A DNA stretch of 64,000 nt from Pseudooceanicola sediminis (GTDB taxonomy: Bacteria > Pseudomonadota > Alphaproteobacteria > Rhodobacterales > Rhodobacteraceae). Shown piece by piece: positions 1 to 64,000 of this stretch; within the stretch, counting starts at the first letter, position 1; each line of letters opens with the position of its first letter. The notes below the pieces were generated by a model. It searched no databases and was not told where the DNA came from. It saw nothing but the letters and a program-made list of their open reading frames with translations. The position numbers were made by a program, and so were the translations under genes. The DNA lies in assembly GCF_003575965.1 (NCBI RefSeq), contig NZ_QWJJ01000004.1:186001-250000 (forward strand). The letters run 5' to 3'.

Positions 1-2755
1 CGGGATGCAGCACCGCCCAACGACCAATCTCAAAGGCACGCTTGTTCGCCTCCACCGCCTGCCCGTTCAGCGTGATCGCCTGAAGGATCGCGTCATGGCT
101 CAGCGGCACCAGCCCCCTTTGCCAGGCCGCGCCGCACAGCATCATGTTGGAATAAATGCTGTCGCCCATCGTCGCCTTCGCCAGATCGGAACTGTCGAAC
201 AGGCTCAGCCGGTCGTTCAGACGCGCCTGCAATTGCAGCGCCAGACGGTCGGCAGGCAGCGCGAATTCGGTGTTGCGGGTGAAATCGCCGGTGATGATCT
301 CGTGGCTGTTGACCACGCCACCGGCCGTGCCGCTGCGCATCAGACCCAGCGTTTTCGACCCCGCCGACACCACCAGATCCCCCCCGATCAGCGCATCCGC
401 CTCGCCTGTTGCCACGCGAATGGCGTTGATCGCGTCCGGCGTTTCGGCCAGTCGCAGGTGGATGTGCACCGCGCCCCCCTTCTGGGCCAGGCCCGCCATT
501 TCCATCATGCCGGCGCCCTTGCCGTCGATCTGCGCGGCCTGCGCCAGCACCGCACCGATGGTGACGATACCGGTGCCGCCCACGCCGGTCAGCACGATAT
601 TATGCGTCCCCACGATCGGCGCGACCTCAGGTGCGGGCATCTCGGGCAGCTCCAGCGCGGTCGTGTCGGCGGCCTCCTTGCGTACGACCGCCCCCTCCAG
701 CGTCACGAAACTGGGGCAGAACCCCTTGAGGCAGCTGAAATCCTTGTTGCAGCTGGACTGATCAATCGCCCGCTTGCGCCCCAGCTCGGTCTCGACCGGC
801 ACGATAGAGACGCAGTTTGACTGCACGCCGCAATCGCCACAGCCCTCGCAAACGTCGGTGTTGATGAACACGCGCTTGTCGGGGTCGGGAAACTTGCCCT
901 TCTTGCGGCGGCGGCGTTTTTCGGCGGCGCAGGTCTGCACGTAGATGATGGCACTGACGCCCTCGATGCCGGTGCAGGTTTTCTGCACCTCTTCCAGGTC
1001 AGCGCGTTCACTCAGCTTGACCTCTTTCGGAAACAGCGTCAGGTCCAGCTCTTCCTTTTCATCATAGACGGCGGCCACGTGGGTGACACCCATGGCCAGC
1101 AATTCGCGCGCGATGCGATAGGCGGTCAGCCCGCCCTCGTTCGCCTGGCCCCCGGTCATCGCCACGGCATCATTGAACAGGATCTTGTAGGTGATGTTCA
1201 CGCCACTGGCCAAAGCGGCCCGGATCGCCTGAACCCCGGAGTGGTTATAGGTGCCATCCCCGAGGTTCTGGAACACATGATCCCGCGTCGAAAACGGCGC
1301 CTCGCCGATCCAGTTCGCGCCCTCGGCCCCCATGTGGGTAAAGCCTTCGGTCTTGCGGTCCATCCATTGCACCATGTAGTGACAGCCGATCCCGGCATAG
1401 GCGCGGCTGCCCTCCGGCACCTTGGTGGACGAATTGTGCGGACACCCCGAACAGAAATACGGCAGGCGCGCGGCAATATCGGTGACATTATCGTTGCGCC
1501 GCACCTCGCCAAGCGCCGACAGCCCCGCCTTGATCCGGTCGGTGTCGCGCCCCTCCTCGATCAGGATCGCGCCCAGACGCTCTGCAATCATCACCGGGTC
1601 CAGCGCCAGCTTTGTCTGGAACAGCTCCGGCCCGTGCATGTTGCCCGCGCCCCCGCCCTTGTGCCAGCCATAGACGCGACGGCCCCGGCGGTCGTCAAAG
1701 ATCGCCTCCTTGACCTGCACCTCGATCAGCTTGCGCTTTTCCTCGACCACGACGATCAGGTCCAGCCCCTCGGCCCAGTCGTGAAACGACAGCATGTCCA
1801 GCGGCCAGACCTGCGCCACCTTGTAGGTTGTGATGCCCAGGCGCTCGGCCTCGGCCTCGTCGACGCCCAGCAGGCTCAGCGCATGTTGCAGATCCAGCCA
1901 GTTCTTGCCCGCGGCGACAAAGCCGATCTTGGCCCCCGGCTTGCCCCAGACCCGTTTGTCGATCCGGTTGGCACGGGCAAACGCCTCTGCCGCATAGCGT
2001 TTATAGTCGATCATCCGCGCTTCCTGCGCGGGCGGGCTGTCGCCAAGGCGGATGTTCAACCCGCCCTCGGGCATGTCGAACTCGGGCAAGGTGATCTGCA
2101 TCCGTTCGGGATCGCCATCGACGACGCTCGTCGCCTCGACCGTGTCCTTCATCGTCTTCAGGCCGACCCAGAGGCCGGAAAACCGGCTCAGCGCATAACC
2201 ATAGATGCCAAGGTCCATGATCTCCTGCACACCGGCGGGGCTGACGATGGGCATGTAGGCATCCACCAGCGCCCATTCGCTCTGGTGCAGCACGGTGCTG
2301 CTTTCGCCGGTATGATCGTCGCCCATGGCCATCAGCACGCCGCCATGCGCCGCAGTCCCGGCCATGTTGGCATGGCGCATCGCGTCGCCCGACCGGTCCA
2401 CCCCCGGCCCCTTGCCGTACCACAACCCGAAGACACCGTCGTACCGCCCCTCGCCGCGCAGCTCGGCCTGCTGGCTGCCCCACAGGGCCGTCGCGGCCAG
2501 ATCCTCGTTCAGGCCCTCCTGAAAACGCACATCATTCTCGGTCAGGATCTTTTGCGCCCGCAGCATCTGCTGGTCCACCGCGCCCAGCGGGGACCCGCGA
2601 TAGCCGGTGACAAAGCCCGCGGTGTTCAACCCGCGTGTTCGGTCGCGTTGTTTCTGTGCCAGCATGAGCCGCACCAGTGCCTGCGTACCATTCAGCAGCA
2701 CCGGGGACTTGGTCAGGTCGAACCTGTCGTTCAGGCTGATCCGAGGTTGGGTCAT
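1..2755 (-). CDS. Indolepyruvate ferredoxin oxidoreductase, fused alpha/gamma type (3' end cut off)
   Basis: The enzyme decarboxylates indolepyruvate and related aryl-pyruvates to acyl-CoA in the cytoplasm, passing electrons to ferredoxin. 918 codons are present and the gene runs off the left edge. Visible in order: an N-terminal thiamine pyrimidine-binding domain, a TPP site with GDGTYNHSG near residue 500, a ferredoxin-like CEGCGDC cluster at C636, C639 and C642, then the start of the gamma domain with GVGGTGIVT near residue 710. Fused members of the family are about 1,140 residues, so roughly the last 220 are outside the window. The ATG at 2755 follows a good GAGGAGG ribosome site. The gene is divergent from a LysR gene 207 bp away, which may control it. 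The fused bacterial form, rather than the separate archaeal IorA/IorB subunits, is clear from domain order; substrate range is inferred. Confidence 0.93.
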   Translation of the reverse strand, partial: MTQPRISLNDRFDLTKSPVLLNGTQALVRLMLAQKQRDRTRGLNTAGFVTGYRGSPLGAVDQQMLRAQKILTENDVRFQEGLNEDLAATALWGSQQAELRGEGRYDGVFGLWYGKGPGVDRSGDAMRHANMAGTAAHGGVLMAMGDDHTGESSTVLHQSEWALVDAYMPIVSPAGVQEIMDLGIYGYALSRFSGLWVGLKTMKDTVEATSVVDGDPERMQITLPEFDMPEGGLNIRLGDSPPAQEARMIDYKRYAAEAFARANRIDKRVWGKPGAKIGFVAAGKNWLDLQHALSLLGVDEAEAERLGITTYKVAQVWPLDMLSFHDWAEGLDLIVVVEEKRKLIEVQVKEAIFDDRRGRRVYGWHKGGGAGNMHGPELFQTKLALDPVMIAERLGAILIEEGRDTDRIKAGLSALGEVRRNDNVTDIAARLPYFCSGCPHNSSTKVPEGSRAYAGIGCHYMVQWMDRKTEGFTHMGAEGANWIGEAPFSTRDHVFQNLGDGTYNHSGVQAIRAALASGVNITYKILFNDAVAMTGGQANEGGLTAYRIARELLAMGVTHVAAVYDEKEELDLTLFPKEVKLSERADLEEVQKTCTGIEGVSAIIYVQTCAAEKRRRRKKGKFPDPDKRVFINTDVCEGCGDCGVQSNCVSIVPVETELGRKRAIDQSSCNKDFSCLKGFCPSFVTLEGAVVRKEAADTTALELPEMPAPEVAPIVGTHNIVLTGVGGTGIVTIGAVLAQAAQIDGKGAGMMEMAGLAQKGGAVHIHLRLAETPDAINAIRVATGEADALIGGDLVVSAGSKTLGLMRSGTAGGVVNSHEIITGDFTRNTEFALPADRLALQLQARLNDRLSLFDSSDLAKATMGDSIYSNMMLCGAAWQRGLVPLSHDAILQAITLNGQAVEANKRAFEIGRWAVLHP

Positions 2756-2962
2756 GATTGTGCCTCCTCTTGCCTTAATATAGGGCAACGTTAGGTCACG
2801 ATGGGTGACCTTTGAAAGCAAAATTCAAAAAATTCCTGTCACTGCCCTATAGTCGCCGCTATGGGGGGCCCGACGAAAACGGGTATCTTCCCCGTTATCA
2901 TTGACGTAATCATTGAATGCGATGAACATTTTCGCATCTGATCAGGAACAACAGAATTGGGT

Positions 2963-3886
2963 ATGATGGACTGGGACAAGCTCAGAATTTTCCACGCAGT
3001 TGCGGATGCTGGCAGTCTCACCCACGCCGGGGATGCGCTGCATCTGTCTCAATCCGCCGTCTCCCGCCAGATCCGCGGGCTTGAGGAAAGCCTGAACACA
3101 ACGCTGTTTCACCGTCATGCGCGCGGGCTGATTCTGACCGAACAGGGCGAACTGCTGTTCGATGCCACGCGCTCCATGGCCAAACGGCTCGATACCGCCA
3201 CCGCCCGCATTCGCGATTCCGAAGAAGAGGTCTTCGGAGAGCTGCGCGTCACAACCGCCGTCGGCTTCGGTACGCTCTGGCTGGCGCCGCGCCTGCCGAA
3301 ACTCTATGACAAGTACCCCGACCTCAAGATCGACCTGATGCTTGAGGAACGCGTGCTCGACCTGCCGATGCGCGAGGCCGACGTGGCCGTGCGCATGAAG
3401 GAACCCTCGCAGGCCGACCTGATCCGCAAGCGGCTGATGTCGATCCGGATGCGGTGCTATGCCAGCTCGGGCTACCTCGCCAAGATGGGTCGCCCCGAAC
3501 GGTTGGAGGAGCTGTCTTCGCACCGCCTGATCTGCCAGGCGCCAAGCGCACCGCAGGTTTCGGCCGGGGCGTCGCTGATCAACCGCCTGCTGGCGAACGA
3601 TGTGCATTCCAACCTGACCGTGAACAATTACTTCGGCGTGCTGCAAGGGGTCATCCACGACCTCGGCATCGGCGTGCTGCCGGATTACCTGATTGAGGAT
3701 TTCCCGAATCTCGAACGGGTCTTCCCTGATATCGAATCCGTCGAAGTCCCCGTTTTCCTCGCCTTCCCGGAAGAGTTGCGCCATTCCAAGCGCGTCGCCG
3801 CCTTCCGCGATTTCGTGCAGGAGGAAATCATCTCGCACCGCCGCAACCTGCGAGAGCTGCGCGAGCGTGAGAGCGAGGACGACTGA
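2963..3886 (+). CDS. LysR-family transcriptional regulator
   Basis: A 307-residue LysR regulator. Residues 1-60 form the winged helix-turn-helix (MDWDKLRIFHAV, then SQSAVSRQIRGLE), and residues from about 90 form the inducer-binding domain. The start is uncertain: tandem ATGs lie at 2963 and 2966, but the only Shine-Dalgarno-like sequence (AGGAAC at 2944) fits better with an in-frame TTG at 2957. The gene is divergent from the indolepyruvate oxidoreductase gene across 207 bp, the usual arrangement for a LysR protein and its target, but this is context only. The C-terminus is rich in Arg and Glu (RRNLRELREREREDD-like), an acidic/basic tail. No ligand can be inferred. Confidence 0.9.
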   Translation: MMDWDKLRIFHAVADAGSLTHAGDALHLSQSAVSRQIRGLEESLNTTLFHRHARGLILTEQGELLFDATRSMAKRLDTATARIRDSEEEVFGELRVTTAVGFGTLWLAPRLPKLYDKYPDLKIDLMLEERVLDLPMREADVAVRMKEPSQADLIRKRLMSIRMRCYASSGYLAKMGRPERLEELSSHRLICQAPSAPQVSAGASLINRLLANDVHSNLTVNNYFGVLQGVIHDLGIGVLPDYLIEDFPNLERVFPDIESVEVPVFLAFPEELRHSKRVAAFRDFVQEEIISHRRNLRELRERESEDD

Positions 3887-4173
3887 CCATGCGCATCATA
3901 GGCGAGCGCACGATCCCGCCGGTGGAAAACGCCCCGCATAGATGTCGCACCTCCCTCCCCCAGCCATGACCAGGGCGCGGGGCTGGCGCGTCGGGCCTCG
4001 CCCGCGCCATGGCGGCCAGGGCCGAAAGGCCTGACAATAACAGGGAAACACGCCCCGAACCGCCGATACACCCCATCCGCCCGCGCCACCCTCAAGGGTC
4101 AGCGCCGCGCCGCCGCAGCCCGCCCTTGCGCCCGGCGCATGGCAGGCATGTTGAAATGGGGGTATTTTCGGAC
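3887..4173. other. Intergenic stretch, no gene seen
   Basis: This GC-rich stretch follows the LysR gene. Open frames cross it on both strands but none has a convincing ribosome site or recognisable protein, and they overlap one another. No terminator is visible directly after the LysR stop; the first one is the strong hairpin at 4262-4290. Confidence 0.5.
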
Positions 4174-4202
4174 TTGATCGTTTCAACTCCGGCGCATATT
4201 TC
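4174..4202 (+). promoter_or_regulatory. Candidate sigma-70 promoter of a small RNA
   Basis: TTGATC at 4174-4179 and TATTTC at 4197-4202 are separated by 17 bp, giving a predicted transcript start near 4209, just before a hairpin and a terminator. The -35 box matches the consensus at 4 of 6 positions and the -10 box is moderate. Confidence 0.45.
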
Positions 4203-4208
4203 AGCTTT

Positions 4209-4290
4209 CGACGATGGTGCTGCTTACCAGCGCATCATCTTCATACCTCCCTGTTGGACTTGGCCGGACTTCGTGTCCGGCCTTTTTTTT
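4209..4290 (+). ncRNA. Candidate small RNA of about 82 nt
   Basis: A compact stand-alone transcript is predicted. It starts after a promoter-like sequence, folds a first hairpin (4213-4222 with 4228-4239, ten pairs with a two-base bulge), then has a single-stranded linker containing CCTCCC at 4246-4251, and ends in a strong intrinsic terminator. No reading frame with a ribosome site is present. A CU-rich single-stranded linker facing ribosome-binding sites is a feature of several alphaproteobacterial trans-acting RNAs, but I do not recognise this as a named family. It could instead be the 3' end of the LysR transcript, whose stop lies 376 nt before the terminator stem. Confidence 0.55.
4262..4290 (+). 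terminator. Rho-independent terminator
   Basis: Perfect 8-bp stem GGCCGGAC/GTCCGGCC (4262-4269 with 4275-4282), a 5-nt loop and eight T residues. It is one of the best terminators in the window and has no protein gene directly in front of it. Confidence 0.85.
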
Positions 4291-4483
4291 ATCCCCCACG
4301 AAATATGCCAGAGATGCCCCCTGCGGAGGGCCGAGCGATTCGGCACGTCTCATGCTCTGAACGTCCGGTTTTTTCGACGTGGCGCGCCTTGTGATTTCAA
4401 GGGGTGTCACCCTGTGCATTTTTGCAAACTGAACTGTTCATCTCGGCATATAGCGGATGCCGCTCCTCCGTCATAGATCCTTC

Positions 4484-4512
4484 ACAGACGCCGAGACGGG
4501 ATCGTCCCGGCG
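4484..4512 (+). promoter_or_regulatory. Conserved 5' UTR hairpin shared with the gene at 6452
   Basis: A 24-nt block at 4484-4507 is identical to 6401-6424; both sit 51-52 nt before the start codon of paralogous genes. Here it folds as CGCCG-A-GACG, loop GGAT, CGTC-C-CGGCG (4489-4512). The spacer to the ribosome site is also similar between the two genes. It may be a regulatory leader or simply the edge of a duplicated segment. Confidence 0.55.
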
Positions 4513-4535
4513 ACAATCTGAAAAGGACTAAAGCT

Positions 4536-4841
4536 ATGACTACCTTCACGAAAATCCTCTCCGGCGCCGCCGTTGTCGCTCTTCTGCCGCTGTCGGCATT
4601 CGCCAACACCAATGCACAAGACGACGCGACCTACAGCCGTAGCAACCGCCTGTCGGCACCGATCACCCGCAACGCGGATTCCACCACCGTGGCGACGCAG
4701 TACACCTACGACAACCGCGGCGAGATCGTCCCTGCAAAGCCCGGCGACCAGCCCCTGACCGTGACCAAAGGCAACAGCGTTGCAACCAACCTGACCTACG
4801 ACCGTCGTGGTGAGTTCGTTCCGGCGCACCCCAACCAATAA
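4536..4841 (+). CDS. Small secreted protein with two YDxRGExVPA repeats (paralogue A)
   Basis: A 101-residue protein of unknown function. Residues 1-23 are a signal peptide (MTTFTKILSGAAVV..., cleavage after AFA), so the mature protein of about 78 residues should be periplasmic or secreted. The mature part has two copies of a motif, VATxxTYDxRGExVPAxP, at residues 52-69 and 82-99. The ATG follows AAAAGGAC; longer in-frame starts upstream lack both a ribosome site and the signal peptide. It is a close paralogue of the gene at 6452, with the same length, signal peptide and motif spacing. The middle gene at 5496 has one copy of the motif. The gene ends at its own terminator (4950-4980), so it is transcribed alone. 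Confidence 0.85.
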   Translation: MTTFTKILSGAAVVALLPLSAFANTNAQDDATYSRSNRLSAPITRNADSTTVATQYTYDNRGEIVPAKPGDQPLTVTKGNSVATNLTYDRRGEFVPAHPNQ

Positions 4842-4949
4842 GCCCGGCCAAGAAGACGGTGCCGGTCGTCTGGCAGAACGACGGATGGCCATCGCAACGC
4901 AAGATTGATCGCCCCGCGTGATTGATCACCCGCCCGGACACGGGCCTGA

Positions 4950-4980
4950 AAAGGGATGCGGTGAACCGCGTCCCTTTCTA
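4950..4980 (+). terminator. Rho-independent terminator of the 4536 gene
   Basis: A 12-bp stem (AAAGGGATGCGG at 4950-4961 with CCGCGTCCCTTT at 4966-4977, one G-T pair), loop TGAA, and a short T run. Its stem resembles those after the genes at 5496 and 6452. Confidence 0.75.
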
Positions 4981-5482
4981 TATGTCCGCCCCCGCGCCCT
5001 TATGCCTGCCAGCCGAGATACGCATCGTCGCCTTCCGGCATGCGCATCGCCGCGCCGCGCCCGCTTGCCCTGCTCCACCTGTGAACCGCCCGATTGTTGC
5101 GCCTGTCCCGCGCTGGCCCACGCGTCACGCCCTGGGCCCATGCGATTCAACAGCCGTGTCGTGCGGCCCGATCCCCCCGCGACTGCACGGACCTGCCCGG
5201 TAATGCACCGCCCGCGCGCGGCCTGCGGCCCGCCATCAGGCCGGCACAGCCTGGGATTCCGTCCTTCATTCAAGAAAAGTACATTTTGTTTTTTGCACAT
5301 GTCGCGGCGCCCTGCCTCGGGGCTATCACCCCGTAACGGCTCATGAAATTCTCGATCGCTGAGCGCGCGGCGTCCGAAATCCACCTCTCACGGCAAATCA
5401 CGGGAGCGTGATGTGTGCGATTTCGGCGGAACCATTCGCCTCACCGCGCATTGCATTCCCAACGATAACGACGAACGAACCT
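4981..5482. other. Intergenic stretch, no gene seen
   Basis: About 500 bp between the terminator of the first secreted-protein gene and the ribosome site of the second. Overlapping open frames on both strands have no ribosome site and no recognisable product. An A+T-rich patch at 5272-5300 could hold the promoter of the 5496 gene, but I cannot place -35 and -10 boxes with confidence. Confidence 0.45.
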
Positions 5483-5495
5483 AAGGAGTAAGACC

Positions 5496-6065
5496 ATGAA
5501 CACCTTTGCAAAATTCCTCGCCGGCGCATCCGTTGCAGCTCTTCTGCCCCTCGCGGCAGTTGCCCAGACCCAAACCCTGAACAGCGACGACGCGACGCAG
5601 CAAGACTCCGGTCGCACGTCCGCAAAAGACGTCACCAGCATGAACGACGGCAAAGTCGTGACGGACGAAGAATACGACCGTCAGGGCGAAATGGATCCGG
5701 CCAAGCGCTTCTCCGACGCCATCATCGCGACCAAGGCCAACGGCCCCGACATGATCCCGGTCGCTGAAGGCGACTTCGACTCGCTGCTGGCCAACGCCAA
5801 GCTGGTCGACTCGCCGCTTGACGGTCAACTGGTCGTCTCCAGCGACAACAAATCGGTCGGCGCCGTGAACAGCGTCTATGAACAGCCCAACGGTGACCTG
5901 CTGGCCGAAGTGGCCCTGGACGAAATGCTGGAAACCTCTTCCATGCGTGCCATCCTGCCCGTCAGCAAGATCAACACCGACGGCAATCTGGTCATGACCG
6001 GCGACTTTGACGCCATCAAGGCGACCTTCCAGGCCAAAACCGGCGAAGAGTCCATCACCAACTGA
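5496..6065 (+). CDS. Secreted PRC-barrel-like protein
   Basis: A 189-residue protein. Residues 1-23 are a signal peptide (MNTFAKFLAGASVAALLPLAAVA) very like those of the two flanking genes. A single divergent copy of the shared motif, EYDRQGEMDPAKR, lies at residues 59-71. Residues about 100-182 read like a PRC-barrel domain (LVDSPLDGQLVVSSDNKSVG..., then ILPVSKINTDGNLVM). PRC-barrels are small beta-barrel modules found in photosynthetic reaction-centre H subunits, RimM and many uncharacterised periplasmic proteins. The start has a strong AAGGAG site 7 nt upstream and a terminator follows. The function is unknown. The combination links the motif of its neighbours to a PRC-like fold, which I infer from sequence pattern only. 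Confidence 0.85.
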   Translation: MNTFAKFLAGASVAALLPLAAVAQTQTLNSDDATQQDSGRTSAKDVTSMNDGKVVTDEEYDRQGEMDPAKRFSDAIIATKANGPDMIPVAEGDFDSLLANAKLVDSPLDGQLVVSSDNKSVGAVNSVYEQPNGDLLAEVALDEMLETSSMRAILPVSKINTDGNLVMTGDFDAIKATFQAKTGEESITN

Positions 6066-6126
6066 TAGTAGGTGATTTCGGCCCCGACCTGAGACGGTTC
6101 GGGCCAGCTCAAGACCGACAAGACGA

Positions 6127-6157
6127 AAAAGGGATCCGGGAAACCGGGTCCCTTTTT
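6127..6157 (+). terminator. Rho-independent terminator of the 5496 gene
   Basis: Nine-base-pair stem (6131-6139 with 6144-6152, one wobble pair), loop GAAA-like, followed by six T. The rest of the gap up to 6400 shows no gene. Confidence 0.8.
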
Positions 6158-6400
6158 TGTATCCCGGTCCCGTCTCCGCCCCCGGCGTGCCGGCCGCAGT
6201 TCAGGGTTTGAGCATAACAGGATCCGCGCCACACCCGCGCGAATCCGCCCGTCTCCCCCGCTGCTCTCCCCTCCCCCGCAGGTGGCAATCCGGCTCGCCG
6301 GATCGCGTTCCGGCCGGATCACTTTCAGTCGGTGCGCACATGCAGCCGCGCTGTTCACTGCCGCCCATACCGAAGTCCCATCGGCGCCCCTAGATACTCT

Positions 6401-6427
6401 ACAGACGCCGAGACGGGATCGTCCGGC
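6401..6427 (+). promoter_or_regulatory. Conserved 5' UTR hairpin, second copy
   Basis: Copy of the 24-nt block at 4484-4507. The hairpin is GCCG-A-GACG, loop GGAT, CGTC-CGGC. The A that faces a C in the first copy is bulged here, so the stem is kept although the flanks have diverged. Confidence 0.55.
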
Positions 6428-6451
6428 AAAAGATTGAAAAGGACCAAGATC

Positions 6452-6766
6452 ATGACCACGTTTACAAAAATCATCTCCGGTGCCGTTGTTGCCACGCTTC
6501 TGCCGCTCTCCGCGATGGCCGCGACCAATGCTCGTGACACCACCGCATACGAACGCAGCGGTCGCCTGTCCGCACCGATCAGCCACACCGAAAAATCCAA
6601 CACCGTGGCGACCGAGTTCACCTACGACCGTCGCGGCGAAATCGTGCCCGCCAAACGCGGCGATGCGCCGATGGTCGTGACCCGGGGCATCCCCCTGGCA
6701 AGCAACACCACCTATGACCGCCGCGGCGACATCGTCCCCGCCAACCCTGCCGAAACCCGCTTCTGA
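6452..6766 (+). CDS. Small secreted protein with two YDRRGExVPA repeats (paralogue B)
   Basis: A 104-residue paralogue of the protein at 4536. The signal peptide is residues 1-23 (MTTFTKIISGAVVATLLPLSAMA). Motif copies TYDRRGEIVPAK and TYDRRGDIVPAN lie at residues 57-68 and 87-98. The two paralogues match over their whole length without gaps except at the C-terminus. The ATG is preceded by GAAAAGGACC, again matching the paralogue. No cysteines, no membrane segment after the signal peptide, and no catalytic signature are visible. A periplasmic structural or stress role is possible but unsupported. Confidence 0.85.
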   Translation: MTTFTKIISGAVVATLLPLSAMAATNARDTTAYERSGRLSAPISHTEKSNTVATEFTYDRRGEIVPAKRGDAPMVVTRGIPLASNTTYDRRGDIVPANPAETRF

Positions 6767-6814
6767 TCGGCAACCGTTCACAGGTGAATCGCTCAGCCCC
6801 GACCGGGGCGTGAA

Positions 6815-6848
6815 AGGGGACGTGGCGCAGGCCGCGTCCCCTTCTCTT
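6815..6848 (+). terminator. Rho-independent terminator of the 6452 gene
   Basis: Eleven-base-pair stem (6815-6825 with 6832-6842), loop CGCAGG, then a T-rich tail TTCTCTT. The stem sequence is related to those at 4950 and 6127. Confidence 0.65.
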
Positions 6849-7039
6849 ATGTCCGGGGTCGGCGCACGGGGCGTCAGACCGCTGCGTCCCCCCCCTTCGG
6901 CCCCCTCCGATGCCCTGAAACCATGCCGATCCCCCGCCGTGCCGCGCAACGACACAACAGCAGCGGCATTTTTGCGCCAAGCCCTTTCCCATCGCGCGCC
7001 AGTCGCGTAAATCGGGGCCCATCGTCAGAGGGGACAATC

Positions 7040-9199
7040 ATGCAAGAACCGGCAATCACCGAAGCGTTGATCGCGAGCCACGGGATCAAACCCGAGGAAT
7101 ATGCCGAAGTCCTTCGCATCATCGGGCGCGAACCGACGTTCACGGAACTCGGCATCTTTTCGGCAATGTGGAATGAACATTGCTCCTACAAGTCTTCCAA
7201 GAAATGGCTGCGCACCTTGCCCACCACCGGCCCGCAGGTCATCTGCGGCCCCGGCGAAAACGCCGGCGTGGTCGACATCGGCGATGGCCAGGCCGTCGTC
7301 TTCAAGATGGAAAGCCACAACCACCCCTCCTACATCGAACCCTATCAGGGCGCGGCGACCGGCGTCGGCGGCATCCTGCGCGATGTCTTTACCATGGGCG
7401 CGCGCCCCGTCGCCGCGATGAACTCGCTCTCCTTTGGCGACCCGGCGCTGGCAAAAACCAGGCAGCTCGTGCACGGCGTCGTGGAAGGTGTCGGCGGTTA
7501 CGGCAACTGCTTCGGCGTGCCCACCGTGGGTGGCGAGGTCCGCTTTGACCCCGCCTACAACGGCAACTGCCTGGTCAACGCCTTTGCCGCCGGGCTGGCC
7601 GATGCCGACAAGATCTTCTACTCCGCCGCCTCCGGTGTCGGAATGCCCGTCGTCTACCTTGGCGCCAAGACCGGGCGCGATGGCGTCGGCGGCGCCACCA
7701 TGGCCTCTGCCGAATTCGACGACACGATCGAGGAAAAGCGCCCCACTGTTCAGGTCGGTGACCCCTTCACCGAAAAACGCCTGATGGAGGCCTGCCTGGA
7801 ACTGATGCAGACCGGCGCGGTCATCTCGATCCAGGACATGGGCGCGGCGGGCCTGACCTGCTCGGCGGTGGAAATGGGCGACAAGGGGCAGCTGGGCGTC
7901 AAGCTCAACCTCAACCTCGTGCCCTGCCGCGAAGAAAACATGACCGCCTACGAGATGATGCTGTCAGAGAGCCAGGAGCGGATGCTCATGGTGCTGCGCC
8001 CCGAAAAAGAAGACGTCGCCCGCGCCGTTTTCGAAAAATGGGATCTCGATTTCGCCATCGTGGGCGAGACGATTGCCGAGGATCGCTTTCTCATCGAACA
8101 CAACGGTCAGGTGATGGCCGATCTGCCCCTGCGCGCGCTCTCGGGCAATGCCCCCGAATACGACCGCCCGCATGTGCCGACCCCGCCCGCCGAACCGCTG
8201 CTCGAAATTCCCTCCGTCGATCCCATCGACGGGCTGCGCGCGCTGATCTCCTCGCCCAACTACGCCTCGAAACACTGGGTCTATGACCAATACGATTCGA
8301 TGGTGATGGCCGATACCACCCGCGGTCCCGGCCTCGGCTCCGGCATCATCCGGGTGCATGGCACGAAAAAGGCCCTCGCCTTCACCTCCGACGTGACACC
8401 GCGCTACGTCAAGGCGAACCCGGTCGAGGGTGGCAAGCAGGCGGTGGCCGAGGCGTACCGCAACCTCTCTGCCGTCGGCGCCCTGCCCCTCGCCAGCACC
8501 GACAACCTGAACTTCGGCAACCCCGAAAAGCCCGAGATCATGGGCCAGTTCGTCGGCGCGATCCAAGGCATCGGCCTTGCGGTTGCCGCGCTCGACATGC
8601 CGATCGTCTCGGGCAACGTGTCGCTCTACAACGAAACTGACGGCTCGGGCATCCTGCCGACGCCGACCATCGGCGCGGTCGGCCTGATTGCCGATGCGTC
8701 AAAGGCGATCACCGGCAAGGCCCGCGACGGTCACGTTCTGCTGATGGTGGGCGATCTTGGCAGCCACCTGGGCCAGTCCGCCCTGCTGGCCGAAGTTTTC
8801 AACCGGGTCGAGGGCGACGCCCCGCCGGTCGACCTTGAGGTCGAAAAGCGCAACGGCACCTTCATTCGCGAAAACACCGACTGGATCACCGCCTGCACCG
8901 ATATCTCCGACGGGGGCCTCGCCCTCGCCGCCTTCGAGATGGCCGAGGCCGCCGGCTCCGGCGTCACCCTGACCACCTCCGACCAGGCAGAGCTGTTTGG
9001 CGAGGATCAGGGCCGCTACCTGATCGCCTGCAACTTCGATTCAGCCGAGGCGCTGATGGTCAATGCCGGTCGTGCCGGGGTGCCGCTGCACTCGGTTGGC
9101 AAGTTCGGCGGCGACAACGTGACCTTCGGTGGCCAGTCCGCGCCGCTGTCGGATCTTGCCGCGCTCTATCGCTCCAGCTTCGCTGCCGCCTTCGCCTGA
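7040..9199 (+). CDS. purL: Phosphoribosylformylglycinamidine synthase subunit PurL
   Basis: Synthetase subunit of FGAM synthase (purine step 4): ATP-dependent conversion of FGAR to FGAM with ammonia delivered by PurQ, together with PurS. The 719-residue length is that of the short PurL that needs separate PurS and PurQ, neither of which is in the window. N-terminal [20 protein letters not shown] and [23 protein letters not shown], with the second half-domain GNVSLYNE and [11 protein letters not shown], are typical of the family. The ATG at 7040 has AGAGGGGA upstream; the frame is open further upstream but that part is not family-like. It is followed by bolA and grxD on the same strand, with 243 bp before bolA. 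Confidence 0.97.
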
Positions 9200-9288
9200 C
9201 GGCAAGGACGCGGCATCGCCGCCGGGCCAGGCCAGCCGATCGTGCTGACGATTGTGCTGATCTGGCCCGGTTGAAATGTCGCGCGACA

Positions 9289-9332
9289 ATACCGACGTGA
9301 TACCGACACGGCACCGCTCGGATACCGCCCCC
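9289..9332 (+). repeat. Four-unit 11-bp tandem array (array A)
   Basis: Units ATACCGACGTG, ATACCGACACG, GCACCGCTCGG and ATACCGCCCCC follow each other without gaps. The ACCG core recurs at exactly 11-bp steps. The array lies between purL and bolA. It is one of four arrays of the same size in the window; here the ACGTG unit comes first rather than last. The function is unknown. Confidence 0.75.
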
Positions 9333-9442
9333 CCTTTTTGACCGCCCTTGGGCGCCATTCGAAGGGGGGGCAAAAACCACGGCTCTTGCGGACACACCCG
9401 GCAAGGCCTACATTTTCCACGACGACGAATACGGAGAGTTGC

Positions 9443-9676
9443 ATGTCAATTCAGGCCTCGGATATCGAAGCACTTATCCGCGAAAGCTTCCCCAATGCGC
9501 AGATCGAGGTGCAGGGCGACGATGGTGCCCATTTCTCGGCCATGATCGTGGACGAAAGCTTTCGTGGCAAGAACCGCGTCCAGCAGCAACGCGAGGTTTA
9601 TGCGGCGTTGAAGGGCAAGATGGACGGCCCCGCAGGCGAACTGCACGCCCTCGCCCTGACCACCCGCGCCCCCTGA
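9443..9676 (+). CDS. BolA family protein
   Basis: A 77-residue BolA/IbaG-type protein, partner of monothiol glutaredoxins in iron-sulfur trafficking and iron sensing in the cytoplasm. It has the compact BolA fold with the conserved helix/loop FRGKNRVQQQREVYAAL (residues 40-56) and terminal GELHALALTT. No cysteine is present; a conserved His (H66) near the C-terminus is the expected cluster ligand. The ATG at 9443 has a GGAGAG site. The CGFS glutaredoxin gene follows 130 bp downstream on the same strand, the classical BolA-Grx pairing, so the two products probably form a heterodimer with a [2Fe-2S] cluster. Confidence 0.92.
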   Translation: MSIQASDIEALIRESFPNAQIEVQGDDGAHFSAMIVDESFRGKNRVQQQREVYAALKGKMDGPAGELHALALTTRAP

Positions 9677-9806
9677 CAGGGCCCCGCCCGTCAGAGCGGT
9701 TTCAATTCGCGTGAAATGCGCTAGGATGGCCGCCATATCTGGCTGATCACGATCAAACGCGGACCGGCTGCCGCAGCCGCCGCGCCCGTCCAAACGGAGA
9801 CACCAA

Positions 9807-10169
9807 ATGACTGATGTTAAAGAAAAAATCTCTGACGTCGTAAAAGCAAACGACGTCGTTCTGTTCATGAAGGGCACTAAGGAAATGCCGCAATGCGGGT
9901 TTTCCAGCCGCGTCGCCGGGGTGCTCAACTACATGGGCGTGACCTATTCCGACGTGAACGTCCTGGCCGATGCAGACATTCGTCAAGGCATCAAGGATTA
10001 CTCCGACTGGCCCACCATTCCCCAGCTCTACGTCAAGGGTGAATTCGTCGGCGGCTGCGACATCATCACGGAAATGACCCTGTCGGGCGAACTCGACAGC
10101 CTGTTCGAGGAAAACGGCGTTTCCTACGACAAGGACGCCGCCGAAAAGATCCGCGCCGCCAACGGCTGA
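9807..10169 (+). CDS. grxD: Monothiol glutaredoxin (Grx4/GrxD type)
   Basis: A 120-residue single-domain CGFS glutaredoxin that carries a [2Fe-2S] cluster with glutathione and passes it to apo-proteins or BolA. The active site is C30-G-F-S, preceded by [10 protein letters not shown]; the glutathione-site elements [19 protein letters not shown] are intact. Length and sequence are standard for the family. The ATG is preceded by GGAGACACCAA. It follows bolA and is convergent with the MliC-like gene, whose stop lies 11 bp away. Confidence 0.96.
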
Positions 10170-10180
10170 CGCACCGGGGT

Positions 10181-10522
10181 TTATTCCTCGGTTTCACAGA
10201 AGGCGAAGAGGGTGACCTCTTCGCCTATGTCATTGTCAAACCAGTCAAGTTTGCCGGTGTTGCCCTTGCTCCACCAGACATACCCCGAGGTGTTCGGTGG
10301 CGTCATATAGCGCGCACCAGACCCCGACTCGGCGCGCTCCAGCGTGATCAGCTGCCCCTCGGCCCACAGCACCGCGACCGACGTGTCGCCGTTGATGTAG
10401 ACCACCGGGATCTGCACCCCGCGCTCGCAGGTATAGATCGCCCGGATCAGCGGGTTCTCCTGTGCCAAAAGCGGCCCGGACAGCCCCGAGAGCATCAGCG
10501 ACATCAGCGCAATTCGCAACAT
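10181..10522 (-). CDS. MliC-like secreted protein (putative lysozyme inhibitor)
   Basis: A 113-residue protein with a signal peptide (residues 1-20, ending LLA/QE). The mature part fits the MliC/PliC fold: YTCERG near the N-terminus (C32), a run of short beta strands (VVYINGDTSVAVLW), SGARYMTPPN, then VWWSKGNTGKLDW, with C109 placed to pair with C32. MliC proteins inhibit C-type lysozyme in the periplasm. There is no lipobox Cys, so it is likely soluble. I prefer the ATG at 10522 (AAGGTG six bases before it and a proper signal peptide) to the GTG at 10546. It lies directly downstream of zapA on the minus strand; inhibitor activity is inferred from the fold only. Confidence 0.78.
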   Translation of the reverse strand: MLRIALMSLMLSGLSGPLLAQENPLIRAIYTCERGVQIPVVYINGDTSVAVLWAEGQLITLERAESGSGARYMTPPNTSGYVWWSKGNTGKLDWFDNDIGEEVTLFAFCETEE

Positions 10523-10555
10523 ATTCAACACCTTATTGTCAGACACCTGCGCAGC

Positions 10556-10954
10556 TCAGCTCGCCGTGCCGCGCTCCTCCACCCGGTCGGCCAGCGCTTC
10601 GGCCTGTGCCGCCAGTTCAGCCAGCGTATCGGTCACGCTATTTGGGACCACCGGCACCTCGACACGCTGCGGCTCAGGCGGCGGGGCGCTTTTCAACGCG
10701 GTCAGCTCGGCCTTCAGCGCCGCGATCTCGTCTTCCAGCCCCTTGACCTTGTCTTCGACCCCGGCGGTCCGATCCGCCAGCATCAGGCCCGACATCAGCA
10801 ACATGCGGGTTTCGGGGATACGCCCGGTTTGTTCAACAAGAACAGAGGCTTCGCTGTCCAGCATCGCCGCCGCCGCCTGAAGAAACGCTTCCTCGCCCTC
10901 CTGGCAGGCGACATCAAACGTGCGGCCACCAACGGAAATTTCGACTTCAGGCAT
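10556..10954 (-). CDS. zapA: Cell division protein ZapA
   Basis: A 132-residue ZapA homologue, a cytoplasmic factor that bundles FtsZ filaments. The N-terminal part (VEISVGGRTFDVACQEGEEAFLQ...) is the ZapA globular domain; residues about 60-90 form the coiled coil (VEDKVKGLEDEIAALKAELTALK), and a Pro-rich linker and second helix follow. Its ATG shares one base with the stop of the coiled-coil gene upstream (TGATG), so the two are translationally coupled. The MliC-like gene follows 33 bp downstream. Confidence 0.9.
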   Translation of the reverse strand: MPEVEISVGGRTFDVACQEGEEAFLQAAAAMLDSEASVLVEQTGRIPETRMLLMSGLMLADRTAGVEDKVKGLEDEIAALKAELTALKSAPPPEPQRVEVPVVPNSVTDTLAELAAQAEALADRVEERGTAS

Positions 10955-11505
10955 CAGCTCTCTCCGGTTTCGGGATCAGTTTCGGGTTCTGCGACGAAGG
11001 GCGCCAGCGCGGCCAGAATAGCCTCGGCCTGCGCCTGTGCCGCGGCATGATCCGCCCGCAGGGCCTCCACTTCGGCCTCGACCGAGGCGCTCAGCAGGTC
11101 GGCCTCGACGCCGGCACCGCTGGCCAGCACGTCGCGCATCGCCCGGTTGTTTTCACGCAGATGCGCGTTCACGGCCCGCAACTTGTTGATTTCGTTTTCC
11201 ATCTGGCCAAGTGCGGCAATCACCTCGGCGGCGGTATCATCCACCGGCAGCACCGCTGGCGCGTTGCGCGCGGTCTCAAGCTCGGCCTCCAGCTCGTCCT
11301 GGCGCTCATGCAGAGCACGGACGCGCTCTTCCAGCTGGGCACTGACATAGCGCTCGTCCTCAAGCGCCTGCATCAGGTCTTCCACGCTTTCGCCCGGTGC
11401 GGCAGGTTCCGGCGCCTCCCTGACCGGCTCCAGCCCGTCAAGGCCCGCGCCTATGCGCTCCATCGCCGCAAGAATGCGGCCCTGCAAGTCTTCGAGATTA
11501 CTCAT
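10954..11505 (-). CDS. Coiled-coil protein upstream of zapA
   Basis: A 183-residue acidic protein that is not assigned to a named family. Residues 43-85 and 105-125 are strong heptad regions (DERYVSAQLEERVRALHERQ, LGQMENEINKLRAVNAHL) separated by a Pro/Asp linker, with a Pro/Glu-rich C-terminus. There is no signal peptide or membrane segment. Coupling to zapA by a TGATG overlap suggests a shared role at the division site, comparable to ZapB-like coiled coils in other bacteria; this is an inference from context. It is divergent from tkt. Confidence 0.75.
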   Translation of the reverse strand: MSNLEDLQGRILAAMERIGAGLDGLEPVREAPEPAAPGESVEDLMQALEDERYVSAQLEERVRALHERQDELEAELETARNAPAVLPVDDTAAEVIAALGQMENEINKLRAVNAHLRENNRAMRDVLASGAGVEADLLSASVEAEVEALRADHAAAQAQAEAILAALAPFVAEPETDPETGES

Positions 11506-11802
11506 CTGCCCTCATCAAACTGCGGCCAACCCGCGCAACTGTCCCGGCAACCACCGGAAAATCGCGATGCCAACCCTTGGTTCCGGCTGTCTTATCCCGG
11601 TCCGCGCGCACTTGCATCCGGGTTTTCATATCGTCCGGCGTCACGTGAAGCAATCCGCCCAGCCTTTTGACTTATCTGGCGAATCATAGGTCCAGGTTGA
11701 CATACGGCAAGTGTAGCGAATGCCCCGGACTTTCCCAAATAGCCCGCGTTTTCTGGCCGAAATGCCCGGCTCTGCTTGCCTTTCACTGTGCGGCTGATAA
11801 GA

Positions 11803-11813
11803 GCAGCGCTAAC
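11803..11813. promoter_or_regulatory. CceR-type operator half-palindrome upstream of tkt
   Basis: GCAGCGCTAAC, matching the right half and centre of GTTAGCGCTAAC (perfect copy at 15635). It lies 41 bp before the tkt start. The 348-bp region between the divergent coiled-coil gene and tkt shows no other gene. Confidence 0.5.
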
Positions 11814-11853
11814 ATTTCGGCTATCACCGCCCCCAGGACAGAGGAAACCTGCC

Positions 11854-13869
11854 GTGGATATTGACGCCCTGCGCTCCGCCCATCCCGAACATTGGTCCAA
11901 GGCCACCGCAATCCGCGCGTTGACCCTTGATGCCGTTGCCGCCGCCAATTCCGGTCACTCCGGGATGCCGATGGGCATGGCAGATGTCGCGACCGTGCTG
12001 TTCGAAAAGCACCTGAAATTCGACGCGAGCCAGCCGAACTGGCCGGACCGCGACCGTTTCATCCTGTCGGCGGGCCACGGCTCGATGCTGCTCTATTCCC
12101 TGTTGCACCTGACCGGCTACGAACAGTTCCCCATAGAAGAGCTGCGCAATTTCCGCCAGTGGGGCGCCCGCACCGCCGGCCACCCGGAAAACTTCCTGGC
12201 CGACGCAATCGAGACGACGACCGGCCCGCTGGGTCAGGGCCTGGCCAACTCGGTCGGCTTTGCCATGGCCGAGGAAATGCTGCGCGCCCAGTTCTCGAAA
12301 AAGGTCGTGGATCACCACACCTATGTCATCGCCGGCGACGGCTGCCTGATGGAGGGCGTCAGCCAGGAGGCGATCGCCCTTGCCGGGCGTCATGAACTCT
12401 CCAAGCTCATCGTCTTCTGGGACAACAACAATATCACCATCGACGGCACGGTAGACCTGTCCGACCGCACCGATCAGCCCCTGCGCTTCAAGGCGGCGGG
12501 CTGGCATGTGCAGGAAATCGACGGTCACGACCCCGAAGCGATCGACGCCGCGATCACGGCCGCCAAGAACGCCGGCAAGCCCTCGATGATCGCCTGCAAG
12601 ACCCATATCGCCCTGGGCCACGCCGCACAGGACACCTCCAAGGGCCACGGCGCGTTGACCAACCCCGATCAGATGGCCGCCGCCAAGGCCGCCTATGGCT
12701 GGACCAGCGGCGCGTTCGAAGTCCCCGCCGATGTCAAATCGGCGTGGGAAGCGATCGGCGCGCGCGGCGCGTCGGAATACACCGCATGGCAAGAGCGTTT
12801 CGCGGCCTTGTCCGAACGTCGCCAGGGCGAATTCAACCGCCGCCTTGCGGGCGAAGTGCCGAACAAGCTGGCCGCCGTCGTGCGCGCCCTGAAAAAGCAG
12901 GTTTCCGAAAGCCAGCCGAACGTCGCGACCCGCAAGGCGTCCGAAATGGCGCTTGAGGTGATCAACCCCGTGATGGACGAGACCGTCGGCGGATCGGCTG
13001 ACCTGACCGGCTCGAACAACACGCTCACGGCCGACCTCGGTGTCTTCGACGTCGACAACCGCAAGGGACGCTTCGTGCACTGGGGCATCCGCGAACACGG
13101 CATGGCCTCCGCGATGAACGGCATGGCGCTGCACGGCGGGCTAAAACCTTATTCGGGCACCTTCATGTGCTTTACCGATTATGCCCGCCCCGCGATGCGC
13201 CTGTCGGCGCTGATGCGCACCTCGACCATCTACGTCATGACCCACGATTCCATCGGCCTGGGCGAAGATGGCCCGACGCACCAGCCGGTCGAACACCTGG
13301 CGATGCTGCGCGCCACGCCCAACATGCTGGTGTTCCGCCCCGCCGATGTGGTTGAAACCGCCGAAGCGTGGGAACTGGCGCTCAGCCAGACAGGCACCCC
13401 GTCCACCCTGTCGCTGACGCGCCAGAACGTGCCGACGCTGCGCACGGATCACAAGAACAAGAACCTTTCGGCCCAGGGTGCCTACGTCATGGCCGATGCG
13501 ACCGGCAAACGTCAGGCGATCCTGCTGGCCACCGGCTCCGAAGTGGCCATCGCCATGGATGCCCGCGCGCTGCTGGAGGCCGAGGGCATCGGCACCCGTG
13601 TCGTCTCCATGCCCTGCTGGGAACTGTTCGAGGCGCAGGACGAAGCGATCCGCAAGCGCGTGCTGCCCGCCGGTCCTGTCCGCGTCGCGGTCGAGGCAGG
13701 CGTGCGCCTGGGCTGGGACAAGTGGCTGATGGGCGAACGCGGCCGCGAGGCCAAGTCGGCGTTCGTCGGGATGGAGGGCTTTGGTGCCTCTGCCCCTGCC
13801 GAAACGCTGTACGAAAAATTCGGCATCACCGCCGAGGCGATTGCCGAAAAGGTCAAGGCGCTGCTCTGA
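11854..13869 (+). CDS. tkt: Transketolase
   Basis: Transfers two-carbon units between sugar phosphates in the pentose phosphate and Calvin-type pathways, cytoplasmic, TPP- and metal-dependent. The 671-residue length is standard. Visible: substrate/TPP His in [10 protein letters not shown], the TPP motif [13 protein letters not shown]...[10 protein letters not shown], the pyrimidine-domain [13 protein letters not shown], and the phosphate-binding SLTRQN. I chose the GTG at 11854 because GAGGAAA lies 8 bases before it and family members begin DIDALR; the longer upstream frame is not family-like. It is followed by a strong terminator and then gap1 and gap2. The gene probably belongs to a carbon-metabolism regulon because of an operator-like sequence at 11803. 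Confidence 0.97.
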
Positions 13870-13890
13870 CGCACGACCGCACCGAATTGC

Positions 13891-13930
13891 AAAAGGCCGG
13901 GCAAGGGATCGTTTCCCCGCCCGGCCTTTT
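13891..13930 (+). terminator. Rho-independent terminator of tkt
   Basis: A 12-bp perfect stem AAAAGGCCGGGC/GCCCGGCCTTTT (13891-13902 with 13919-13930) with a 16-nt loop. The following 13931-14245 is C-rich and shows no gene. Confidence 0.8.
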
Positions 13931-14245
13931 CGCGTTTCACCCCCTTCACAGCTCCCCCCCCCTCTTCGCCATCGCGACACTCTGCGTTCCGGCAGGTCGC
14001 AGACCGTCCTTGCGGGGTCCGGCGTTTCGGAACTTCGGCGCCCCGCTCTTGCAGGATCCGGCTTTGCGCGTGCCGGCCTCTCGGTATTTCCCCATGACCC
14101 GGTTCCGGCGACGCCGCGCGCCGACGTGGCAGTTTGCCCCCGTCGCGAATGCGCCCTCTCACGATCCGGTCTTGCCACGCGCCGGCCGCGGAGGCGCCGA
14201 TACCGCGCCCGCGCCTTCGGCACGCAACGCCCGCCAAGGCGGCGT

Positions 14246-14289
14246 GCACCGTCCGGTTACCGCTCAGATACCGCCCAAATACCGACGTG
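14246..14289 (+). repeat. Four-unit 11-bp tandem array (array B)
   Basis: Units GCACCGTCCGG, TTACCGCTCAG, ATACCGCCCAA and ATACCGACGTG, no gaps. It lies between the tkt terminator and the operator cluster of gap1. Confidence 0.75.
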
Positions 14290-14351
14290 CCACTGCCGCG
14301 CCTCAATCCCGGAGATTCTCTTCCCGGGCGGTGCCCCCAACACCTCTCGAC

Positions 14352-14430
14352 CGTTGGCGCAAACTGTTAGCGCGAACCCTGCCCAAGGGTTAGCGCAACC
14401 ATTGAAAAACCGATGATGTTTCCGCTAACA
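14352..14430. promoter_or_regulatory. Cluster of four CceR-type operator copies upstream of gap1
   Basis: Four related half-sites or imperfect palindromes: CGTTGGCGCAAAC (14352), TGTTAGCGCGAAC (14365), GGTTAGCGCAACC (14388) and TTTCCGCTAACA (14419). They share the GTTAGCGC core with the perfect palindrome at 15635. The cluster ends 87 bp before gap1. Multiple copies suggest cooperative binding or repression by looping. Confidence 0.55.
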
Positions 14431-14516
14431 CTTTGTCCTTAAATAGAATTTTGTCTTACTCTTGCGACAACCCGCGTCTATAGACAGGGCCAAGCTGACA
14501 TGCAGGAGACATCGGG

Positions 14517-15521
14517 ATGACCATCACACTGGGGATCAATGGCTTTGGCCGTATCGGGCGTTGCACCCTTGCGCATATCGCCGAAGCCGCCCGCAACGAT
14601 GTCCATGTCGTCAAGATCAATGCCACCGGCCCGATCGAAACCAACGCGCATCTGCTGAAATACGACTCCGTGCACGGCCGCTTCGGGAACGAGGTCAAGG
14701 TCGCCGGCAATACGATGGACATCGGACGCGGCCCGATGGAAGTCTTTTCCACCTACGATCCGTCCGAACTGGATTGGGAAGGCGTCGACGTCGTGCTGGA
14801 ATGCACCGGCCAGTTCAACGACGGCATCAAGGCCAATATCCACCGTGAACGCGGGGCCAAGGCCGTACTGATTTCGGCCCCTGCGACCAACGTCTCGAAA
14901 ACGATCGTCTATGGCGTCAACCACCGCAGCCTGGTCGAGAGCGATACGGTCATCTCCAACGGATCCTGCACCACCAACTGCCTGGCGCCTCTGGCAAAGG
15001 TGCTGAACGACGCCATCGGCATCGAGAGCGGCATCATGACCACCATCCACTCCTACACCGGCGATCAGCCAACGATGGACCGCCGCCACAAGGATCTCTA
15101 CCGCGCCCGCGCCGCCGCGATGAGCCAGATTCCCACCTCGACCGGCGCCGCCAAGGCCATCGGCCTGGTCTTGCCGGAACTGGCCGGCAAACTGGATGGG
15201 TCCTCGATCCGCGTCCCGACGCCGAATGTGTCCTGCGTCGACCTGACGTTCATTGCGAAAAAAGACGTCACCGTGAACGACGTCAACGAAGTGGTGCGCG
15301 AAGCTGCCGCCGGCCACATGGGCCATGTTCTGGGTTATGACCCCGAACCCAAGGTTTCCATCGATTTCTGCCATACCGAACAAAGTTCGATCTTTGCGCC
15401 CGACCAGACCAAGGTCTCTGGCGGCCGTCTTGTGCGCGTGCTGTCGTGGTATGACAACGAATGGGGCTTTTCCTGCCGCATGGCCGATGTCGCCGCGGCC
15501 CTTGGTCACCTGCAACACTAA
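14517..15521 (+). CDS. gap1: Glyceraldehyde-3-phosphate dehydrogenase, predicted NADP- or dual-specific
   Basis: A 334-residue type I GAPDH. The Rossmann motif INGFGRIGR is at residues 7-15, the catalytic SCTTNC at 150-155 has C151, and the general base is H178. The residue that normally binds the NAD ribose (Asp in ...VNDL) is Ala36 here (VKINATGP), as in the NADP-using Bacillus GapB. The usual Leu-Pro after DQxxxD is replaced by Arg-Arg (189-190). These changes suggest NADP or dual cofactor use and a gluconeogenic or anabolic role; this is inferred, not shown. The ATG has CAGGAGACATCGGG upstream. The next gene, gap2, is a second GAPDH with the normal Asp. Confidence 0.93.
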   Translation: MTITLGINGFGRIGRCTLAHIAEAARNDVHVVKINATGPIETNAHLLKYDSVHGRFGNEVKVAGNTMDIGRGPMEVFSTYDPSELDWEGVDVVLECTGQFNDGIKANIHRERGAKAVLISAPATNVSKTIVYGVNHRSLVESDTVISNGSCTTNCLAPLAKVLNDAIGIESGIMTTIHSYTGDQPTMDRRHKDLYRARAAAMSQIPTSTGAAKAIGLVLPELAGKLDGSSIRVPTPNVSCVDLTFIAKKDVTVNDVNEVVREAAAGHMGHVLGYDPEPKVSIDFCHTEQSSIFAPDQTKVSGGRLVRVLSWYDNEWGFSCRMADVAAALGHLQH

Positions 15522-15539
15522 GCTGTCCATGCGTCCATG

Positions 15540-15573
15540 AAGGGCCTGCCAGAGGTATTCTGGCGGGCCCTTT
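15540..15573 (+). terminator. Terminator-like hairpin after gap1
   Basis: A 14-bp stem (15540-15553 with 15559-15572, one wobble pair) with loop GGTAT; only three T follow, so termination may be partial. Confidence 0.6.
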
Positions 15574-15634
15574 GTCGTTTGGGCACGCACCTCTTGACCT
15601 TTAGCCCCAAAGGGTGGATTTTCAGGCCAAACGT

Positions 15635-15646
15635 GTTAGCGCTAAC
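15635..15646. promoter_or_regulatory. Perfect CceR-type palindrome upstream of gap2
   Basis: GTTAGCGCTAAC, a perfect 12-bp palindrome 43 bp before the gap2 start. It matches the binding site I recall for CceR, a LacI-family regulator of central carbon and energy metabolism in Rhodobacter sphaeroides. Confidence 0.7.
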
Positions 15647-15688
15647 CTGCAAAACACCCGCCTCTGCGCGGAAGAAAGGAACAGGATC

Positions 15689-16696
15689 ATGGTCACCACT
15701 GTCGCGATTAACGGGTTCGGTCGCATCGGGCGCAACGTGCTGCGCGCCATCGCTGAAAGCGGCCGCACCGATATAGAAGTCGTCGGCGTCAACGATCTGA
15801 CGTCGGTTGAAACCAATGCCCACCTGTTTCGCTATGACAGCGTGCATGGCCGTTTCAACGGCGAAGTAAAGACCGGCGACGACTGGATGGACATGGGGCA
15901 GGGCAAGATCAAGGTCACCGCCATCCGCAACCCCGAGGAGCTGCCCTGGAAGGGCGTCGACGTGGCGCTGGAATGCACCGGCTTTTTCACCAAGCGTGAC
16001 ACGGCAGCGCGCCACCTTGAAAACGGGTCGGCCCGCGTCCTGGTTTCGGCCCCCTGCACCGACGCCGACGTCACTGCCGTCTACGGTGTCAACCATGGCT
16101 CGGTAACCTCGGATCACATGGTGATCTCGAATGCGTCCTGCACCACGAACTGCCTGTCCCCGGTGGCCAAGGTGCTGAACGACACCGTCGGGATCGAACA
16201 TGGCTTCATGACGACGATCCACTCCTACACCGGCGATCAGCCGACGCTGGACCGGGCACACTCTGACCTCTACCGCGCCCGTGCTGCGGCGATGTCGATG
16301 ATCCCGACATCGACAGGTGCTGCAAAGGCGGTCGGCCTGGTTCTGCCCGAGCTCAAGGGCAAGCTCGACGGCGTCGCAATCCGCGTCCCCACGCCCAACG
16401 TCTCCTGCGTCGACTTGACGTTCACCGCCTCGCGCGAAACCACCGCAGAAGAAATCAACGCGGCCCTGGTCAAGGCGTCGGAATCCGGCCCCCTCAAAGG
16501 GATTCTGGGTGTGACGACCGAAAAACTGGTGTCGGTCGACCTCAACCATGATCCGCGATCCTCGACCGTGGCGCTGGACCAGACCAAGGTCATCGGCGGC
16601 ACCATGGTGCGCATCCTGTCATGGTATGACAACGAATGGGGCTTTTCCAACCGCATGGCCGACATGGCCGGCGTCGTTGGCGGGTTGATCCGCTAA
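15689..16696 (+). CDS. gap2: Glyceraldehyde-3-phosphate dehydrogenase, NAD-type
   Basis: A 335-residue type I GAPDH, the glycolytic enzyme that oxidises glyceraldehyde-3-phosphate to 1,3-bisphosphoglycerate. INGFGRIGR is at residues 7-15, Asp36 in VGVNDLTS is the NAD-specific ribose ligand, and SCTTNC holds the catalytic Cys near residue 152. The ATG at 15689 is chosen for its AAAGGAACAGG ribosome site; longer upstream frames add non-family residues and run through the operator. It is closely related to gap1 just upstream (about the same length, shared RVPTPNVSCVDLTF), so the pair probably arose by duplication, with cofactor divergence at residue 36. Confidence 0.95.
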   Translation: MVTTVAINGFGRIGRNVLRAIAESGRTDIEVVGVNDLTSVETNAHLFRYDSVHGRFNGEVKTGDDWMDMGQGKIKVTAIRNPEELPWKGVDVALECTGFFTKRDTAARHLENGSARVLVSAPCTDADVTAVYGVNHGSVTSDHMVISNASCTTNCLSPVAKVLNDTVGIEHGFMTTIHSYTGDQPTLDRAHSDLYRARAAAMSMIPTSTGAAKAVGLVLPELKGKLDGVAIRVPTPNVSCVDLTFTASRETTAEEINAALVKASESGPLKGILGVTTEKLVSVDLNHDPRSSTVALDQTKVIGGTMVRILSWYDNEWGFSNRMADMAGVVGGLIR

Positions 16697-16737
16697 GATA
16701 AGACCCTGACTTGCAAGTTCCCTGTTTCGTATCGCTG

Positions 16738-16768
16738 CCCCGCCCGCAAAACCTGCGGTCGGGGTTTT
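16738..16768 (+). terminator. Rho-independent terminator of gap2
   Basis: Stem 16738-16748 with 16754-16764 (ten pairs, one internal mismatch), loop AAACC, then TTTT. Confidence 0.6.
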
Positions 16769-16846
16769 CCTTTGCCTTGAAATACGCGTCTTGCCCAATC
16801 CTTTGCCCTGGGCAATGATCACGACACTCAGGATGCAGAGGCCGCA

Positions 16847-16990
16847 ATGACCAACACGACCGCGATCGTCCTCAGCGCGCTCATCCTGGCGGGGTTGGGT
16901 GCCGATGCGGTCCTTGCCGATGGCACATACAGCCTGTTCCTGCTGCGCAAGATGTCCGTCTTTCTGGAATGGATTGCCTTCTGGCGCTAG
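16847..16990 (+). CDS. 47-residue membrane peptide downstream of gap2
   Basis: MTNTTAIVLSALILAGLGAD, then a short polar stretch, then SLFLLRKMSVFLEWIAFWR. Residues 5-20 form one hydrophobic helix and residues 29-46 a second amphipathic-to-hydrophobic helix ending in FWR, so it is probably an inner-membrane hairpin or single-span peptide. I recall similar peptides downstream of gap genes in other Rhodobacteraceae, sometimes labelled as GAPDH only because of position; it has no GAPDH sequence. The ATG follows GCAGAGGCCGCA, a weak GAGG site. It lies between the gap2 terminator and the hydrolase gene. Function unknown. Confidence 0.72.
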   Translation: MTNTTAIVLSALILAGLGADAVLADGTYSLFLLRKMSVFLEWIAFWR

Positions 16991-17045
16991 ACAGCCCAGT
17001 TTCGGCCCAGGACGGACCCAGCCCAAGACATCCAGGACGGACTGA

Positions 17046-18008
17046 ATGAGCACACTTCTGACACTCCTCGCGATCCTTCTGTTCGTGGCATTGCTGTGGG
17101 GCATCGGCCTGCTGTCCTATACGCTGCGCTGGAAAATACGCATCGAAAAAATCGTGCCGCCGCGTGGGCAGTTCACGCGGATTTCCACAGGTAAACTGCA
17201 TTATGTCGACCGAGGCACCGGTCCGGCGATCCTTCTGATACATGGTCTCGGCGGCCAGCTGGGCAATTTCGACTGCGGACTGATCGACAACCTGGCGCGG
17301 GACCATCGTGTCATCGCCATCGACCGCCCCGGCATGGGTTATTCCGATCGCCCCGACAATGCCCCCACCGGACACGCCGAAAATGCCACACTGATGTTCG
17401 AGGTGATGGAGGCGTTAAAGATCGAAAAACCGATCGTCGTCGGGCACTCACTCGGCGGTGCGATCTCGCTCGCCATGGCACTTCATGCTCCGGAAAAGTT
17501 GCGTGGGCTTGCCTTGCTGGCGCCACTGACCCTGCCGTCCAAGGACGCTCCGGCGGCGGCTTTCAACAATCTCAAGATCTCAAGCAACTGGCTGCGGTGG
17601 CTGGTGGCCTGGACGCTGGCGACGCCCGGCGGTTTTCGCAACGCAGCCGTGGTGCTCGATCAGATCTACGGGCCCGAGGCGATGCCTGCCAGCGCCCCCA
17701 CCCAGGGCGGCGGGCTTCTTGGCCTGCGTCCACGGCATTTTTTCAATACCAGCCGCGATTTCATGGCCTCGGGTCGCGGTCTAAAGCAGATGTCCGAAAA
17801 TTACGACGGCCTCACCCTGCCCGTTCGCATCCTTTATGGTGCCCAGGATCGCACCCTGGATCATACCCGTCAGGGAAAGGAGCTGGTCGCGATGCACCCC
17901 CGGATTTCCTTGACGCTGATCGAAGGCGGGCACATGCTGCCCGTCACCCAGCCTGACGCATGCGCCGATTTCATCCGCCAGGCATCACGCGACATGCCGC
18001 GCGACTGA
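17046..18008 (+). CDS. Membrane-anchored alpha/beta hydrolase
   Basis: A 320-residue protein with an N-terminal membrane helix (residues 2-26) followed by an alpha/beta hydrolase domain. The oxyanion region is HGLGG (66-70), the nucleophile elbow is GHSLGG with S135, the acid is probably Asp in YGAQDRT and the base is His in EGGHMLP. The lid segment between residues 160 and 230 is rich in small residues. The substrate is unknown; the nearest families are haloperoxidase/lipase-like esterases. With one N-terminal helix and no cleavage site, it is probably anchored in the inner membrane. It ends 3 bp from the convergent coaD stop. Confidence 0.85.
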   Translation: MSTLLTLLAILLFVALLWGIGLLSYTLRWKIRIEKIVPPRGQFTRISTGKLHYVDRGTGPAILLIHGLGGQLGNFDCGLIDNLARDHRVIAIDRPGMGYSDRPDNAPTGHAENATLMFEVMEALKIEKPIVVGHSLGGAISLAMALHAPEKLRGLALLAPLTLPSKDAPAAAFNNLKISSNWLRWLVAWTLATPGGFRNAAVVLDQIYGPEAMPASAPTQGGGLLGLRPRHFFNTSRDFMASGRGLKQMSENYDGLTLPVRILYGAQDRTLDHTRQGKELVAMHPRISLTLIEGGHMLPVTQPDACADFIRQASRDMPRD

Positions 18009-18011
18009 GGG

Positions 18012-18503
18012 TCAGGCGAATTTCGCCTTCAACTTGTCATTGACGGCGGCGGGGACGAATTTCGAGACATCCCCGTCCAGACGGCAGATTTCCTTGACCA
18101 GCTTGGACGCGATGGCCTGGTGCTTGGCATCGGCCATCAGGAACGCTGTCTCGACCGAGGAATCCAGCGACCGGTTCATCCCGACCATCTGGTATTCATA
18201 TTCAAAATCCGCCACCGCCCGCAAACCACGCACGATGATGCCCGCACCCACGTCGCGCGCGCATTGGATCAGCAGGTTCTCGAATGGGTGCACGATGATT
18301 TCCGTTCCGGTCTGGCGCGACAACGCCCCGCATTCGGCTTCGATCATCCCCACACGCTCTTCGAGCGAAAACAGCGGCCCCTTGTCACGGTTGATCGCCA
18401 CCCCGATGACCAGCCGGTCCACCAAGGCGGCGGCGCGGCGGATAATGTCGATATGGCCAAGGGTGATGGGATCAAAGGTTCCGGGATACAGTCCGATACG
18501 CAT
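18012..18503 (-). CDS. coaD: Pantetheine-phosphate adenylyltransferase
   Basis: Transfers AMP from ATP to 4'-phosphopantetheine, the penultimate step of CoA synthesis, cytoplasmic. The 163-residue length is standard. The nucleotidyltransferase signature is YPGTFDPITLGHIDII (TxGH), with RGLRAVADFEYE and the C-terminal HQAIASKLVKEI. I chose the ATG at 18503 because the protein then begins MRIGLYPG as in the family, with GGAGAG upstream; a longer frame up to 18554 adds unrelated residues. Confidence 0.96.
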   Translation of the reverse strand: MRIGLYPGTFDPITLGHIDIIRRAAALVDRLVIGVAINRDKGPLFSLEERVGMIEAECGALSRQTGTEIIVHPFENLLIQCARDVGAGIIVRGLRAVADFEYEYQMVGMNRSLDSSVETAFLMADAKHQAIASKLVKEICRLDGDVSKFVPAAVNDKLKAKFA

Positions 18504-18641
18504 GAGGGGCTCTCCACGGGTTTTGCCTTTGCCGCACGCAACAATATTGCGCATCCGATTGCAAGGGGCGACTTGAAACTTTCACGTCTCAATACCCCAA
18601 ACGCCACCCGGGTGCATCACGCAACACCCCTGCCCGACATG

Positions 18642-18669
18642 AAAAAGGCGCCACCTGTCAGGTGGCGCC
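18642..18669 (-). terminator. Rho-independent terminator of the CBS gene
   Basis: A 10-bp perfect stem GGCGCCACCT/AGGTGGCGCC with a three-base loop, followed on the minus strand by TTTTT. Confidence 0.75.
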
Positions 18670-18700
18670 CGGCTGTTTCACCGCCCCGTCAAGGGACGGC

Positions 18701-19135
18701 TCAATGCCCCATGATCATGCCTTCCAGCGCATCCTTCTCGGCCGATAGTTGCGTCAGCCGCGCCTTGACCACATCACCGATCGTCACGATGCCCACCAGC
18801 TCCCCGTCCTTGGTCACCGGCATGTGGCGAAACCGGCCCTCGGTCATCTTGCGCAGCACCTCGTCGGACATCATGTCCAGCGTGCAGCAGATCGGATCTT
18901 TGGTCATCAGGGCCGAAGTCGCCATCTCCAGGCAACTTGCCCCGCGTGCGGCAAGGGCCCGCACGATATCACGTTCCGACAGGATGCCCTCGGCGTGCTT
19001 GCCATCCGTGCTGACAACCAGGCCGCCGATGCGTTTTTCCGCCAACAGCCGGGCCACTTCATGCACGGGTGTATCCGGGCTGACGGTGAACACACCCTCG
19101 GTGGATTTGCCTTTTAGAATCTGCTGAACCAGCAT
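18701..19135 (-). CDS. CBS-domain-pair protein
   Basis: A 144-residue stand-alone protein of two CBS domains (about residues 8-62 and 76-134), which bind adenine nucleotides and usually act as energy sensors or regulatory subunits. Typical signatures are VHEVARLLAEKRIGGLVV...GILSERDIVRAL and FRHMPVTKDGELVGIVTIGDVV. No catalytic domain is fused. The ATG at 19135 has a strong GGGAGGA site; the frame extends upstream but without a ribosome site. Soluble and cytoplasmic. Its partner cannot be inferred from the neighbours (coaD downstream, LysR upstream). Confidence 0.88.
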   Translation of the reverse strand: MLVQQILKGKSTEGVFTVSPDTPVHEVARLLAEKRIGGLVVSTDGKHAEGILSERDIVRALAARGASCLEMATSALMTKDPICCTLDMMSDEVLRKMTEGRFRHMPVTKDGELVGIVTIGDVVKARLTQLSAEKDALEGMIMGH

Positions 19136-19199
19136 GCGATTCCTCCCTTGGTTGAACCTCACTCCTCGACAACAAGCCTCCGGTAGTGTGCAGGCCAAG

Positions 19200-20093
19200 T
19201 CAAGCAAGCGCTTCACAATGAGCGATTTCCGCTTTCAATCGCTCAGCAAGCAGCGCCGCAAATCGGTTCATCCGTTCAAGCCGACCGTCATCGGCGTGAC
19301 GCACCAGGTAGAAACTGCGCTTCAGGCTGACCACATCTGGCAGGACCTTGACCAGCCCCGGGTAACCGCGGCGCGAAAAGTCATGGATTATGCCGATGCC
19401 ACATCCCTGTACCACCCAGTGAAACTGAACCGAAACCGAGTTCGAAGCCAGAGGCACGCGGTCCGCCCCGAGCTCGCTCAGATAGTCCAGTTCCTTGTCA
19501 AATATCATGTCGGGGATGTATCCCACCAACCGATGCCGCGCCAGATCGGCCAGGCGCGTGATGGGCGGGTGGTCAGCCAGGTACCCACGCGTTGCAGCAA
19601 GATGCAGATGATAATCGCTGATCTTCTGAACCGTCAGTCGGCCCGCGGTCGGGGCGCTGACGGTAATGGCGATGTCCGCCTCTCGTCTGGACAGATTGAA
19701 CAACCTCGGCAGCGCGACGATCTGCACCTCCAGATCCGGGTTTTCGTCCACGATACCGGCGCAGACCTGCGGCAACAGGAAATTGGCGACCCCGTCCGGT
19801 GCACCGATACGGATCTGCCCAGACAGGCCTGCAGCGCCCTGCCCGGCAATTTCCGCCTCGCCCGCAACCAGGGCGGCCTCGGCCCGCGTCGCATGGGCCA
19901 TCAGGCGCTGGCCCGCATCCGTCAGCGCATAGCCCTGCGGGCTTTTGGCGAACAGGGCGGCGCCTACCGCCTCTTCCAGCCGCGCGATACGACGTCCGAC
20001 CGTTGCCGGGTCGATCTTGAGGTGTCGCGCAGCGCCGGAAAGGCTCTCCATTCGTGCTACACTCAGAAAATACCGCAAATCGTCCCAATTCAT
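19200..20093 (-). CDS. LysR-family regulator divergent from mmsA
   Basis: A 297-residue LysR regulator: helix-turn-helix in residues 1-60 (MNWDDLRYFLSVAR, PATVGRRIARLE), ligand-binding domain from about 90. The ATG at 20093 matches the family start; an in-frame upstream extension is not conserved in character. The gene is divergent from mmsA across 104 bp, so it probably controls methylmalonate semialdehyde dehydrogenase and perhaps the valine cluster downstream. The Leu-Phe-Asn-Leu-Ser core (LPRLFNLSRREADIAIT) resembles regulators of the subgroup that acts near aldehyde dehydrogenases; the inducer is unknown. Confidence 0.9.
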   Translation of the reverse strand: MNWDDLRYFLSVARMESLSGAARHLKIDPATVGRRIARLEEAVGAALFAKSPQGYALTDAGQRLMAHATRAEAALVAGEAEIAGQGAAGLSGQIRIGAPDGVANFLLPQVCAGIVDENPDLEVQIVALPRLFNLSRREADIAITVSAPTAGRLTVQKISDYHLHLAATRGYLADHPPITRLADLARHRLVGYIPDMIFDKELDYLSELGADRVPLASNSVSVQFHWVVQGCGIGIIHDFSRRGYPGLVKVLPDVVSLKRSFYLVRHADDGRLERMNRFAALLAERLKAEIAHCEALA

Positions 20094-20197
20094 CGCCGCA
20101 CCACACCAGTATTCTTGCAAAACCCGTTTGAAGAAATTCCTCTTTAACACGCAGAAATGCAAGACTACGTTGCGCCCAACTGATCTTGGAGGATCCC

Positions 20198-21697
20198 ATG
20201 CAAGAGCTTAGTCACTACATCAACGGCGCCGCAGTCGCCGGCACCTCGGGCCGCTTCAGCGATGTCTACAACCCCGCCACCGGCGAAGTGCAGGCGCGCG
20301 TGCCGCTGGCCACCCCGGCCGAGGTCGACGCCGTCGTCGCCAAGGCGGCAGAGGCGCAAAAGGGCTGGGCCGCGACGAACCCGCAGCGCCGCGCCCGCGT
20401 GATGATGAAGTTCGGCCAGCTGATCAACGAACACATGGACGAATTGGCAGAGTTGATCAGCCGCGAACATGGCAAGACTCTTCCCGACGCCCGGGGCGAC
20501 GTACAACGTGGTCTTGAGGTGGTCGAGGTCTGCATGGGCGCCCCCAGCATGCTCAAGGGCGAGTTCATGGATTCCGGTGGCCCCGGCATCGATCTCTATT
20601 CGATGCGCCAGCCCCTCGGTGTCGTCGCCGGCATCACCCCCTTCAACTTCCCCGCCATGATCCCCTTGTGGAAGATGGCGCCGGCCATCGCCTGCGGCAA
20701 CGCCATGGTGCTCAAGCCCTCCGAACGCACGCCGTCCTGCGCCATCCGCCTGGCGGAGCTGTTCGTCGAAGCGGGTCTGCCCGAAGGCGTCTTGCAAGTC
20801 GTGCATGGTGACAAGGAAGCGGTCGATGCCCTGCTCGACAATGACACCATTCAGGCTGTCGGCTTTGTCGGGTCGACCCCGATTGCCCAATACATCTACG
20901 GCCGCGCCGCAACAAATGGCAAACGCGCCCAATGCTTTGGCGGTGCAAAGAACCACATGATCATCATGCCCGACGCAGACATGGACAAGGCCGCGGATGC
21001 GCTGGTCGGCTCCGGTTTCGGCGCGGCCGGCGAACGCTGCATGGCGATCTCGGTGGCTGTGCCCGTCGGCAAGGCAACGGCTGACAAGCTGATCGAGAAA
21101 CTGGTACCCCGTATCGAAAACCTCAAGGTCGGGCCCTATACGGCGGGTGACGATGTCGACTATGGCCCGGTGATCACCGCCGCGTCGAAACAAAAGATCG
21201 ACGGGCTGATCACGTCGGGTGTCGACCAGGGCGCGACGCTGGTGACCGACGGGCGCGGCTTCTCCCTTCAGGGGTACGAGGACGGCTATTTCGTAGGCCC
21301 GACGTTGTTCGACAATGTCACCCCCGACATGGAGATCTACAAGCAGGAGATCTTTGGCCCCGTCCTCAGCCAGGTCCGCACTGACAGCTACGAAGAAGCG
21401 CTCAAGCTGACGATGGACAACGAATACGGTAACGGCACCTCGATCTTCACCGCCGATGGCGATACCGCGCGCGACTTTGCCAGCCGCGTCAATGTCGGGA
21501 TGGTCGGCATCAACTTTCCGATCCCCGTGCCGCTGTCCTACTTCAGTTTCGGCGGCTGGAAAAAGTCGGCTTTCGGTGACCTCAATCAGTACGGACCGGA
21601 CGCGTTCCGCTTCTACACCAAGACGAAAACGGTGACCGCGCGGTGGTTTTCCGGCATCAAAGATGGTGGTGAGTTCAATTTTAAGGCGATGGAATAG
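20198..21697 (+). CDS. mmsA: CoA-acylating methylmalonate-semialdehyde dehydrogenase
   Basis: A 499-residue aldehyde dehydrogenase-superfamily enzyme that converts methylmalonate semialdehyde (or malonate semialdehyde) plus CoA to propionyl-CoA (or acetyl-CoA) and CO2 with NAD, in valine and inositol degradation. The catalytic nucleophile is C281 in GERCMA. As is typical for this subfamily, the usual general-base Glu is replaced by Asn (GGAKNH, N252), and ITPFNFPAMIPLW is present. I chose the ATG at 20198 for its GGAGG site. It starts the valine-degradation block with the LysR regulator divergent. Confidence 0.97.
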   Translation: MQELSHYINGAAVAGTSGRFSDVYNPATGEVQARVPLATPAEVDAVVAKAAEAQKGWAATNPQRRARVMMKFGQLINEHMDELAELISREHGKTLPDARGDVQRGLEVVEVCMGAPSMLKGEFMDSGGPGIDLYSMRQPLGVVAGITPFNFPAMIPLWKMAPAIACGNAMVLKPSERTPSCAIRLAELFVEAGLPEGVLQVVHGDKEAVDALLDNDTIQAVGFVGSTPIAQYIYGRAATNGKRAQCFGGAKNHMIIMPDADMDKAADALVGSGFGAAGERCMAISVAVPVGKATADKLIEKLVPRIENLKVGPYTAGDDVDYGPVITAASKQKIDGLITSGVDQGATLVTDGRGFSLQGYEDGYFVGPTLFDNVTPDMEIYKQEIFGPVLSQVRTDSYEEALKLTMDNEYGNGTSIFTADGDTARDFASRVNVGMVGINFPIPVPLSYFSFGGWKKSAFGDLNQYGPDAFRFYTKTKTVTARWFSGIKDGGEFNFKAME

Positions 21698-21842
21698 AAA
21701 TTTCACGCTACAGTGACGTGTCGGGGGTGGCCTTTGGCCGCCCCCTCCTTATTTGTTCAGACATGGGAATCGTGAAACCCTTCCTTTGCCCTTAACAGGC
21801 TAACTTGTCAGACCGACATCAGCGCGAGCAAGGAGACTGAAG

Positions 21843-22394
21843 ATGCGTCCTGTCTGGACTAAGGCCTTGATGGGGATGACTATCGCCGTGGCGGGCATGT
21901 TCGCGCAGGACTCCCGCGCCGCGACTGCGCCCGACTTCGAAGGTCAGCGATACTATCGCCTCAGTACCATGTTTCGCGGCCCAGCGATGAGCCTCGACAT
22001 CGTCAACGGTGGCCCGAAGACCGACCAGCCGCGACTCGCCTCGGTTTCCGGCGTTTCAGGCCAATACTGGCGCATTCAACCTGCGGGCCACGGGTTCTGG
22101 CGCCTCAGCACCATGTTTCGCGGGGCTTCGATGTGCCTCGACGTCGTGACAAGCGGCCCCGACCGGGGCGAGGCGCAATTGGCCCCGTGCAGTGATTTCA
22201 ACGGGCAGCTCTGGCGGATCACCCAGGGCGAAATGGGCTATCTGCGGCTCAGCACGCGCCTGCATGGTCCCAGCATGTGCCTGGACGTGTTCAACGGCGG
22301 ACCCGATGACAACCAGCCGATCCTGCTGAAATGCGGCGGCTACACTGGTCAACTTTGGCACATTCAACCGACAGACAGCTGGGAACGCGACTAG
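21843..22394 (+). CDS. Secreted three-repeat beta-trefoil (ricin B-like) protein
   Basis: A 183-residue protein with a signal peptide (residues 1-26, ...DSRA/ATA). The mature part is three repeats at 37-78, 85-126 and 133-174, spaced 48 residues apart, each RLSTxxxGxxxxLDxxxxGPxxxxxxLxxxxxxxGQxWxI. The QxW signatures are Q74/W76, Q122/W124 and Q170/W172, and Cys pairs C98/C116 and C146/C164 occur in repeats 2 and 3 only. This is one complete beta-trefoil with no attached enzyme domain, so it is probably a carbohydrate-binding protein exported to the periplasm or outside. The ATG follows AAGGAGACTGAAG. It lies between valine-catabolism genes, with its own promoter region; function beyond binding is unknown. 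Confidence 0.88.
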   Translation: MRPVWTKALMGMTIAVAGMFAQDSRAATAPDFEGQRYYRLSTMFRGPAMSLDIVNGGPKTDQPRLASVSGVSGQYWRIQPAGHGFWRLSTMFRGASMCLDVVTSGPDRGEAQLAPCSDFNGQLWRITQGEMGYLRLSTRLHGPSMCLDVFNGGPDDNQPILLKCGGYTGQLWHIQPTDSWERD

Positions 22395-22460
22395 AACCGG
22401 CATCCAACAGGGCGGCCGGTTCTGCGCAGGCTTTTCGCCTCGCTCAGATTTCCCCCTACC

Positions 22461-22919
22461 TCAGGCGGCAAACGGCCCCTCGCTGGGCGGCACGGAATTT
22501 ACCGCACCCTCCTGCGGCCTGTCCTGTGGCCTGTCGGGCATATTGGCAGCGTCTGGAATATCGGCGGGCGTAAACTGCGGTGGTACGGCGACAATGTCCG
22601 CGAGGGGCAGCCGCACCGCATCCGCTTGTGCCATGCGGTGATGCCGGCTGCGCCCGCATTCAAAGCTGCCCGCCCGAAAGGCCCGGCAGGCGGTTGGTCG
22701 CATCGAATAGACCGCGCAGGCAAGGCCACCACCCGGCAGCGGGATCAGCTGCGCACAGTGGCCCCCCTCCATCTTCATGTATGTCTTGCCCTCAAGCGTG
22801 ACCACGGCCCGATCAGGCAATCCACGGTCAAGATCTTCGGCAAACAGTTGGATGTATTTATCGTGGCCGCCAAAGCAACAGGCGCCGCACGCGACACAAT
22901 CATATGATTCTTTTGACAA
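22461..22919 (-). CDS. YkgJ-family cysteine-cluster protein
   Basis: A 152-residue protein with the CxxCGxCC cluster near its N-terminus (C8-VACGACC), a GGHCAQL segment and CRAF (about residue 78), as in the Fe/Zn-chelating YkgJ family (older name UPF0153). The family is thought to bind a zinc or iron-sulfur site; its biochemical role is not known. The C-terminus is Pro-rich and low-complexity. No ATG precedes the cluster in frame; the most likely start is TTG at 22919, without a clear ribosome site, so the N-terminus is uncertain. It is divergent from the acyl-CoA dehydrogenase gene, 191 bp away. Confidence 0.78.
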   Translation of the reverse strand: MSKESYDCVACGACCFGGHDKYIQLFAEDLDRGLPDRAVVTLEGKTYMKMEGGHCAQLIPLPGGGLACAVYSMRPTACRAFRAGSFECGRSRHHRMAQADAVRLPLADIVAVPPQFTPADIPDAANMPDRPQDRPQEGAVNSVPPSEGPFAA

Positions 22920-23110
22920 TTTCAGGAACCCAGGCGCCGGCCGGCGGCTACAGGTCCGACGGCGATGCGCAGGATTCTCATTACAGCGGCCCGCGGGAAA
23001 CGCAAAGGGTCTTCAACATCACCTTGACCTTTTCCGCCACTCGGTATCGGCTGGCAACAGACCGGCGTTTGAGGAGGCATCGGTCGCATCCGACGGCAGG
23101 GAGGAGACCG

Positions 23111-24250
23111 ATGGATTTCGCATTGAGCGAAGAACAGCAGGCCATTTTCGACATGGCCTATGCCTTTGGCCAGGACAGGATCGCGCCGAATGCCCGCACA
23201 TGGGAGGAAGCCGGAGAGATCCCGAAAAGCCTGTGGCCCGACATGGCGGATTTCGGCTTTGGTGGCCTCTACGTCAGCGAAGAACACGGTGGGGCCGGCC
23301 TGACCCGCCTGGACGCGACATTGGTGTTCGAGGCCCTGTCGATGGCCTGCCCGTCTGTCGCGGCGTTTCTGTCGATCCACAACATGTGCGCCAAGATGCT
23401 GGACAGCTATGCCGACGACGCCCTGCGCGACTCCGTCCTGCCCAAGGCCCTGACCATGGAAACGGTCCTTTCCTACTGCCTGACGGAGCCCGGCTCCGGA
23501 TCGGACGCGGCGGCGCTGAAATCCCGCGCCGTTCGCACCGACGACGGCTATACCCTGTCGGGCACCAAGGCCTTCATCTCAGGCGGGGGCTATTCCGATG
23601 GCTATCTGGTGATGGCGCGGACGGGCGACGCTGGCCCTCGTGGCATTTCCTGCCTCTATCTGCCCGCTGATACTGCGGGCCTGTCCTTTGGCGGCCTGGA
23701 ACAGAAGATGGGGTGGCGCAGCCAGCCGACACGCGCCGTTCAGATGGATGCCTGTCCCGTTCCGACCGAAAACCTGCTCGGCGAAGAGGGCAAGGGATTT
23801 ACCTATGCCATGGCCGGGCTGGACGGTGGGCGCCTGAACATCTCGGCCTGTTCGCTCGGGGCCGCGCAGGCCGCGCTGCACGCGACCCTGACCTACATGT
23901 CCGAACGCCGCGCCTTCGGCTCCAGCCTCGACCAGTTCCAGGCACTGCAATTCCGGCTGGCCGATATCGAGATCGAGCTTCAGGCCGCGCGCGTTTTTCT
24001 GCGTCAGGCTGCGTGGAAGCTGGACACGAACGCCCCTGACGCCTCGAAATACTGCGCCATGGCCAAGAAATTCGTCACCGAGGCAGGCTCGCATATCGTC
24101 AATCAATGTCTGCAACTCCACGGTGGCTACGGCTATCTTGCCGACTATGGAATCGAGAAGCTGGTGCGGGATCTGCGTGTCCACGAAATCCTTGAGGGCA
24201 CGAACGAAATCATGCGGCTGATCACAGCAAGGACGATGCTCAAGGCATGA
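23111..24250 (+). CDS. Acyl-CoA dehydrogenase, probably isobutyryl-CoA dehydrogenase
   Basis: A 379-residue FAD-dependent acyl-CoA dehydrogenase. Family motifs are CLTEPGSGSDAAALKSRA, GTKAFISGGG, MGWRSQPT, and the C-terminal HEILEGTNEIMR with the catalytic Glu in LEGTNEI. Its neighbours (hydroxyisobutyryl-CoA hydrolase overlapping by ATGA, then mmsB) place it in valine degradation, where isobutyryl-CoA is oxidised to methacrylyl-CoA; the substrate is inferred from context. The ATG at 23111 has GGGAGGAG just upstream; the longer frame from 22904 overlaps the divergent gene and is not family-like. Confidence 0.92.
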   Translation: MDFALSEEQQAIFDMAYAFGQDRIAPNARTWEEAGEIPKSLWPDMADFGFGGLYVSEEHGGAGLTRLDATLVFEALSMACPSVAAFLSIHNMCAKMLDSYADDALRDSVLPKALTMETVLSYCLTEPGSGSDAAALKSRAVRTDDGYTLSGTKAFISGGGYSDGYLVMARTGDAGPRGISCLYLPADTAGLSFGGLEQKMGWRSQPTRAVQMDACPVPTENLLGEEGKGFTYAMAGLDGGRLNISACSLGAAQAALHATLTYMSERRAFGSSLDQFQALQFRLADIEIELQAARVFLRQAAWKLDTNAPDASKYCAMAKKFVTEAGSHIVNQCLQLHGGYGYLADYGIEKLVRDLRVHEILEGTNEIMRLITARTMLKA

Positions 24251-25290
24251 GTGATATCAATATTTGCAAGACGGGACGCGCAGGCCATATCACCCTGACG
24301 CGAGAGGGTGCGCTGAACGCCCTGACCTACGACATGGGCCTGGCGATCGAGGCGGCGCTGCTAGACTGGGCGCACGACGACGAGGTTGCGCTGGTGATCA
24401 TCGACGCGGCGGGCGACAAGGCATTTTGCGCCGGGGGTGACATCCGACAGATGTACGATACCGGAATCGCAGGCGATTTCAGCTATGGCCGCACCTTCTG
24501 GCGCGACGAATACCGCATGAACGCGCGCCTCGCCGAATACCCCAAACCCGTCGTGACCTTCCTGCACGGTTTTGTCATGGGCGGCGGTGTCGGGGTGGGC
24601 TGCCACGCCAGTCATCGTATCACCTGTGAAAGCACCCAGATCGCCATGCCCGAGGTCGGTATCGGCCTGGTTCCCGATGTCGGCGGGTCTTTGCTGCTGG
24701 CCAATGCACCGGGGCGGCTGGGCGATTACCTGGCGCTGACTGCCGCCAGGATGGGGCCAGCCGACGCGATCCACGCCGGTTTTGCCGATCACTTCGTGCC
24801 CGCTGACGCATGGGATGCGCTGAAATCCACCTTGATTTCAACTGGCCGCACCGATGCCATCCGCGCGGCGTCGCGCAAACCCGAACCGGGCCGCATCAGC
24901 GCCGAGGCCGCCCTGATCGACGCCTTGTTCGGCAGCCGCGATTTGCCCGCGATCATCGCCGCGCTTGAGGAGGAGATATATGACGAATTCGCCGCTGCCG
25001 CCCTCAAGGCGATCCAGCGCAACGCCCCCCTGTCGATGGCCTGCGCGCTGGAAATGCTGACGCGCCTGCACGGCAGCGACAATATCCGCGATGCACTGTC
25101 GCTGGAGTACCGCTTTACCTACCGCGCGATGCAGCACGGCGACTTTCTGGAAGGGATCCGTGCCCAGATCATCGACCGCGACCGCAAACCGAAATGGCGT
25201 CACGCGCTGACGCAGGTGCCCGAGCAGAGCGTGAACGACATGCTCGCCCCTCTGGGTGCGCAGGAACTGACATTCGACAGCGCACCCTGA
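24247..25290 (+). CDS. 3-hydroxyisobutyryl-CoA hydrolase (enoyl-CoA hydratase/isomerase family)
   Basis: A 347-residue crotonase-fold protein. Its length and the MPEVGIGLVPDVGGS segment, with E136 and D144 in the positions of the catalytic Glu/Asp of human HIBCH (MPETAIGLFPDVGG), identify a hydroxyisobutyryl-CoA hydrolase rather than a hydratase. GGDIRQMYD and FVMGGGVGVGC form the oxyanion-hole region. It hydrolyses 3-hydroxyisobutyryl-CoA to free acid and CoA. The start overlaps the acyl-CoA dehydrogenase stop (ATGA), so the two are translationally coupled. Confidence 0.92.
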   Translation: MSDINICKTGRAGHITLTREGALNALTYDMGLAIEAALLDWAHDDEVALVIIDAAGDKAFCAGGDIRQMYDTGIAGDFSYGRTFWRDEYRMNARLAEYPKPVVTFLHGFVMGGGVGVGCHASHRITCESTQIAMPEVGIGLVPDVGGSLLLANAPGRLGDYLALTAARMGPADAIHAGFADHFVPADAWDALKSTLISTGRTDAIRAASRKPEPGRISAEAALIDALFGSRDLPAIIAALEEEIYDEFAAAALKAIQRNAPLSMACALEMLTRLHGSDNIRDALSLEYRFTYRAMQHGDFLEGIRAQIIDRDRKPKWRHALTQVPEQSVNDMLAPLGAQELTFDSAP

Positions 25291-25330
25291 CATCACCGCG
25301 TCGGTGCGCCCTTTGGGAGGAGGAGCAGAC

Positions 25331-26206
25331 ATGAACATCGGATTTATCGGCCTCGGCAACATGGGGGGACCCATGGCGCGCAACCTGGCTGCGGCAGGGC
25401 ATACCGTCACCGGCTACGACACAGCCGACGTACATATCGAGGGTCTTGCCACCGCCAGAAGCGCGGCACAGGCCGCAGCCGGGCGTGACGTGGTGATCAC
25501 CATGCTGCCGAATGGTGACATCCTGCGCCGCGTCGCGGCGGAAATTCTGCCCGCGATGACGCCCGGTGCCTGCCACCTCGATTGCTCGACCGTCGATGTC
25601 GAAAGCGCCCGCGCCGTGGCCGACCTTGCAGAAAGTCACGGTCTGCTGGCCGCCGACGCGCCTGTCTCCGGTGGCACCGGTGGCGCGGACGCGGGCACGC
25701 TGACCTTCATGGTCGGTGCCTCGGACGCGGCCTTTGCCATGGCGAAACCCCTGTTCGACATAATGGGACAGAAAGCCGTGCATTGCGGCCCCTCCGGCAA
25801 TGGTCAGGCGGCCAAGATCTGCAACAACATGATCCTCGGCGTGACGATGATCGCCACCTGCGAAGCCTTCGCGCTCGCCGACAAGCTCGGCCTCGACCGT
25901 CAGGCCATGTTCGACGTGGTGTCGACCTCGTCCGGCGCCTCCTGGTCCATGAACAGCTACTGTCCCGCCCCCGGCATCGGCCCGAAATCCCCCGCCGACA
26001 ACGGCTATGAACCGGGATTTGCCGCCGATCTGATGCTGAAGGACCTGCGCCTGTCCCAGTTGGCAGCCCAGGGCGCAGATGCCGACACCCCCATGGGGGC
26101 GGCCGCCGAACGCCTCTATGCCCGCTTTGTCGAAGAGGAAGACGGCAAGGGCCGTGATTTCAGCGCCATGTTGCCCCGCTTCCGCGCCCGAGGTCGCAGC
26201 AGCTAG
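25331..26206 (+). CDS. mmsB: 3-hydroxyisobutyrate dehydrogenase
   Basis: A 291-residue NAD-dependent beta-hydroxyacid dehydrogenase that oxidises 3-hydroxyisobutyrate to methylmalonate semialdehyde, the substrate of MmsA. The N-terminal Rossmann motif is IGFIGLGNMGGPMARNL; DAPVSGGTGGADAGTL is the substrate-binding signature, and K in GNGQAAKICNNM is the catalytic lysine. The ATG at 25331 follows GGAGGAGGAGC. With the two genes before it and mmsA upstream it completes the route from isobutyryl-CoA to propionyl-CoA except for an enoyl-CoA hydratase, which must come from elsewhere. Confidence 0.95.
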   Translation: MNIGFIGLGNMGGPMARNLAAAGHTVTGYDTADVHIEGLATARSAAQAAAGRDVVITMLPNGDILRRVAAEILPAMTPGACHLDCSTVDVESARAVADLAESHGLLAADAPVSGGTGGADAGTLTFMVGASDAAFAMAKPLFDIMGQKAVHCGPSGNGQAAKICNNMILGVTMIATCEAFALADKLGLDRQAMFDVVSTSSGASWSMNSYCPAPGIGPKSPADNGYEPGFAADLMLKDLRLSQLAAQGADADTPMGAAAERLYARFVEEEDGKGRDFSAMLPRFRARGRSS

Positions 26207-26253
26207 ACCTCGGCTCGGCAACAATTGGCCCAAGCGGATGCTGGCCAAGACGG

Positions 26254-26318
26254 AAGGATCCTCTCTGCACGTTTAACCGTGAACCGATCACAATAAACGA
26301 CAGGCAAAGAGGATCCTT
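26254..26318 (+). promoter_or_regulatory. Inverted repeat that could occlude a ribosome site
   Basis: AAGGATCCTCT (26254-26264) and its exact reverse complement AGAGGATCCTT (26308-26318) are 43 bp apart. The right arm contains the AGAGGA ribosome site of the gene that starts at 26321. If the transcript begins upstream of the left arm, an 11-bp helix would hide the site. The arms themselves contain the palindrome AGGATCCT, which raises the chance of coincidence. Confidence 0.4.
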
Positions 26319-26320
26319 TC

Positions 26321-26785
26321 ATGACACATCCCATCGTCCGTAACGCCATCCGCACCATGCTCGCCGGCAGCCTTGCCCTGGGCATGGCATCCGCGCCCGC
26401 CCTCGCACGCAGTCCCGGCCCCGCCGACGACTGCGGCAAGGGCCAGACCTGCACCGATCAGCGCGCGCCATCCAGCAACAGCAACCAGCGCGACAATAGC
26501 CATTCGACCCCGGCCAAACCCGGTGCCCCGCAATCGAGTCGGGATCAAAGGGTCAAGTCCGAACCGCGCGACACCCGCAAAGGCTCACACGATACGGCTC
26601 ACAGGGACAACCGCGACGGTCGCAAGTTCCACCAGCTTACTGCGCACGAACGCTCAGAATTGCCCAGGTTGCCAAAAGGACAATCCTATCGCCGCGACGG
26701 CGACAAGATCGTCCGCGTGAATGACGACACCGGCGCGATCCTCGCGATCCTGGGCCTGTTTGCGGTGCTGGCAAACACCCGCTAA
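26321..26785 (+). CDS. Small secreted protein with RcnB-like C-terminus (1 of 3)
   Basis: A 154-residue protein of unknown function. The signal peptide is residues 1-29 (cleavage after ALA). The mature N-terminal part is low-complexity, very hydrophilic and rich in Ser, Asn, Asp, His and Arg (SSNSNQRDNSHSTPAK...), with two Cys in DDCGKGQTC. The C-terminus LPRLPKGQSYRRDGDKIVRVNDDTG... resembles the C-terminal part of RcnB-like periplasmic proteins (strand-turn-strand, then a hydrophobic helix LAILGLFAVL). RcnB of E. coli affects nickel/cobalt tolerance; a metal role here is only suggested. The ATG follows AGAGGATCC. It heads a row of three genes of this type that ends at the uvrA terminator. 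Confidence 0.75.
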   Translation: MTHPIVRNAIRTMLAGSLALGMASAPALARSPGPADDCGKGQTCTDQRAPSSNSNQRDNSHSTPAKPGAPQSSRDQRVKSEPRDTRKGSHDTAHRDNRDGRKFHQLTAHERSELPRLPKGQSYRRDGDKIVRVNDDTGAILAILGLFAVLANTR

Positions 26786-26953
26786 CATCGCGAACCACAT
26801 TAATATTAACAAAGTATACGTGCACCCCGGAACTTTTCGGGATGCACCAGAGTTCTCTTTTCAGACGGCGGAAACAAGCCGAACCCCCGTCACCGGGGCG
26901 CCATCCCGGCCTGCCGCAACGCGGTACATGGGAAAGCTGAAAAGGAGAGACCG

Positions 26954-27343
26954 ATGAAGCACATGATCCCCCTCGCCCTTACTGTCGCACTCGGCACCGC
27001 GACCCTCGCCGCGATGCCGCAATCAGCGAACGCATTCATCCCTGATGATGCCATGGTTTTCAAGGCGTCCTCCCACTCCAAAACACGTGGATGCCCTCCG
27101 GGCCTTGCCAAGAAATCCCCGGCCTGCGTGCCGCCCGGTCTGGCAAAGAAGGTCATGCCCTATGTCATTGGGGACCGTATCAACCCCGGGTATGATGACG
27201 TTATCCGCGTTCGCGAACCCGGTCTGTATGGCCTTGACCCCTATGCCACCTATTACCGCGTCGACAATCGCGTGGTTGAAGTGAATTCGCAGACCATGGA
27301 AATCGTGCGGCTGATCGGTGCTGTCTCCGACATCCTGAACTGA
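26954..27343 (+). CDS. Small secreted protein with PPGLAKK repeat and RcnB-like tail (2 of 3)
   Basis: A 129-residue protein with a signal peptide (residues 1-27, ...QSANA/FIPD). Two copies of CxPPGLAKK, at about residues 47-55 and 59-66 (CPPGLAKKSPACVPPGLAKK), are characteristic of this family and include two Cys. The C-terminus YYRVDNRVVEVNSQTMEIVRLIG parallels the tails of its neighbours. The ATG follows AAAAGGAGAGACC, a strong ribosome site. I recall such proteins being labelled excinuclease subunit A in some Rhodobacteraceae genomes, presumably because uvrA is next door; the sequence gives no support for that. Function unknown. Confidence 0.78.
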   Translation: MKHMIPLALTVALGTATLAAMPQSANAFIPDDAMVFKASSHSKTRGCPPGLAKKSPACVPPGLAKKVMPYVIGDRINPGYDDVIRVREPGLYGLDPYATYYRVDNRVVEVNSQTMEIVRLIGAVSDILN

Positions 27344-27413
27344 TCACGACCTACGCCGCGTCAGGGCTGCCCCCTGACCGCCTTTACCCAGACAAAACAA
27401 GAAACGGACCCTG

Positions 27414-27854
27414 ATGATGACGCATTCTGCTTTGCGCCTGCCGACCCTGCTCGCGATGTCGCTGGCCCTCCCCCTGATGATCGCCACAGCCGCCAACGCA
27501 CGCAGTTGCGACGCGGTGAGCGAAGGCATCGCCTGCATCTCGGCAGAACCCATCAGCACCGACCTTCAGCCCGACGTGCGCCCCGGCTCCAATCCTGCGC
27601 TCAACAGTGATGAAGGCAATGTCCTGCGCAATGGCGCGACCGAAAACACCGCGCAGGCGTTTCAGTCAGGCGACGTGCTGCCCTATCAATACATGGTACT
27701 GCTGAACACCGCCCGCTATGGCCTGCCGAGCGCGCAGGACGGCTGGGTGTATTTCGACGTCGACGGGCAAATCTACCGCGCCGATCTCGGCACGCGCCAG
27801 GTGATTGATCGCGTCACGCAAGAGGCCAACATGCTCTACCAGGCGCGCGGTTGA
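27414..27854 (+). CDS. Small secreted protein with RcnB-like tail (3 of 3)
   Basis: A 146-residue protein; signal peptide residues 1-31 (ATAANA/RSC), then two Cys (CDAVSEGIAC), a polar linker, and a C-terminal YMVLLNTARYGLPSAQ...VYFDVDGQIYRADLGTRQV that fits the RcnB-type strand-turn-strand pattern. Tandem ATGs at 27414 and 27417 cannot be separated. It lies last in the three-gene row and ends at a bidirectional terminator shared with uvrA. The three proteins are not close in overall sequence; only the tails are related, so I infer distant paralogy. Confidence 0.72.
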   Translation: MMTHSALRLPTLLAMSLALPLMIATAANARSCDAVSEGIACISAEPISTDLQPDVRPGSNPALNSDEGNVLRNGATENTAQAFQSGDVLPYQYMVLLNTARYGLPSAQDGWVYFDVDGQIYRADLGTRQVIDRVTQEANMLYQARG

Positions 27855-27888
27855 TAAAACCCGCTTGGCGACATGACAACCCGACAAA

Positions 27889-27925
27889 AAGGGGCGTGCT
27901 GATCACCAGCACGCCCCTTTCTTTT
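27889..27925. terminator. Bidirectional terminator between 27414 gene and uvrA
   Basis: A 14-bp perfect stem AAAGGGGCGTGCTG/CAGCACGCCCCTTT (27889-27902 with 27908-27921) with A and T runs on both sides, so it can serve the convergent genes on both strands. Confidence 0.88.
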
Positions 27926-27989
27926 GATCCCCTGCGACTGAATATTGCCCCACCCGCGCGCGCCGATTTCGCGGGCGGGCGGCAATATC

Positions 27990-30857
27990 CTATTCCGCCG
28001 CCACCTTGGCATTCTTCAGCATGCCCTTCAGGTAACGCCCCGTATGGCTTGCCTCGACGGCGGCCACGTCCTCGGGTGTGCCGATGGCCACCACCTCGCC
28101 GCCGCCATCCCCACCCTCGGGCCCGATGTCGATGATCCAGTCCGCCGTCTTGATGACATCCAGGTTATGCTCGATCACGACAACCGTGTTGCCCTGATCC
28201 ACCAGCTCGTGAAGCACCTCAAGCAGCTTGCGCACATCCTCGAAATGCAGACCGGTCGTCGGTTCATCCAGGATATAAAGGGTGCGCCCGGTCGCCCTGC
28301 GCGACAGCTCCTTGGACAGCTTGACGCGCTGTGCCTCGCCGCCTGACAGGGTCGTCGCCTGCTGACCCACCTTGACGTAACCAAGACCCACACGGACCAG
28401 CGCATCCATCTTTTCGCGGATGCTGGGCACCGCCTGGAAAAACGCCTGCGCATCTTCGACCGTCATATCAAGAACGTCCGCTATGCTTTTGTTCTTGAAC
28501 TTAACTTCCAAGGTCTCGCGGTTGTACCGCTTGCCATGGCAGGTTTCGCAGGTGACATAGACATCGGCAAGAAAGTGCATCTCGATCTTGATGACGCCGT
28601 CACCCTGACAGGCCTCGCACCGCCCACCCTTGATGTTGAAGCTGAACCGCCCGGGCTTGTACCCGCGCGCCTTGGCCTCAGGCAGACCGGCGAACCAGTC
28701 GCGGATCGGGGTAAAGGCGCCGGTATAGGTGGCCGGGTTACTGCGCGGTGTACGCCCGATGGGCCGCTGATCGATGTCGATCACCTTGTCCAGATGCTCC
28801 AGCCCCTTGATCGTTTCGCAGGGTGCCGGCGTCTGGCGGGCGCCATTCAGCCTCATGCTGGCCGTCTTGAACAGCGTCTCGATCGTCAGCGTCGACTTGC
28901 CGCCCCCCGATACGCCACTGACACAGACAAACATCCCCATCGGGAACTTGGCCGAGACGTTTTTCAGGTTGTTGCCGGTCGCCTTGACCACCTCGATCGC
29001 CTTGCCGTTGCCTTCGCGGCGCACGGACGGCACCTCGATGGCGCGTTTGCCCGACAGATAGCGCCCGGTCATGCTGTCCGCGTTGGCCGCGATTTCATCC
29101 GGCGTCCCCTTCGCGACGACATGCCCGCCGTGCACCCCGGCACCCGGGCCGATGTCAAAGACATAATCGGCTTCGCGGATCGCTTCTTCGTCGTGTTCCA
29201 CCACCAGGACCGAGTTGCCCTGATCGCGCAGGTTCTTCAGGGTCTCGAGCAGACGGCCGTTGTCACGCTGGTGCAGCCCGATGGAAGGTTCATCCAGCAC
29301 ATACAGAACCCCCGTCAAACCCGACCCGATCTGGCTGGCCAAGCGGATGCGCTGGCTCTCGCCACCACTTAATGTACCACTTGAACGTGCCAGCGTAAGA
29401 TATTCCAATCCCACGTTATTCAGGAAACCGAGACGCTCCCGTATCTCCTTGATGATCGGTCGGGCGATCTCGCCTTTCTGCTTGCTCAGCTGCTCCGGCA
29501 CCGTCTGGATCCAGTCCAGGGACTCGCGGATGGACATCTGCACGACATGACCCACGTGCAGGCCCGCAATCTTGACCGCCAGCGCCTCCGGCTTCAGGCG
29601 GAACCCATGACAGACGCCGCATGGGCGATTGTTCTGATAGCGCTCGAACTCTTCGCGCACCCAGTTGCTGTCGGTTTCGCGATAACGCCGCTCCATGTTC
29701 GGCACGACGCCCTCGAACGTCCGCGTGACGTTGTAGACGCGCCCGCCTTCGTCATAGCGAAAGGCAATCTCCTCTTCGCCAGACCCATAGAGGAACGCCT
29801 TCTGAACCTTGGCCGGCAGATCCTTCCACCGGGTGTTCGGATCGAAATCATAGTGCTTGGCCAGTGCTTCGATGGTCTGGATGAAATACGGCGACTTGCC
29901 CTTGCGCCACGGCGCAATCGCACCATCCGCAATCTTCAGCTGCGCGTCCGGCACCATCAGCCGCTCATCGAAGAACAGCTCCATCCCCAACCCGTCGCAA
30001 TGCGGGCAGGCCCCGTCCGGCGCGTTGAACGAAAACAACCGCGGTTCGATGGACGGAATGGAAAACCCGCTGACAGGGCAAGAGAAATTCTCGCTGAAGG
30101 TAACCCGCTCCGGCTCTGCGCCGTCGTCCTCGCGCGGCGCGGTTTCCAGTACGGCGATGCCTTCTGCCAGGTCCAGAGCAGTACGGAACGAATCCGCCAG
30201 CCGCGTCTCCATCCCCTCACGCACCACGATCCGGTCAACGACCACATCGATGTCGTGGCGGTACTTCTTGTCCAGCTTCGGCGGCTCGTCCAATTCGTAA
30301 AAGGTGTTGTCCACCTTGACGCGCTGAAACCCCTGCTTGCGTAACTCTATGAATTCCTTGCGGTATTCGCCCTTGCGGTCGCGCACGATCGGCGCCAGCA
30401 GAAAGGCGCGCGTGCCCTCCTCCATGCCCATCACGCGATCAACCATGTCCTGCACCTGTTGCGCCTCGATGGGCAAGCCGGTCGCCGGGCTGAACGGCGT
30501 GCCGGACCGCGCATAGAGCAGCCGCAGATAGTCGTAGATCTCGGTCACGGTGCCCACGGTCGAACGCGGGTTCTTGCTGGTCGTCTTCTGTTCGATCGAA
30601 ATCGCCGGGGACAGACCGCTGATATGGTCCACGTCCGGCTTTTCCATCATGTCCAGGAACTGACGCGCATAGGCCGACAGGCTCTCGACATAGCGGCGCT
30701 GGCCTTCGGCATAGATCGTGTCGAACGCCAGGCTCGACTTGCCCGACCCCGACAGACCCGTGATCACAACCAGCTGATCGCGTGGAATGTCCACGTCGAT
30801 GTTCTTCAGGTTATGCTCGCGCGCGCCGCGCACCTCGATATTCTTCTGTTCCGCCAT
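27990..30857 (-). CDS. uvrA: Excinuclease ABC subunit A
   Basis: Damage-recognition ATPase of nucleotide excision repair; a UvrA dimer loads UvrB on distorted DNA. The 955-residue length is standard. Two ABC ATPase modules are visible: Walker [10 protein letters not shown] (34-42) with signature [12 protein letters not shown] in the first, and [10 protein letters not shown] with signature [12 protein letters not shown] in the second. Zinc modules are ACPHCDGLG and CEACQGDG followed by [10 protein letters not shown]. No damage to key motifs. The start [19 protein letters not shown] is typical. No LexA-type operator was clearly identified upstream. Confidence 0.98.
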
Positions 30858-30985
30858 TACAGGCCCCCTCGGGTGAATGGTTGAAATCTAGTTTAAGCGC
30901 GGCAATCTTCCAAGAGCAATTGAAGAACATTCCACGAACTTGTTCGTTTTCGCCGCATCGCAGCGGCGCTGCCCACCTGAAAAGC

Positions 30986-31009
30986 AAAAGGGCGCCCCAC
31001 AGGACGCCC
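30986..31009 (-). terminator. Rho-independent terminator of lpd
   Basis: On the minus strand GGGCGTCC, a four-base loop, GGGCGCCC and then TTTT (8-bp stem, one wobble pair), 26 bp after the lpd stop. Confidence 0.65.
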
Positions 31010-31034
31010 CCAGATTTGCGCGACTGGTGACAGA

Positions 31035-32429
31035 TCACATATGGATCTCGCGACCGTAGGCGGCAAGGACCGCCTCGTGCATCATTTCGCTCAGCGTCGG
31101 GTGCGGGAAGACGGTGTTCATCAGATCTTCCTCCGTTGTCTCCAGCTGACGCCCGATGACATAGCCCTGAATCAGCTCGGTCACTTCGGCCCCGACCATA
31201 TGTGCACCCAGCAATTCGCCCGTCTTGGCGTCGAAGACCGTCTTGATAAAGCCCTCCTGCTCGCCAAGCGCGACGGCCTTGCCATTGCCGATAAACGGGA
31301 ACTTGCCGACCTTCAGCTCGTACCCCTGCTCTTTCGCCTTGGCTTCGGTCAGACCGACGCTGGCGACCTGCGGGTGGCAATAGGTGCAGCCCGCGATGCT
31401 GCCCGGCTTGATGGGGTGCGGATGCCCGCCCGCCGCCAGTTCCGCCACCAGAACGCCCTCGTGGCTGGCCTTGTGCGCCAGCCAGGGCGCGCCCGCGATA
31501 TCGCCGATGGCATAGAGACCTTCGACCGAGGTGCGGCAGAATTCGTCCGTCACGACGTGGGTGCGGTCGATCTTGACGCCCAGGTCCTCAAGGCCAAGGC
31601 CCTCGGTGTTGCCGACGATCCCGACAGCCGAGATCACGGTGTCGAACTCCATCTTCTCGATCTTGCCGCCGGTTTCGATATGGGCGACCACCTTGCCCTT
31701 GCTGCGATCCAGCTGCTTGACCCCGGATTTCTCCATGATCTTCATGCCTTGCTTGACGAACTGCTTCTTGGCAAAGGCGCTGATTTCCGCGTCCTCCACC
31801 GGCAGCACCCGGTCCATCACCTCGACCACGGTCGTGTCCGCGCCAAAGGTGTTGTAAAAGCTGGCGAATTCGATGCCGATCGCGCCCGACCCGATCACCA
31901 GCAGCTTTTTGGGCATCCGTGGCGGCTTCAGCGCATGGCGGTAGGTCCAGACCAGATCACCGTCGGCCTCCAACCCCGGCAGCTCACGCGCCCGCGCGCC
32001 GGTGGCGACGACGATATGCTTGGCGGTCAGCTCCTCGGTGCCCTTGTCGGTCTTGACGGAAACCTTGCCCTTGCCGGCCAGTTTCGCCTCGCCCATGATC
32101 GTGGTGACCTTGTTCTTTTTCAGAAGGTGCTTCACGCCGCCTTCCATCTGCGCCGCGACGCCGCGCGACCGCTTGACCACCGCATCCAGGTCAAAGTCGA
32201 ACTTGTCCGCCGACAACCCGAAATCCTTGGCGCGCTCCATCAGGTGGAACACCTCGGAGGACCGCAGCAGCGCCTTGGTCGGGATACAGCCCCAGTTCAG
32301 GCAGATGCCGCCCAGGTTCTCGCGTTCGACGATCGCCACGTTCAACCCGAGCTGTGCGGCGCGGATAGCCGAGACATATCCGCCCGGACCTGCCCCGATC
32401 ACGATGAAATCGAAAGATTTGGACGCCAT
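31035..32429 (-). CDS. lpd: Dihydrolipoyl dehydrogenase (E3)
   Basis: FAD enzyme that reoxidises dihydrolipoyl groups of pyruvate or 2-oxoglutarate dehydrogenase with NAD. 464 residues. FAD motif GAGPGGYVSAIRAAQLG; redox-active disulfide in GGICLNWGCIPTKALL; NAD motif VIGSGAIGIEFASFYNTFG; catalytic His-Glu in HPTLSEMMHEA. The ATG at 32429 follows GCGGAGGGG; the frame extends upstream through the operator but is not family-like there. The palindrome at 32459-32480 is shared with pdhA, so this copy probably serves the pyruvate dehydrogenase complex. Confidence 0.97.
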   Translation of the reverse strand: MASKSFDFIVIGAGPGGYVSAIRAAQLGLNVAIVERENLGGICLNWGCIPTKALLRSSEVFHLMERAKDFGLSADKFDFDLDAVVKRSRGVAAQMEGGVKHLLKKNKVTTIMGEAKLAGKGKVSVKTDKGTEELTAKHIVVATGARARELPGLEADGDLVWTYRHALKPPRMPKKLLVIGSGAIGIEFASFYNTFGADTTVVEVMDRVLPVEDAEISAFAKKQFVKQGMKIMEKSGVKQLDRSKGKVVAHIETGGKIEKMEFDTVISAVGIVGNTEGLGLEDLGVKIDRTHVVTDEFCRTSVEGLYAIGDIAGAPWLAHKASHEGVLVAELAAGGHPHPIKPGSIAGCTYCHPQVASVGLTEAKAKEQGYELKVGKFPFIGNGKAVALGEQEGFIKTVFDAKTGELLGAHMVGAEVTELIQGYVIGRQLETTEEDLMNTVFPHPTLSEMMHEAVLAAYGREIHM

Positions 32430-32458
32430 GTGCCCCTCCGCTGCAAACTCGTTTCGAA

Positions 32459-32480
32459 GATAGTTTGATGTTAAACTATC
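32459..32480. promoter_or_regulatory. 22-bp palindromic operator upstream of lpd, shared with pdhA
   Basis: GATAGTTTGA and TTAAACTATC flank a TG centre, 30 bp before the lpd ATG. The same palindrome, with three central differences, stands at 63360-63381 before pdhA. The regulator is not in the window. The arms, ATAGTTTAA-like, are of a type used by MarR- and GntR-family dimers. Confidence 0.75.
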
Positions 32481-32655
32481 TCTCCGCAACCCACAAGAAC
32501 GCTCGGGCGTTTCCGCCTGGCGCTGACCGATACGCTGCCATGCAACGCCCCGCTACCACGGGACGCCGCGCTGGTGCCACTGTCACAACCCTGCGAGCCG
32601 CTGTCAAACAACAAGCGTCGGGGATTGGATGGATGCCTGTCCTGCCCCCACATGC

Positions 32656-32688
32656 AAAACGCCGCCCCCGGGATGCCGGGCGCGGCGT
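32656..32688 (-). terminator. Rho-independent terminator of the DUF924 gene
   Basis: On the minus strand ACGCCGCGCCCGG (32676-32688) pairs with 32659-32671 (one mismatch), then TTTT. Confidence 0.65.
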
Positions 32689-32736
32689 CATGTCAAAACG
32701 AAAAGATGCGGACCGAAAAGGCGCGACCGCTGCCTG

Positions 32737-33315
32737 TCAGCCGGCCGCCTGAAGCTTTTTCACCGTCTCGCCATATCCGCCCTCTTCGATATAGGCGGCC
32801 TCGGGCGCGGTAAAGGCACGGTCGAGCGCCTCGTTGCGATAGGGAAAGCGGCCGAACTTGCGGATCACTTCGCGGTGCGCCTGGGCGTGCAGCATGTTGC
32901 TGCCGCCCGTCTCGGGCATCCGATCCACCATCAGGCGAATGCAGCGATCCTGATCGCACAGGTTTTCCGAATGCATCAGGGGCAGGTAAAAGAACTGCCG
33001 CGCAGGTTCGTTGATACGCATGTCCCAGCCGTGGCGGATCGCCATCTTGGCCGCGGCCAGCGCCACCGCGTCGCTCTTGAAGGCCTTGCCCTCGCCGCGG
33101 AACATGTTGCGCGGAAACTGATCCATGAGGATGATATAGGCCAGCGCACCGCTGGGATAGGTCAGCCACAGCCCGTAGGCACCATCGCACGCATTCTGCC
33201 ATGCGGCGCCGAACCGGTCGCGTATGGTCTGATCGATCTCGTCTCCACCGGTGTACCAACCCTCCGGCCCAACTTCGTCAAGCCAGAAAGAAAGCACCTC
33301 TTCTGGGGCAATCAT
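32737..33315 (-). CDS. DUF924 family protein
   Basis: A 192-residue protein of the DUF924 family (helical, TPR-like fold, function unknown). Family features: EVLSFWLDEVGPEGWY, ILMDQFPRNMFRG, FFYLPLMHSENLCDQDRCIRL, and FGRFPYRNEAL. Cytoplasmic, no signal peptide. The ATG at 33315 has GGAGAGGAG seven bases before it; an ATG at 33339 in the same frame has a weaker site. It is transcribed alone or with the MFS gene upstream; the two stop-start ends are 105 bp apart. Confidence 0.88.
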   Translation of the reverse strand: MIAPEEVLSFWLDEVGPEGWYTGGDEIDQTIRDRFGAAWQNACDGAYGLWLTYPSGALAYIILMDQFPRNMFRGEGKAFKSDAVALAAAKMAIRHGWDMRINEPARQFFYLPLMHSENLCDQDRCIRLMVDRMPETGGSNMLHAQAHREVIRKFGRFPYRNEALDRAFTAPEAAYIEEGGYGETVKKLQAAG

Positions 33316-33419
33316 GGCGGACTCCTCTCCTTTAGCCATTACGCCTTTGGTTGCAGCCTTACAGAGGTTTTTCCATATTGAAATGGCAAATTTGCCTCTT
33401 TCCGGCGCGAACCCGGCCC

Positions 33420-34685
33420 TCAAGCAGCAGTTTCATCGTCCGAAGCGTCTTCAGCCGCATCCGCTGCCCATTCCTGCGCCGCTTCGACCACGACCGGCGA
33501 CGATGACATCATCACGGCCACGTAGGCCCCGGTGTCGTCCGACGACAGGCTGGGACGGCGCGTCATGCGATAGGCGGCGTAGCCGGCGGTCGCCAGCAGC
33601 AGCGCCGCGATAAACAGGAAAAAGCCGCCCGGCCCCACCAGCGTCATGACCCAACCGGTCAGCACGGGGCCGCCGATCGCGCCCAATCCGTTGACGAACA
33701 TCATGCCCGCGCTGCCCGCCGCCATCTGATCGCTGTCCAGGTAGTCGTTCAGATAGGCCAAAAGCAGCGAATACAGCGGGTTGGTCATTGCCCCGATGAT
33801 CGCCGCCGCCACCAGCAGCACGATAAAGCTGTCGCCGAAGACGTAGCCCAGCAACGCGCCGAACCCGGCCACCACGGCCTCGCATCCGATCAGCAAGCGC
33901 CGGTCCATCCGGTCCGACAGCCAGCCCAGCGGAAACAGCGCCAGCACCGCCCCGACGTAGAACATCGAGATGAACAGCGAAATCTGCGGAATGCTCATCC
34001 CAGCCTGGGTGCCGAAAACGGCCGCCATGCCGAACTGCGCCGAAAACGCGCCCCCCACCAGGAACACGCCCACGATACTCAGCGGAGAGGTCTTGAACAG
34101 TTCGACCAGCGACATCGGCTTGGTACTCTCGAACGCCGGTGTCGGTGAAATCGACAGCAGGATCGGCGCAAAGGAAATCGAAACCAGGATCGACGGCACG
34201 ATGAACAGAACGAACCCCGCCGGGTCACCCAGCAGCAGAATGCCCTGCGCGCTCAGGATGCCGAGCACCTGCACGATGGAATACAGCGCCAGGGACTGAC
34301 CGCGCGTCTCGTTGGTGGCGGCATTGTTCAGCCAGCTTTCCGTGGTGACATACACCCCGGAAAAGCAGAACCCGATGATCAGCCGTTCGATCATCCAGGC
34401 ATAGGGGTTGGCATAGGCCGGATACAGGATCAGCACGGCCGAGATGAACGAGGCCAGCGCCGCGAACACCCGCACGTGCCCGACCCGCCGGATCATCCCC
34501 GGCGCCAGGCGCGACCCGCCCAGAAAACCCGCGAAATACGTCGACATGACCAGCGACATGTGAAAGGTCGAAAACCCCTCGATCTCGCCGCGCACACCCA
34601 GCAAGGTGCCTTGCAGGCCATTGCCCAGCATCAGCAGCATAAGACCGAGCAGCAAGGCCCAAGAGTTTCTAAGAACCTGGATCAT
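33420..34685 (-). CDS. Major facilitator superfamily transporter
   Basis: A 421-residue MFS protein with about 12 hydrophobic segments. The loop between helices 2 and 3 has RLAPGMIRRVGH (a variant of the MFS signature), and the mid-protein FPLGWLSDRMDRR is the second MFS signature. The sequence resembles the YcaD-like subgroup (small, often annotated as sugar or drug transporters). The last 40 residues form an acidic Ala/Glu/Asp tail in the cytoplasm. Substrate unknown. It is followed by DUF924; upstream is queA, 124 bp away. Confidence 0.85.
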   Translation of the reverse strand: MIQVLRNSWALLLGLMLLMLGNGLQGTLLGVRGEIEGFSTFHMSLVMSTYFAGFLGGSRLAPGMIRRVGHVRVFAALASFISAVLILYPAYANPYAWMIERLIIGFCFSGVYVTTESWLNNAATNETRGQSLALYSIVQVLGILSAQGILLLGDPAGFVLFIVPSILVSISFAPILLSISPTPAFESTKPMSLVELFKTSPLSIVGVFLVGGAFSAQFGMAAVFGTQAGMSIPQISLFISMFYVGAVLALFPLGWLSDRMDRRLLIGCEAVVAGFGALLGYVFGDSFIVLLVAAAIIGAMTNPLYSLLLAYLNDYLDSDQMAAGSAGMMFVNGLGAIGGPVLTGWVMTLVGPGGFFLFIAALLLATAGYAAYRMTRRPSLSSDDTGAYVAVMMSSSPVVVEAAQEWAADAAEDASDDETAA

Positions 34686-34809
34686 CCGGCTTCTCCCTTT
34701 CAGGGCACCGAACTGACCGGGCCTGCAACGGCGTGAACGGTCATGAGAACGGCAAATTCACGTTAATACGCGCCGACGCGCGAAAATCTCTGCGACCTGC
34801 CTTTTCACG

Positions 34810-35865
34810 TCAGGCGCGCGGGATCAACAGAGACGCATCTCCGTACGAGAAGAATCGGTAATTTTCGGTAACCGCATGGGCGTAGATCTGCCGGATCACA
34901 TCCGGCCCCATCAAGGCCGAGACCAACATCATCAGCGTGCTCTTGGGCAGGTGAAAGTTTGTCATCAGCGCGTCCGACACGGCAAAGCGGAACCCGGGAT
35001 AGATGAAGATATCCGTCTCGCCCTGCCAGGGGGCAATCGCGCCGCTGGCCTGCGCCGCGCTTTCGATCAGCCGCAGCGCCGTGGTGCCGACCGGGATCAC
35101 ACGGCCCCCGGCCGCCTTGGTCGCGGCAATCTCGGCGGCGGCCACATCGCTCACCTCGCCCCATTCGGCGTGCATCTTGTGGGTCGTCACGTCCTCGACC
35201 TTGACCGGCAGGAACGTGCCCGCCCCGACATGCAGCGTGACATGGGTGAACCCGACGCCCATTGCGCGCAGCCGCCCCAGCAGGTCATCGTCGAAATGCA
35301 GCGACGCCGTTGGGGCGGCCACAGCACCGGTATTCTTGGCCCAGACCGTCTGGTAGTCATCCTTGTCCTGCGCGTCCGGCGCGCGCAGCGCCGCGATATA
35401 GGGTGGCAGCGGCATGTTCCCGGCCTCGGCCAGGGCCGCATCGAAATCCTCGCCCGTCAGGTCGAACCGCAGCAAGCCCTGCCCGTCCTGCTTGGCCTCC
35501 AGCACAGCCGACAGGCGCGCCGAAAAGCGGATCACCTCGCCCTCCCTCACCTTGCGCAGGGGTTTCAGCAGCGCCGCCCAGGTGCCATCGGCACGCGGTT
35601 CCAGCAGGGTCACCTCGATCTGCGCCTGCGTGTCGCCTGCATCGGATGTGCGGGCGCGCACGCCGGACAGGCGCGCCGGGATCACCTTTGTGTCGTTCAG
35701 CACCAGCCTGTCGCCGGGGCGCAGCCAATCGCCGAGGTCACGCACCACGGCATCGGTGATCGTGTCCCCCTGCGCAACCAGCAGCCGCGCCGAAGACCGC
35801 GGTTTCGCGGGCCGCGTCGCGATCAGCCGTTCCGGCAGGTCGAAATCGAAATCGGATAGGTGCAT
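34810..35865 (-). CDS. queA: S-adenosylmethionine:tRNA ribosyltransferase-isomerase
   Basis: Adds the cyclopentenediol-forming ribosyl group from S-adenosylmethionine to preQ1 in tRNA, giving epoxyqueuosine. 351 residues, standard length. The N-terminus [67 protein letters not shown] and [13 protein letters not shown] are family signatures. Cytoplasmic. It lies 65 bp downstream of the AsmA-like gene on the same strand. tgt or other queuosine genes are not in the window. Confidence 0.97.
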
Positions 35866-35930
35866 GTCGTCTCTCCTGGCAGCGCGTGCTGCGCTACACC
35901 GAAACGGCCCCGCTTCGCAATGCGCCGCCG

Positions 35931-38900
35931 CTACTCTGGAACGCGGGGCGCAGGTCTGCGAAAGATCTCGCGGAACATCCCCGGCGTCAGCAGCGACAGC
36001 GGGTTGACCCCGACCTTGGGCGCCGACGCAGGGCCGTTCAGCGTGAAATTCATCCCGAACAGCCCCTCGCCCTTGCGGGTCAGAAAGGCGCCGATGCCGT
36101 TCAGCACGTAAAACGGCGACACCACGCCCTGCATGTTCATCGTCTTGGCGCCCAGATCATAGGTGCCATCCATCGAGATCCCCATGGAGGCACCGATGGC
36201 ACTGGATTTGCGCAGGTACAGCATGTCCGGCGTCAGGCGGAAATCGGCCTCGACATCGGAAAACAGGATGCCCTGCCCGGCCATCTGCTCCACCAGGCCG
36301 ACGACGCTGATCGAACTCAGCAACGCCGCCATCGCCGGGGCGTCCTGGATCGACAGGTCCTTGACCACCAGCTTGCCATCGAAATTGCCCTTCTCTCCTG
36401 TTGGACGCAGCTCCAGCGCCAGCGCGCCCCCACGCCCTTTCGACAAAAGACCCGCGGCCGCGATCACGTCGCCCGCGTTGGCCGCATCGATGCGCACGAC
36501 CTCGTCCCCCCCGTCGCGGATCACCCGACCCTGCACCGCGGGCCCGCCGTTGACGCGGCCGGTAAACGCCCCGGTGATCCCGCCCACGGTTGAAAAATCG
36601 CCGTCGAAACCGTCCAGTCGCAGGGAGTTGGTCACCGTCAATCGGTCGAAACGCGCCGACACCGGCCCGCCACTGCCGCCGCCGGTCGGTAAAACCGGCA
36701 AATGGCGCAGGTCGAGAGACCCTCCGTTGATCGCGACGCCCGGGGCCTGTCCCTCAGCGCGCGCGCTCAGCACCACCGGCGCGTCCAGCCATCGCCCGAC
36801 CCGGACACGCTCGAACCGTGCTGCCTCCAGCTTGCCCGCGCTGGTCAGCTCGATCCTGCCGTCGGCGCTCAGACCCGGTGCCTCCAGGTGCAATCCGTCG
36901 ATAGATACCGGCGTGCCCAATGTGCCCGACACCGCCAGATCCGCCGTCGCCGCTTCGCCCAGGCGCCATCCGATCCCATCGATGCGCAGGCCCACCCCCC
37001 GCAGATCCGAGGTCAGCCGAAAGCTCGGAACGCCCCCCTTGGGCAGGTCGACATGCAACTGGCCGCTGCCCGCGCCGGTCATGGTGCCCTCGGGCATACC
37101 GGCCAGGAACGCCCCCGCGAACCGGTCGTCCAGCGTCACCACCGCGTCGATCTCCGACCCGGTTGCCCCCGCGCCCAGCGCCGTGTTCCACGCGCCATCA
37201 AAGGCGACCCCGTCCAGCGTGCCCGCCCCGGCAATCCGCAGCGTGCCCGTATCGCCCGTGACCGAAAGGCTCTGCGCCCGCAGCATCCGCCCCGGCATCA
37301 ACTGGTCGCTGGCCACGTCGCGCAAGGCGGCGTTCAGGCTCAGCTTGACCTCCTCCAGCGGCAGGCGCTTGATCAGAGGAAAGGTGATATCGGCCTGCAC
37401 CGCGGCCTCTCCCTCGGCCAGGTCGACCGGCTTGCCGGCCTTGCTCAGAAACCGGAAAGGCTCCTCGTCCAGCAGCGCCAGCGTGTCGCGCAACGCGCTC
37501 TGCGTGCGCAGGTGCACGGTGCCGATGCTTGGCTTCTCGGTCACGTCCGCCACCACGAAGGACGTGCCCGCGATGTCCACCGGCGCCGCCGTACCCGCGC
37601 CCTTGGGCGCCGCAACCTGACCCTCTGTCGCTTCGATCACGAACCGGTTGCGCAACAGGCTGGCGTGGCCGCGCGCGCCGGTGACCGGGGGCAGCGTCTT
37701 CAGGAAACGCGCCGTCAGATCACGGAATTCGAACCCCAGGTAGATGTCGGGCTTGCCGCCCTCGCTGGCCCGAACCCCCAGTTGCAGGTTTTCCAGCAGA
37801 CCGTCCTGTACGTTCTGATCGATCCACTCACGCGTCTTTCCCACCGCCGACGGTGGCCAATAGGGCAGCAGGTCGCGCGCCTGTATCGCGTCCATATGGC
37901 CATCCAGGTGCAACCCCCACCCGCTGGCATCGGCAGCCATGTCACCCCGCAGCACCATCCGCTCCGCGCCCTGGCGCAGCGTCAGCGCCCCCAGGCTCAG
38001 CCGAAAGGGATCCAGCTGCAACCGCAGGTCCAGCTGCGCCCCCTCCAGGTGCACCGGTTCGGGAAACAGGTCCGCAGGATCCGCCACCACGTCCGTCGCG
38101 CGCAATTGCCCGACCAGCGCAACCGGCCCGCCTTCCGCGCCTGTCAGCTTCAACTCGCCGTCGCCCTCCAACCGAACCCAGCGACTGTCCACCGACAGCT
38201 CTGAAAACCGCAACGACTGGCTGGCGGGATCGTAGGTGAAATAGGTGCGCGCGGCATTGAAGGGAACCGGCCGCGTGCCCTGTGTCGGCTGCAACACCCC
38301 CGCCCCGATCTGCAACGTCGCGTTCAGGGGGCCAACCGCCCCCGTCTCATCGAAACCAACCCGCAGCGCACCCGACAAGGGCGCATCCAGCACCCCCAGC
38401 CACGCCAGCGCCGGGCTCTGCGTCGCCAGGTCAGCGGCGGGCATGTCCTGCACCGACAGGGCGAACTGGCCGCTCGGACTGTCCAGCGTCGTGGTATAGC
38501 TCGTCTCGATCACCGTCGCATAGGATCGCCCCCCCAGCAGGGCGAAATCCCCGCCGATGCGCAGCCCCGCGCCGTCCCTGTCCAGGCTCAGCCGCCCGCC
38601 ATCCAGCGACCATCGCCGCCCGGCACGCAGATCCTCGTAGACCATCGTCAGGCCCTGCCCGTCGATCCGCGTCAGACGGGCCAGCGCCTCGGTGCCCAGC
38701 AGCGCCTTGAACTCGTCCAGCGCTTCGACCAGATCCCGCCCGGCCTCCAGCGCCCCGGCGTCCTGATCGCCATTCGCGGCACCGGTTGCGCCACCGTTGC
38801 CGCCAGGGGTCGCGGCGGCGGCATCCTGGCCCGACAGCCCCCCCTCGGCCGCCATCCCGCCCGTGTGCGACAGCACGTCAAAGGCTCCGTCGGCATTGCG

Positions 38901-39812
38901 CCTCACCCGTAGATGAACCCCCGACAGCGCAATCTCGCGCGGTTGCAGACGCCCCAGCAGCAGCGGTTCCATGGCCATGCGGGCCGACATGTCCGCCAGC
39001 GTCAGACGGGTGCGCCCGTCCCCCATCGACAGGGTGACCCCGCTCAGTTGCACGCGGGGCTGCCAGCCCTGTTCGACCACCAGCGACAATTGCTCGAACC
39101 CGACATCCAGACCGGGCGTCTGCGCCTCGATCTTGCGCTCGATCTCCGCCCGCACCCATTCGGGCACCTGCAGCTTTCCGCCATCGCCTGCGACATACAG
39201 CGTGCTCACCCCCAGAACCACCAGCGCAATGGCAAAGACCGCGCGCAGGGTCAGCAGAAACAGGGTCTCGCAACTGCGATAGGTCCAGTGCCGCTTGCGT
39301 CCATGATGGCTGTTGTACCGACTGCGATAGCGCGACCGTCTCCTGCCCCCGGCGGGCGCGTCCGCTTGCGTCGCCGTCCCGTCCTGCACCCCACCGTCCT
39401 GCGACCCGCCGTCCTGAGATGCCTCTCCCACGACACGCGCCTTCCGCCGCGCACGCAAGCGCAGGCGTCCCTTCCTGCCCGGGCGCGAGTGTTCAGTCCC
39501 CACAGCGGCCTCACTGGCGGCCTCACTCCCTGCCTTGTCTATGCCTGCCCCGTCTTCTTTTGCCGCGGCGCCTTCCCGATCTCCCCCGGCACCTTCTCGC
39601 GATGGCGCTCCGCCAGGCACACCGCGGCTCATAGACGGCGGGGCATCGGGATGCGCATTCTCGGGGCCGGGAACCACCCCCCGGTCCCCGGCATCTCCCG
39701 CGCTCTCCCTGTCGGCCCCTGCGGACCTGTGCCTGTCGTCCATTACCTGTCCCGTCATTGCGCCAGCTGCCCCGGCGCGCCCCTCGTGCCCGCTCGACGG
39801 CACGCGATCCAT
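35931..39812 (-). CDS. Very large AsmA/YhdP-like membrane protein (DUF3971 type)
   Basis: A 1,293-residue inner-membrane-anchored periplasmic protein of the AsmA/YhdP group, which includes proteins that move phospholipid or lipid across the periplasm. One membrane helix lies at residues about 183-208 ([27 protein letters not shown]); the rest, to the C-terminus, is repetitive beta-strand sequence, ending with [29 protein letters not shown], typical of the DUF3971/AsmA C-terminal region. The roughly 180 residues before the helix are a low-complexity, Gly/Asp/Arg-rich cytoplasmic extension with no clear ribosome site at its ATG (39812); a start at 39743 (weak site GGACAGG) or lower is possible, so the length is uncertain. 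Confidence 0.82.
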
Positions 39813-39913
39813 CCCGTGACGCGAATTTGCGACCGATCTCGGACGATGCCTTTAATCTCTTCCGCCGCCGCTTAATATGGAAGCACGAAATGTTTCTCAG
39901 GAAAGGCAAAACT

Positions 39914-40375
39914 ATGCCCATCGAAGGCGATATCGCCCCCGACTTCACCCTGCCCGGCACCAACGGCAGCAGCGTCACCCTCTCAGACCTGCGCCCGTCC
40001 CCTGTGGTGGTCTTTTTCTATCCGCGCGACGATACCCCCGGCTGCACGACCGAGAACAAGGATTTCACCGCCCTCGCCGCCGAATTTCAGGCCGCTGGCG
40101 CCCGCGTTCTGGGCATTTCCAAGGACACCGTCGCCAAACATGAAAAGTTCGTCGCCAAGCATGATCTCGGGACGGACCTGCTCTCGGATGCCGACGGCAC
40201 CGTGTGCGAAGACTGGGGCGTATGGGTGGAAAAGAACATGTACGGCAAGACCTACATGGGGATCGAACGGGCCACCTTCCTGCTCGATGGCAGCGGCACC
40301 GTCCGGCGGGCCTGGCACAAGGTCAAGGTTCCCGGCCACGCCGAAGAGGTCCTGTCTGCCGTCCGCGCGCTCTGA
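39914..40375 (+). CDS. bcp: Thioredoxin-dependent peroxiredoxin (Bcp/PrxQ)
   Basis: A 153-residue peroxiredoxin that reduces peroxides in the cytoplasm. The peroxidatic Cys is C44 in TPGCTTENKDF. The usual resolving Cys five residues later is Lys49 here, but C98 (DGTVCEDWGVW) stands where the alternative PrxQ resolving Cys in helix 3 is found, so a C44-C98 disulfide is plausible. The ATG at 39914 fits the family start MPIEGDIAPDFTLPG; the frame is open further upstream without family sequence. It is divergent from the AsmA-like gene, with 101 bp between the annotated starts. Confidence 0.94.
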   Translation: MPIEGDIAPDFTLPGTNGSSVTLSDLRPSPVVVFFYPRDDTPGCTTENKDFTALAAEFQAAGARVLGISKDTVAKHEKFVAKHDLGTDLLSDADGTVCEDWGVWVEKNMYGKTYMGIERATFLLDGSGTVRRAWHKVKVPGHAEEVLSAVRAL

Positions 40376-40539
40376 CGCCCGCACCCCGGGGATGGCGACA
40401 CGACCGCGCGCCGTCCCCCTCCCGCCACAGGCAAGCCAGCCCCCACCGCGGCCTGCCGCCTCATCCCACCGACACCCCGCTCACCGACCCTGGGCCCCCT
40501 CTGCCTCCCCGCGATATGACGGTCCCTTGGCCTCCCCGT

Positions 40540-40597
40540 CATCTGGCCGTAAATACCCCGGGGGGACAGGCGAAGCCTGGCGGGGGCAGCGCCCCCT
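40540..40597 (+). repeat. Two-hairpin intergenic repeat, copy 1
   Basis: Leader CATCTGGCCGTAAATACCCC, G run, a variable hairpin CAGG-cgaag-CCTG (40567-40579) and a constant hairpin GGGGGC-AGC-GCCCCC (40582-40596). Copies at 55281 and, inverted, at 62891 keep the order but differ in the variable hairpin. Confidence 0.7.
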
Positions 40598-40775
40598 CCC
40601 GTCCCGCCCAATCGCGCGGCCCTTGCAAGGTCCGTCTGCAACGCCCTTCACCCCGCCTCACGCCAAACCTCGCCGCCCTCTTGAACCGCCCAGCCCCCGA
40701 AAAACCCAGCCCCCGAAACGCCCCGCCACGCCGCCCCTCAGCCCCTCTCACCCGCCCCCAGCAGTGGCGTTTGAA

Positions 40776-40819
40776 ACACCGTTCAGATACCGTTTCGAAA
40801 CCGTCAGGATACCGACGTG
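40776..40819 (+). repeat. Four-unit 11-bp tandem array (array C)
   Basis: Units ACACCGTTCAG, ATACCGTTTCG, AAACCGTCAGG and ATACCGACGTG. The ACCG core repeats at exactly 11-bp steps. It ends 135 bp before the DUF455 gene. Confidence 0.8.
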
Positions 40820-40954
40820 GCTTTTCTTTGGTTTCAATGACTTGCACAGGTCATACCGCCCCGCACCGACGTCCCCCACCGACGCGCGCCCTAGCCTCAC
40901 TGGCACACAGCCTCTTCCCCCACCGGCATATGCCCCGAATGACAGAGATCCCAA

Positions 40955-41794
40955 ATGGCAACCGTTCGCCCGCAGACCCTCACAGACATGGCGGTCGAGG
41001 TGCTCAGCACCGACGACGGCCGCGCCAAGACGGCGCTCTCGCATGCCCACGCCGCGCGCTGGCGGGCCGCGCGCGACGCCGGAACGCCGATCCCCGTCGG
41101 CACCGCGTCCCCGCCGCTGCAACCCGCCCGCCCGGAGAAACCCGACCTGCGCGCGCCCCGTGACGTTCCGCGGCGCCGTCCCGGCACAGCGGCGGGGCGC
41201 ATCGCCCTGTTGCACGCGGTCGCGCATATCGAGCTCAACGCCGTCGATCTGCACTGGGATATCATCGCCCGCTTCGGCCATGTCCCGATGCCACAGGGCT
41301 TCTATGACGACTGGGTGCGCGCGGCAGACGAGGAAAGCAAGCATTTCAACCTGATGTGCGACTGCCTCGAGGCGCTCGGATCCCACTATGGCGCGCTGCC
41401 TGCCCACGCCGGGATGTGGCGCGCCGCCGAAGACACGGTCGACGATCTCTTCGGGCGCCTCGCCGTGGTGCCCATGGTTCTCGAGGCACGCGGCCTCGAC
41501 GTCACCCCCGGGATGATCGAGATCTTCCGCAAGGCCGATATTACACAGGCGGTTCAGGCGCTTGAGACGATCTACGCCGAGGAGGTCGGCCATGTCGCCT
41601 ACGGGTCGAAATGGTTTCACTACCTCTGTGGGCGGCACGAACATGACCCCAAGCCGATGTTCCACGCCCTCGTGCGCAAATATTTCCACGGTGTCCTCAA
41701 GCCCCCCTTCAACGCGGAAAAGCGCGCCGAGGCAGGCCTGCCGCCAGATTTCTACTGGCCCCTCACCGAACAGGACGACAGCGCGACGGACTGA
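40955..41794 (+). CDS. DUF455 family ferritin-like protein
   Basis: A 279-residue protein of the DUF455 family, which has a ferritin-like four-helix fold with likely metal sites: LLHAVAHIELNAVDLHWD (H and E of a first helix), AADEESKHFNLM (E/E/H), and IYAEEVGHVAYG (E/E/H). This ExxH-type pattern in three helices is consistent with a di-iron or di-metal centre; the reaction is unknown. A Pro/Arg-rich linker (residues 44-78) joins an N-terminal helix. The ATG has no strong ribosome site (CAGAGATCCCAA). Stop at 41792-41794. Confidence 0.85.
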   Translation: MATVRPQTLTDMAVEVLSTDDGRAKTALSHAHAARWRAARDAGTPIPVGTASPPLQPARPEKPDLRAPRDVPRRRPGTAAGRIALLHAVAHIELNAVDLHWDIIARFGHVPMPQGFYDDWVRAADEESKHFNLMCDCLEALGSHYGALPAHAGMWRAAEDTVDDLFGRLAVVPMVLEARGLDVTPGMIEIFRKADITQAVQALETIYAEEVGHVAYGSKWFHYLCGRHEHDPKPMFHALVRKYFHGVLKPPFNAEKRAEAGLPPDFYWPLTEQDDSATD

Positions 41795-42165
41795 GCTCAG
41801 GATCGGCGTCGGCCGCGCAACGGCCCTCCGCGCAAGGTCCGGCCGGCACGCATCCCACCGACCCGATCCCGCCCCTGCCTGTCTCCCGCCCCAGCCTGTC
41901 TCCTGCCCCAGCCTGTCCTCGATCCGCAAAGCCCTCGCGCCCTTGCGCACGCCGGTCGCGCCACGCCACCCCCCAGGCACCGCACCCCCCGATCAAACTG
42001 ATCGCGCCATTTGTTTCGCGCGCGAAAGTTTGGAAACATCGCTTATTTTCGGCGGCTATTCGCCAGATCCGCGAATTTTCGCCTCTCTGCGAAGGCGGTC
42101 CGGCCAAAAAGGTTGCCGCATGGCTGTCGCTTGGGTAACAGGTTTCAAGCGCCCCGGTGGGGACC
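41795..42165. other. Intergenic region, no gene seen
   Basis: 371 bp between DUF455 and the M23 peptidase gene. An A+T-rich patch at 42020-42085 (TTGGAAACATCGCTTATTTTCG) probably contains the promoter for the peptidase-bactofilin pair. Confidence 0.45.
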
Positions 42166-43533
42166 ATGAACGACGGGCGCAGGGGAACGACAAGGGACAT
42201 TGACCTCGTGAGGACACGGCTAGCAATTCGCCTGCATTCAGTGCTTGAACGCCACTTTCCGGAACGTCGCCTGTTTCTGCGATCCGACAGCGAAACCCGG
42301 TTCATCCGGCTCCGCCCCGCCACTCAACTCTTTGCCACCGCGGGCGGCGCGGCCATCGTCGCCTGGACGATCATCGCCACCGCCATCCTGCTGATGGACA
42401 CCATCGGGTCGGGCAATTACCGCGAACAGGCCCTGCGCGACCAGCTCACCTACCAGGTCAGCCTCAACGACATGGCCACGCAACGTGACCTGCGTGAATC
42501 CGAAGCCCTCGCCGCCCAGAACCGTTTCAACGCCGCCCTCGCGCGCGTCTCTGACATGCAGACCGAGCTGCTCAAGGCCGAGGCCCGCAACCGCGAGCTG
42601 GAAACCGGCATCGACGTGATCCAGACCACACTGCGCCGCACCATCCGCGAACGTGACGAAGTGCGGGCCGAACTGGCGGTTGCAACCGCCCCCGAGGCCA
42701 GCGGCGAACGCCCCGAACTGCCCGCCTACGCCGAAGATACGCTGGCCTTTCTGTCCAGTGCGCTCAGCGATACCGCGATGGAACGCGACAAGATCGACGC
42801 CGACGCGCAGGATGCCCTGCTGCAGGCGGATGAACTGTCACAGCGCATCGCCCTGATGCAGGATCAGAACGACGCGATCTTTCACCAGCTCGAAGACGCC
42901 ATGGACGTCTCGGTCGAACCGCTGGACAAGATGTTCCGCGCTGCGGGTCTGAACACCGACAACCTGCTCAAGCAGGTGCGGCGTGGCTATTCCGGCCAGG
43001 GCGGCCCGCTGACCCCGATCTCCTTTTCCACGATGGGCGAAATGCCCTCGCCCGACGCCATGCGTGCCAATGCCATCCTTGCCAAGCTCGACACGCTCAA
43101 CCTCTACCGTCTCGCCGCGTCCAAGGCGCCTTTCGCGATGCCGGTGCACACGTCCTTCCGCTATTCGTCGCCCTTCGGGGTGCGCCGCGACCCCAAGACC
43201 GGCGGACGTCGCAATCACTATGGCGTCGATATGGCTGCCTCCATCGGCACCCCGCTCTACTCGACCGCGGATGGTGTCGTGATCCATGCCGGCTGGTCGA
43301 CCGGCTATGGCAAGCTGGTAAAGATCAAGCACGATTTCGGGATCGAGACCCGCTATGGTCACATGTCGCGCATTTCCGTCAAGGTGGGCCAAAGGGTCTC
43401 GCGCGGGGACCGCATCGGTGATATGGGATCAACCGGACGCTCGACTGGATCGCACGTGCATTACGAGGTGCGAGTGAACGGCAAACCTGTAAACCCGATG
43501 ACCTATATCAAGGCTGCAAAAGATGTTTTCTAA
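42166..43533 (+). CDS. M23 (LytM) family peptidoglycan peptidase
   Basis: A 455-residue bitopic membrane protein: cytoplasmic N-terminus, one membrane helix at about residues 52-77, a long coiled coil (about 85-240), then a LytM/M23 metallopeptidase domain from about residue 320. The zinc ligands are intact: HYGVD (His and Asp) and HVHYE (HxH), so it is probably an active D,D-endopeptidase and not an EnvC-like regulator. The start may be ATG 42166 or GTG 42208 (MRTRLAIRLHSVLE), which fits my memory of the family and has AAGGGA ten bases before it. It overlaps the bactofilin gene by 11 bp. Confidence 0.9.
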   Translation: MNDGRRGTTRDIDLVRTRLAIRLHSVLERHFPERRLFLRSDSETRFIRLRPATQLFATAGGAAIVAWTIIATAILLMDTIGSGNYREQALRDQLTYQVSLNDMATQRDLRESEALAAQNRFNAALARVSDMQTELLKAEARNRELETGIDVIQTTLRRTIRERDEVRAELAVATAPEASGERPELPAYAEDTLAFLSSALSDTAMERDKIDADAQDALLQADELSQRIALMQDQNDAIFHQLEDAMDVSVEPLDKMFRAAGLNTDNLLKQVRRGYSGQGGPLTPISFSTMGEMPSPDAMRANAILAKLDTLNLYRLAASKAPFAMPVHTSFRYSSPFGVRRDPKTGGRRNHYGVDMAASIGTPLYSTADGVVIHAGWSTGYGKLVKIKHDFGIETRYGHMSRISVKVGQRVSRGDRIGDMGSTGRSTGSHVHYEVRVNGKPVNPMTYIKAAKDVF

Positions 43534-44035
43534 GAGCAAAATCAACGAACCCGGACCGAAAACCTCCGAAAGCTCCCCTTCGGCAGGCACCGACCTCTCG
43601 GCGCCCAAGCCCGCCTCCAGCCCTGACTACAAGCCGACGCCGCCCAAGGCAAAGCCGCCTGCGTCCGTGCTGTCGACCGACCTGCACATCACCGGCAACC
43701 TCAAGACCACCGGCGACATCCAGGTCGAAGGCACGATCGAAGGCGATATCCGCGCGCACCTGCTGACCATCGGCGAAGGCGCCACGATCCGTGGTGAGGT
43801 CACCGCCGACGACGTCGTCATCAACGGCCGCATCATTGGCCGTGTGCGCGGTCTCAAGGTCCGCCTGACGTCTACCGCACGCGTCGAGGGTGACATCATC
43901 CACAAGACGATCGCGATTGAATCCGGCGCGCATTTCGAAGGTTCCGTGCAGCGTCAGGATGATCCCCTGACCGGCGGCAAGACCGCCCCCAAGAAACTGG
44001 CGCCGCCGACCCCGGACGCCCCGACCGAGGGCTGA
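43523..44035 (+). CDS. Bactofilin
   Basis: A 170-residue bactofilin, a polymer-forming cytoskeletal protein. The central DUF583 beta-helix (residues about 50-140) has short strands with regular Gly/Asp/Val repeats (ITGNLKTTGDIQVEGTIEG..., VTADDVVINGRIIGRVRG). The N- and C-terminal tails are Pro/Ser/Lys-rich and probably disordered. The start lies inside the last codons of the M23 gene; bactofilins next to M23 peptidases are a known arrangement in which the filament positions the peptidase. Cytoplasmic, membrane-associated by inference. Confidence 0.93.
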   Translation: MFSKSKINEPGPKTSESSPSAGTDLSAPKPASSPDYKPTPPKAKPPASVLSTDLHITGNLKTTGDIQVEGTIEGDIRAHLLTIGEGATIRGEVTADDVVINGRIIGRVRGLKVRLTSTARVEGDIIHKTIAIESGAHFEGSVQRQDDPLTGGKTAPKKLAPPTPDAPTEG

Positions 44036-44156
44036 TCGCCAAACGGCGGCGCTCGGACCGGGTGCGGACCGAGCACGGGCGGACTTGCATCGAACCGGCG
44101 CGGACCAGAGCAGCACCGCACCGCCCCCCGGGCGCAGTTCCCCCGGCATGAATGAC

Positions 44157-44183
44157 AAAGCCCCGGCCAATGGTCGGGGCTTT
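44157..44183 (+). terminator. Terminator of the M23-bactofilin pair
   Basis: AAAGCCCCG (44157-44165) pairs with CGGGGCTTT (44175-44183), with the inner GCC/GGT adding weak pairs. The A and T ends make it usable in both directions toward the convergent HNH gene. Confidence 0.75.
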
Positions 44184-44271
44184 CGCGTTCCAGACCCTGC
44201 CTGGCCGCAAAGGCTGCGACACTGCGCAGTTCCGGACAGGGGGATGCCTGTTTCAGACGTTCAGTTTGGGT

Positions 44272-44856
44272 TCAAGCTTCCAGTTCGGCATCCCAATACA
44301 GGTAATCCATCCAGCTTTCATGCAGATGGTTTGGCGGGAACCGCCGGCCCATGTTGCGCAATTCCTCGGCGCCCGGCGCACGCGGCGGCTTGCGCAGATT
44401 CATGCCCGCGCGGCGCAGGCTGTTGCTGCCCTTCTTCAGGTTGCAGGGCGAACAGGCGGCCACGACATTTTCCCAGCTCGTGATGCCACCACTGGCGCGC
44501 GGCACAACGTGGTCAAAGGTCAGATCCCCCCGTGCGCCACAGTACTGACAGGCGAATTCGTCCCTCAGAAAAAGATTAAAGCGCGTGAAGGCCACGCGCT
44601 TTTGAGGTTTGACATAATCTTTCAGGACAACGACCGAAGGGATCCTTATCCGGGTACTGGGGCTTCGCACGAAGGTGTCGTACTCGGCCACGATATCCAC
44701 CCTGTTCAGCCAGGCGGCCTTGACCGCCTCCTGCCAGGGCCACAGCGACAACGGATAGTATGACAATGGCCGGTAATCCGCGTTCAGTACCAGGGCCGGG
44801 TGCTGCTTCAGCGCCGCTGGCTCCCTCACGAATTCCGTTCTGAAATCTCCGTCCAT
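44272..44856 (-). CDS. HNH endonuclease family protein
   Basis: A 194-residue HNH nuclease of the type common as a stand-alone gene in alphaproteobacteria (COG1403-like). The HNH module is CQYCGARGDLTFDHVVPRASGG...NVVAACSPCNLKKG: two CxxC pairs for structural zinc and the catalytic His of DHVVPR. Upstream is a basic region (PSTRIRIPSVVVLKDYVKPQKRVAFTRFNLFLRDEF) likely to contact DNA. The ATG at 44856 follows CGGAGTCGCAG; the longer frame to 45216 is not family-like. No restriction-modification partner or phage gene is nearby, so it is probably a chromosomal housekeeping or repair nuclease; role unknown. Confidence 0.85.
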   Translation of the reverse strand: MDGDFRTEFVREPAALKQHPALVLNADYRPLSYYPLSLWPWQEAVKAAWLNRVDIVAEYDTFVRSPSTRIRIPSVVVLKDYVKPQKRVAFTRFNLFLRDEFACQYCGARGDLTFDHVVPRASGGITSWENVVAACSPCNLKKGSNSLRRAGMNLRKPPRAPGAEELRNMGRRFPPNHLHESWMDYLYWDAELEA

Positions 44857-44928
44857 CTGCGACTCCGTTTCCGTCCTGTCTGCCCGCACCGGGCACCAGA
44901 GCGGGAACCCCGCCCCAGCAACACATCG

Positions 44929-44956
44929 ACTATATATCGCGGTAAGAGCCTGACAA
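44929..44956 (-). promoter_or_regulatory. Predicted promoter of the HNH gene with flanking inverted repeat
   Basis: On the minus strand TTGTCA (44956-44951) and TATAGT (44934-44929) are 16 bp apart. The arms CTATATATC (44930-44938) and GATATATAG (44964-44972) form a 9-bp inverted repeat that overlaps this promoter. Confidence 0.5.
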
Positions 44957-45158
44957 GCCCCATGATATATAGATATGCCGCAAAGCCCTAACCGCAATGC
45001 GTAACGCCCAAATGACAATCGCGAAACAGTTCCGGCCCTGCGCATGGCCCGTTGCGCCGCAGGGCCAACGATCCTTGCGGGGTCAGCCGCGCGGGTCCGG
45101 CGCCATCCCGCCGGTGCGCGTCGCTTGACACCGCCTTTCCCCCGCATAACTTGGCGGC

Positions 45159-45599
45159 ATGACACAGCCCGATACCCCCGCAGGCCCGCCGCCCGCCGCG
45201 TTGCTCGAATTTGCAATCTACACAGCCGATCTCGACGCCGCCGAGGCGTTCTATGGCGGCGTCCTCGGCCTGACCAGGATCGTGCGCGCCGACGACCGGC
45301 ACGTGTTCTATCGTGTCGGCGACATGGTCCTGCTGATCTTCAACCCGGCGCGCACCGTCCTGGGCGGGTCGAACCCCGACCTGCCGGTTCCTGCGCACGG
45401 GGCACATGGCCAGGGCCATCTGTGTTTTGCCGCCACCGCTGCCGAGCTGACCTATTGGGTGGATCGGCTGACCTCCGCGGGCTATCCCATCGAAGCGGAC
45501 TTCCACTGGCCCGGTGGCGCGCGCTCCATCTATCTGCGCGACCCGGCCGGCAATTCTCTGGAATTTGCCGAGCCGCGCCTCTGGTTTCCCGACGCCTGA
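45159..45599 (+). CDS. Glyoxalase/VOC superfamily protein
   Basis: A 146-residue single VOC domain: two beta-alpha-beta-beta modules, LLEFAIYTADLDAAEAFYGGVLGL and HGAHGQGHLCFAA...WVDRLTSAGYPIEADF...IYLRDPAGNSLEFAEP. Metal ligands are probably H in HLCF and E in LEFAE. The family contains dioxygenases, fosfomycin resistance and lactoylglutathione lyase proteins; the reaction here is unknown. The ATG at 45159 has a CTTGGCGGC preceding it, a weak site. Confidence 0.85.
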   Translation: MTQPDTPAGPPPAALLEFAIYTADLDAAEAFYGGVLGLTRIVRADDRHVFYRVGDMVLLIFNPARTVLGGSNPDLPVPAHGAHGQGHLCFAATAAELTYWVDRLTSAGYPIEADFHWPGGARSIYLRDPAGNSLEFAEPRLWFPDA

Positions 45600-45723
45600 C
45601 GCGCGGCACCGCACCGTACCGCACCGTATCTTTCATACGCGGGCATGGTGCCGGCGATCTGCCTTCGTCGTGTCAGATCGCCTGCCCGCAACGCCCCCTG
45701 CCCGCAACGCCCTCTGCGCCAGC

Positions 45724-46389
45724 TCAAAACCCGCATTTGTCGCGCAGGAAGGCCAGTGCCACCGACAGACCGTCCGGCGCAATGCCGTGGGCCGTCCCCT
45801 TCATGATATGGGCAAACACTTCCTTGAAGCCCGCTTCCTGCAACGCCTCTGCCGCCTCGGGCAGGCTCTGCGGCGGCACGACATCGTCCTCGTCCCCGTG
45901 CACCAGCAGGATCGGCATCTTGACCGCCACTTCGTCGCCCAGCGTCTCCGGCCGCAACAGTCGCCCTGAAAATCCGACGACCCCCGACACCGCGTCTTCG
46001 CGACGTGGGGCCACGTGCAATGCCATCATCGTGCCTTGCGAAAAGCCGAACAGCGCCACCTGTTCGGGCATCACGTCCTCGTCAACCATCAGCGCATCGA
46101 GAAATGCGTCGAGGTCCTGAACCGCCGCCGCCATGCCCCGCTCGGCTTCTTCTTCCGACGAACCGTCCAGCCAGGGGATCGGAAACCACTGAAAACCCAT
46201 CGGCGCGCTCGGCACCGTTTCGGGGGCGTCGGGCGCCACGAACAGCGTATCGGGCAAGTGTTCGCCCAACGGGTCCGCAAGGCTCAGCAGGTCCGCGCCA
46301 TTTGCCCCGTAACCGTGCAGGAACACCACGATCGAGCGGGTTTCTCCCGAAACAGGTTCTTTTCTTTCGGCGTTCAATACCCGTGTCAT
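45724..46389 (-). CDS. Phospholipase/carboxylesterase family serine hydrolase
   Basis: A 221-residue alpha/beta hydrolase of the Ypo/YtpA-type phospholipase/carboxylesterase family (COG0400). Oxyanion segment VFLHGYGANG; nucleophile GFSQGT; acid D in HGDEDDVVP; base H in GTAHGIAPDG. Small, soluble, cytoplasmic. The ATG at 46389 overlaps the end of the alkA-like gene by 4 bp (ATGA), so it is translationally coupled to it and, by further overlaps, to cobK and cbiD. Substrates are unknown. Confidence 0.9.
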   Translation of the reverse strand: MTRVLNAERKEPVSGETRSIVVFLHGYGANGADLLSLADPLGEHLPDTLFVAPDAPETVPSAPMGFQWFPIPWLDGSSEEEAERGMAAAVQDLDAFLDALMVDEDVMPEQVALFGFSQGTMMALHVAPRREDAVSGVVGFSGRLLRPETLGDEVAVKMPILLVHGDEDDVVPPQSLPEAAEALQEAGFKEVFAHIMKGTAHGIAPDGLSVALAFLRDKCGF

Positions 46390-47009
46390 GCTCGTCCCTC
46401 TCTGTTTTTCTCGGCCCGGTAAAAAGACCACAACATGCGTGCAGCGACCCCGCGCCAGGGCGACCAGGCCTGCCCCATGGCGCGAAAGGCCAATTCGCCC
46501 GGCCGCGCATCCAAGCGGTAAAGCAGCCGGGCGGCCTCCTGCAAGGCCAGATCGCCCGCAGGCAGGATGTCGGCGCGACCAAGGGCCGTCGTCGCGTAGA
46601 TTTCCGCGCTCCACCGCCCAATGCCCGGCAGCGCCACAAGACTGGAAATGACGTCCTCGTCCGGCAGGGTAGCAAGGGCATCAAAATCCGTGCCGGACGC
46701 CGCGATGGCCAAGGCATAGCGTATTTTCGGGCGGCTCAGACCGACGGCGCGCAATCCTGCCTCGCCCGCGGTCAGCACGGCCTCCGGCGTGATCAGCCCG
46801 GCCCCCTCGACCCGCGCCCAGATCGCAGCCGCCGACGCGGTCGAGACCTGCTGACCGGTGATCGCATGCAAAAGCGTGGCGAATCCTTCTGGCCGTCGGC
46901 GCAGGGGCGGCAGGGGCAGCATTGCCGCGATCCGCGCCATTCCCGCGTCATGCGCGGCCAGCCATGCGACGCCTTCGCCCAGGGCCGCCTCGGAGTCCAG
47001 AACCCTCAT
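46386..47009 (-). CDS. alkA: DNA-3-methyladenine glycosylase II family protein
   Basis: A 207-residue HhH-GPD glycosylase that removes alkylated purines from DNA. The hairpin-helix-hairpin LVALPGIGRWSAEIYATTAL is followed by the catalytic Asp in PAGDLALQ. There is no N-terminal AlkA TBP-like domain, as in the short bacterial members, and no Fe-S Cys loop, so it is not EndoIII/MutY. The ATG at 47009 overlaps the cobK stop by 4 bp; an upstream ATG at 47024 in frame is less likely. Coupling of a repair gene to corrin genes is unusual. Confidence 0.9.
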   Translation of the reverse strand: MRVLDSEAALGEGVAWLAAHDAGMARIAAMLPLPPLRRRPEGFATLLHAITGQQVSTASAAAIWARVEGAGLITPEAVLTAGEAGLRAVGLSRPKIRYALAIAASGTDFDALATLPDEDVISSLVALPGIGRWSAEIYATTALGRADILPAGDLALQEAARLLYRLDARPGELAFRAMGQAWSPWRGVAARMLWSFYRAEKNREGRA

Positions 47010-47737
47010 CGCACCGCCAGCCATGTCATCGCCTCCGCAACACTACGCAGCACGGTCACGCCCGGCGGTGCATCCGGCCGCGCGATCAGCAAAACCGGCA
47101 GACCAAGAACGCGCGCCGCATCCAGCTTGGCGCGCCCGGCGGTCCCACCGGCATTCTTTGCCACCAGCCAGTCCACCCCCAGATCCCGGAACAGCGCCTC
47201 TTCGGCGGATTGGGCAAACGGCGGTCGCCCCACCAGGTACTGTCCGTCGACATGGGGGAACGGCTGGTCCGGCGGGTCTATCACCCGCAGCGTCATGCGC
47301 CGCCCGGCCATGTTGGCATACCGTGGCAGGCTTTGCCGCCCCGTCGCCAGAAACGCATGGTCGCCCACCGGGATATGCGCCGCAACCTCGCTCTCGTCCG
47401 CCAGAAAGGTCCAGGCGTCGTCGCGCCCGGGTTGCCAGCCCGGGCGTCGCAACAGCGCATAGGGCAGATCCTGCTCAGCACAGATGCGGGCGGTGCGCGC
47501 GGTGATCCTTGCGGCAAAGGGATGCGTGGCATCCAGTACGGCGCGAATACCCGCGCAGGCAAGGTAGGTCCGAAATCCCTCTTCCCCGCCGAACCCGCCG
47601 ACGCGGCTGGCAATGGGTTGGGGGGCGGGCCTCCGCACTGCCCCGGCAAGCGACACGACGGCAGGCGTGCCCGCTTCGGCAAGCTTGCCCGCGATCACCC
47701 GTGCCTCCGCGGTTCCGCCCAACAGCAGGATTGTCAT
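47006..47737 (-). CDS. cobK: Precorrin-6A reductase
   Basis: NADPH-dependent reduction of precorrin-6A to precorrin-6B in aerobic cobalamin synthesis. 243 residues. LLLGGTAEARVIAG is the N-terminal nucleotide site; DATHPFAARIT and VAKNAGG are family signatures. The ATG at 47737 overlaps the end of cbiD by 4 bp (ATGA), so the reading order on the minus strand is cbiD, cobK, alkA-like, esterase. Cytoplasmic. Confidence 0.93.
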   Translation of the reverse strand: MTILLLGGTAEARVIAGKLAEAGTPAVVSLAGAVRRPAPQPIASRVGGFGGEEGFRTYLACAGIRAVLDATHPFAARITARTARICAEQDLPYALLRRPGWQPGRDDAWTFLADESEVAAHIPVGDHAFLATGRQSLPRYANMAGRRMTLRVIDPPDQPFPHVDGQYLVGRPPFAQSAEEALFRDLGVDWLVAKNAGGTAGRAKLDAARVLGLPVLLIARPDAPPGVTVLRSVAEAMTWLAVR

Positions 47738-48774
47738 GCCCGCCCCACCACGACGCCGCTTCGGTCGATGACAACGACATCGGCGCCGACCTCTGGCGGC
47801 AGCCGACGGCGCACCTCGGCCAGCGCCATGCGGGCGACCCAATCGCCAAAGCGCGGCCCCAGATGCGCCAGCACCTCCAGCGCCGTTCGCATGTCGCGCA
47901 GCTCCGGCGCGTCGAACGCGCGTGCCAGCGCATCGAAATCCACCTGTGATCGCCCTGAATGCAGATCCGCCGCCCCCTGTGCCAGCTTGCACACCTTGCC
48001 GATGCCGCCGCCGATCGTGACATGCGGCACCGGATGGGCAGAGATGTATTTCAGCAGCCCGCCGGCGAAATCACCCATGTCGAGCATTGCATGATCGGGC
48101 AGCGCGTACATCTTCTGCACCACCGCCTCTGACGTGGCGCCAGTGCACCCGGCCACCCGCGCAAGCCCCGCCGCCCGCGCGACATCCACCCCCCTGTGGA
48201 TCGAGGCGATCCAGGCGGCGCAGGAAAACGGGCGTACGATCCCCGTCGTGCCCAGAATGGACAAGCCGCCCTCGATCCCCAACCTCGGGTTCCAGGTCTT
48301 GCGGGCCAGCGCGGCGCCCTCAGCGACCGACACCGTGATTTCCGCATCCAGGGCACGGCCATGGGCGGCGGCCATGTCGCGCAGCACGTCTTCCATCATC
48401 TGTCGCGGCACCGGGTTTATCGCAGGCTCGCCCGGCGGAATCGGCAGACCGGGGCGCGTCACCGTGCCAACACCCGTTCCGGCGCGAAACCTGATCCCCT
48501 CTCCGCCCGGCTCGACCCGCGTGCTGATGCGCGCGCCATGCGTCACGTCCGGGTCATCCCCGGCATCCTTGATGATCGTGGCAGTCGCCCACCCCTCGCC
48601 GACCTCCAGCGCGTCGATGGCGAAGTCAGCACTCTCACCGCGCGGCAAAATGATCGTGACCCGGTCGGTCCGCCCCGGCCCCCATAGCGCCATCAGCGCC
48701 GCCTTGAGGGCGGCGGTGGCACAGGCGCCCGTGGTCCAGCCACGGCGCAATTCTCGGTCTGGTCTGCGGCTCAT
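47734..48774 (-). CDS. cbiD: Cobalt-precorrin-5B (C1)-methyltransferase CbiD
   Basis: A 346-residue CbiD: SAM-dependent methylation at C1 of the corrin ring, usually named from the anaerobic (cobalt-early) pathway. Features: GWTTGACATAALKAAL near the N-terminus, GTGVGTVTRPGLPIPPGEPAINPVPR, and GCTGATSEAVVQK. It stands where the aerobic pathway would use CobF, while cobK and cobB beside it are aerobic-pathway genes, so the cell probably runs a hybrid route. The start is ATG 48774, divergent from cobA (206 bp). Confidence 0.93.
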   Translation of the reverse strand: MSRRPDRELRRGWTTGACATAALKAALMALWGPGRTDRVTIILPRGESADFAIDALEVGEGWATATIIKDAGDDPDVTHGARISTRVEPGGEGIRFRAGTGVGTVTRPGLPIPPGEPAINPVPRQMMEDVLRDMAAAHGRALDAEITVSVAEGAALARKTWNPRLGIEGGLSILGTTGIVRPFSCAAWIASIHRGVDVARAAGLARVAGCTGATSEAVVQKMYALPDHAMLDMGDFAGGLLKYISAHPVPHVTIGGGIGKVCKLAQGAADLHSGRSQVDFDALARAFDAPELRDMRTALEVLAHLGPRFGDWVARMALAEVRRRLPPEVGADVVVIDRSGVVVGRA

Positions 48775-48980
48775 GCGGCGCGATCATACGGTCACGCCCC
48801 AGCAGCGCCACGGGAATCTGACCCAGTGCGGCGCGATTGCCGCAAACGGTTTTCCATCCAGACCCCGCCTGGTGGATAATTCTGCCGATACGCCTGCCGC
48901 CAGGCTATGGCTTTCCTTTTCGCGGCCTGCGGTGCAGCCCGGCCTTTCGCGGCCTCGTCCGTGCGGGCTATACTTGCGGC

Positions 48981-49844
48981 ATGACCGACTCATCCCCCTC
49001 CGCACCTTCGCTGCCCGGCGGCGCCTGGCCTGTCCTCGAACCCGGCTGGGTCTGGCTTTGCGGGGCCGGCCCGGGCGATCCGGGCCTGCTGACGCTACAC
49101 GCGCTCAACGCCCTGCGACAGGCCGACGTCGTGATCTACGACGCATTGGTGCAAAGCGCGATCCTCGATTGGGCGCCACAGGCCGAACACGTCTACGCGG
49201 GCAAGCGCGGCGGCAAACCCTCGGCCCGGCAACGCGACATCTCGCTCCGCCTCGTCGATCTCGCGCGAGAGGGCAAACGTGTTCTGCGGCTCAAGGGTGG
49301 CGATCCCTTCGTCTTTGGCCGCGGCGGAGAAGAGGCACAGACGCTGATCCAGCATGGCGTCAACGTGCGCATCATTCCCGGCATTTCGGCGGGTATCGGC
49401 GGGCTGGCCTATGCCGGCATCCCGGTCACCCACCGCGATGTCAACCAATCCGTCACCTTCGTCACTGGCCACGATCAATCGGGCGAGGCACCGGGGTCTT
49501 TGAACTGGCGTGCCATTGCCGAAGGCGCGCAGGTGCTGGTGATCTACATGGGCATGAAACACGCCCGCCGCATCGCGGACGCCCTGATGCAGGCCGGTCG
49601 TCCCGCCGATGAACCGGCGGCGGTGGTGTGCAATGCCACCACACCGGAGCAGCAGGTTCTGGAAACCACGCTCGGCCGCCTTGCCGACGACATCGACGCC
49701 TCAGAGATGCAGCCCCCCGCCATCCTGTGCATCGGACGGTCCGTCCTGATGCGGCAGGTGCTCGACTGGCAGGCGCTTGCCGCCGGACAGATCCCGCGCG
49801 ATCTCGATCCGCTTGGGCGGGGCCGCCCGGCCGAGGTGTCATGA
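48981..49844 (+). CDS. cobA: Uroporphyrinogen-III C-methyltransferase
   Basis: SAM-dependent methylation of uroporphyrinogen III at C2 and C7 to precorrin-2, the branch point from heme to cobalamin (and siroheme). 287 residues, without a CysG dehydrogenase/ferrochelatase domain. Signatures: CGAGPGDPGLLTLHALNAL, KGGDPFVFGRGGEE, and GIPVTHRDVNQSVTFVTGH. The ATG at 48981 has no strong ribosome site (GCTATACTTGCGGC). The gene overlaps cobB by 4 bp (ATGA). Cytoplasmic. Confidence 0.95.
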   Translation: MTDSSPSAPSLPGGAWPVLEPGWVWLCGAGPGDPGLLTLHALNALRQADVVIYDALVQSAILDWAPQAEHVYAGKRGGKPSARQRDISLRLVDLAREGKRVLRLKGGDPFVFGRGGEEAQTLIQHGVNVRIIPGISAGIGGLAYAGIPVTHRDVNQSVTFVTGHDQSGEAPGSLNWRAIAEGAQVLVIYMGMKHARRIADALMQAGRPADEPAAVVCNATTPEQQVLETTLGRLADDIDASEMQPPAILCIGRSVLMRQVLDWQALAAGQIPRDLDPLGRGRPAEVS

Positions 49845-51142
49845 AAGGTCTGATCCTGGCCGCGCCGTCCTCGGGCGCGGGCAAGACGACGGTGACATTG
49901 GCCCTGCTGCGCCTGCTGAACCGAGCGGGTATTCACCTGCGCGGCGCAAAGTCCGGGCCTGACTATATCGACCCGAAGTTTCACGAAGCCGCGTGCCGGC
50001 AGCCCTGCATCAATCTGGACGCCTGGGCGATGCCGCCTGCCCGCATCGCGTCACTGGCGGCCTCCCCCTCGGTCGACCTGCTGGTCATCGAAGGCGCAAT
50101 GGGCCTGTTCGACGGCGCGCCCCCGGCGGGCCGCGGTGCCGTTGCAGACCTGGCGCGCCAGTTGGCCTTGCCGGTGATCCTGATCGTCGACGCAGGCCGC
50201 ATGGCACAGAGCGTGGCACCGCTGGTGGCGGGCTTTGCCGGGTTCGATCCTGACGTGCGCATCGCCGGGGTGATCCTGAACCGCGTCGGCTCTGCCCGGC
50301 ATGCCCGGATGCTGCGCGCGGCACTTGCCCCGCTGGGTCGGCCGGTGCTGGGCACCCTGCCCCGTCGCGCCGACCTGGCCCTGCCCTCACGCCACCTCGG
50401 TCTTGTCCAGGCGGGGGAAACGCCGGACCTGGATGCCTTTCTGGACCGCGCCGCCGATGCGCTGGCAGCAGGTGCGCCCGGCGATCGGCCATTCGACCTC
50501 GATACGACGCTTGCCCTTGCCAGTCCGCTGGCCGGCTCGGTCGCAACCTCGGCCCGCACGGGTTTTCCCCCTCCGCCCGCCCAGCATATCGCCGTGGCCC
50601 AGGATGCCGCCTTTGCCTTTGCCTATCCGCATATGCTGGACACCTGGCGGGCCGCTGGCGCGCAGCTGTCGTTCTTTTCGCCGCTGGCGGATGACGCGGT
50701 GCCGCGCTGCGACCTGGTGTTCCTGCCCGGCGGCTATCCCGAACTGCACGCCGGGCGCCTCGCCGCGAACGCGGCCTTTCTGACCAGCCTGCGTCGCCAT
50801 GCAGCCTCGGCCCCGGTCTATGGCGAATGCGGCGGCTACATGGTGCTCGGGGATGCCCTGACAGACGAAAACGGCACGTGTCACGCGATGGCCGGCCTGC
50901 TGCGGTTGCAAACCAGCTTTCAGCGGCGAAAACTGCATCTCGGCTACCGTAGCCTCGTGGCTGACGCCGGCCCGATGTCGGGGGCCTGGGCTGGGCATGA
51001 GTTTCATTATGCCACGACAATCCGCGCCGAAGGCGACGCCCTTTTTCAGGCCTGCGACGCCGAGGGGACGCCTCTGCCCGCCATGGGCCTGCGACAGGGT
51101 CAGGTGTGCGGCAGTTTCGCCCACCTGATCGAGCCCGCCTGA
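49841..51142 (+). CDS. cobB: Hydrogenobyrinate a,c-diamide synthase
   Basis: ATP- and glutamine-dependent amidation of the a- and c-acetate side chains of hydrogenobyrinic acid. 433 residues: N-terminal P-loop SSGAGKTTVTLALLR with GAKSGPDYIDPKFHE, and a C-terminal class I glutaminase domain whose nucleophile Cys is in YGECGGYMVLG. The start overlaps the cobA stop, so the two are translationally coupled. Length is standard for the CobB/CbiA family; the aerobic assignment rests on cobK nearby. Confidence 0.94.
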   Translation: MKGLILAAPSSGAGKTTVTLALLRLLNRAGIHLRGAKSGPDYIDPKFHEAACRQPCINLDAWAMPPARIASLAASPSVDLLVIEGAMGLFDGAPPAGRGAVADLARQLALPVILIVDAGRMAQSVAPLVAGFAGFDPDVRIAGVILNRVGSARHARMLRAALAPLGRPVLGTLPRRADLALPSRHLGLVQAGETPDLDAFLDRAADALAAGAPGDRPFDLDTTLALASPLAGSVATSARTGFPPPPAQHIAVAQDAAFAFAYPHMLDTWRAAGAQLSFFSPLADDAVPRCDLVFLPGGYPELHAGRLAANAAFLTSLRRHAASAPVYGECGGYMVLGDALTDENGTCHAMAGLLRLQTSFQRRKLHLGYRSLVADAGPMSGAWAGHEFHYATTIRAEGDALFQACDAEGTPLPAMGLRQGQVCGSFAHLIEPA

Positions 51143-51322
51143 CCGCGCCCCCAGGTCGTTGCCCCGATTTGTTGCCTCGGTCCGCTGCCGCTGCACTGGC
51201 CGCACCTTCGGAGCGACACGCAAAGACCCGCGGTCCACGCCCCTGCCGCCGGGCAGAGCGCCGCGAAACTTTGCAGCGCAATGCTATTGCCCGAACCCTG
51301 CGCAACGGCTACGGATTTCGCC

Positions 51323-52549
51323 ATGACAGAGACTCTCCCCCTCCCCGATGATCGAAAGGCCCGCCGCAATGTCGGCGTGCTGGTCCTGGCCCAGGCCGTG
51401 CTGGGCGCCCAGATGCCGATGCTTTTCACCATCGGCGGTCTCGCCGGTCAGAGCCTTGCCCCGACCCCCTGCCTTGCCACCCTGCCGATCTCTCTGGTGG
51501 TGCTCGGTTCCATGCTGGCGGCGACGCCGGTTTCGGGGATCATGCAGAAATACGGCCGCCGGACAGGCTTTTTTACCGGCGCTCTCTTCGGCACCATCGG
51601 GGCGATTGTCGGCGCGACGGGTCTGTACCTGGCATCATTTCCGATCTTCCTGCTCGGCTCGCTGCTGACCGGGGTCTACATGTCGGCGCAGGGGTTCTAC
51701 CGCTTTGCCGCGACCGATACCGCCTCGGACAGCTTCCGCCCCAAGGCAATTTCCTATGTCATGGCGGGGGGGCTGGCGGCGGCGGTGATCGGGCCGCAAC
51801 TGGTCAAGGTGACTGCGGATGCCATGGTGATCCCTTTCCTTGGCACCTATCTGGCCATGATCACGCTGAACGTCGCGGGGTCCTTCCTGTTCCTGTTCCT
51901 CGACATTCCCAAACCGGTCGCCCCCGCCCACGACGCCCCCAAGGGCCGCACCCGGAGAGAGCTGATCACCACGCCGCGCATCGCAGTCGCGGTCATTGTC
52001 GCCACCGTCAGCTACATGCTGATGAACCTTGTGATGACCTCGGCGCCGCTGGCCGTGGTCGGCTGTGGCTTTGACAAGGGCAACGCGGCCGATGTCGTCA
52101 CCAGCCACGTGCTGGCCATGTATGTCCCCAGCTTTTTCACCGGCCACCTGATCGCGCGCTTCGGCGTTCACAAGATCATGGGTCTGGGCCTGCTGATCCT
52201 GGCCAGCGCGGGTTTCGTCGCGCTTCAAGGCGTCGAGCTTGAGAATTTCTTCGGCACGCTGATCCTGCTCGGGATTGGCTGGAACTTCGGCTTCATCGGC
52301 GCAACCACGATGCTGTCCGGCGCACATGCCCCGTCCGAACGGGGCCGTATGCAGGGCCTGAATGACCTGATCGTGTTTGGCGGCGTGACACTCGGCTCGC
52401 TTGCGTCGGGCGGCCTGATGAACTGCGCCGGTTCCAGCCCCGAGGCGGGCTGGTCTGCGGTCAACCTCGCCATGGTGCCGTTGCTGGTGCTGGCTGGCGG
52501 CGCGCTGATCTGGCTGGTGATGCGCCCCAAAGACGACACCCTTGCCTGA
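51323..52549 (+). CDS. Major facilitator superfamily transporter
   Basis: A 408-residue MFS protein with about 12 hydrophobic segments. The loop 2-3 signature is a variant (GIMQKYGRRTGFFTG) that keeps GRR, and the second half has GHLIARFGVHKIMGLG. The sequence suggests the YfcJ/YnfM-type group. No substrate is inferred. The ATG at 51323 lacks a clear ribosome site; the frame is open for 14 codons upstream. It follows cobB by 181 bp and may be transcribed separately. Confidence 0.82.
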   Translation: MTETLPLPDDRKARRNVGVLVLAQAVLGAQMPMLFTIGGLAGQSLAPTPCLATLPISLVVLGSMLAATPVSGIMQKYGRRTGFFTGALFGTIGAIVGATGLYLASFPIFLLGSLLTGVYMSAQGFYRFAATDTASDSFRPKAISYVMAGGLAAAVIGPQLVKVTADAMVIPFLGTYLAMITLNVAGSFLFLFLDIPKPVAPAHDAPKGRTRRELITTPRIAVAVIVATVSYMLMNLVMTSAPLAVVGCGFDKGNAADVVTSHVLAMYVPSFFTGHLIARFGVHKIMGLGLLILASAGFVALQGVELENFFGTLILLGIGWNFGFIGATTMLSGAHAPSERGRMQGLNDLIVFGGVTLGSLASGGLMNCAGSSPEAGWSAVNLAMVPLLVLAGGALIWLVMRPKDDTLA

Positions 52550-52605
52550 TCAGGTGACGCCCCGACCCGTCGTCGCCCACTCTGCCGTTCCCCGACCGGG
52601 CGCGC

Positions 52606-53406
52606 CTACCAGCGCCCGGTAATGGCCGCCTTTGCCAACGACAGCCGCTCGCGAAACGGCGCCACTGCCAGCGCGCCCGACACGACGGCCCCGGGCGCGC
52701 GCACAGCCTGTTTCAGTACGGCCTGCGCCTCGGCCACCCCGAACAGCAGCGGCGCGGCGGCCCTGTCGACCGATCCGCGCGCACGCCGTGCCCGGTCAAT
52801 GCGCTCCAGCCCCTCGCGCGCCAACGCCTGGACCGCCTCTGGCCGACCATCGGGCAAGGGATAGCGCCCCGACGCCTCCAGCTCTGGCACCGCGCGCAGC
52901 CAGTTCGACAGACCCAACGCAAATCCCGCATCCGCCGCCACCGCTTCGGGCAGGTTCGCACGCAACATGCCCGCCCCGACACGCAACAAGGTAGCGCTGG
53001 TCATATCCAGATAGCCACGAAACTGTGCCTCGTCCTCGAAGGGCTCTTTCCAGACGTCCCAGCGGCGCGCCTCGACCAGCTTGTCCAGCAGCGCGGCCCC
53101 GTCCGGTGTCAGGCGATGCGACAAGGGCGTTACCACGTCATGCCGCCGAATGCCGCTACCCGCTCCGATCTCCTCCAACGCGTCCCGCCACCATTGCAGA
53201 CGCATTTCTGCAATCATCGGCTCCTGCGTCACCCAAGGCGCGCGGGCGACCTCGATATTGAAGGCGTACAGCGGAAACAGCGCCATGCGCGCCGTCACCG
53301 GCGCCGCCATCACAGTGCGAAACCGGCCCGGATCGCCACGCTCGACAACCGAGGCGCAGGCGGTCAGATCATCATCCCAGTCGCTCGTGGTCTCAGATTT
53401 GGTCAA
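52606..53406 (-). CDS. Inactive squalene/phytoene synthase homologue (NDUFAF6-like)
   Basis: A 266-residue protein with the squalene/phytoene synthase fold but without its two Asp-rich metal motifs. After LFPLYAF (residues 43-50), where active enzymes have a DDxxD-type motif, it reads NIEVARAPWV; the second site reads LSNWLRAVPELEASGRYPLP, keeping GRYPLP but losing the Asp residues. Such proteins resemble NDUFAF6, a mitochondrial complex I assembly factor, and occur in alphaproteobacteria; a role in respiratory-complex assembly is inferred from homology. No isoprenoid genes are next to it. Start ATG 53406 has no strong site. Confidence 0.82.
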   Translation of the reverse strand: MTKSETTSDWDDDLTACASVVERGDPGRFRTVMAAPVTARMALFPLYAFNIEVARAPWVTQEPMIAEMRLQWWRDALEEIGAGSGIRRHDVVTPLSHRLTPDGAALLDKLVEARRWDVWKEPFEDEAQFRGYLDMTSATLLRVGAGMLRANLPEAVAADAGFALGLSNWLRAVPELEASGRYPLPDGRPEAVQALAREGLERIDRARRARGSVDRAAAPLLFGVAEAQAVLKQAVRAPGAVVSGALAVAPFRERLSLAKAAITGRW

Positions 53407-53626
53407 TAATTTCTCCGTTCATCGCAGCGGCGTTGCCTCTACCGACACCGCAGCAGCGCCTGCCCCATGCCCGATGATCGCATTCGTTCCCCGGCATCGC
53501 CGACGACATCCACCCGGAGCCGACGGTCGCGAACCCGACGGTGAAAAAACGCCCGCAGGCCGCGCCCCTGATCTGCCCTGCCACCGGGCCCGTCACAAAG
53601 ACACGCCCTTCACGGAAACGCATCCT

Positions 53627-55243
53627 TCATGACGCGCTCAGGGTGGCGTGCAGCAACTTCCAGATCACCGCATCCAGCAACGCCTCGAACGAGGCATCTA
53701 CTATGTTGGCAGATACGCCCACGCTCGACCAGCGATGCCCGGCGTCGTCTTCGCTGTCGATGATGACACGGGTCACCGCCTCGGTACCGCCCTGCGTGAT
53801 GCGCACCTTGAAGTCGACCAGGCGCATGTCGTCGATAATCTCCTGGTACCGGCCCAGATCCTTGGCCAGCGCCTTGGACAGGGCGTTTATCGGGCCGCGG
53901 TCCGCCCCGGTCTCATCCAGGCTCTCCGAAACCGACAGGCGTTTTTCGCCCTCGACGTTCAACACCACGACCGCCTCCGACAGGCTCACCATCTGTCCCG
54001 CCAGGTTGCGCCGCCGCTCGATGGTGACGCGGTAACGCTCCACCTCGAAAAATTGCGGCAAAAGGCCCAGCTCGCGCCGCGCCAGCAGCTCGAAACTCGC
54101 CTGCGCGGAATCGTAGGTATAACCGCGGTCCTCCCGCGCCTTGACCTCGTTCAGGATGGCCGCCAACGCCGGATGTCCCTTTTCCACCGCCAGCCCCGCA
54201 TCCGCCAGACGGCGACGCAGGTTCGACTGACCGGCCTGGTTGGACATCGGAATGACCCGCTCGTTGCCGACCAGGGCCGGGTCGATATGTTCATAGGTCG
54301 CGGGGTCCTTCAGGATCGCGCTGGCATGCAGCCCGGCCTTGTGCGCAAAGGCCGACGCCCCGACAAAGGGGGCCTGACGCACCGGAACCCGGTTCAGGAT
54401 GTCGTCCAGCTTGCGCGACACGCTCACCAGGCTCTGCAAGGCCCCCCGGTCGATCCCGGTTTCGTAACGACTGGCGTAGGGCTCCTTCAGCAACAGCGTC
54501 GGGATCAGCGTGATCAGGTTGGCGTTGCCGCAGCGCTCCCCCAACCCGTTCAGCGTCCCCTGGATCTGGCGGGCCCCGGCATCCACCGCCGCCAGCGATC
54601 CGGCCACGGCATTGGCCGTATCGTTATGGGTATGAATCCCGAGGTGATCACCGGGAATGCCAGATGCGATCACATCCGCCACGATCTCGCCGATCTGCAC
54701 CGGCAAGGTACCGCCATTGGTATCGCACAACACGATCCAGCGCGCCCCGGCCTCATGCGCCGCGCGCACGGCGGCCAGCGCATAGGTTCGGTTCGCCTTC
54801 CAGCCGTCAAAGAAATGTTCCGCGTCGAACAGGGCCTCATGACCCAGTGCCACGAGATGTGCCACCGATCGCGAGATGTTCTCCAGGTTCTCATCCAGCG
54901 TGATGCCAAGCGCGGTGGTGACATGAAAATCATGCGTCTTCCCCACCAGGCAGACCGTCCCCGTACCGGCATTGACGACGGCAGCCAACACATCGTCATT
55001 CTCGGCGGAAACACCGGCCCGCTTGGTCATGCCAAAGGCCGCCATCCTGGCCCGCGTAGCAGGTGCTGCCTCGAAAAACGCACTGTCGGTGGGGTTCGCC
55101 CCCGGCCAGCCACCCTCGATGTAATCGACGCCCAGCCCGTCCAGCATCTTCGCAATGCGGATCTTCTCGTCAGTCGAAAACTGAACACCCTGCGTCTGCT
55201 GCCCGTCCCGCAAGGTGGTGTCGTACAAATACAGCCGTTCCAT
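53627..55243 (-). CDS. cimA: (R)-citramalate synthase
   Basis: Condenses acetyl-CoA with pyruvate to citramalate, the first step of a threonine-independent isoleucine route. 538 residues: HMGL-like catalytic domain with LYDTTLRDGQQTQGVQFS (first metal/pyruvate site), HTHNDTANAVAGSLAAVDAG (metal His-x-His), RCGNANL, and a LeuA-type C-terminal dimer/allosteric domain (residues about 420-538). I chose the ATG at 55243 because MERLYLYDTTLRDG is the family start and GGGAGGG precedes it. Distinguishing CimA from isopropylmalate or homocitrate synthase relies on length and the QQTQGVQFS segment. Confidence 0.9.
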   Translation of the reverse strand: MERLYLYDTTLRDGQQTQGVQFSTDEKIRIAKMLDGLGVDYIEGGWPGANPTDSAFFEAAPATRARMAAFGMTKRAGVSAENDDVLAAVVNAGTGTVCLVGKTHDFHVTTALGITLDENLENISRSVAHLVALGHEALFDAEHFFDGWKANRTYALAAVRAAHEAGARWIVLCDTNGGTLPVQIGEIVADVIASGIPGDHLGIHTHNDTANAVAGSLAAVDAGARQIQGTLNGLGERCGNANLITLIPTLLLKEPYASRYETGIDRGALQSLVSVSRKLDDILNRVPVRQAPFVGASAFAHKAGLHASAILKDPATYEHIDPALVGNERVIPMSNQAGQSNLRRRLADAGLAVEKGHPALAAILNEVKAREDRGYTYDSAQASFELLARRELGLLPQFFEVERYRVTIERRRNLAGQMVSLSEAVVVLNVEGEKRLSVSESLDETGADRGPINALSKALAKDLGRYQEIIDDMRLVDFKVRITQGGTEAVTRVIIDSEDDAGHRWSSVGVSANIVDASFEALLDAVIWKLLHATLSAS

Positions 55244-55280
55244 CACAGCCCTCCCGCACCTGTCATGTTTCCCTGTCGGA

Positions 55281-55336
55281 AATATCCTCGGGGGTGAATT
55301 GCGCGTCCCGCGCAAGAGGGGGCAGACAGCCCCCTC
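55281..55336 (+). repeat. Two-hairpin intergenic repeat, copy 3
   Basis: Leader AAATATCCTCGGGGG, variable hairpin TTGCGCG-tcc-CGCGCAA (55299-55315) and constant hairpin GAGGGGGC-agaca-GCCCCCTC (55316-55336). It lies in the 112 bp between cysS and cimA, inside the presumed cysS-cimA transcript, and could act as terminator or attenuator. Confidence 0.7.
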
Positions 55337-55355
55337 TCACCACTCTCAAGTCGCG

Positions 55356-56792
55356 TCATGCCAGCCCCTCCAGCCTGGCCACATCAAAGTCCGGCCCCGC
55401 CAGCAGCTCGACCCCGGCCTTCGACATCCGCACCTCGACACCCGCCGCGATCAGACCCGCCTTGAGGGCATCGACACGAGAGAAATCCTTGCTCTCCATC
55501 GCCTCGGCCCGTGCCTCGCTCAAGGCGATCTGCAGCGCCGAAAGATCCACATCCGGCGACGTCGCCCAAGATCCCAGATCTGGAAGAAGAAGACCGAGAA
55601 GGTTGGCACTTGCTACGAACTCGGCCTCGATATCGTGCGCAGTTCGGGCAAGATCGGGAACCTGATGCTCCTCCCAATATTGATGTTGCTTCAACTCATC
55701 CGCCATGGTCCGCAGCCAATAAAGCGCTTTGGATGTGTTCAGATCATCCCCGAGGTCACGAAGCATAAGCGCGCTCGGCTCCGCCGCAGCAACACCTGTC
55801 AGCAGGCCACGCCACTTCCGCAACGTCGCCTCTGCCTCGGCACGCTTCTTCTCGGTCCAGTCCATCGGCTTGCCGTAATGCGTGCCCAGGAACACCATCC
55901 GGATCACCTCTCCCGGCACGCCCTGATCCAGCAGATCGCGCACGGTAAAGAAGTTGCCCAGCGACTTGGACATCTTCTTGCCCTCGACCTGCAGCATCTC
56001 GTTATGCAGCCAGTATTTCGCAAATTCCCCCTCGGGGTGCGCACAGCAGCTCTGGGCGACCTCGTTCTCGTGGTGGGGAAATTGCAGGTCGATCCCGCCG
56101 CCGTGAATATCGAAACTCTCGCCCAACAGCTCATAGCTCATGGCCGAGCATTCGATATGCCAGCCGGGACGCCCCCGCCCCCAGGGGCTGTCCCAACCGG
56201 GCAGCTCATCTGACGAGGGTTTCCACAGCACGAAATCCATCGGATCACGCTTGTAGGGCGCCACCTCGACCCGCGCACCGGCGATCATGTCCTCGACAGT
56301 GCGCCCCGACAGTGCGCCGTAATCTGCATAAGAGCCGACGGAAAACAACACGTGCCCCTCGGCCGCATAGGCATGGCCCCCTGCGATCAGACGCTCGATC
56401 ATCGCGACCATCTGCGGGATGAACTCGGTCGCGCGCGGCTCCATATCCGGGCGCAGCGTGCCAAGCGCCTCCATGTCGGCATGATACCAGCCGATCGTCT
56501 CGTCCGTGATCTCGCGGATTGAACGGCCGTCCCGCGCCGCGCGCGCGTTGATCTTGTCGTCGACGTCGGTAAAGTTGCGGACGTAAGTTACCTTGCCCCA
56601 ACCATTTTCTTTCGCCGCGTGGCGCAGCAAACGGTACAGCACATCGAACACCACCACTGGCCGGGCATTGCCCAGATGCGCGCGATCATAGACGGTCGGG
56701 CCGCAGACATACATGCGCACATCCCGTTTATCGAGCGGGACAAAGGTTTCCTTCGTCCGGGTGCGCGAATTGTGCAGCTTGATCTCGACCAT
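55356..56792 (-). CDS. cysS: Cysteine--tRNA ligase
   Basis: Charges tRNA-Cys in the cytoplasm. 478 residues. [15 protein letters not shown] holds the HxGH variant [12 protein letters not shown] the KMSKS loop, and zinc ligands are C in YVCGP, C in HIECSAM and H/E in HHENE. The ATG at 56792 follows GAGGAACG. cimA follows downstream on the same strand, 112 bp away. There is no sign of frameshift or fusion; an anticodon-binding DALR domain ends the protein ([11 protein letters not shown]...). Confidence 0.97.
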
Positions 56793-57027
56793 CTCACGTT
56801 CCTCTCGGTCATGCCTGACAGGCAAGCGGGTGCGCAGGCGGCTTAGCAGGATCGTTGGAAGTTGGAAACGAAGAAGCCGCCCGCGAGGTTATCTCAGCAG
56901 GGAATAATGCAACGGGGAATGATGCAGGCTTTCCGGTTCATGCCCCGTGGATAAAGCGGCGCCGGGAATTTGCCAAGCGTTCTTTGCGCGCCCGCCCCTG
57001 CCCTGGCGCATCGGCCGCTGCGATGGG

Positions 57028-57792
57028 TCACAGTCGGCCCACAGCAACAGCCCGCGCCCAATCCTCGCGCCCGTTGGAGCGGGCGCGTGCGACCATGTCA
57101 CGGGTATCGTAGAGCACGTGATGATGCGCCACATGCCACCCCGCCCCGTCCCGCGACACCAGCGCCCAGGTCGCCGCCGGGGTGCGCGTTTCGACCTTGT
57201 GCGGCACCGGGGTCGTGTCGTCATAGGCCGGGCATCCGACCGAGCCTGGATTCAGCAACACCTGGCCCCCGGGCAGATGCCAAAGCGTCGGCAGATGCGT
57301 ATGGGCACACAATAGCAACGACGCTGTCACCCCGCGCGCCCATTCCGCAACCTCCTCGATCCCGCGCGGCAGCAGGTTGCCTGCGGCATCGACCCGATGT
57401 GTCCAATAGACATCATCCGCCAGCGGTGTCGCATGGCAGGCCCAGACATCGCCGAAATCCAGCACCTCGGGAAGCTCCGCCACCCACGCAAGCGCAGCCG
57501 CGTCCAGGGCATCGAAGGCGACCTGGTCAGAGGGCCCCATCCGGGCGCGGTCCTGCTCCAGCAAATAGCGGTCGTGGTTCCCACGCAGGCAATATGCCGG
57601 CAGGCCGAGCAGGTGCGCCGCCGTCCCGGCCGGGTCCAAAGGGCCTGAAAAATGGTCACCCAGCACCAGGACGGACGACACGCGATACCGCGCAATGTCA
57701 TCCAGAACAGCCCGCAACGCACTGGAATTGCCGTGAATATCAGCCAGAACCGCAAAGCGGGCAGGAAGCGGAGGGGCAACGCGTGTTTTCAT
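57028..57792 (-). CDS. Metallophosphoesterase (YfcE/DUF-type)
   Basis: A 254-residue calcineurin-like phosphoesterase. Metal motifs: FAVLADIHGNSSAL (DxH), VLVLGDHFSG (GDH), LRGNHDRYL (GNHD), CHATPLADD, and LCAHTHLPTLW (HTH). All two-metal ligands appear intact, so it should be active; the substrate is unknown, but such enzymes act on phosphodiesters or on Ap4A/nucleotides. The ATG at 57792 is preceded by TGTTATC only, no strong ribosome site. It is divergent from the following gene. Confidence 0.88.
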   Translation of the reverse strand: MKTRVAPPLPARFAVLADIHGNSSALRAVLDDIARYRVSSVLVLGDHFSGPLDPAGTAAHLLGLPAYCLRGNHDRYLLEQDRARMGPSDQVAFDALDAAALAWVAELPEVLDFGDVWACHATPLADDVYWTHRVDAAGNLLPRGIEEVAEWARGVTASLLLCAHTHLPTLWHLPGGQVLLNPGSVGCPAYDDTTPVPHKVETRTPAATWALVSRDGAGWHVAHHHVLYDTRDMVARARSNGREDWARAVAVGRL

Positions 57793-57911
57793 GATAACAG
57801 CGTGGCGTTGCCACAGCACGGCTGGCAAGCGGAAAATCCTTGCGCTGGCAGGCATATTGCTGGACCGTCCCTGCGACCGATTGCGACGATCTGTGAAGAA
57901 GGAGGCATCAC

Positions 57912-58736
57912 ATGCATGATCCCGGCCCCGCGTTTCGCGCGTTGCACCAGCCCGGAACACCCTTTGTCCTTGCCAATGCCTGGGATATCGGCTCGGCCAG
58001 GATGCTGGCCGCCCTGGGGGCCCAGGCCATTGGCACATCCTCTGCCGCCTTCGCCTTTACGCTCGGCAAACCCGACGGGCAGGTCACGCGGGACGAAGCA
58101 CTGGCGCACGCCGAAAGCATCGTTGCGGCTACGGAGCTTCCCGTCTCGGGTGATTTCGAAAACGGCTATGGCGACGATCCCGATACGGTGGCCGAAACTG
58201 TCCGGCTTGCCTGCGAGGCCGGTCTGGCGGGACTCTCGATAGAGGATACGCTGTCCGGCGCGACCGGATCCTATGAGCGCGACCTGGCGGTTGAACGCAT
58301 CCGCGCAGCGGCGTCCGCCGCGCGTTCGCTTCCCCGTGATTTCATGCTGGTGGCCCGCGCCGATGGTGTCATGCTCGACACCTATGATATCGAGGAAGCA
58401 CTGGCGCGCCTGGCCGGGTTCGAAGAGGCGGGGGCAGATTGCCTCTACGTGCCCGCGCCCCCCAGTTTTGAAGACCTGCAACGCATCTGTGAGAGTACCA
58501 CTCTGCCGGTCAACGCACTGACCGTCGGGACGCTGGCGAGCTATACGCTTGAGGATTTTGCCCGCATCGGCGTGGCACGGATCTCGCTCGGCTCGTCTCT
58601 GGCGCGTGTGACACATCGTGCCATCATCGACGCCATGAGCGAGGTGTTCGAAGATGGCAGTTTCTCGCGTCTGAAAAAATCCGTTTCGGGCGGCGAAATC
58701 GACCAGATGCTGATCGCGGGTGCCACCAAGGCCTGA
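57912..58736 (+). CDS. Isocitrate lyase/PEP mutase family protein
   Basis: A 274-residue TIM-barrel protein of the PEP mutase/isocitrate lyase superfamily. Features: FVLANAWDIGSARMLAALGAQAIGTSSAAFAF, metal site DFENGYGDDPDTVAETV, and GLSIEDT. It lacks the KKCGH active-site loop of isocitrate lyase; members with this sequence are usually 2,3-dimethylmalate-, oxaloacetate- or carboxyphosphonoenolpyruvate-type C-C lyases or decarboxylases, so the reaction is not certain. The ATG follows GGAGGCATCAC. Terminated at 58773. Confidence 0.87.
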   Translation: MHDPGPAFRALHQPGTPFVLANAWDIGSARMLAALGAQAIGTSSAAFAFTLGKPDGQVTRDEALAHAESIVAATELPVSGDFENGYGDDPDTVAETVRLACEAGLAGLSIEDTLSGATGSYERDLAVERIRAAASAARSLPRDFMLVARADGVMLDTYDIEEALARLAGFEEAGADCLYVPAPPSFEDLQRICESTTLPVNALTVGTLASYTLEDFARIGVARISLGSSLARVTHRAIIDAMSEVFEDGSFSRLKKSVSGGEIDQMLIAGATKA

Positions 58737-58772
58737 GGCCCGGCCGCGACATTTCCATGGCTCCGCAGACAG

Positions 58773-58801
58773 AACGGGCGCGCCAATGGCACGCCCGTTT
58801 T
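58773..58801. terminator. Terminator between the PEP-mutase-like gene and ppiA
   Basis: Stem ACGGGCG-c-GCC with GGC-a-CGCCCGT (58774-58798, one mismatch), loop AAT, then TTTT. It serves the convergent genes. Confidence 0.7.
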
Positions 58802-58835
58802 CGTTTTCCCAGCGAACCGGCTTAGCCGGTCACGA

Positions 58836-59396
58836 TTACTCGGTCACAGTGACTTTCGTCATGACATCGGGCGCACCGATGACTGCGCCGTTGGCACCTT
58901 CGCCACGTTTGATCTGATCGACCACATCCATACCGTCAGTCACCTCTCCGACGACCGTATACTGGCCATTCAGGAAATCACCGGGGGCGAACATGATGAA
59001 GAACTGCGAATTCGCCGAATCCGGGCTTTGCGACCGGGCCATGCCGACCGTACCGCGCTGAAACGGCTTGTCCGAAAATTCAGCGGCGATGTCGGGCAGG
59101 TCGCTGCCCCCACGGCCTGCCATGCTCATGTCGCCGCCGGTCTTGCCGTACTGAACGTCACCGGTTTGCGCCATGAAGCCATCGATCACGCGGTGAAACA
59201 CCACGCCATCATAAGCGCCCTGTTCGGCAAGAGTGGTGATCTGGGCGACATGTTTGGGCGCGACATCATCGAACAAATCGACGTGGACGGTGCCGTTGGC
59301 GGCACCCTCGACCTCAATGTCCAGACCGGTCGCGCCCGCCTGCCCTGCCAATGCGGCAAAGCCTGCGGTCGCCAGTGCGGTTGCCAGCTTACGCAT
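58836..59396 (-). CDS. Periplasmic peptidyl-prolyl cis-trans isomerase (cyclophilin)
   Basis: A 186-residue cyclophilin with a signal peptide (residues 1-22, GQAGA/TGLD), so it is probably periplasmic, where it assists folding of exported proteins. Catalytic features: [15 protein letters not shown] (R and F), [10 protein letters not shown] (Q, F), [11 protein letters not shown]. The ATG at 59396 lies inside the stop of the upstream cyclophilin (8-bp overlap), indicating translational coupling. It is paralogous to that gene. Confidence 0.93.
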
Positions 59397-59895
59397 CTGC
59401 CGCAACCTTGACCGAAATCATCACGTCGGGCTGCGCAGGCGGCTCGCCACGGGTGATGGCATCGACATGCTCCATGCCTTCGATGACACGGCCGTAGACG
59501 GTATACTGACCGTTCAGAAAGCTGTTGTCCTTGAAGTTGATGAAGAATTGCGAATTTGCCGAGTTCGGGTTCTGGCTGCGCGCCGCGCCCAGGGTGCCGC
59601 GCTCGTGCGGCAGCTTGGAGAATTCGGCCGGAAGGTCGGGCAGATCAGACGACCCTGTACCGGCCATGCGCAGGTTGAAATCGCCGGTCGAATTGCCATG
59701 CGCAACGTCACCCGTCTGCGCCATGAACCCGTCGATCACGCGGTGGAACACCACCCCGTCATAAGAGCCGGCGCGCGCCAGCTCCTTCATCCGTTCGGCG
59801 TGCTTGGGGGCGACGTCCGCCAGCAGCTCGATCACGACGGTACCGCCCTTGAGCTCCATCAGGATGGTGTTTTCGGGATCCTTGATTTCGGCCAT
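59389..59895 (-). CDS. Cytoplasmic peptidyl-prolyl cis-trans isomerase (cyclophilin B type)
   Basis: A 168-residue cyclophilin without signal peptide. Catalytic features: [44 protein letters not shown]. The ATG at 59895 has AAGGAGAG eight bases before it. It is divergent from pgk (126 bp) and overlaps the periplasmic cyclophilin by 8 bp. The long frame open across this region on the same strand, up to 61962, is antisense to pgk and not a gene. Confidence 0.94.
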
Positions 59896-60021
59896 TTGTC
59901 TCTCCTTACTCATGTTTGCGCCAGCAATAGGGATATGCAGGGCAATTGCCAAGTAACCCGTGTTGACCGGAGGGCGCGAAGCCGCCAGAACTTGGGGCAA
60001 CTGACACAAGGAGTGGGACGC

Positions 60022-61191
60022 ATGGGCTGGAAAACGCTGGACGACATGGAACTTGACGGCAAACGGGTGCTGACCCGCGTGGATATCAACGTTCCTGTCG
60101 AGGATGGCAAAGTCACCGACGCCACCCGGATCGAGCGAATCGTGCCGAGCGTGCAGTACATCCTGGAACAAGGCGGCAAGGTTCTGATGCTGGCGCACTT
60201 CGGCCGCCCGAAAGGCAAGGTCGTGCCCGAGATGAGCCTGCAAGTGGTGCTGCCCGCCCTGGAGCAGGCACTCGGTCAGAAGGTCGCCTTTGCCGAAGAC
60301 CTGGAGGCCGCAGAGGGGCTGGAACAGGACATTATCCTGCTGGAAAACATTCGCTTTTGGCCGGGCGAGGAAAAGAACGATGCAGAATTCGCCAAAAGGC
60401 TCGCCAGCCTGGGCGATGTCTACTGCAACGACGCGTTTTCCGCAGCTCACCGTGCTCATGCCAGCACCGAGGCGCTGGCGCGCGAGCTGCCGGCCTGCGC
60501 CGGTCGGCTGATGCAGGCCGAACTGGAAGCCCTGGAAACCGCGCTCGGGGATCCGGTGCGACCCGTGATCGCGGTCGTCGGCGGGGCAAAGGTTTCGAGC
60601 AAGCTGGAGCTGCTGGGCAACCTTGTCTGCAAGGTCGACCGGCTGGTGATCGGCGGCGGCATGGCCAACACGTTCCTGGCGGCGCAGGGTATCGACGTCG
60701 GGAAATCGCTGGCCGAACATGACATGACGGAAACGGCGAAGCAGATCCAGATGAAGGCGCTGGATGTCGGCTGCGAAATCATCCTGCCCGCCGATGTCGT
60801 CGTCGCCCGCGAGTTCAAGGCCAATGCCGAGAGCGAGACCGTTCCGGCGACGCAATGTCCGGCGGATGCGATGATTCTGGACGCGGGGCCGGACAGTGTG
60901 CTGCGTCTGACGGCCGCGTTCGAAGCCTCCAAGACCTTGATCTGGAACGGTCCCCTGGGCGCCTTCGAGATCGAGCCGTTCAACGCCGCGACGGATGCGG
61001 CGGCACTGAAGGCAGCCGAGCTGACGAAGGCCGGCAAGCTGGTGTCGGTTGCAGGTGGCGGTGATACGGTGGCGGCGCTGAATGCCAGCGGCGCGGCCGA
61101 AAGCTTCAGCTATATCTCGACCGCAGGGGGCGCGTTCCTGGAGTGGATGGAGGGCAAGACCCTGCCCGGCGTTGCCGCTCTGGGGGGCTGA
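60022..61191 (+). CDS. pgk: Phosphoglycerate kinase
   Basis: Interconverts 1,3-bisphosphoglycerate and 3-phosphoglycerate with ADP/ATP, cytoplasmic. 389 residues. [12 protein letters not shown] is the family's DFNVP region with Ile in place of Phe; [29 protein letters not shown] and the phosphate-binding GGGDTVAAL follow. The ATG at 60022 has AAGGAG eight bases before it; a longer frame reaches far upstream and overlaps ppi genes antisense. fba follows on the same strand. Confidence 0.96.
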
Positions 61192-61221
61192 AACACGCAG
61201 CCATCGCGGGATCTGCCCTCC

Positions 61222-61232
61222 GTTAGCGCAAC
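61222..61232. promoter_or_regulatory. CceR-type operator half-palindrome upstream of fba
   Basis: GTTAGCGCAAC, near the core of the perfect palindrome at 15635, 98 bp before the fba start and 30 bp after the pgk stop. A weaker related stretch, ATTGCGCTGTCG, lies at 61247. Confidence 0.5.
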
Positions 61233-61329
61233 CTGAATTGCATGAAATTGCGCTGTCGCTTAGACATGGGGAAAAGGTCGCGGAGGCGCTGCGGCCTGCA
61301 ACCAACCCCATTACTTCAGGCGATTGCAA

Positions 61330-62253
61330 ATGACGGAAACGACCCAGGCCGAATTGGTACGTGCCGACGCAGCCATGGCAGAACAGATGCGCAGCGGCGA
61401 CGGTTTCATCGCGGCGCTTGACCAGAGCGGCGGCTCGACTCCAAAGGCGCTCAAGCTGTATGGCATTGAAGAGGATGCCTATTCCTCGGATGCCGAGATG
61501 TTTTCGCTGATGCACCAGATGCGGGCGCGGATCATCAAGAGCCCGGCCTTCAACGGTGAAAAGGTCATCGGCGCGATCCTGTTCGAGCGGACCATGGACG
61601 GCGACATCGACGGAGTTCCGACCGCGAAATACCTGTGGGAAGAAACCCACGTCGTGCCTTTTCTGAAGGTCGACAAGGGGCTGGACGACGCGGCGGATGG
61701 TGTGAAGCTGATGAAACCGATGCCGGACCTGGATGCCCTGTGCCAGCGCGCGGTGTCCAAGGGAATCTTCGGGACCAAGATGCGCAGCGTCGTGGATGCG
61801 GCGAACCCGGTCGGCATCAAGAAGATCGTCGATCAGCAGTTCGAGGTCGGGATGCAGATCCTGAGCCATGGTCTGATGCCGATCCTGGAACCCGAAGTGA
61901 CCATCACCATTGCCGACAAGGCCGAAGCCGAGGACCTGCTGCGCGACGAGATCCTGGCGCATCTGGACGCCCTGCCCGCCGGTGTCGAAGTGATGCTGAA
62001 GCTGTCAATCCCGGAAAAGGTGAACCAGTACAAGGCGTTAATCGACCATCCCGCGGTGATGAAGGTGGTGGCGCTGTCGGGCGGATACGAGCGGCAGGAT
62101 GCCAATGCGCGCCTGTCAAAACAGACGGGCATGATCGCCAGCTTCTCGCGTGCGCTGACCGAGGGGCTGTCCGCCCAGCAGGCGGATGCGGAGTTCGATG
62201 CGACCCTGGCCGAAACCATCGACGGCATTTACCAGGCATCTGTCGCGGGCTGA
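61330..62253 (+). CDS. Class I fructose-bisphosphate aldolase
   Basis: Splits fructose-1,6-bisphosphate to triose phosphates by a Schiff-base lysine, without metal. 307 residues, of the bacterial/vertebrate-like class I family. Features: [44 protein letters not shown] (Lys region), and [27 protein letters not shown]. The ATG at 61330 has no good ribosome site (CAGGCGATTGCAA); a TTG at 61324 is possible. It follows pgk by 138 bp and has its own operator-like sequence. Confidence 0.9.
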
Positions 62254-62276
62254 GAGCTGCGATCATCGTCGTGTGG

Positions 62277-62301
62277 AAAGGGGCGTTTTGCGCCCCTTTT
62301 T
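62277..62301 (+). terminator. Rho-independent terminator of fba
   Basis: AAAGGGGCG (62277-62285) and CGCCCCTTT (62291-62299) with loop TTTTG, then T residues: 9-bp perfect stem. Confidence 0.85.
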
Positions 62302-62405
62302 GCTTGTCTGAAAATATGGGATTCCCTTGGCGAATCGCTTGTGGCATGGTGGCCGCGTAACGCCCGTCAGAGGCGCAGGCCCAGATGTGGGCTATGAGGC
62401 AGACC

Positions 62406-62705
62406 ATGATCAGTGACAGCCGCCCGCCGTTCGGGCTTTTCCTTTATTTCGCCGCCGTCCTCATGTTGGGGATGTATTTCACCTTTGCCGCCGTGCAAGG
62501 GGAATACGGGTTGTTCAAACGGGCGGTCGTGCAGGCCGACAACACCCGGCTGCAATCGCAGCTGGATGCCCTGAAGGGACAGATCTCGGTCATGGAGAAC
62601 CGCACGCGGCGGCTGTCGGATGGATACCTCGATCTGGATCTGCTGGACCAGCAGGCCCGGGACGTTCTGGGGCTGGTGCGCGGTGACGAGTTCGTCCTGC
62701 GCTGA
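62406..62705 (+). CDS. ftsB: Septum formation initiator FtsB family
   Basis: A 99-residue bitopic divisome protein: one membrane helix (residues about 9-28, LFLYFAAVLMLGMYFTFAAVQ), then a coiled coil (QADNTRLQSQLDALKGQISVMENRTRRL) and an LDLLDQQARDVLGL tail typical of FtsB/DivIC. The likely start is ATG 62406 (GAGG six bases before it); in-frame ATGs at 62385 and 62394 are alternatives. It lies between the fba terminator and pdhA on the same strand. Confidence 0.9.
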   Translation: MISDSRPPFGLFLYFAAVLMLGMYFTFAAVQGEYGLFKRAVVQADNTRLQSQLDALKGQISVMENRTRRLSDGYLDLDLLDQQARDVLGLVRGDEFVLR

Positions 62706-62762
62706 GCGGATGTCGGTATCCGCGGGCCAGACACCCGCAACCTATTGATTCAGCTAAATTCC

Positions 62763-62806
62763 AACGTCGGTATCAGGGCGGTGTCCGAGCGGTATCTGAA
62801 CGGTGT
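62763..62806 (-). repeat. Four-unit 11-bp tandem array (array D, inverted)
   Basis: Read on the minus strand the units are ACACCGTTCAG, ATACCGCTCGG, ACACCGCCCTG and ATACCGACGTT, in the same order as arrays B and C; the first unit is identical to the first unit of array C. Confidence 0.8.
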
Positions 62807-62890
62807 TTTCGCGCGCGAACCGCGTGGGTATCGGGATGGGCTGCGCTGTCAGGGCGGGGAAAAGGGGGCGCTGCCGCAGAAAGGGGAAAA

Positions 62891-62950
62891 AGGGGGCGCT
62901 GCCCCCGTCAGCCGTTGGCTGACTCCCCCGGGGTATTTTTCGCCAGATGA
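62891..62950 (-). repeat. Two-hairpin intergenic repeat, copy 2 (inverted)
   Basis: Constant hairpin GGGGGC-gct-GCCCCC (62892-62906), variable hairpin GTCAGCC-gtt-GGCTGAC (62907-62923), then CCCCCGGGGTATTTTTCGCCAGATG on the plus strand. On the minus strand it reads in the same order as copies 1 and 3 and, as in the bcp region, precedes an 11-bp array. Confidence 0.7.
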
Positions 62951-63033
62951 CAGGGAGGGGCGGCGGGCTGTTGAGGGGTCTGTCTGGGGGCGTTTGGGGC
63001 CGGGGTCGTTTGGGCGGGCGGTGCTGGGCGTGC

Positions 63034-63057
63034 GGGGCGGCGTTCGGGGCGGCGTTC
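63034..63057 (+). repeat. 12-bp tandem duplication in a G-rich block
   Basis: GGGGCGGCGTTC twice in a row. The surrounding 62955-63065 is G-rich on the plus strand with several GGGG runs. Confidence 0.5.
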
Positions 63058-63359
63058 AGGCGCAATGGCGGGACCTGCCCTGAGGGGCGGGCTCGGTCGC
63101 GCGAGGATCCCTTGGGGATGTCGGGGCGTTTCTGCGCGCGGCACGTTGCGCGTGCCGGTGGATGTCGTGGGCCTGTCGCGGGTCGGAGAAGGGGCGGTTG
63201 CCGGAAGACGGCATTTTAAAGAGTGATTGTCGTGAGACGCGAGTGGTCTATGGTAACAGTCGGAACCCGCGTCCCAGCCACGCGGAAAACCGGCACGAGC
63301 CACCACCGCCGCCGTTGCGGCAAATTCGCCCTCGCATCCGGCGGGGATCTGATGTATGA

Positions 63360-63381
63360 GATAGTTTAGTATTAAACTATC
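63360..63381. promoter_or_regulatory. 22-bp palindromic operator upstream of pdhA, shared with lpd
   Basis: GATAGTTTAG and ATTAAACTATC (one base of centre), 71 bp before the pdhA ATG. It matches the lpd operator at 32459-32480 at all but three central positions. Confidence 0.78.
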
Positions 63382-63451
63382 CTTGTTTTGCGCCACTTTG
63401 TCCCGGTCCTTCACGCAAGACCGGCGACGATTCACGGGGAGGACACCTTAT

Positions 63452-64000
63452 ATGGCAACCCGCAAAGCCGCAGCCACGCCGAATATTTCGGCAGATGAGC
63501 TGAAAACCTACTATCACGACATGCTGTTGATCCGCCGCTTTGAAGAAAAGGCCGGGCAGCTTTACGGCATGGGTCTGATCGGGGGGTTCTGCCACCTCTA
63601 CATCGGGCAGGAGGCCGTTGTCGTCGGCCTGGAAGCCGCGGCGGAGGAAGGCGACAAGCGCGTCACATCCTATCGCGACCACGGGCACATGCTGGCCTGT
63701 GGCATGAACCCCGATGGGGTCATGGCCGAGTTGACCGGGCGCGAGGGCGGCTATTCCAAGGGGAAAGGCGGCTCGATGCACATGTTCTCCAAGGAAAAGA
63801 ACTTCTACGGCGGGCATGGCATCGTCGGCGCGCAGGTGCCGATCGGGGCCGGCCTGGCCTTTGCCGACAAGTACCTGGGCAATGATCGTGTGACGTTCAC
63901 CTATTTCGGCGATGGCGCCGCGAACCAGGGGCAGGTCTACGAGAGCTTCAACATGGCGGCGCTGTGGAAGCTGCCGGTGATTTTCGTCATCGAGAACAAC
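63452..64000 (+). CDS. pdhA: Pyruvate dehydrogenase E1 alpha subunit (5' part)
   Basis: First 183 codons of the alpha subunit of the heterotetrameric PDH E1, which decarboxylates pyruvate with TPP. Visible: [78 protein letters not shown] and the TPP motif [15 protein letters not shown]...IENN. The ATG at 63452 has GGGGAGGACACC upstream. The 3' end and the expected pdhB/pdhC genes are outside the window. Confidence 0.96.

Follow-up and report, generated by a model that had tools for sequence, protein, structure and literature searches.

What are the short tandem arrays that recur between genes in the 64,000-nt stretch of Pseudooceanicola sediminis DNA analyzed here (the window)? The sequence confirms four of them, each consisting of four 11-bp units without gaps, all of which contain ACCG. 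Array W1 (9289..9332, forward strand; ATACCGACGTG ATACCGACACG GCACCGCTCGG ATACCGCCCCC) occupies the gap between PurL-type and BolA-type genes, W2 (14246..14289, forward strand; GCACCGTCCGG TTACCGCTCAG ATACCGCCCAA ATACCGACGTG) that between the transketolase and GAPDH genes, and W3 (40776..40819, forward strand; ACACCGTTCAG ATACCGTTTCG AAACCGTCAGG ATACCGACGTG) that between AhpC/TSA-type and DUF455 genes. W4 (62763..62806, reverse strand; ACACCGTTCAG ATACCGCTCGG ACACCGCCCTG ATACCGACGTT) faces the 3' end of a DivIC-type gene and lies upstream of an E1 dehydrogenase gene. W3 and W4 are assigned to class A. As stated in the preliminary description, ATACCGACGT ends three of the window arrays and opens the first one. 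The ACGTG unit stands first in W1.

Three cores at 11-bp steps are matched eight times in the window (two overlapping matches per array) vs. 0.04 expected from 100 dinucleotide-preserving shuffles. In the whole genome (G000, 4.44 Mb in 54 contigs), four ACCG cores at 11-bp steps yield 101 matches compared to none for the control pattern read backwards, and the three-core pattern yields 250 compared to 5. Slipped replication is able to create short tandem units, but alone it does not account for the same genes having an adjacent array in different genera; given the excess over both controls and the array positions common to several genera, remnants of slippage or chance matches have a negligible probability. 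The set of arrays was built from 100 of the 101 four-core matches, which represent 96 distinct arrays, and the preference for exactly four units, raised as a question in the preliminary description, is pronounced: 92 arrays have four units, and four arrays have five. Among 21 three-core runs from 20 fetched places, the fourth core is found at a 12-bp step in 15 and not in the other six. The arrays have polarity, as unit 1 is unlike units 2–4: the base preceding ACCG is C in unit 1 of 74 out of 96 arrays, and T in unit 2 of 69, in unit 3 of 84, and in unit 4 of 92. The same trend, C first and T later, is present in other sampled genomes. The information content of the 44-bp array is approximately 60–71 bits, about 29 of which come from the ACCG cores and are fixed by the search itself. 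We found no description of such four-unit arrays in an open-licence library of papers.

The claim that all arrays lie between genes holds for the window, and genome-wide for 94 of 96 arrays according to gene calls from a home-made codon model, which makes visible errors, such as placing the first window genes on the wrong strand, so that some neighbor strands may be wrong. One exception, L032, sits in the linker of an intact mutL gene, as does array L107 of G001; the other, L036, is devoid of the usual last unit and may be a chance match. Arrays are enriched in convergent gaps and depleted in divergent ones: 30 convergent, 52 tandem, and 9 divergent gaps out of 91, vs. 9.6, 60.9, and 29.5%, respectively, for array-free placements (p = 1.4e-14). 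Distances to genes follow the same trend: of 55 right-hand reverse genes, 27 have their end no more than 80 bp from the array, and of 37 right-hand forward genes, only 5 have their start that close. Intrinsic terminators, counted without a control, were observed before the array in none of these 27 reverse genes and beyond it in six, and before the array in 11 of the 27 right-hand reverse genes ending at 81–400 bp.

This placement bears on the possibility that the arrays are operators of an ordinary OmpR/PhoB-type transcription factor and constitute its regulon. Most ArcA sites are described as having three to five direct repeats, mainly at 11 bp from center to center (PMC3798270), and the site of CenR of Rhodobacter is given as TGA-N8-TGA (PMC9275681). 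Sites of the family (ArcA, PhoB, CenR) resemble our arrays in being direct repeats with a step of about 11 bp (two to five units in the case of ArcA) and differ from them in that the unit number varies and the sites serve promoters, while four units are the rule here. Some arrays do lie within operons just ahead of start codons, and those close to the start codons of lpdA and chorismate mutase recur there. On the other hand, the depletion of divergent gaps, the prevalence of gene ends over gene starts in the vicinity of arrays, the arrays inside the reading frames of mutL and purL, and the housekeeping genes adjoining the window arrays all argue against operators. Moreover, no self-regulated regulator stood out among the neighbor families shared between genomes (neighbors were sampled at 92 G000 loci, excluding the four window arrays, 22 loci of G016, 15 of G015, and smaller samples of others). 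We consider the operator reading unlikely.

An RNA element in untranslated regions is still less probable. It would agree with the operon arrays of other genera, which are mostly sense-oriented and lie a few bases from the stop codon and the next start. However, the structured RNA suggested in the preliminary description is not borne out, as the folding of four class A elements as RNA is not better than that of shuffled sequences (z from –0.30 to 0.61); tandem gaps of G000 contain both orientations (28 ++ and 24 – –), and no Rfam family covers the window arrays. The only Rfam match across the window is SorX at 4225–4288, and no tRNA was found in it.

Related Rhodobacteraceae, a sister species as well as other genera, also have arrays. 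In the sister genome G016, 13 of 22 fetched arrays share their junction with a G000 array, and arrays are found at the places of both W1 (L114) and W4. In G015, 7 of 15 fetched arrays keep a flanking gene on the same side, and three keep both flanking genes; the gap between the GNAT and chorismate mutase genes holds an array in six genera. The cores are conserved in orthologous arrays and the nearby DNA has diverged, the core identity being partly a matter of construction, as only pairs with strict cores in both members were selected. Near flanks of orthologous arrays show 73% identity (1073 aligned out of 1560 columns, with gaps and no random control), and flanks 200–700 bp away, 86% (11018 aligned out of 13000 columns). 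Spacer letters agree in 63.2% of cases between orthologs vs. 54.8% when the same arrays are wrongly paired (P = 0.0012), and in 62–63% within each species; spacers shift species by species.

The distribution among genomes is uneven. Of 23 genomes of the genus, 5 have three TACCG cores (121, 72, 56, 10, and 9 copies) and the other 18 have none, and the number of arrays per genome ranges from 0 to 113. G000, G016, G015, G327, and G287 are array-rich, and array-free relatives include G012, G003, G010, G014, and G022. Copies are few in G017, G001, and several other genera, and hence the distribution is not strictly all-or-none. The tree of the genus was based on one gene, with 22 lpdA sequences and an outgroup, which joined inside the genus. 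Along G016, arrays are spaced hardly more evenly than at random (P = 0.054) and show no arc bias of orientation (P = 0.10), with 99 positions from a list of 104 matches and the genome length rounded to 4.4 Mb. A phage origin was considered for the viral contig L252, and no evidence for it was seen; the contig contains carB and other bacterial genes.

Many arrays of G000 are followed by fixed downstream parts. A strict match to WATCARNNNNTTR, which we take to be the IHF consensus, is found downstream of W4 at offset +12 (AATCAATAGGTTG, 62738..62750, reverse strand), followed by a fifth unit (ATACCGACATC, 62709..62719, reverse strand) whose core is 54 bp away from that of the last array unit. 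W3 has a looser form of the motif at the same offset (TTTCAATGACTTG, 40832..40844, forward strand) and more cores at 40853..40868 of the forward strand, ATACCG at 44 bp and CACCG at 54 bp from the last core; W2 has no IHF-like tail. Genome-wide, the looser motif occurs at +12 downstream of 51 out of 96 arrays, and elsewhere within 300 bp of arrays in only five places. For the strict consensus, a start between +10 and +19 is seen in 21 of 96 arrays, compared to a window frequency of 0.00016 per strand and 10 bp. Among the 51 arrays with the looser motif, 34 have a fifth unit; its distance from the last core is 54 bp in 25 cases and 44 bp in 9, these two positions being approximately one DNA turn apart. 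The downstream parts are largely restricted to the species of the window: an IHF-like motif at +10 to +19 is seen in 2 of 26 arrays from G016 or G001 and 1 of 60 from G015, G017, and other genera, and one of 22 G016 arrays has a unit at 54 bp. A promoter reading of the downstream tail, judged by eye, was put aside.

In a second class of arrays, the flanks contain GTTAAC, a word rare elsewhere. In a 340-kb set with a few overlapping loci, 36 of 42 occurrences of GTTAAC and all ten of GCGTTAAC are within 150 bp of an array, and this zone comprises 10% of the bases. In addition, the palindrome ATACCGACGTCGGTAT, allowing for up to two mismatches, occurs at 26 places in G000.

The uneven distribution and the location at gene ends are also features of mobile repeats, and the arrays might be a REP-like selfish element that spreads to gene ends and is homogenized by gene conversion with no benefit for the host. 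Like REP and BIME elements, they are extragenic and present in many copies at gene ends (94 of 96 intergenic, with convergent gaps enriched), and they share with RIB/BIME-1 of Escherichia coli, which are IHF-binding repeats at 3' ends of transcription units, the short dispersed form, the location, and the predicted IHF-like site. The range of copy number from 0 to 113, the lower spacer similarity of non-orthologous copies from two sister species compared with copies of one species, and the species-specific IHF-like part and fifth unit would fit this explanation as well. It is at odds with the structure of the arrays, which are four direct repeats, while REP elements have a palindromic unit able to form a hairpin, which the four class A elements folded do not show, and RIB/BIME-1 consist of palindromic REPs associated with a family of transposases. 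Of 12 array-bearing genomes, 11 lack the REP-type transposase family PF01797 and only G197 has it, and it is missing from all 12 others; the positions shared between G016 and G000, and those common to several genera, also speak against a mobile repeat. We regard a mobile repeat as a possible explanation, ahead of the operators and well short of even odds. Several proteins bind REP/BIME elements, and roles in chromosome organization and termination have been proposed (PMC2817692); the role of REP elements is still termed unclear (PMC12306157).

The cooperative row proposed in the preliminary description gives the best fit to the fixed 11- and 12-bp steps, the polarity, the conserved cores, and, in this species, the fixed offset of the IHF-like motif with a further unit at 44 or 54 bp, the binder itself being putative. 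We favor, with a probability of about 0.5, a reading of the arrays as chromosome-wide sites of one oligomeric DNA-binding protein, referred to as X, including the IHF loop and a role at gene ends. X would fill four successive 11-bp units along one face of the helix, its four subunits or four modules forming a head-to-tail row. Just downstream, IHF would bend the DNA in roughly half of the G000 copies, and this bend could return the fifth unit onto the row; in the smaller class, a protein reading GTTAAC would take the flanking positions. Such a complex would organize the nucleoid or bound transcription or supercoiling at gene ends. As it would mostly be located after genes and avoid divergent promoter gaps, a nucleoid or boundary role is likelier than promoter switching. 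Against X, array copies in one genome are not independent if they were spread by gene conversion, and the operon arrays just upstream of start codons are not predicted by a boundary role. The near restriction of the IHF-like motif and the fifth unit to this species and the lack of clearly even spacing or arc bias along G016 count against it as well.

Similar elements of architecture are known from other systems. In the arm sites of phage lambda attP, adjacent direct repeats are followed by an IHF bend and a distal site, the same order as the repeats, IHF-like site, and distal unit seen here, but our arrays are present in about a hundred copies. ParR forms an oligomer on several direct repeats about one turn apart, a likeness to the arrays. 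MraZ is another such row-binding oligomer (PMC5282649).

A more tentative picture, which we hold to be possible rather than probable, is an undescribed nucleoprotein system of Rhodobacteraceae. Here X would be a dispensable four-module or four-subunit protein with position-specific spacer preference, whose specificity drifts in concert with its approximately 100 sites, and upon its loss the sites would decay together. IHF and the GTTAAC-reading protein would provide two looped forms, serving as nucleoid anchors or transcription boundaries. If true, the arrays are a chromosome-wide architectural or boundary element with a DNA-binding protein behind it. Species with about 100 sites have close relatives free of them, and the sites of a species drift together, a natural experiment: the protein should emerge from the difference in gene content between sister species with many arrays and those without, and the loss of X would reveal what such gene-end elements do.

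MraZ was also considered as the binder and rejected, as it is present in all 38 of 38 genomes, both with and without arrays. In the six array-bearing genomes with a credible mraZ start (G411, G222, G197, G314, G327, and G306; starts in others, including G000, were not placed), no array lies within 200 bp upstream of mraZ; one array of G314 is located approximately 0.7 kb upstream of it.

Four 44-bp arrays, each composed of four gapless 11-bp units with the ACCG core identically placed, are confirmed in the window at 9289–9332, 14246–14289 and 40776–40819 on the forward strand (W1, W2 and W3) and at 62763–62806 on the reverse strand (W4). Their neighbors, as assigned by Pfam, are PurL-type and BolA genes (W1), transketolase and GAPDH (W2), AhpC/TSA and DUF455 (W3), and DivIC and E1 dehydrogenase (W4). 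Three cores at 11-bp steps are matched eight times in the window compared to 0.04 expected from shuffles. The complete genome (4.44 Mb, 54 contigs) has 101 four-core matches, none for the backwards-read pattern, and 250 three-core matches compared to 5 in the control. One hundred of the 101 matches were used, yielding 96 distinct arrays, which as copies inside one genome are non-independent observations. Ninety-two of these arrays have four units and four have five; moreover, of 21 three-core runs in 20 fetched places, 15 are completed by one more core after a step of 12 bp, absent in the other six. Hence, four units per array is the rule. The reversed control (four GCCA at 11-bp steps) gave 14, 20, and 16 matches in three further family genomes (G191, G221, and G260, respectively), possibly representing a different 11-bp array family or minisatellites.

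The array units are not interchangeable. ACCG is preceded by C in unit 1 of 74 out of 96 arrays, and by T in units 2, 3, and 4 of 69, 84, and 92 arrays, respectively. In the 88 arrays with ACCGAC as the last unit, spacers are drawn from a small position-specific set: most commonly TTCAG or TTCGG in unit 1; CTCGG, CTCAG or TACAG in unit 2; TTCAG, TTCAA or TCAAG in unit 3; and, in unit 4, ACGT followed by one further letter. The 44 bp of these arrays contain about 64 bits, about 29 of them from the cores fixed by the search, and the share of unit 4 is partly preset by the choice of the last unit. The sister species (G016) has a spacer set of its own, and ATACCGACG[CT][AG] is the predominant unit form in most of the other genera seen. 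A sub-type, ATACCGACG[CT]AGGCACCGACGT with the next core at a 12-bp step, occurs at loci L259, L263, L267, L269, L020, L025, and L091, of which L259 and L263 have two arrays each, 129 and 92 bp apart, respectively. In two genomes of the genus (G015 and G017), 8 of 20 arrays (e.g., L157, L163, L167) have an inverted core, TCGGT or TCGGC, 13 bp past the last core, which makes their end partly palindromic.

The search of related Rhodobacteraceae identified further copies, which are very unevenly distributed but, given the intermediate counts in both the genus and the family, not strictly all-or-none. Among 23 genus genomes, four-core matches number 101 (P. sediminis), 104, 88, 16, 6, 2, and 1, with zero in the other 16; three TACCG cores are found in five genomes (72, 121, 56, 10, and 9) and in none of the other 18. 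Family-wide, at least one four-core match is present in 32 of 394 genomes, ten of which, including P. sediminis, have 10 or more (maximum 113) and the rest 1 to 5, some single matches being other repeats. No four-core matches were observed in 24 genomes from other families of the class. In 84,980 species genomes, a scan that may omit records close to P. sediminis, the exact four-unit pattern yielded 20 stretches, all titled Roseovarius, Shimia, Pseudooceanicola, Sulfitobacter, Rhodobacteraceae, Paracoccaceae or Rhodobacterales. On the single-gene lpdA tree, species with arrays are interspersed with species that lack them. One IMG/VR contig filed as viral (L252) has bacterial genes aboard, presumably carB-like, autoinducer-synthase-like, and others, and looks misfiled.

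Array positions are shared between species. A common junction with a P. sediminis array was found for 13 of 22 fetched arrays of the sister species, and for 7 of 15 fetched G015 arrays a same-side flanking gene is common, both genes in three. Rows of three to five cores precede lpdA in P. sediminis, G016, G001, and G015; G019 has a looser row there and another genus (G146) four cores, and inspection by eye shows no core row in the remaining 17 species displayed. In six genera, an array occupies the gap that separates a GNAT gene from chorismate mutase. In the 13 pairs, selected for strict cores on both sides, all 16 core letters are identical and spacer letters are 63.2% identical; the 60-bp flanks are 73% identical over 1073/1560 positions and DNA 200–700 bp off 86% over 11018/13000 (both gapped, without random control). 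TTAAC-type flanks are present on both members in three pairs. Spacer identity is 54.8% for mispaired arrays of the two species (permutation P 0.0012 versus orthologs) and 62–63% between arrays of one species, so each locus retains some memory and spacers of one species shift together. Genomes other than P. sediminis were sampled as subsets. Sister species with many arrays or none, inherited positions, fixed cores and the concerted spacer drift indicate that the arrays may be sites for one losable trans-acting factor. Given the fixed steps, the polarity and the number four, the candidate binder could have four subunits or four modules lined up in a row.

Intergenic placement holds for 94 of 96 arrays genome-wide, all neighbors and strands being based on our own gene calls. 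Complete arrays are located in the MutL linker within mutL of P. sediminis (L032), where the array is between both C-terminal Pfam domains, and of G001 (L107), and within purL of G314 from another genus (L219); W1 directly follows the PurL-type gene of the window. For 91 arrays with both neighbors known, gaps are convergent in 30 cases, tandem in 52 and divergent in 9, compared to 9.6, 60.9, and 29.5% of the placements available in array-free gaps from the same data (chi-square p 1.4e-14). On the downstream side, 55 arrays are faced by a reverse gene's 3' end (27 of them within 80 bp) and 37 by a forward gene's start (5 within 80 bp); on the upstream side, 59 are faced by a forward gene's 3' end (12 of them within 80 bp) and 34 by a reverse gene's start (4 within 80 bp). 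In other genera several arrays, without a formal count, are intra-operonic, a few bases from both stop and start and mostly sense-oriented. On the G016 chromosome, neither the evenness of spacing (P 0.054) nor array orientation (P 0.10) was counted as evidence. Folding of four elements supported no RNA structure, and this, together with the placement away from divergent promoters and the arrays within reading frames, points to action at the DNA level.

Additional elements flank many arrays. The looser IHF-like motif [AT][AT]TCA[AG]NNNNTT[AG] begins at +12 (bp downstream of the array end) in 51 of 96 P. sediminis arrays (+8 to +34 scanned), with only five other sites within 300 bp on either side. 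Twenty-one arrays match the stricter IHF consensus WATCARNNNNTTR, its window frequency being 0.00016 per 10 bp per strand. Of the 51 motif-bearing arrays, 25 have an extra xCCGAY core at a distance of 54 bp from the array's last core and 9 have one at 44 bp, a difference of approximately one turn, as would be expected if a bend returned this fifth unit to the row; W3 and W4 have both the motif and the fifth unit. Outside P. sediminis, the motif at +10 to +19 is rare (2/26 arrays in G016 and G001, 1/60 in G015, G017, and other genera), as is the fifth unit at 54 bp (1/22 G016 arrays), which argues that both are non-essential. A second class of arrays is marked by the word GTTAAC, found about 30 bp before the array in 11 of 96 cases and 20–29 bp after it in five. 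In 340 kb comprising the window and the fetched loci, some overlapping slightly, 36 of 42 GTTAAC and 10 of 10 GCGTTAAC are within 150 bp of arrays, these zones making up 10% of the bases. At matching offsets before and after the array, GTTAAC occurs in 4/26 and 4/26 arrays of G016 and G001; in other genomes, in 5/60 at –80 to –61 and 4/60 at +20 to +29.

We favor the arrays as a chromosome-wide putative binding site, possibly involved in nucleoid organization or forming a transcription boundary. The nearest counterpart in function is the RIB/BIME-1 element of E. coli, which binds IHF (PMC2817692), and the nearest in site architecture is ArcA (PMC3798270); assignment to REP/BIME fails on palindromes and on transposase. 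No published description of the element was found in searches of an open-licence library. MraZ was rejected as the binder: its gene is present in all 38 genomes examined for it, and no array lies directly upstream of it in six array-bearing genomes. One array of G314 is 0.7 kb upstream of mraZ.

A second dispersed repeat, at 62889–62960 around ataccccgggggagtcagcc...ggctgacgggggcagcgccccc, is GC-rich with an inverted repeat and matches many sites across genus genomes, including array-free ones; many of these genomes also have a similar stretch upstream of lpdA. The window also has an Rfam match to RF02784 (SorX, singlet oxygen resistance RNA) at 4225–4288, with 55.2 bits.
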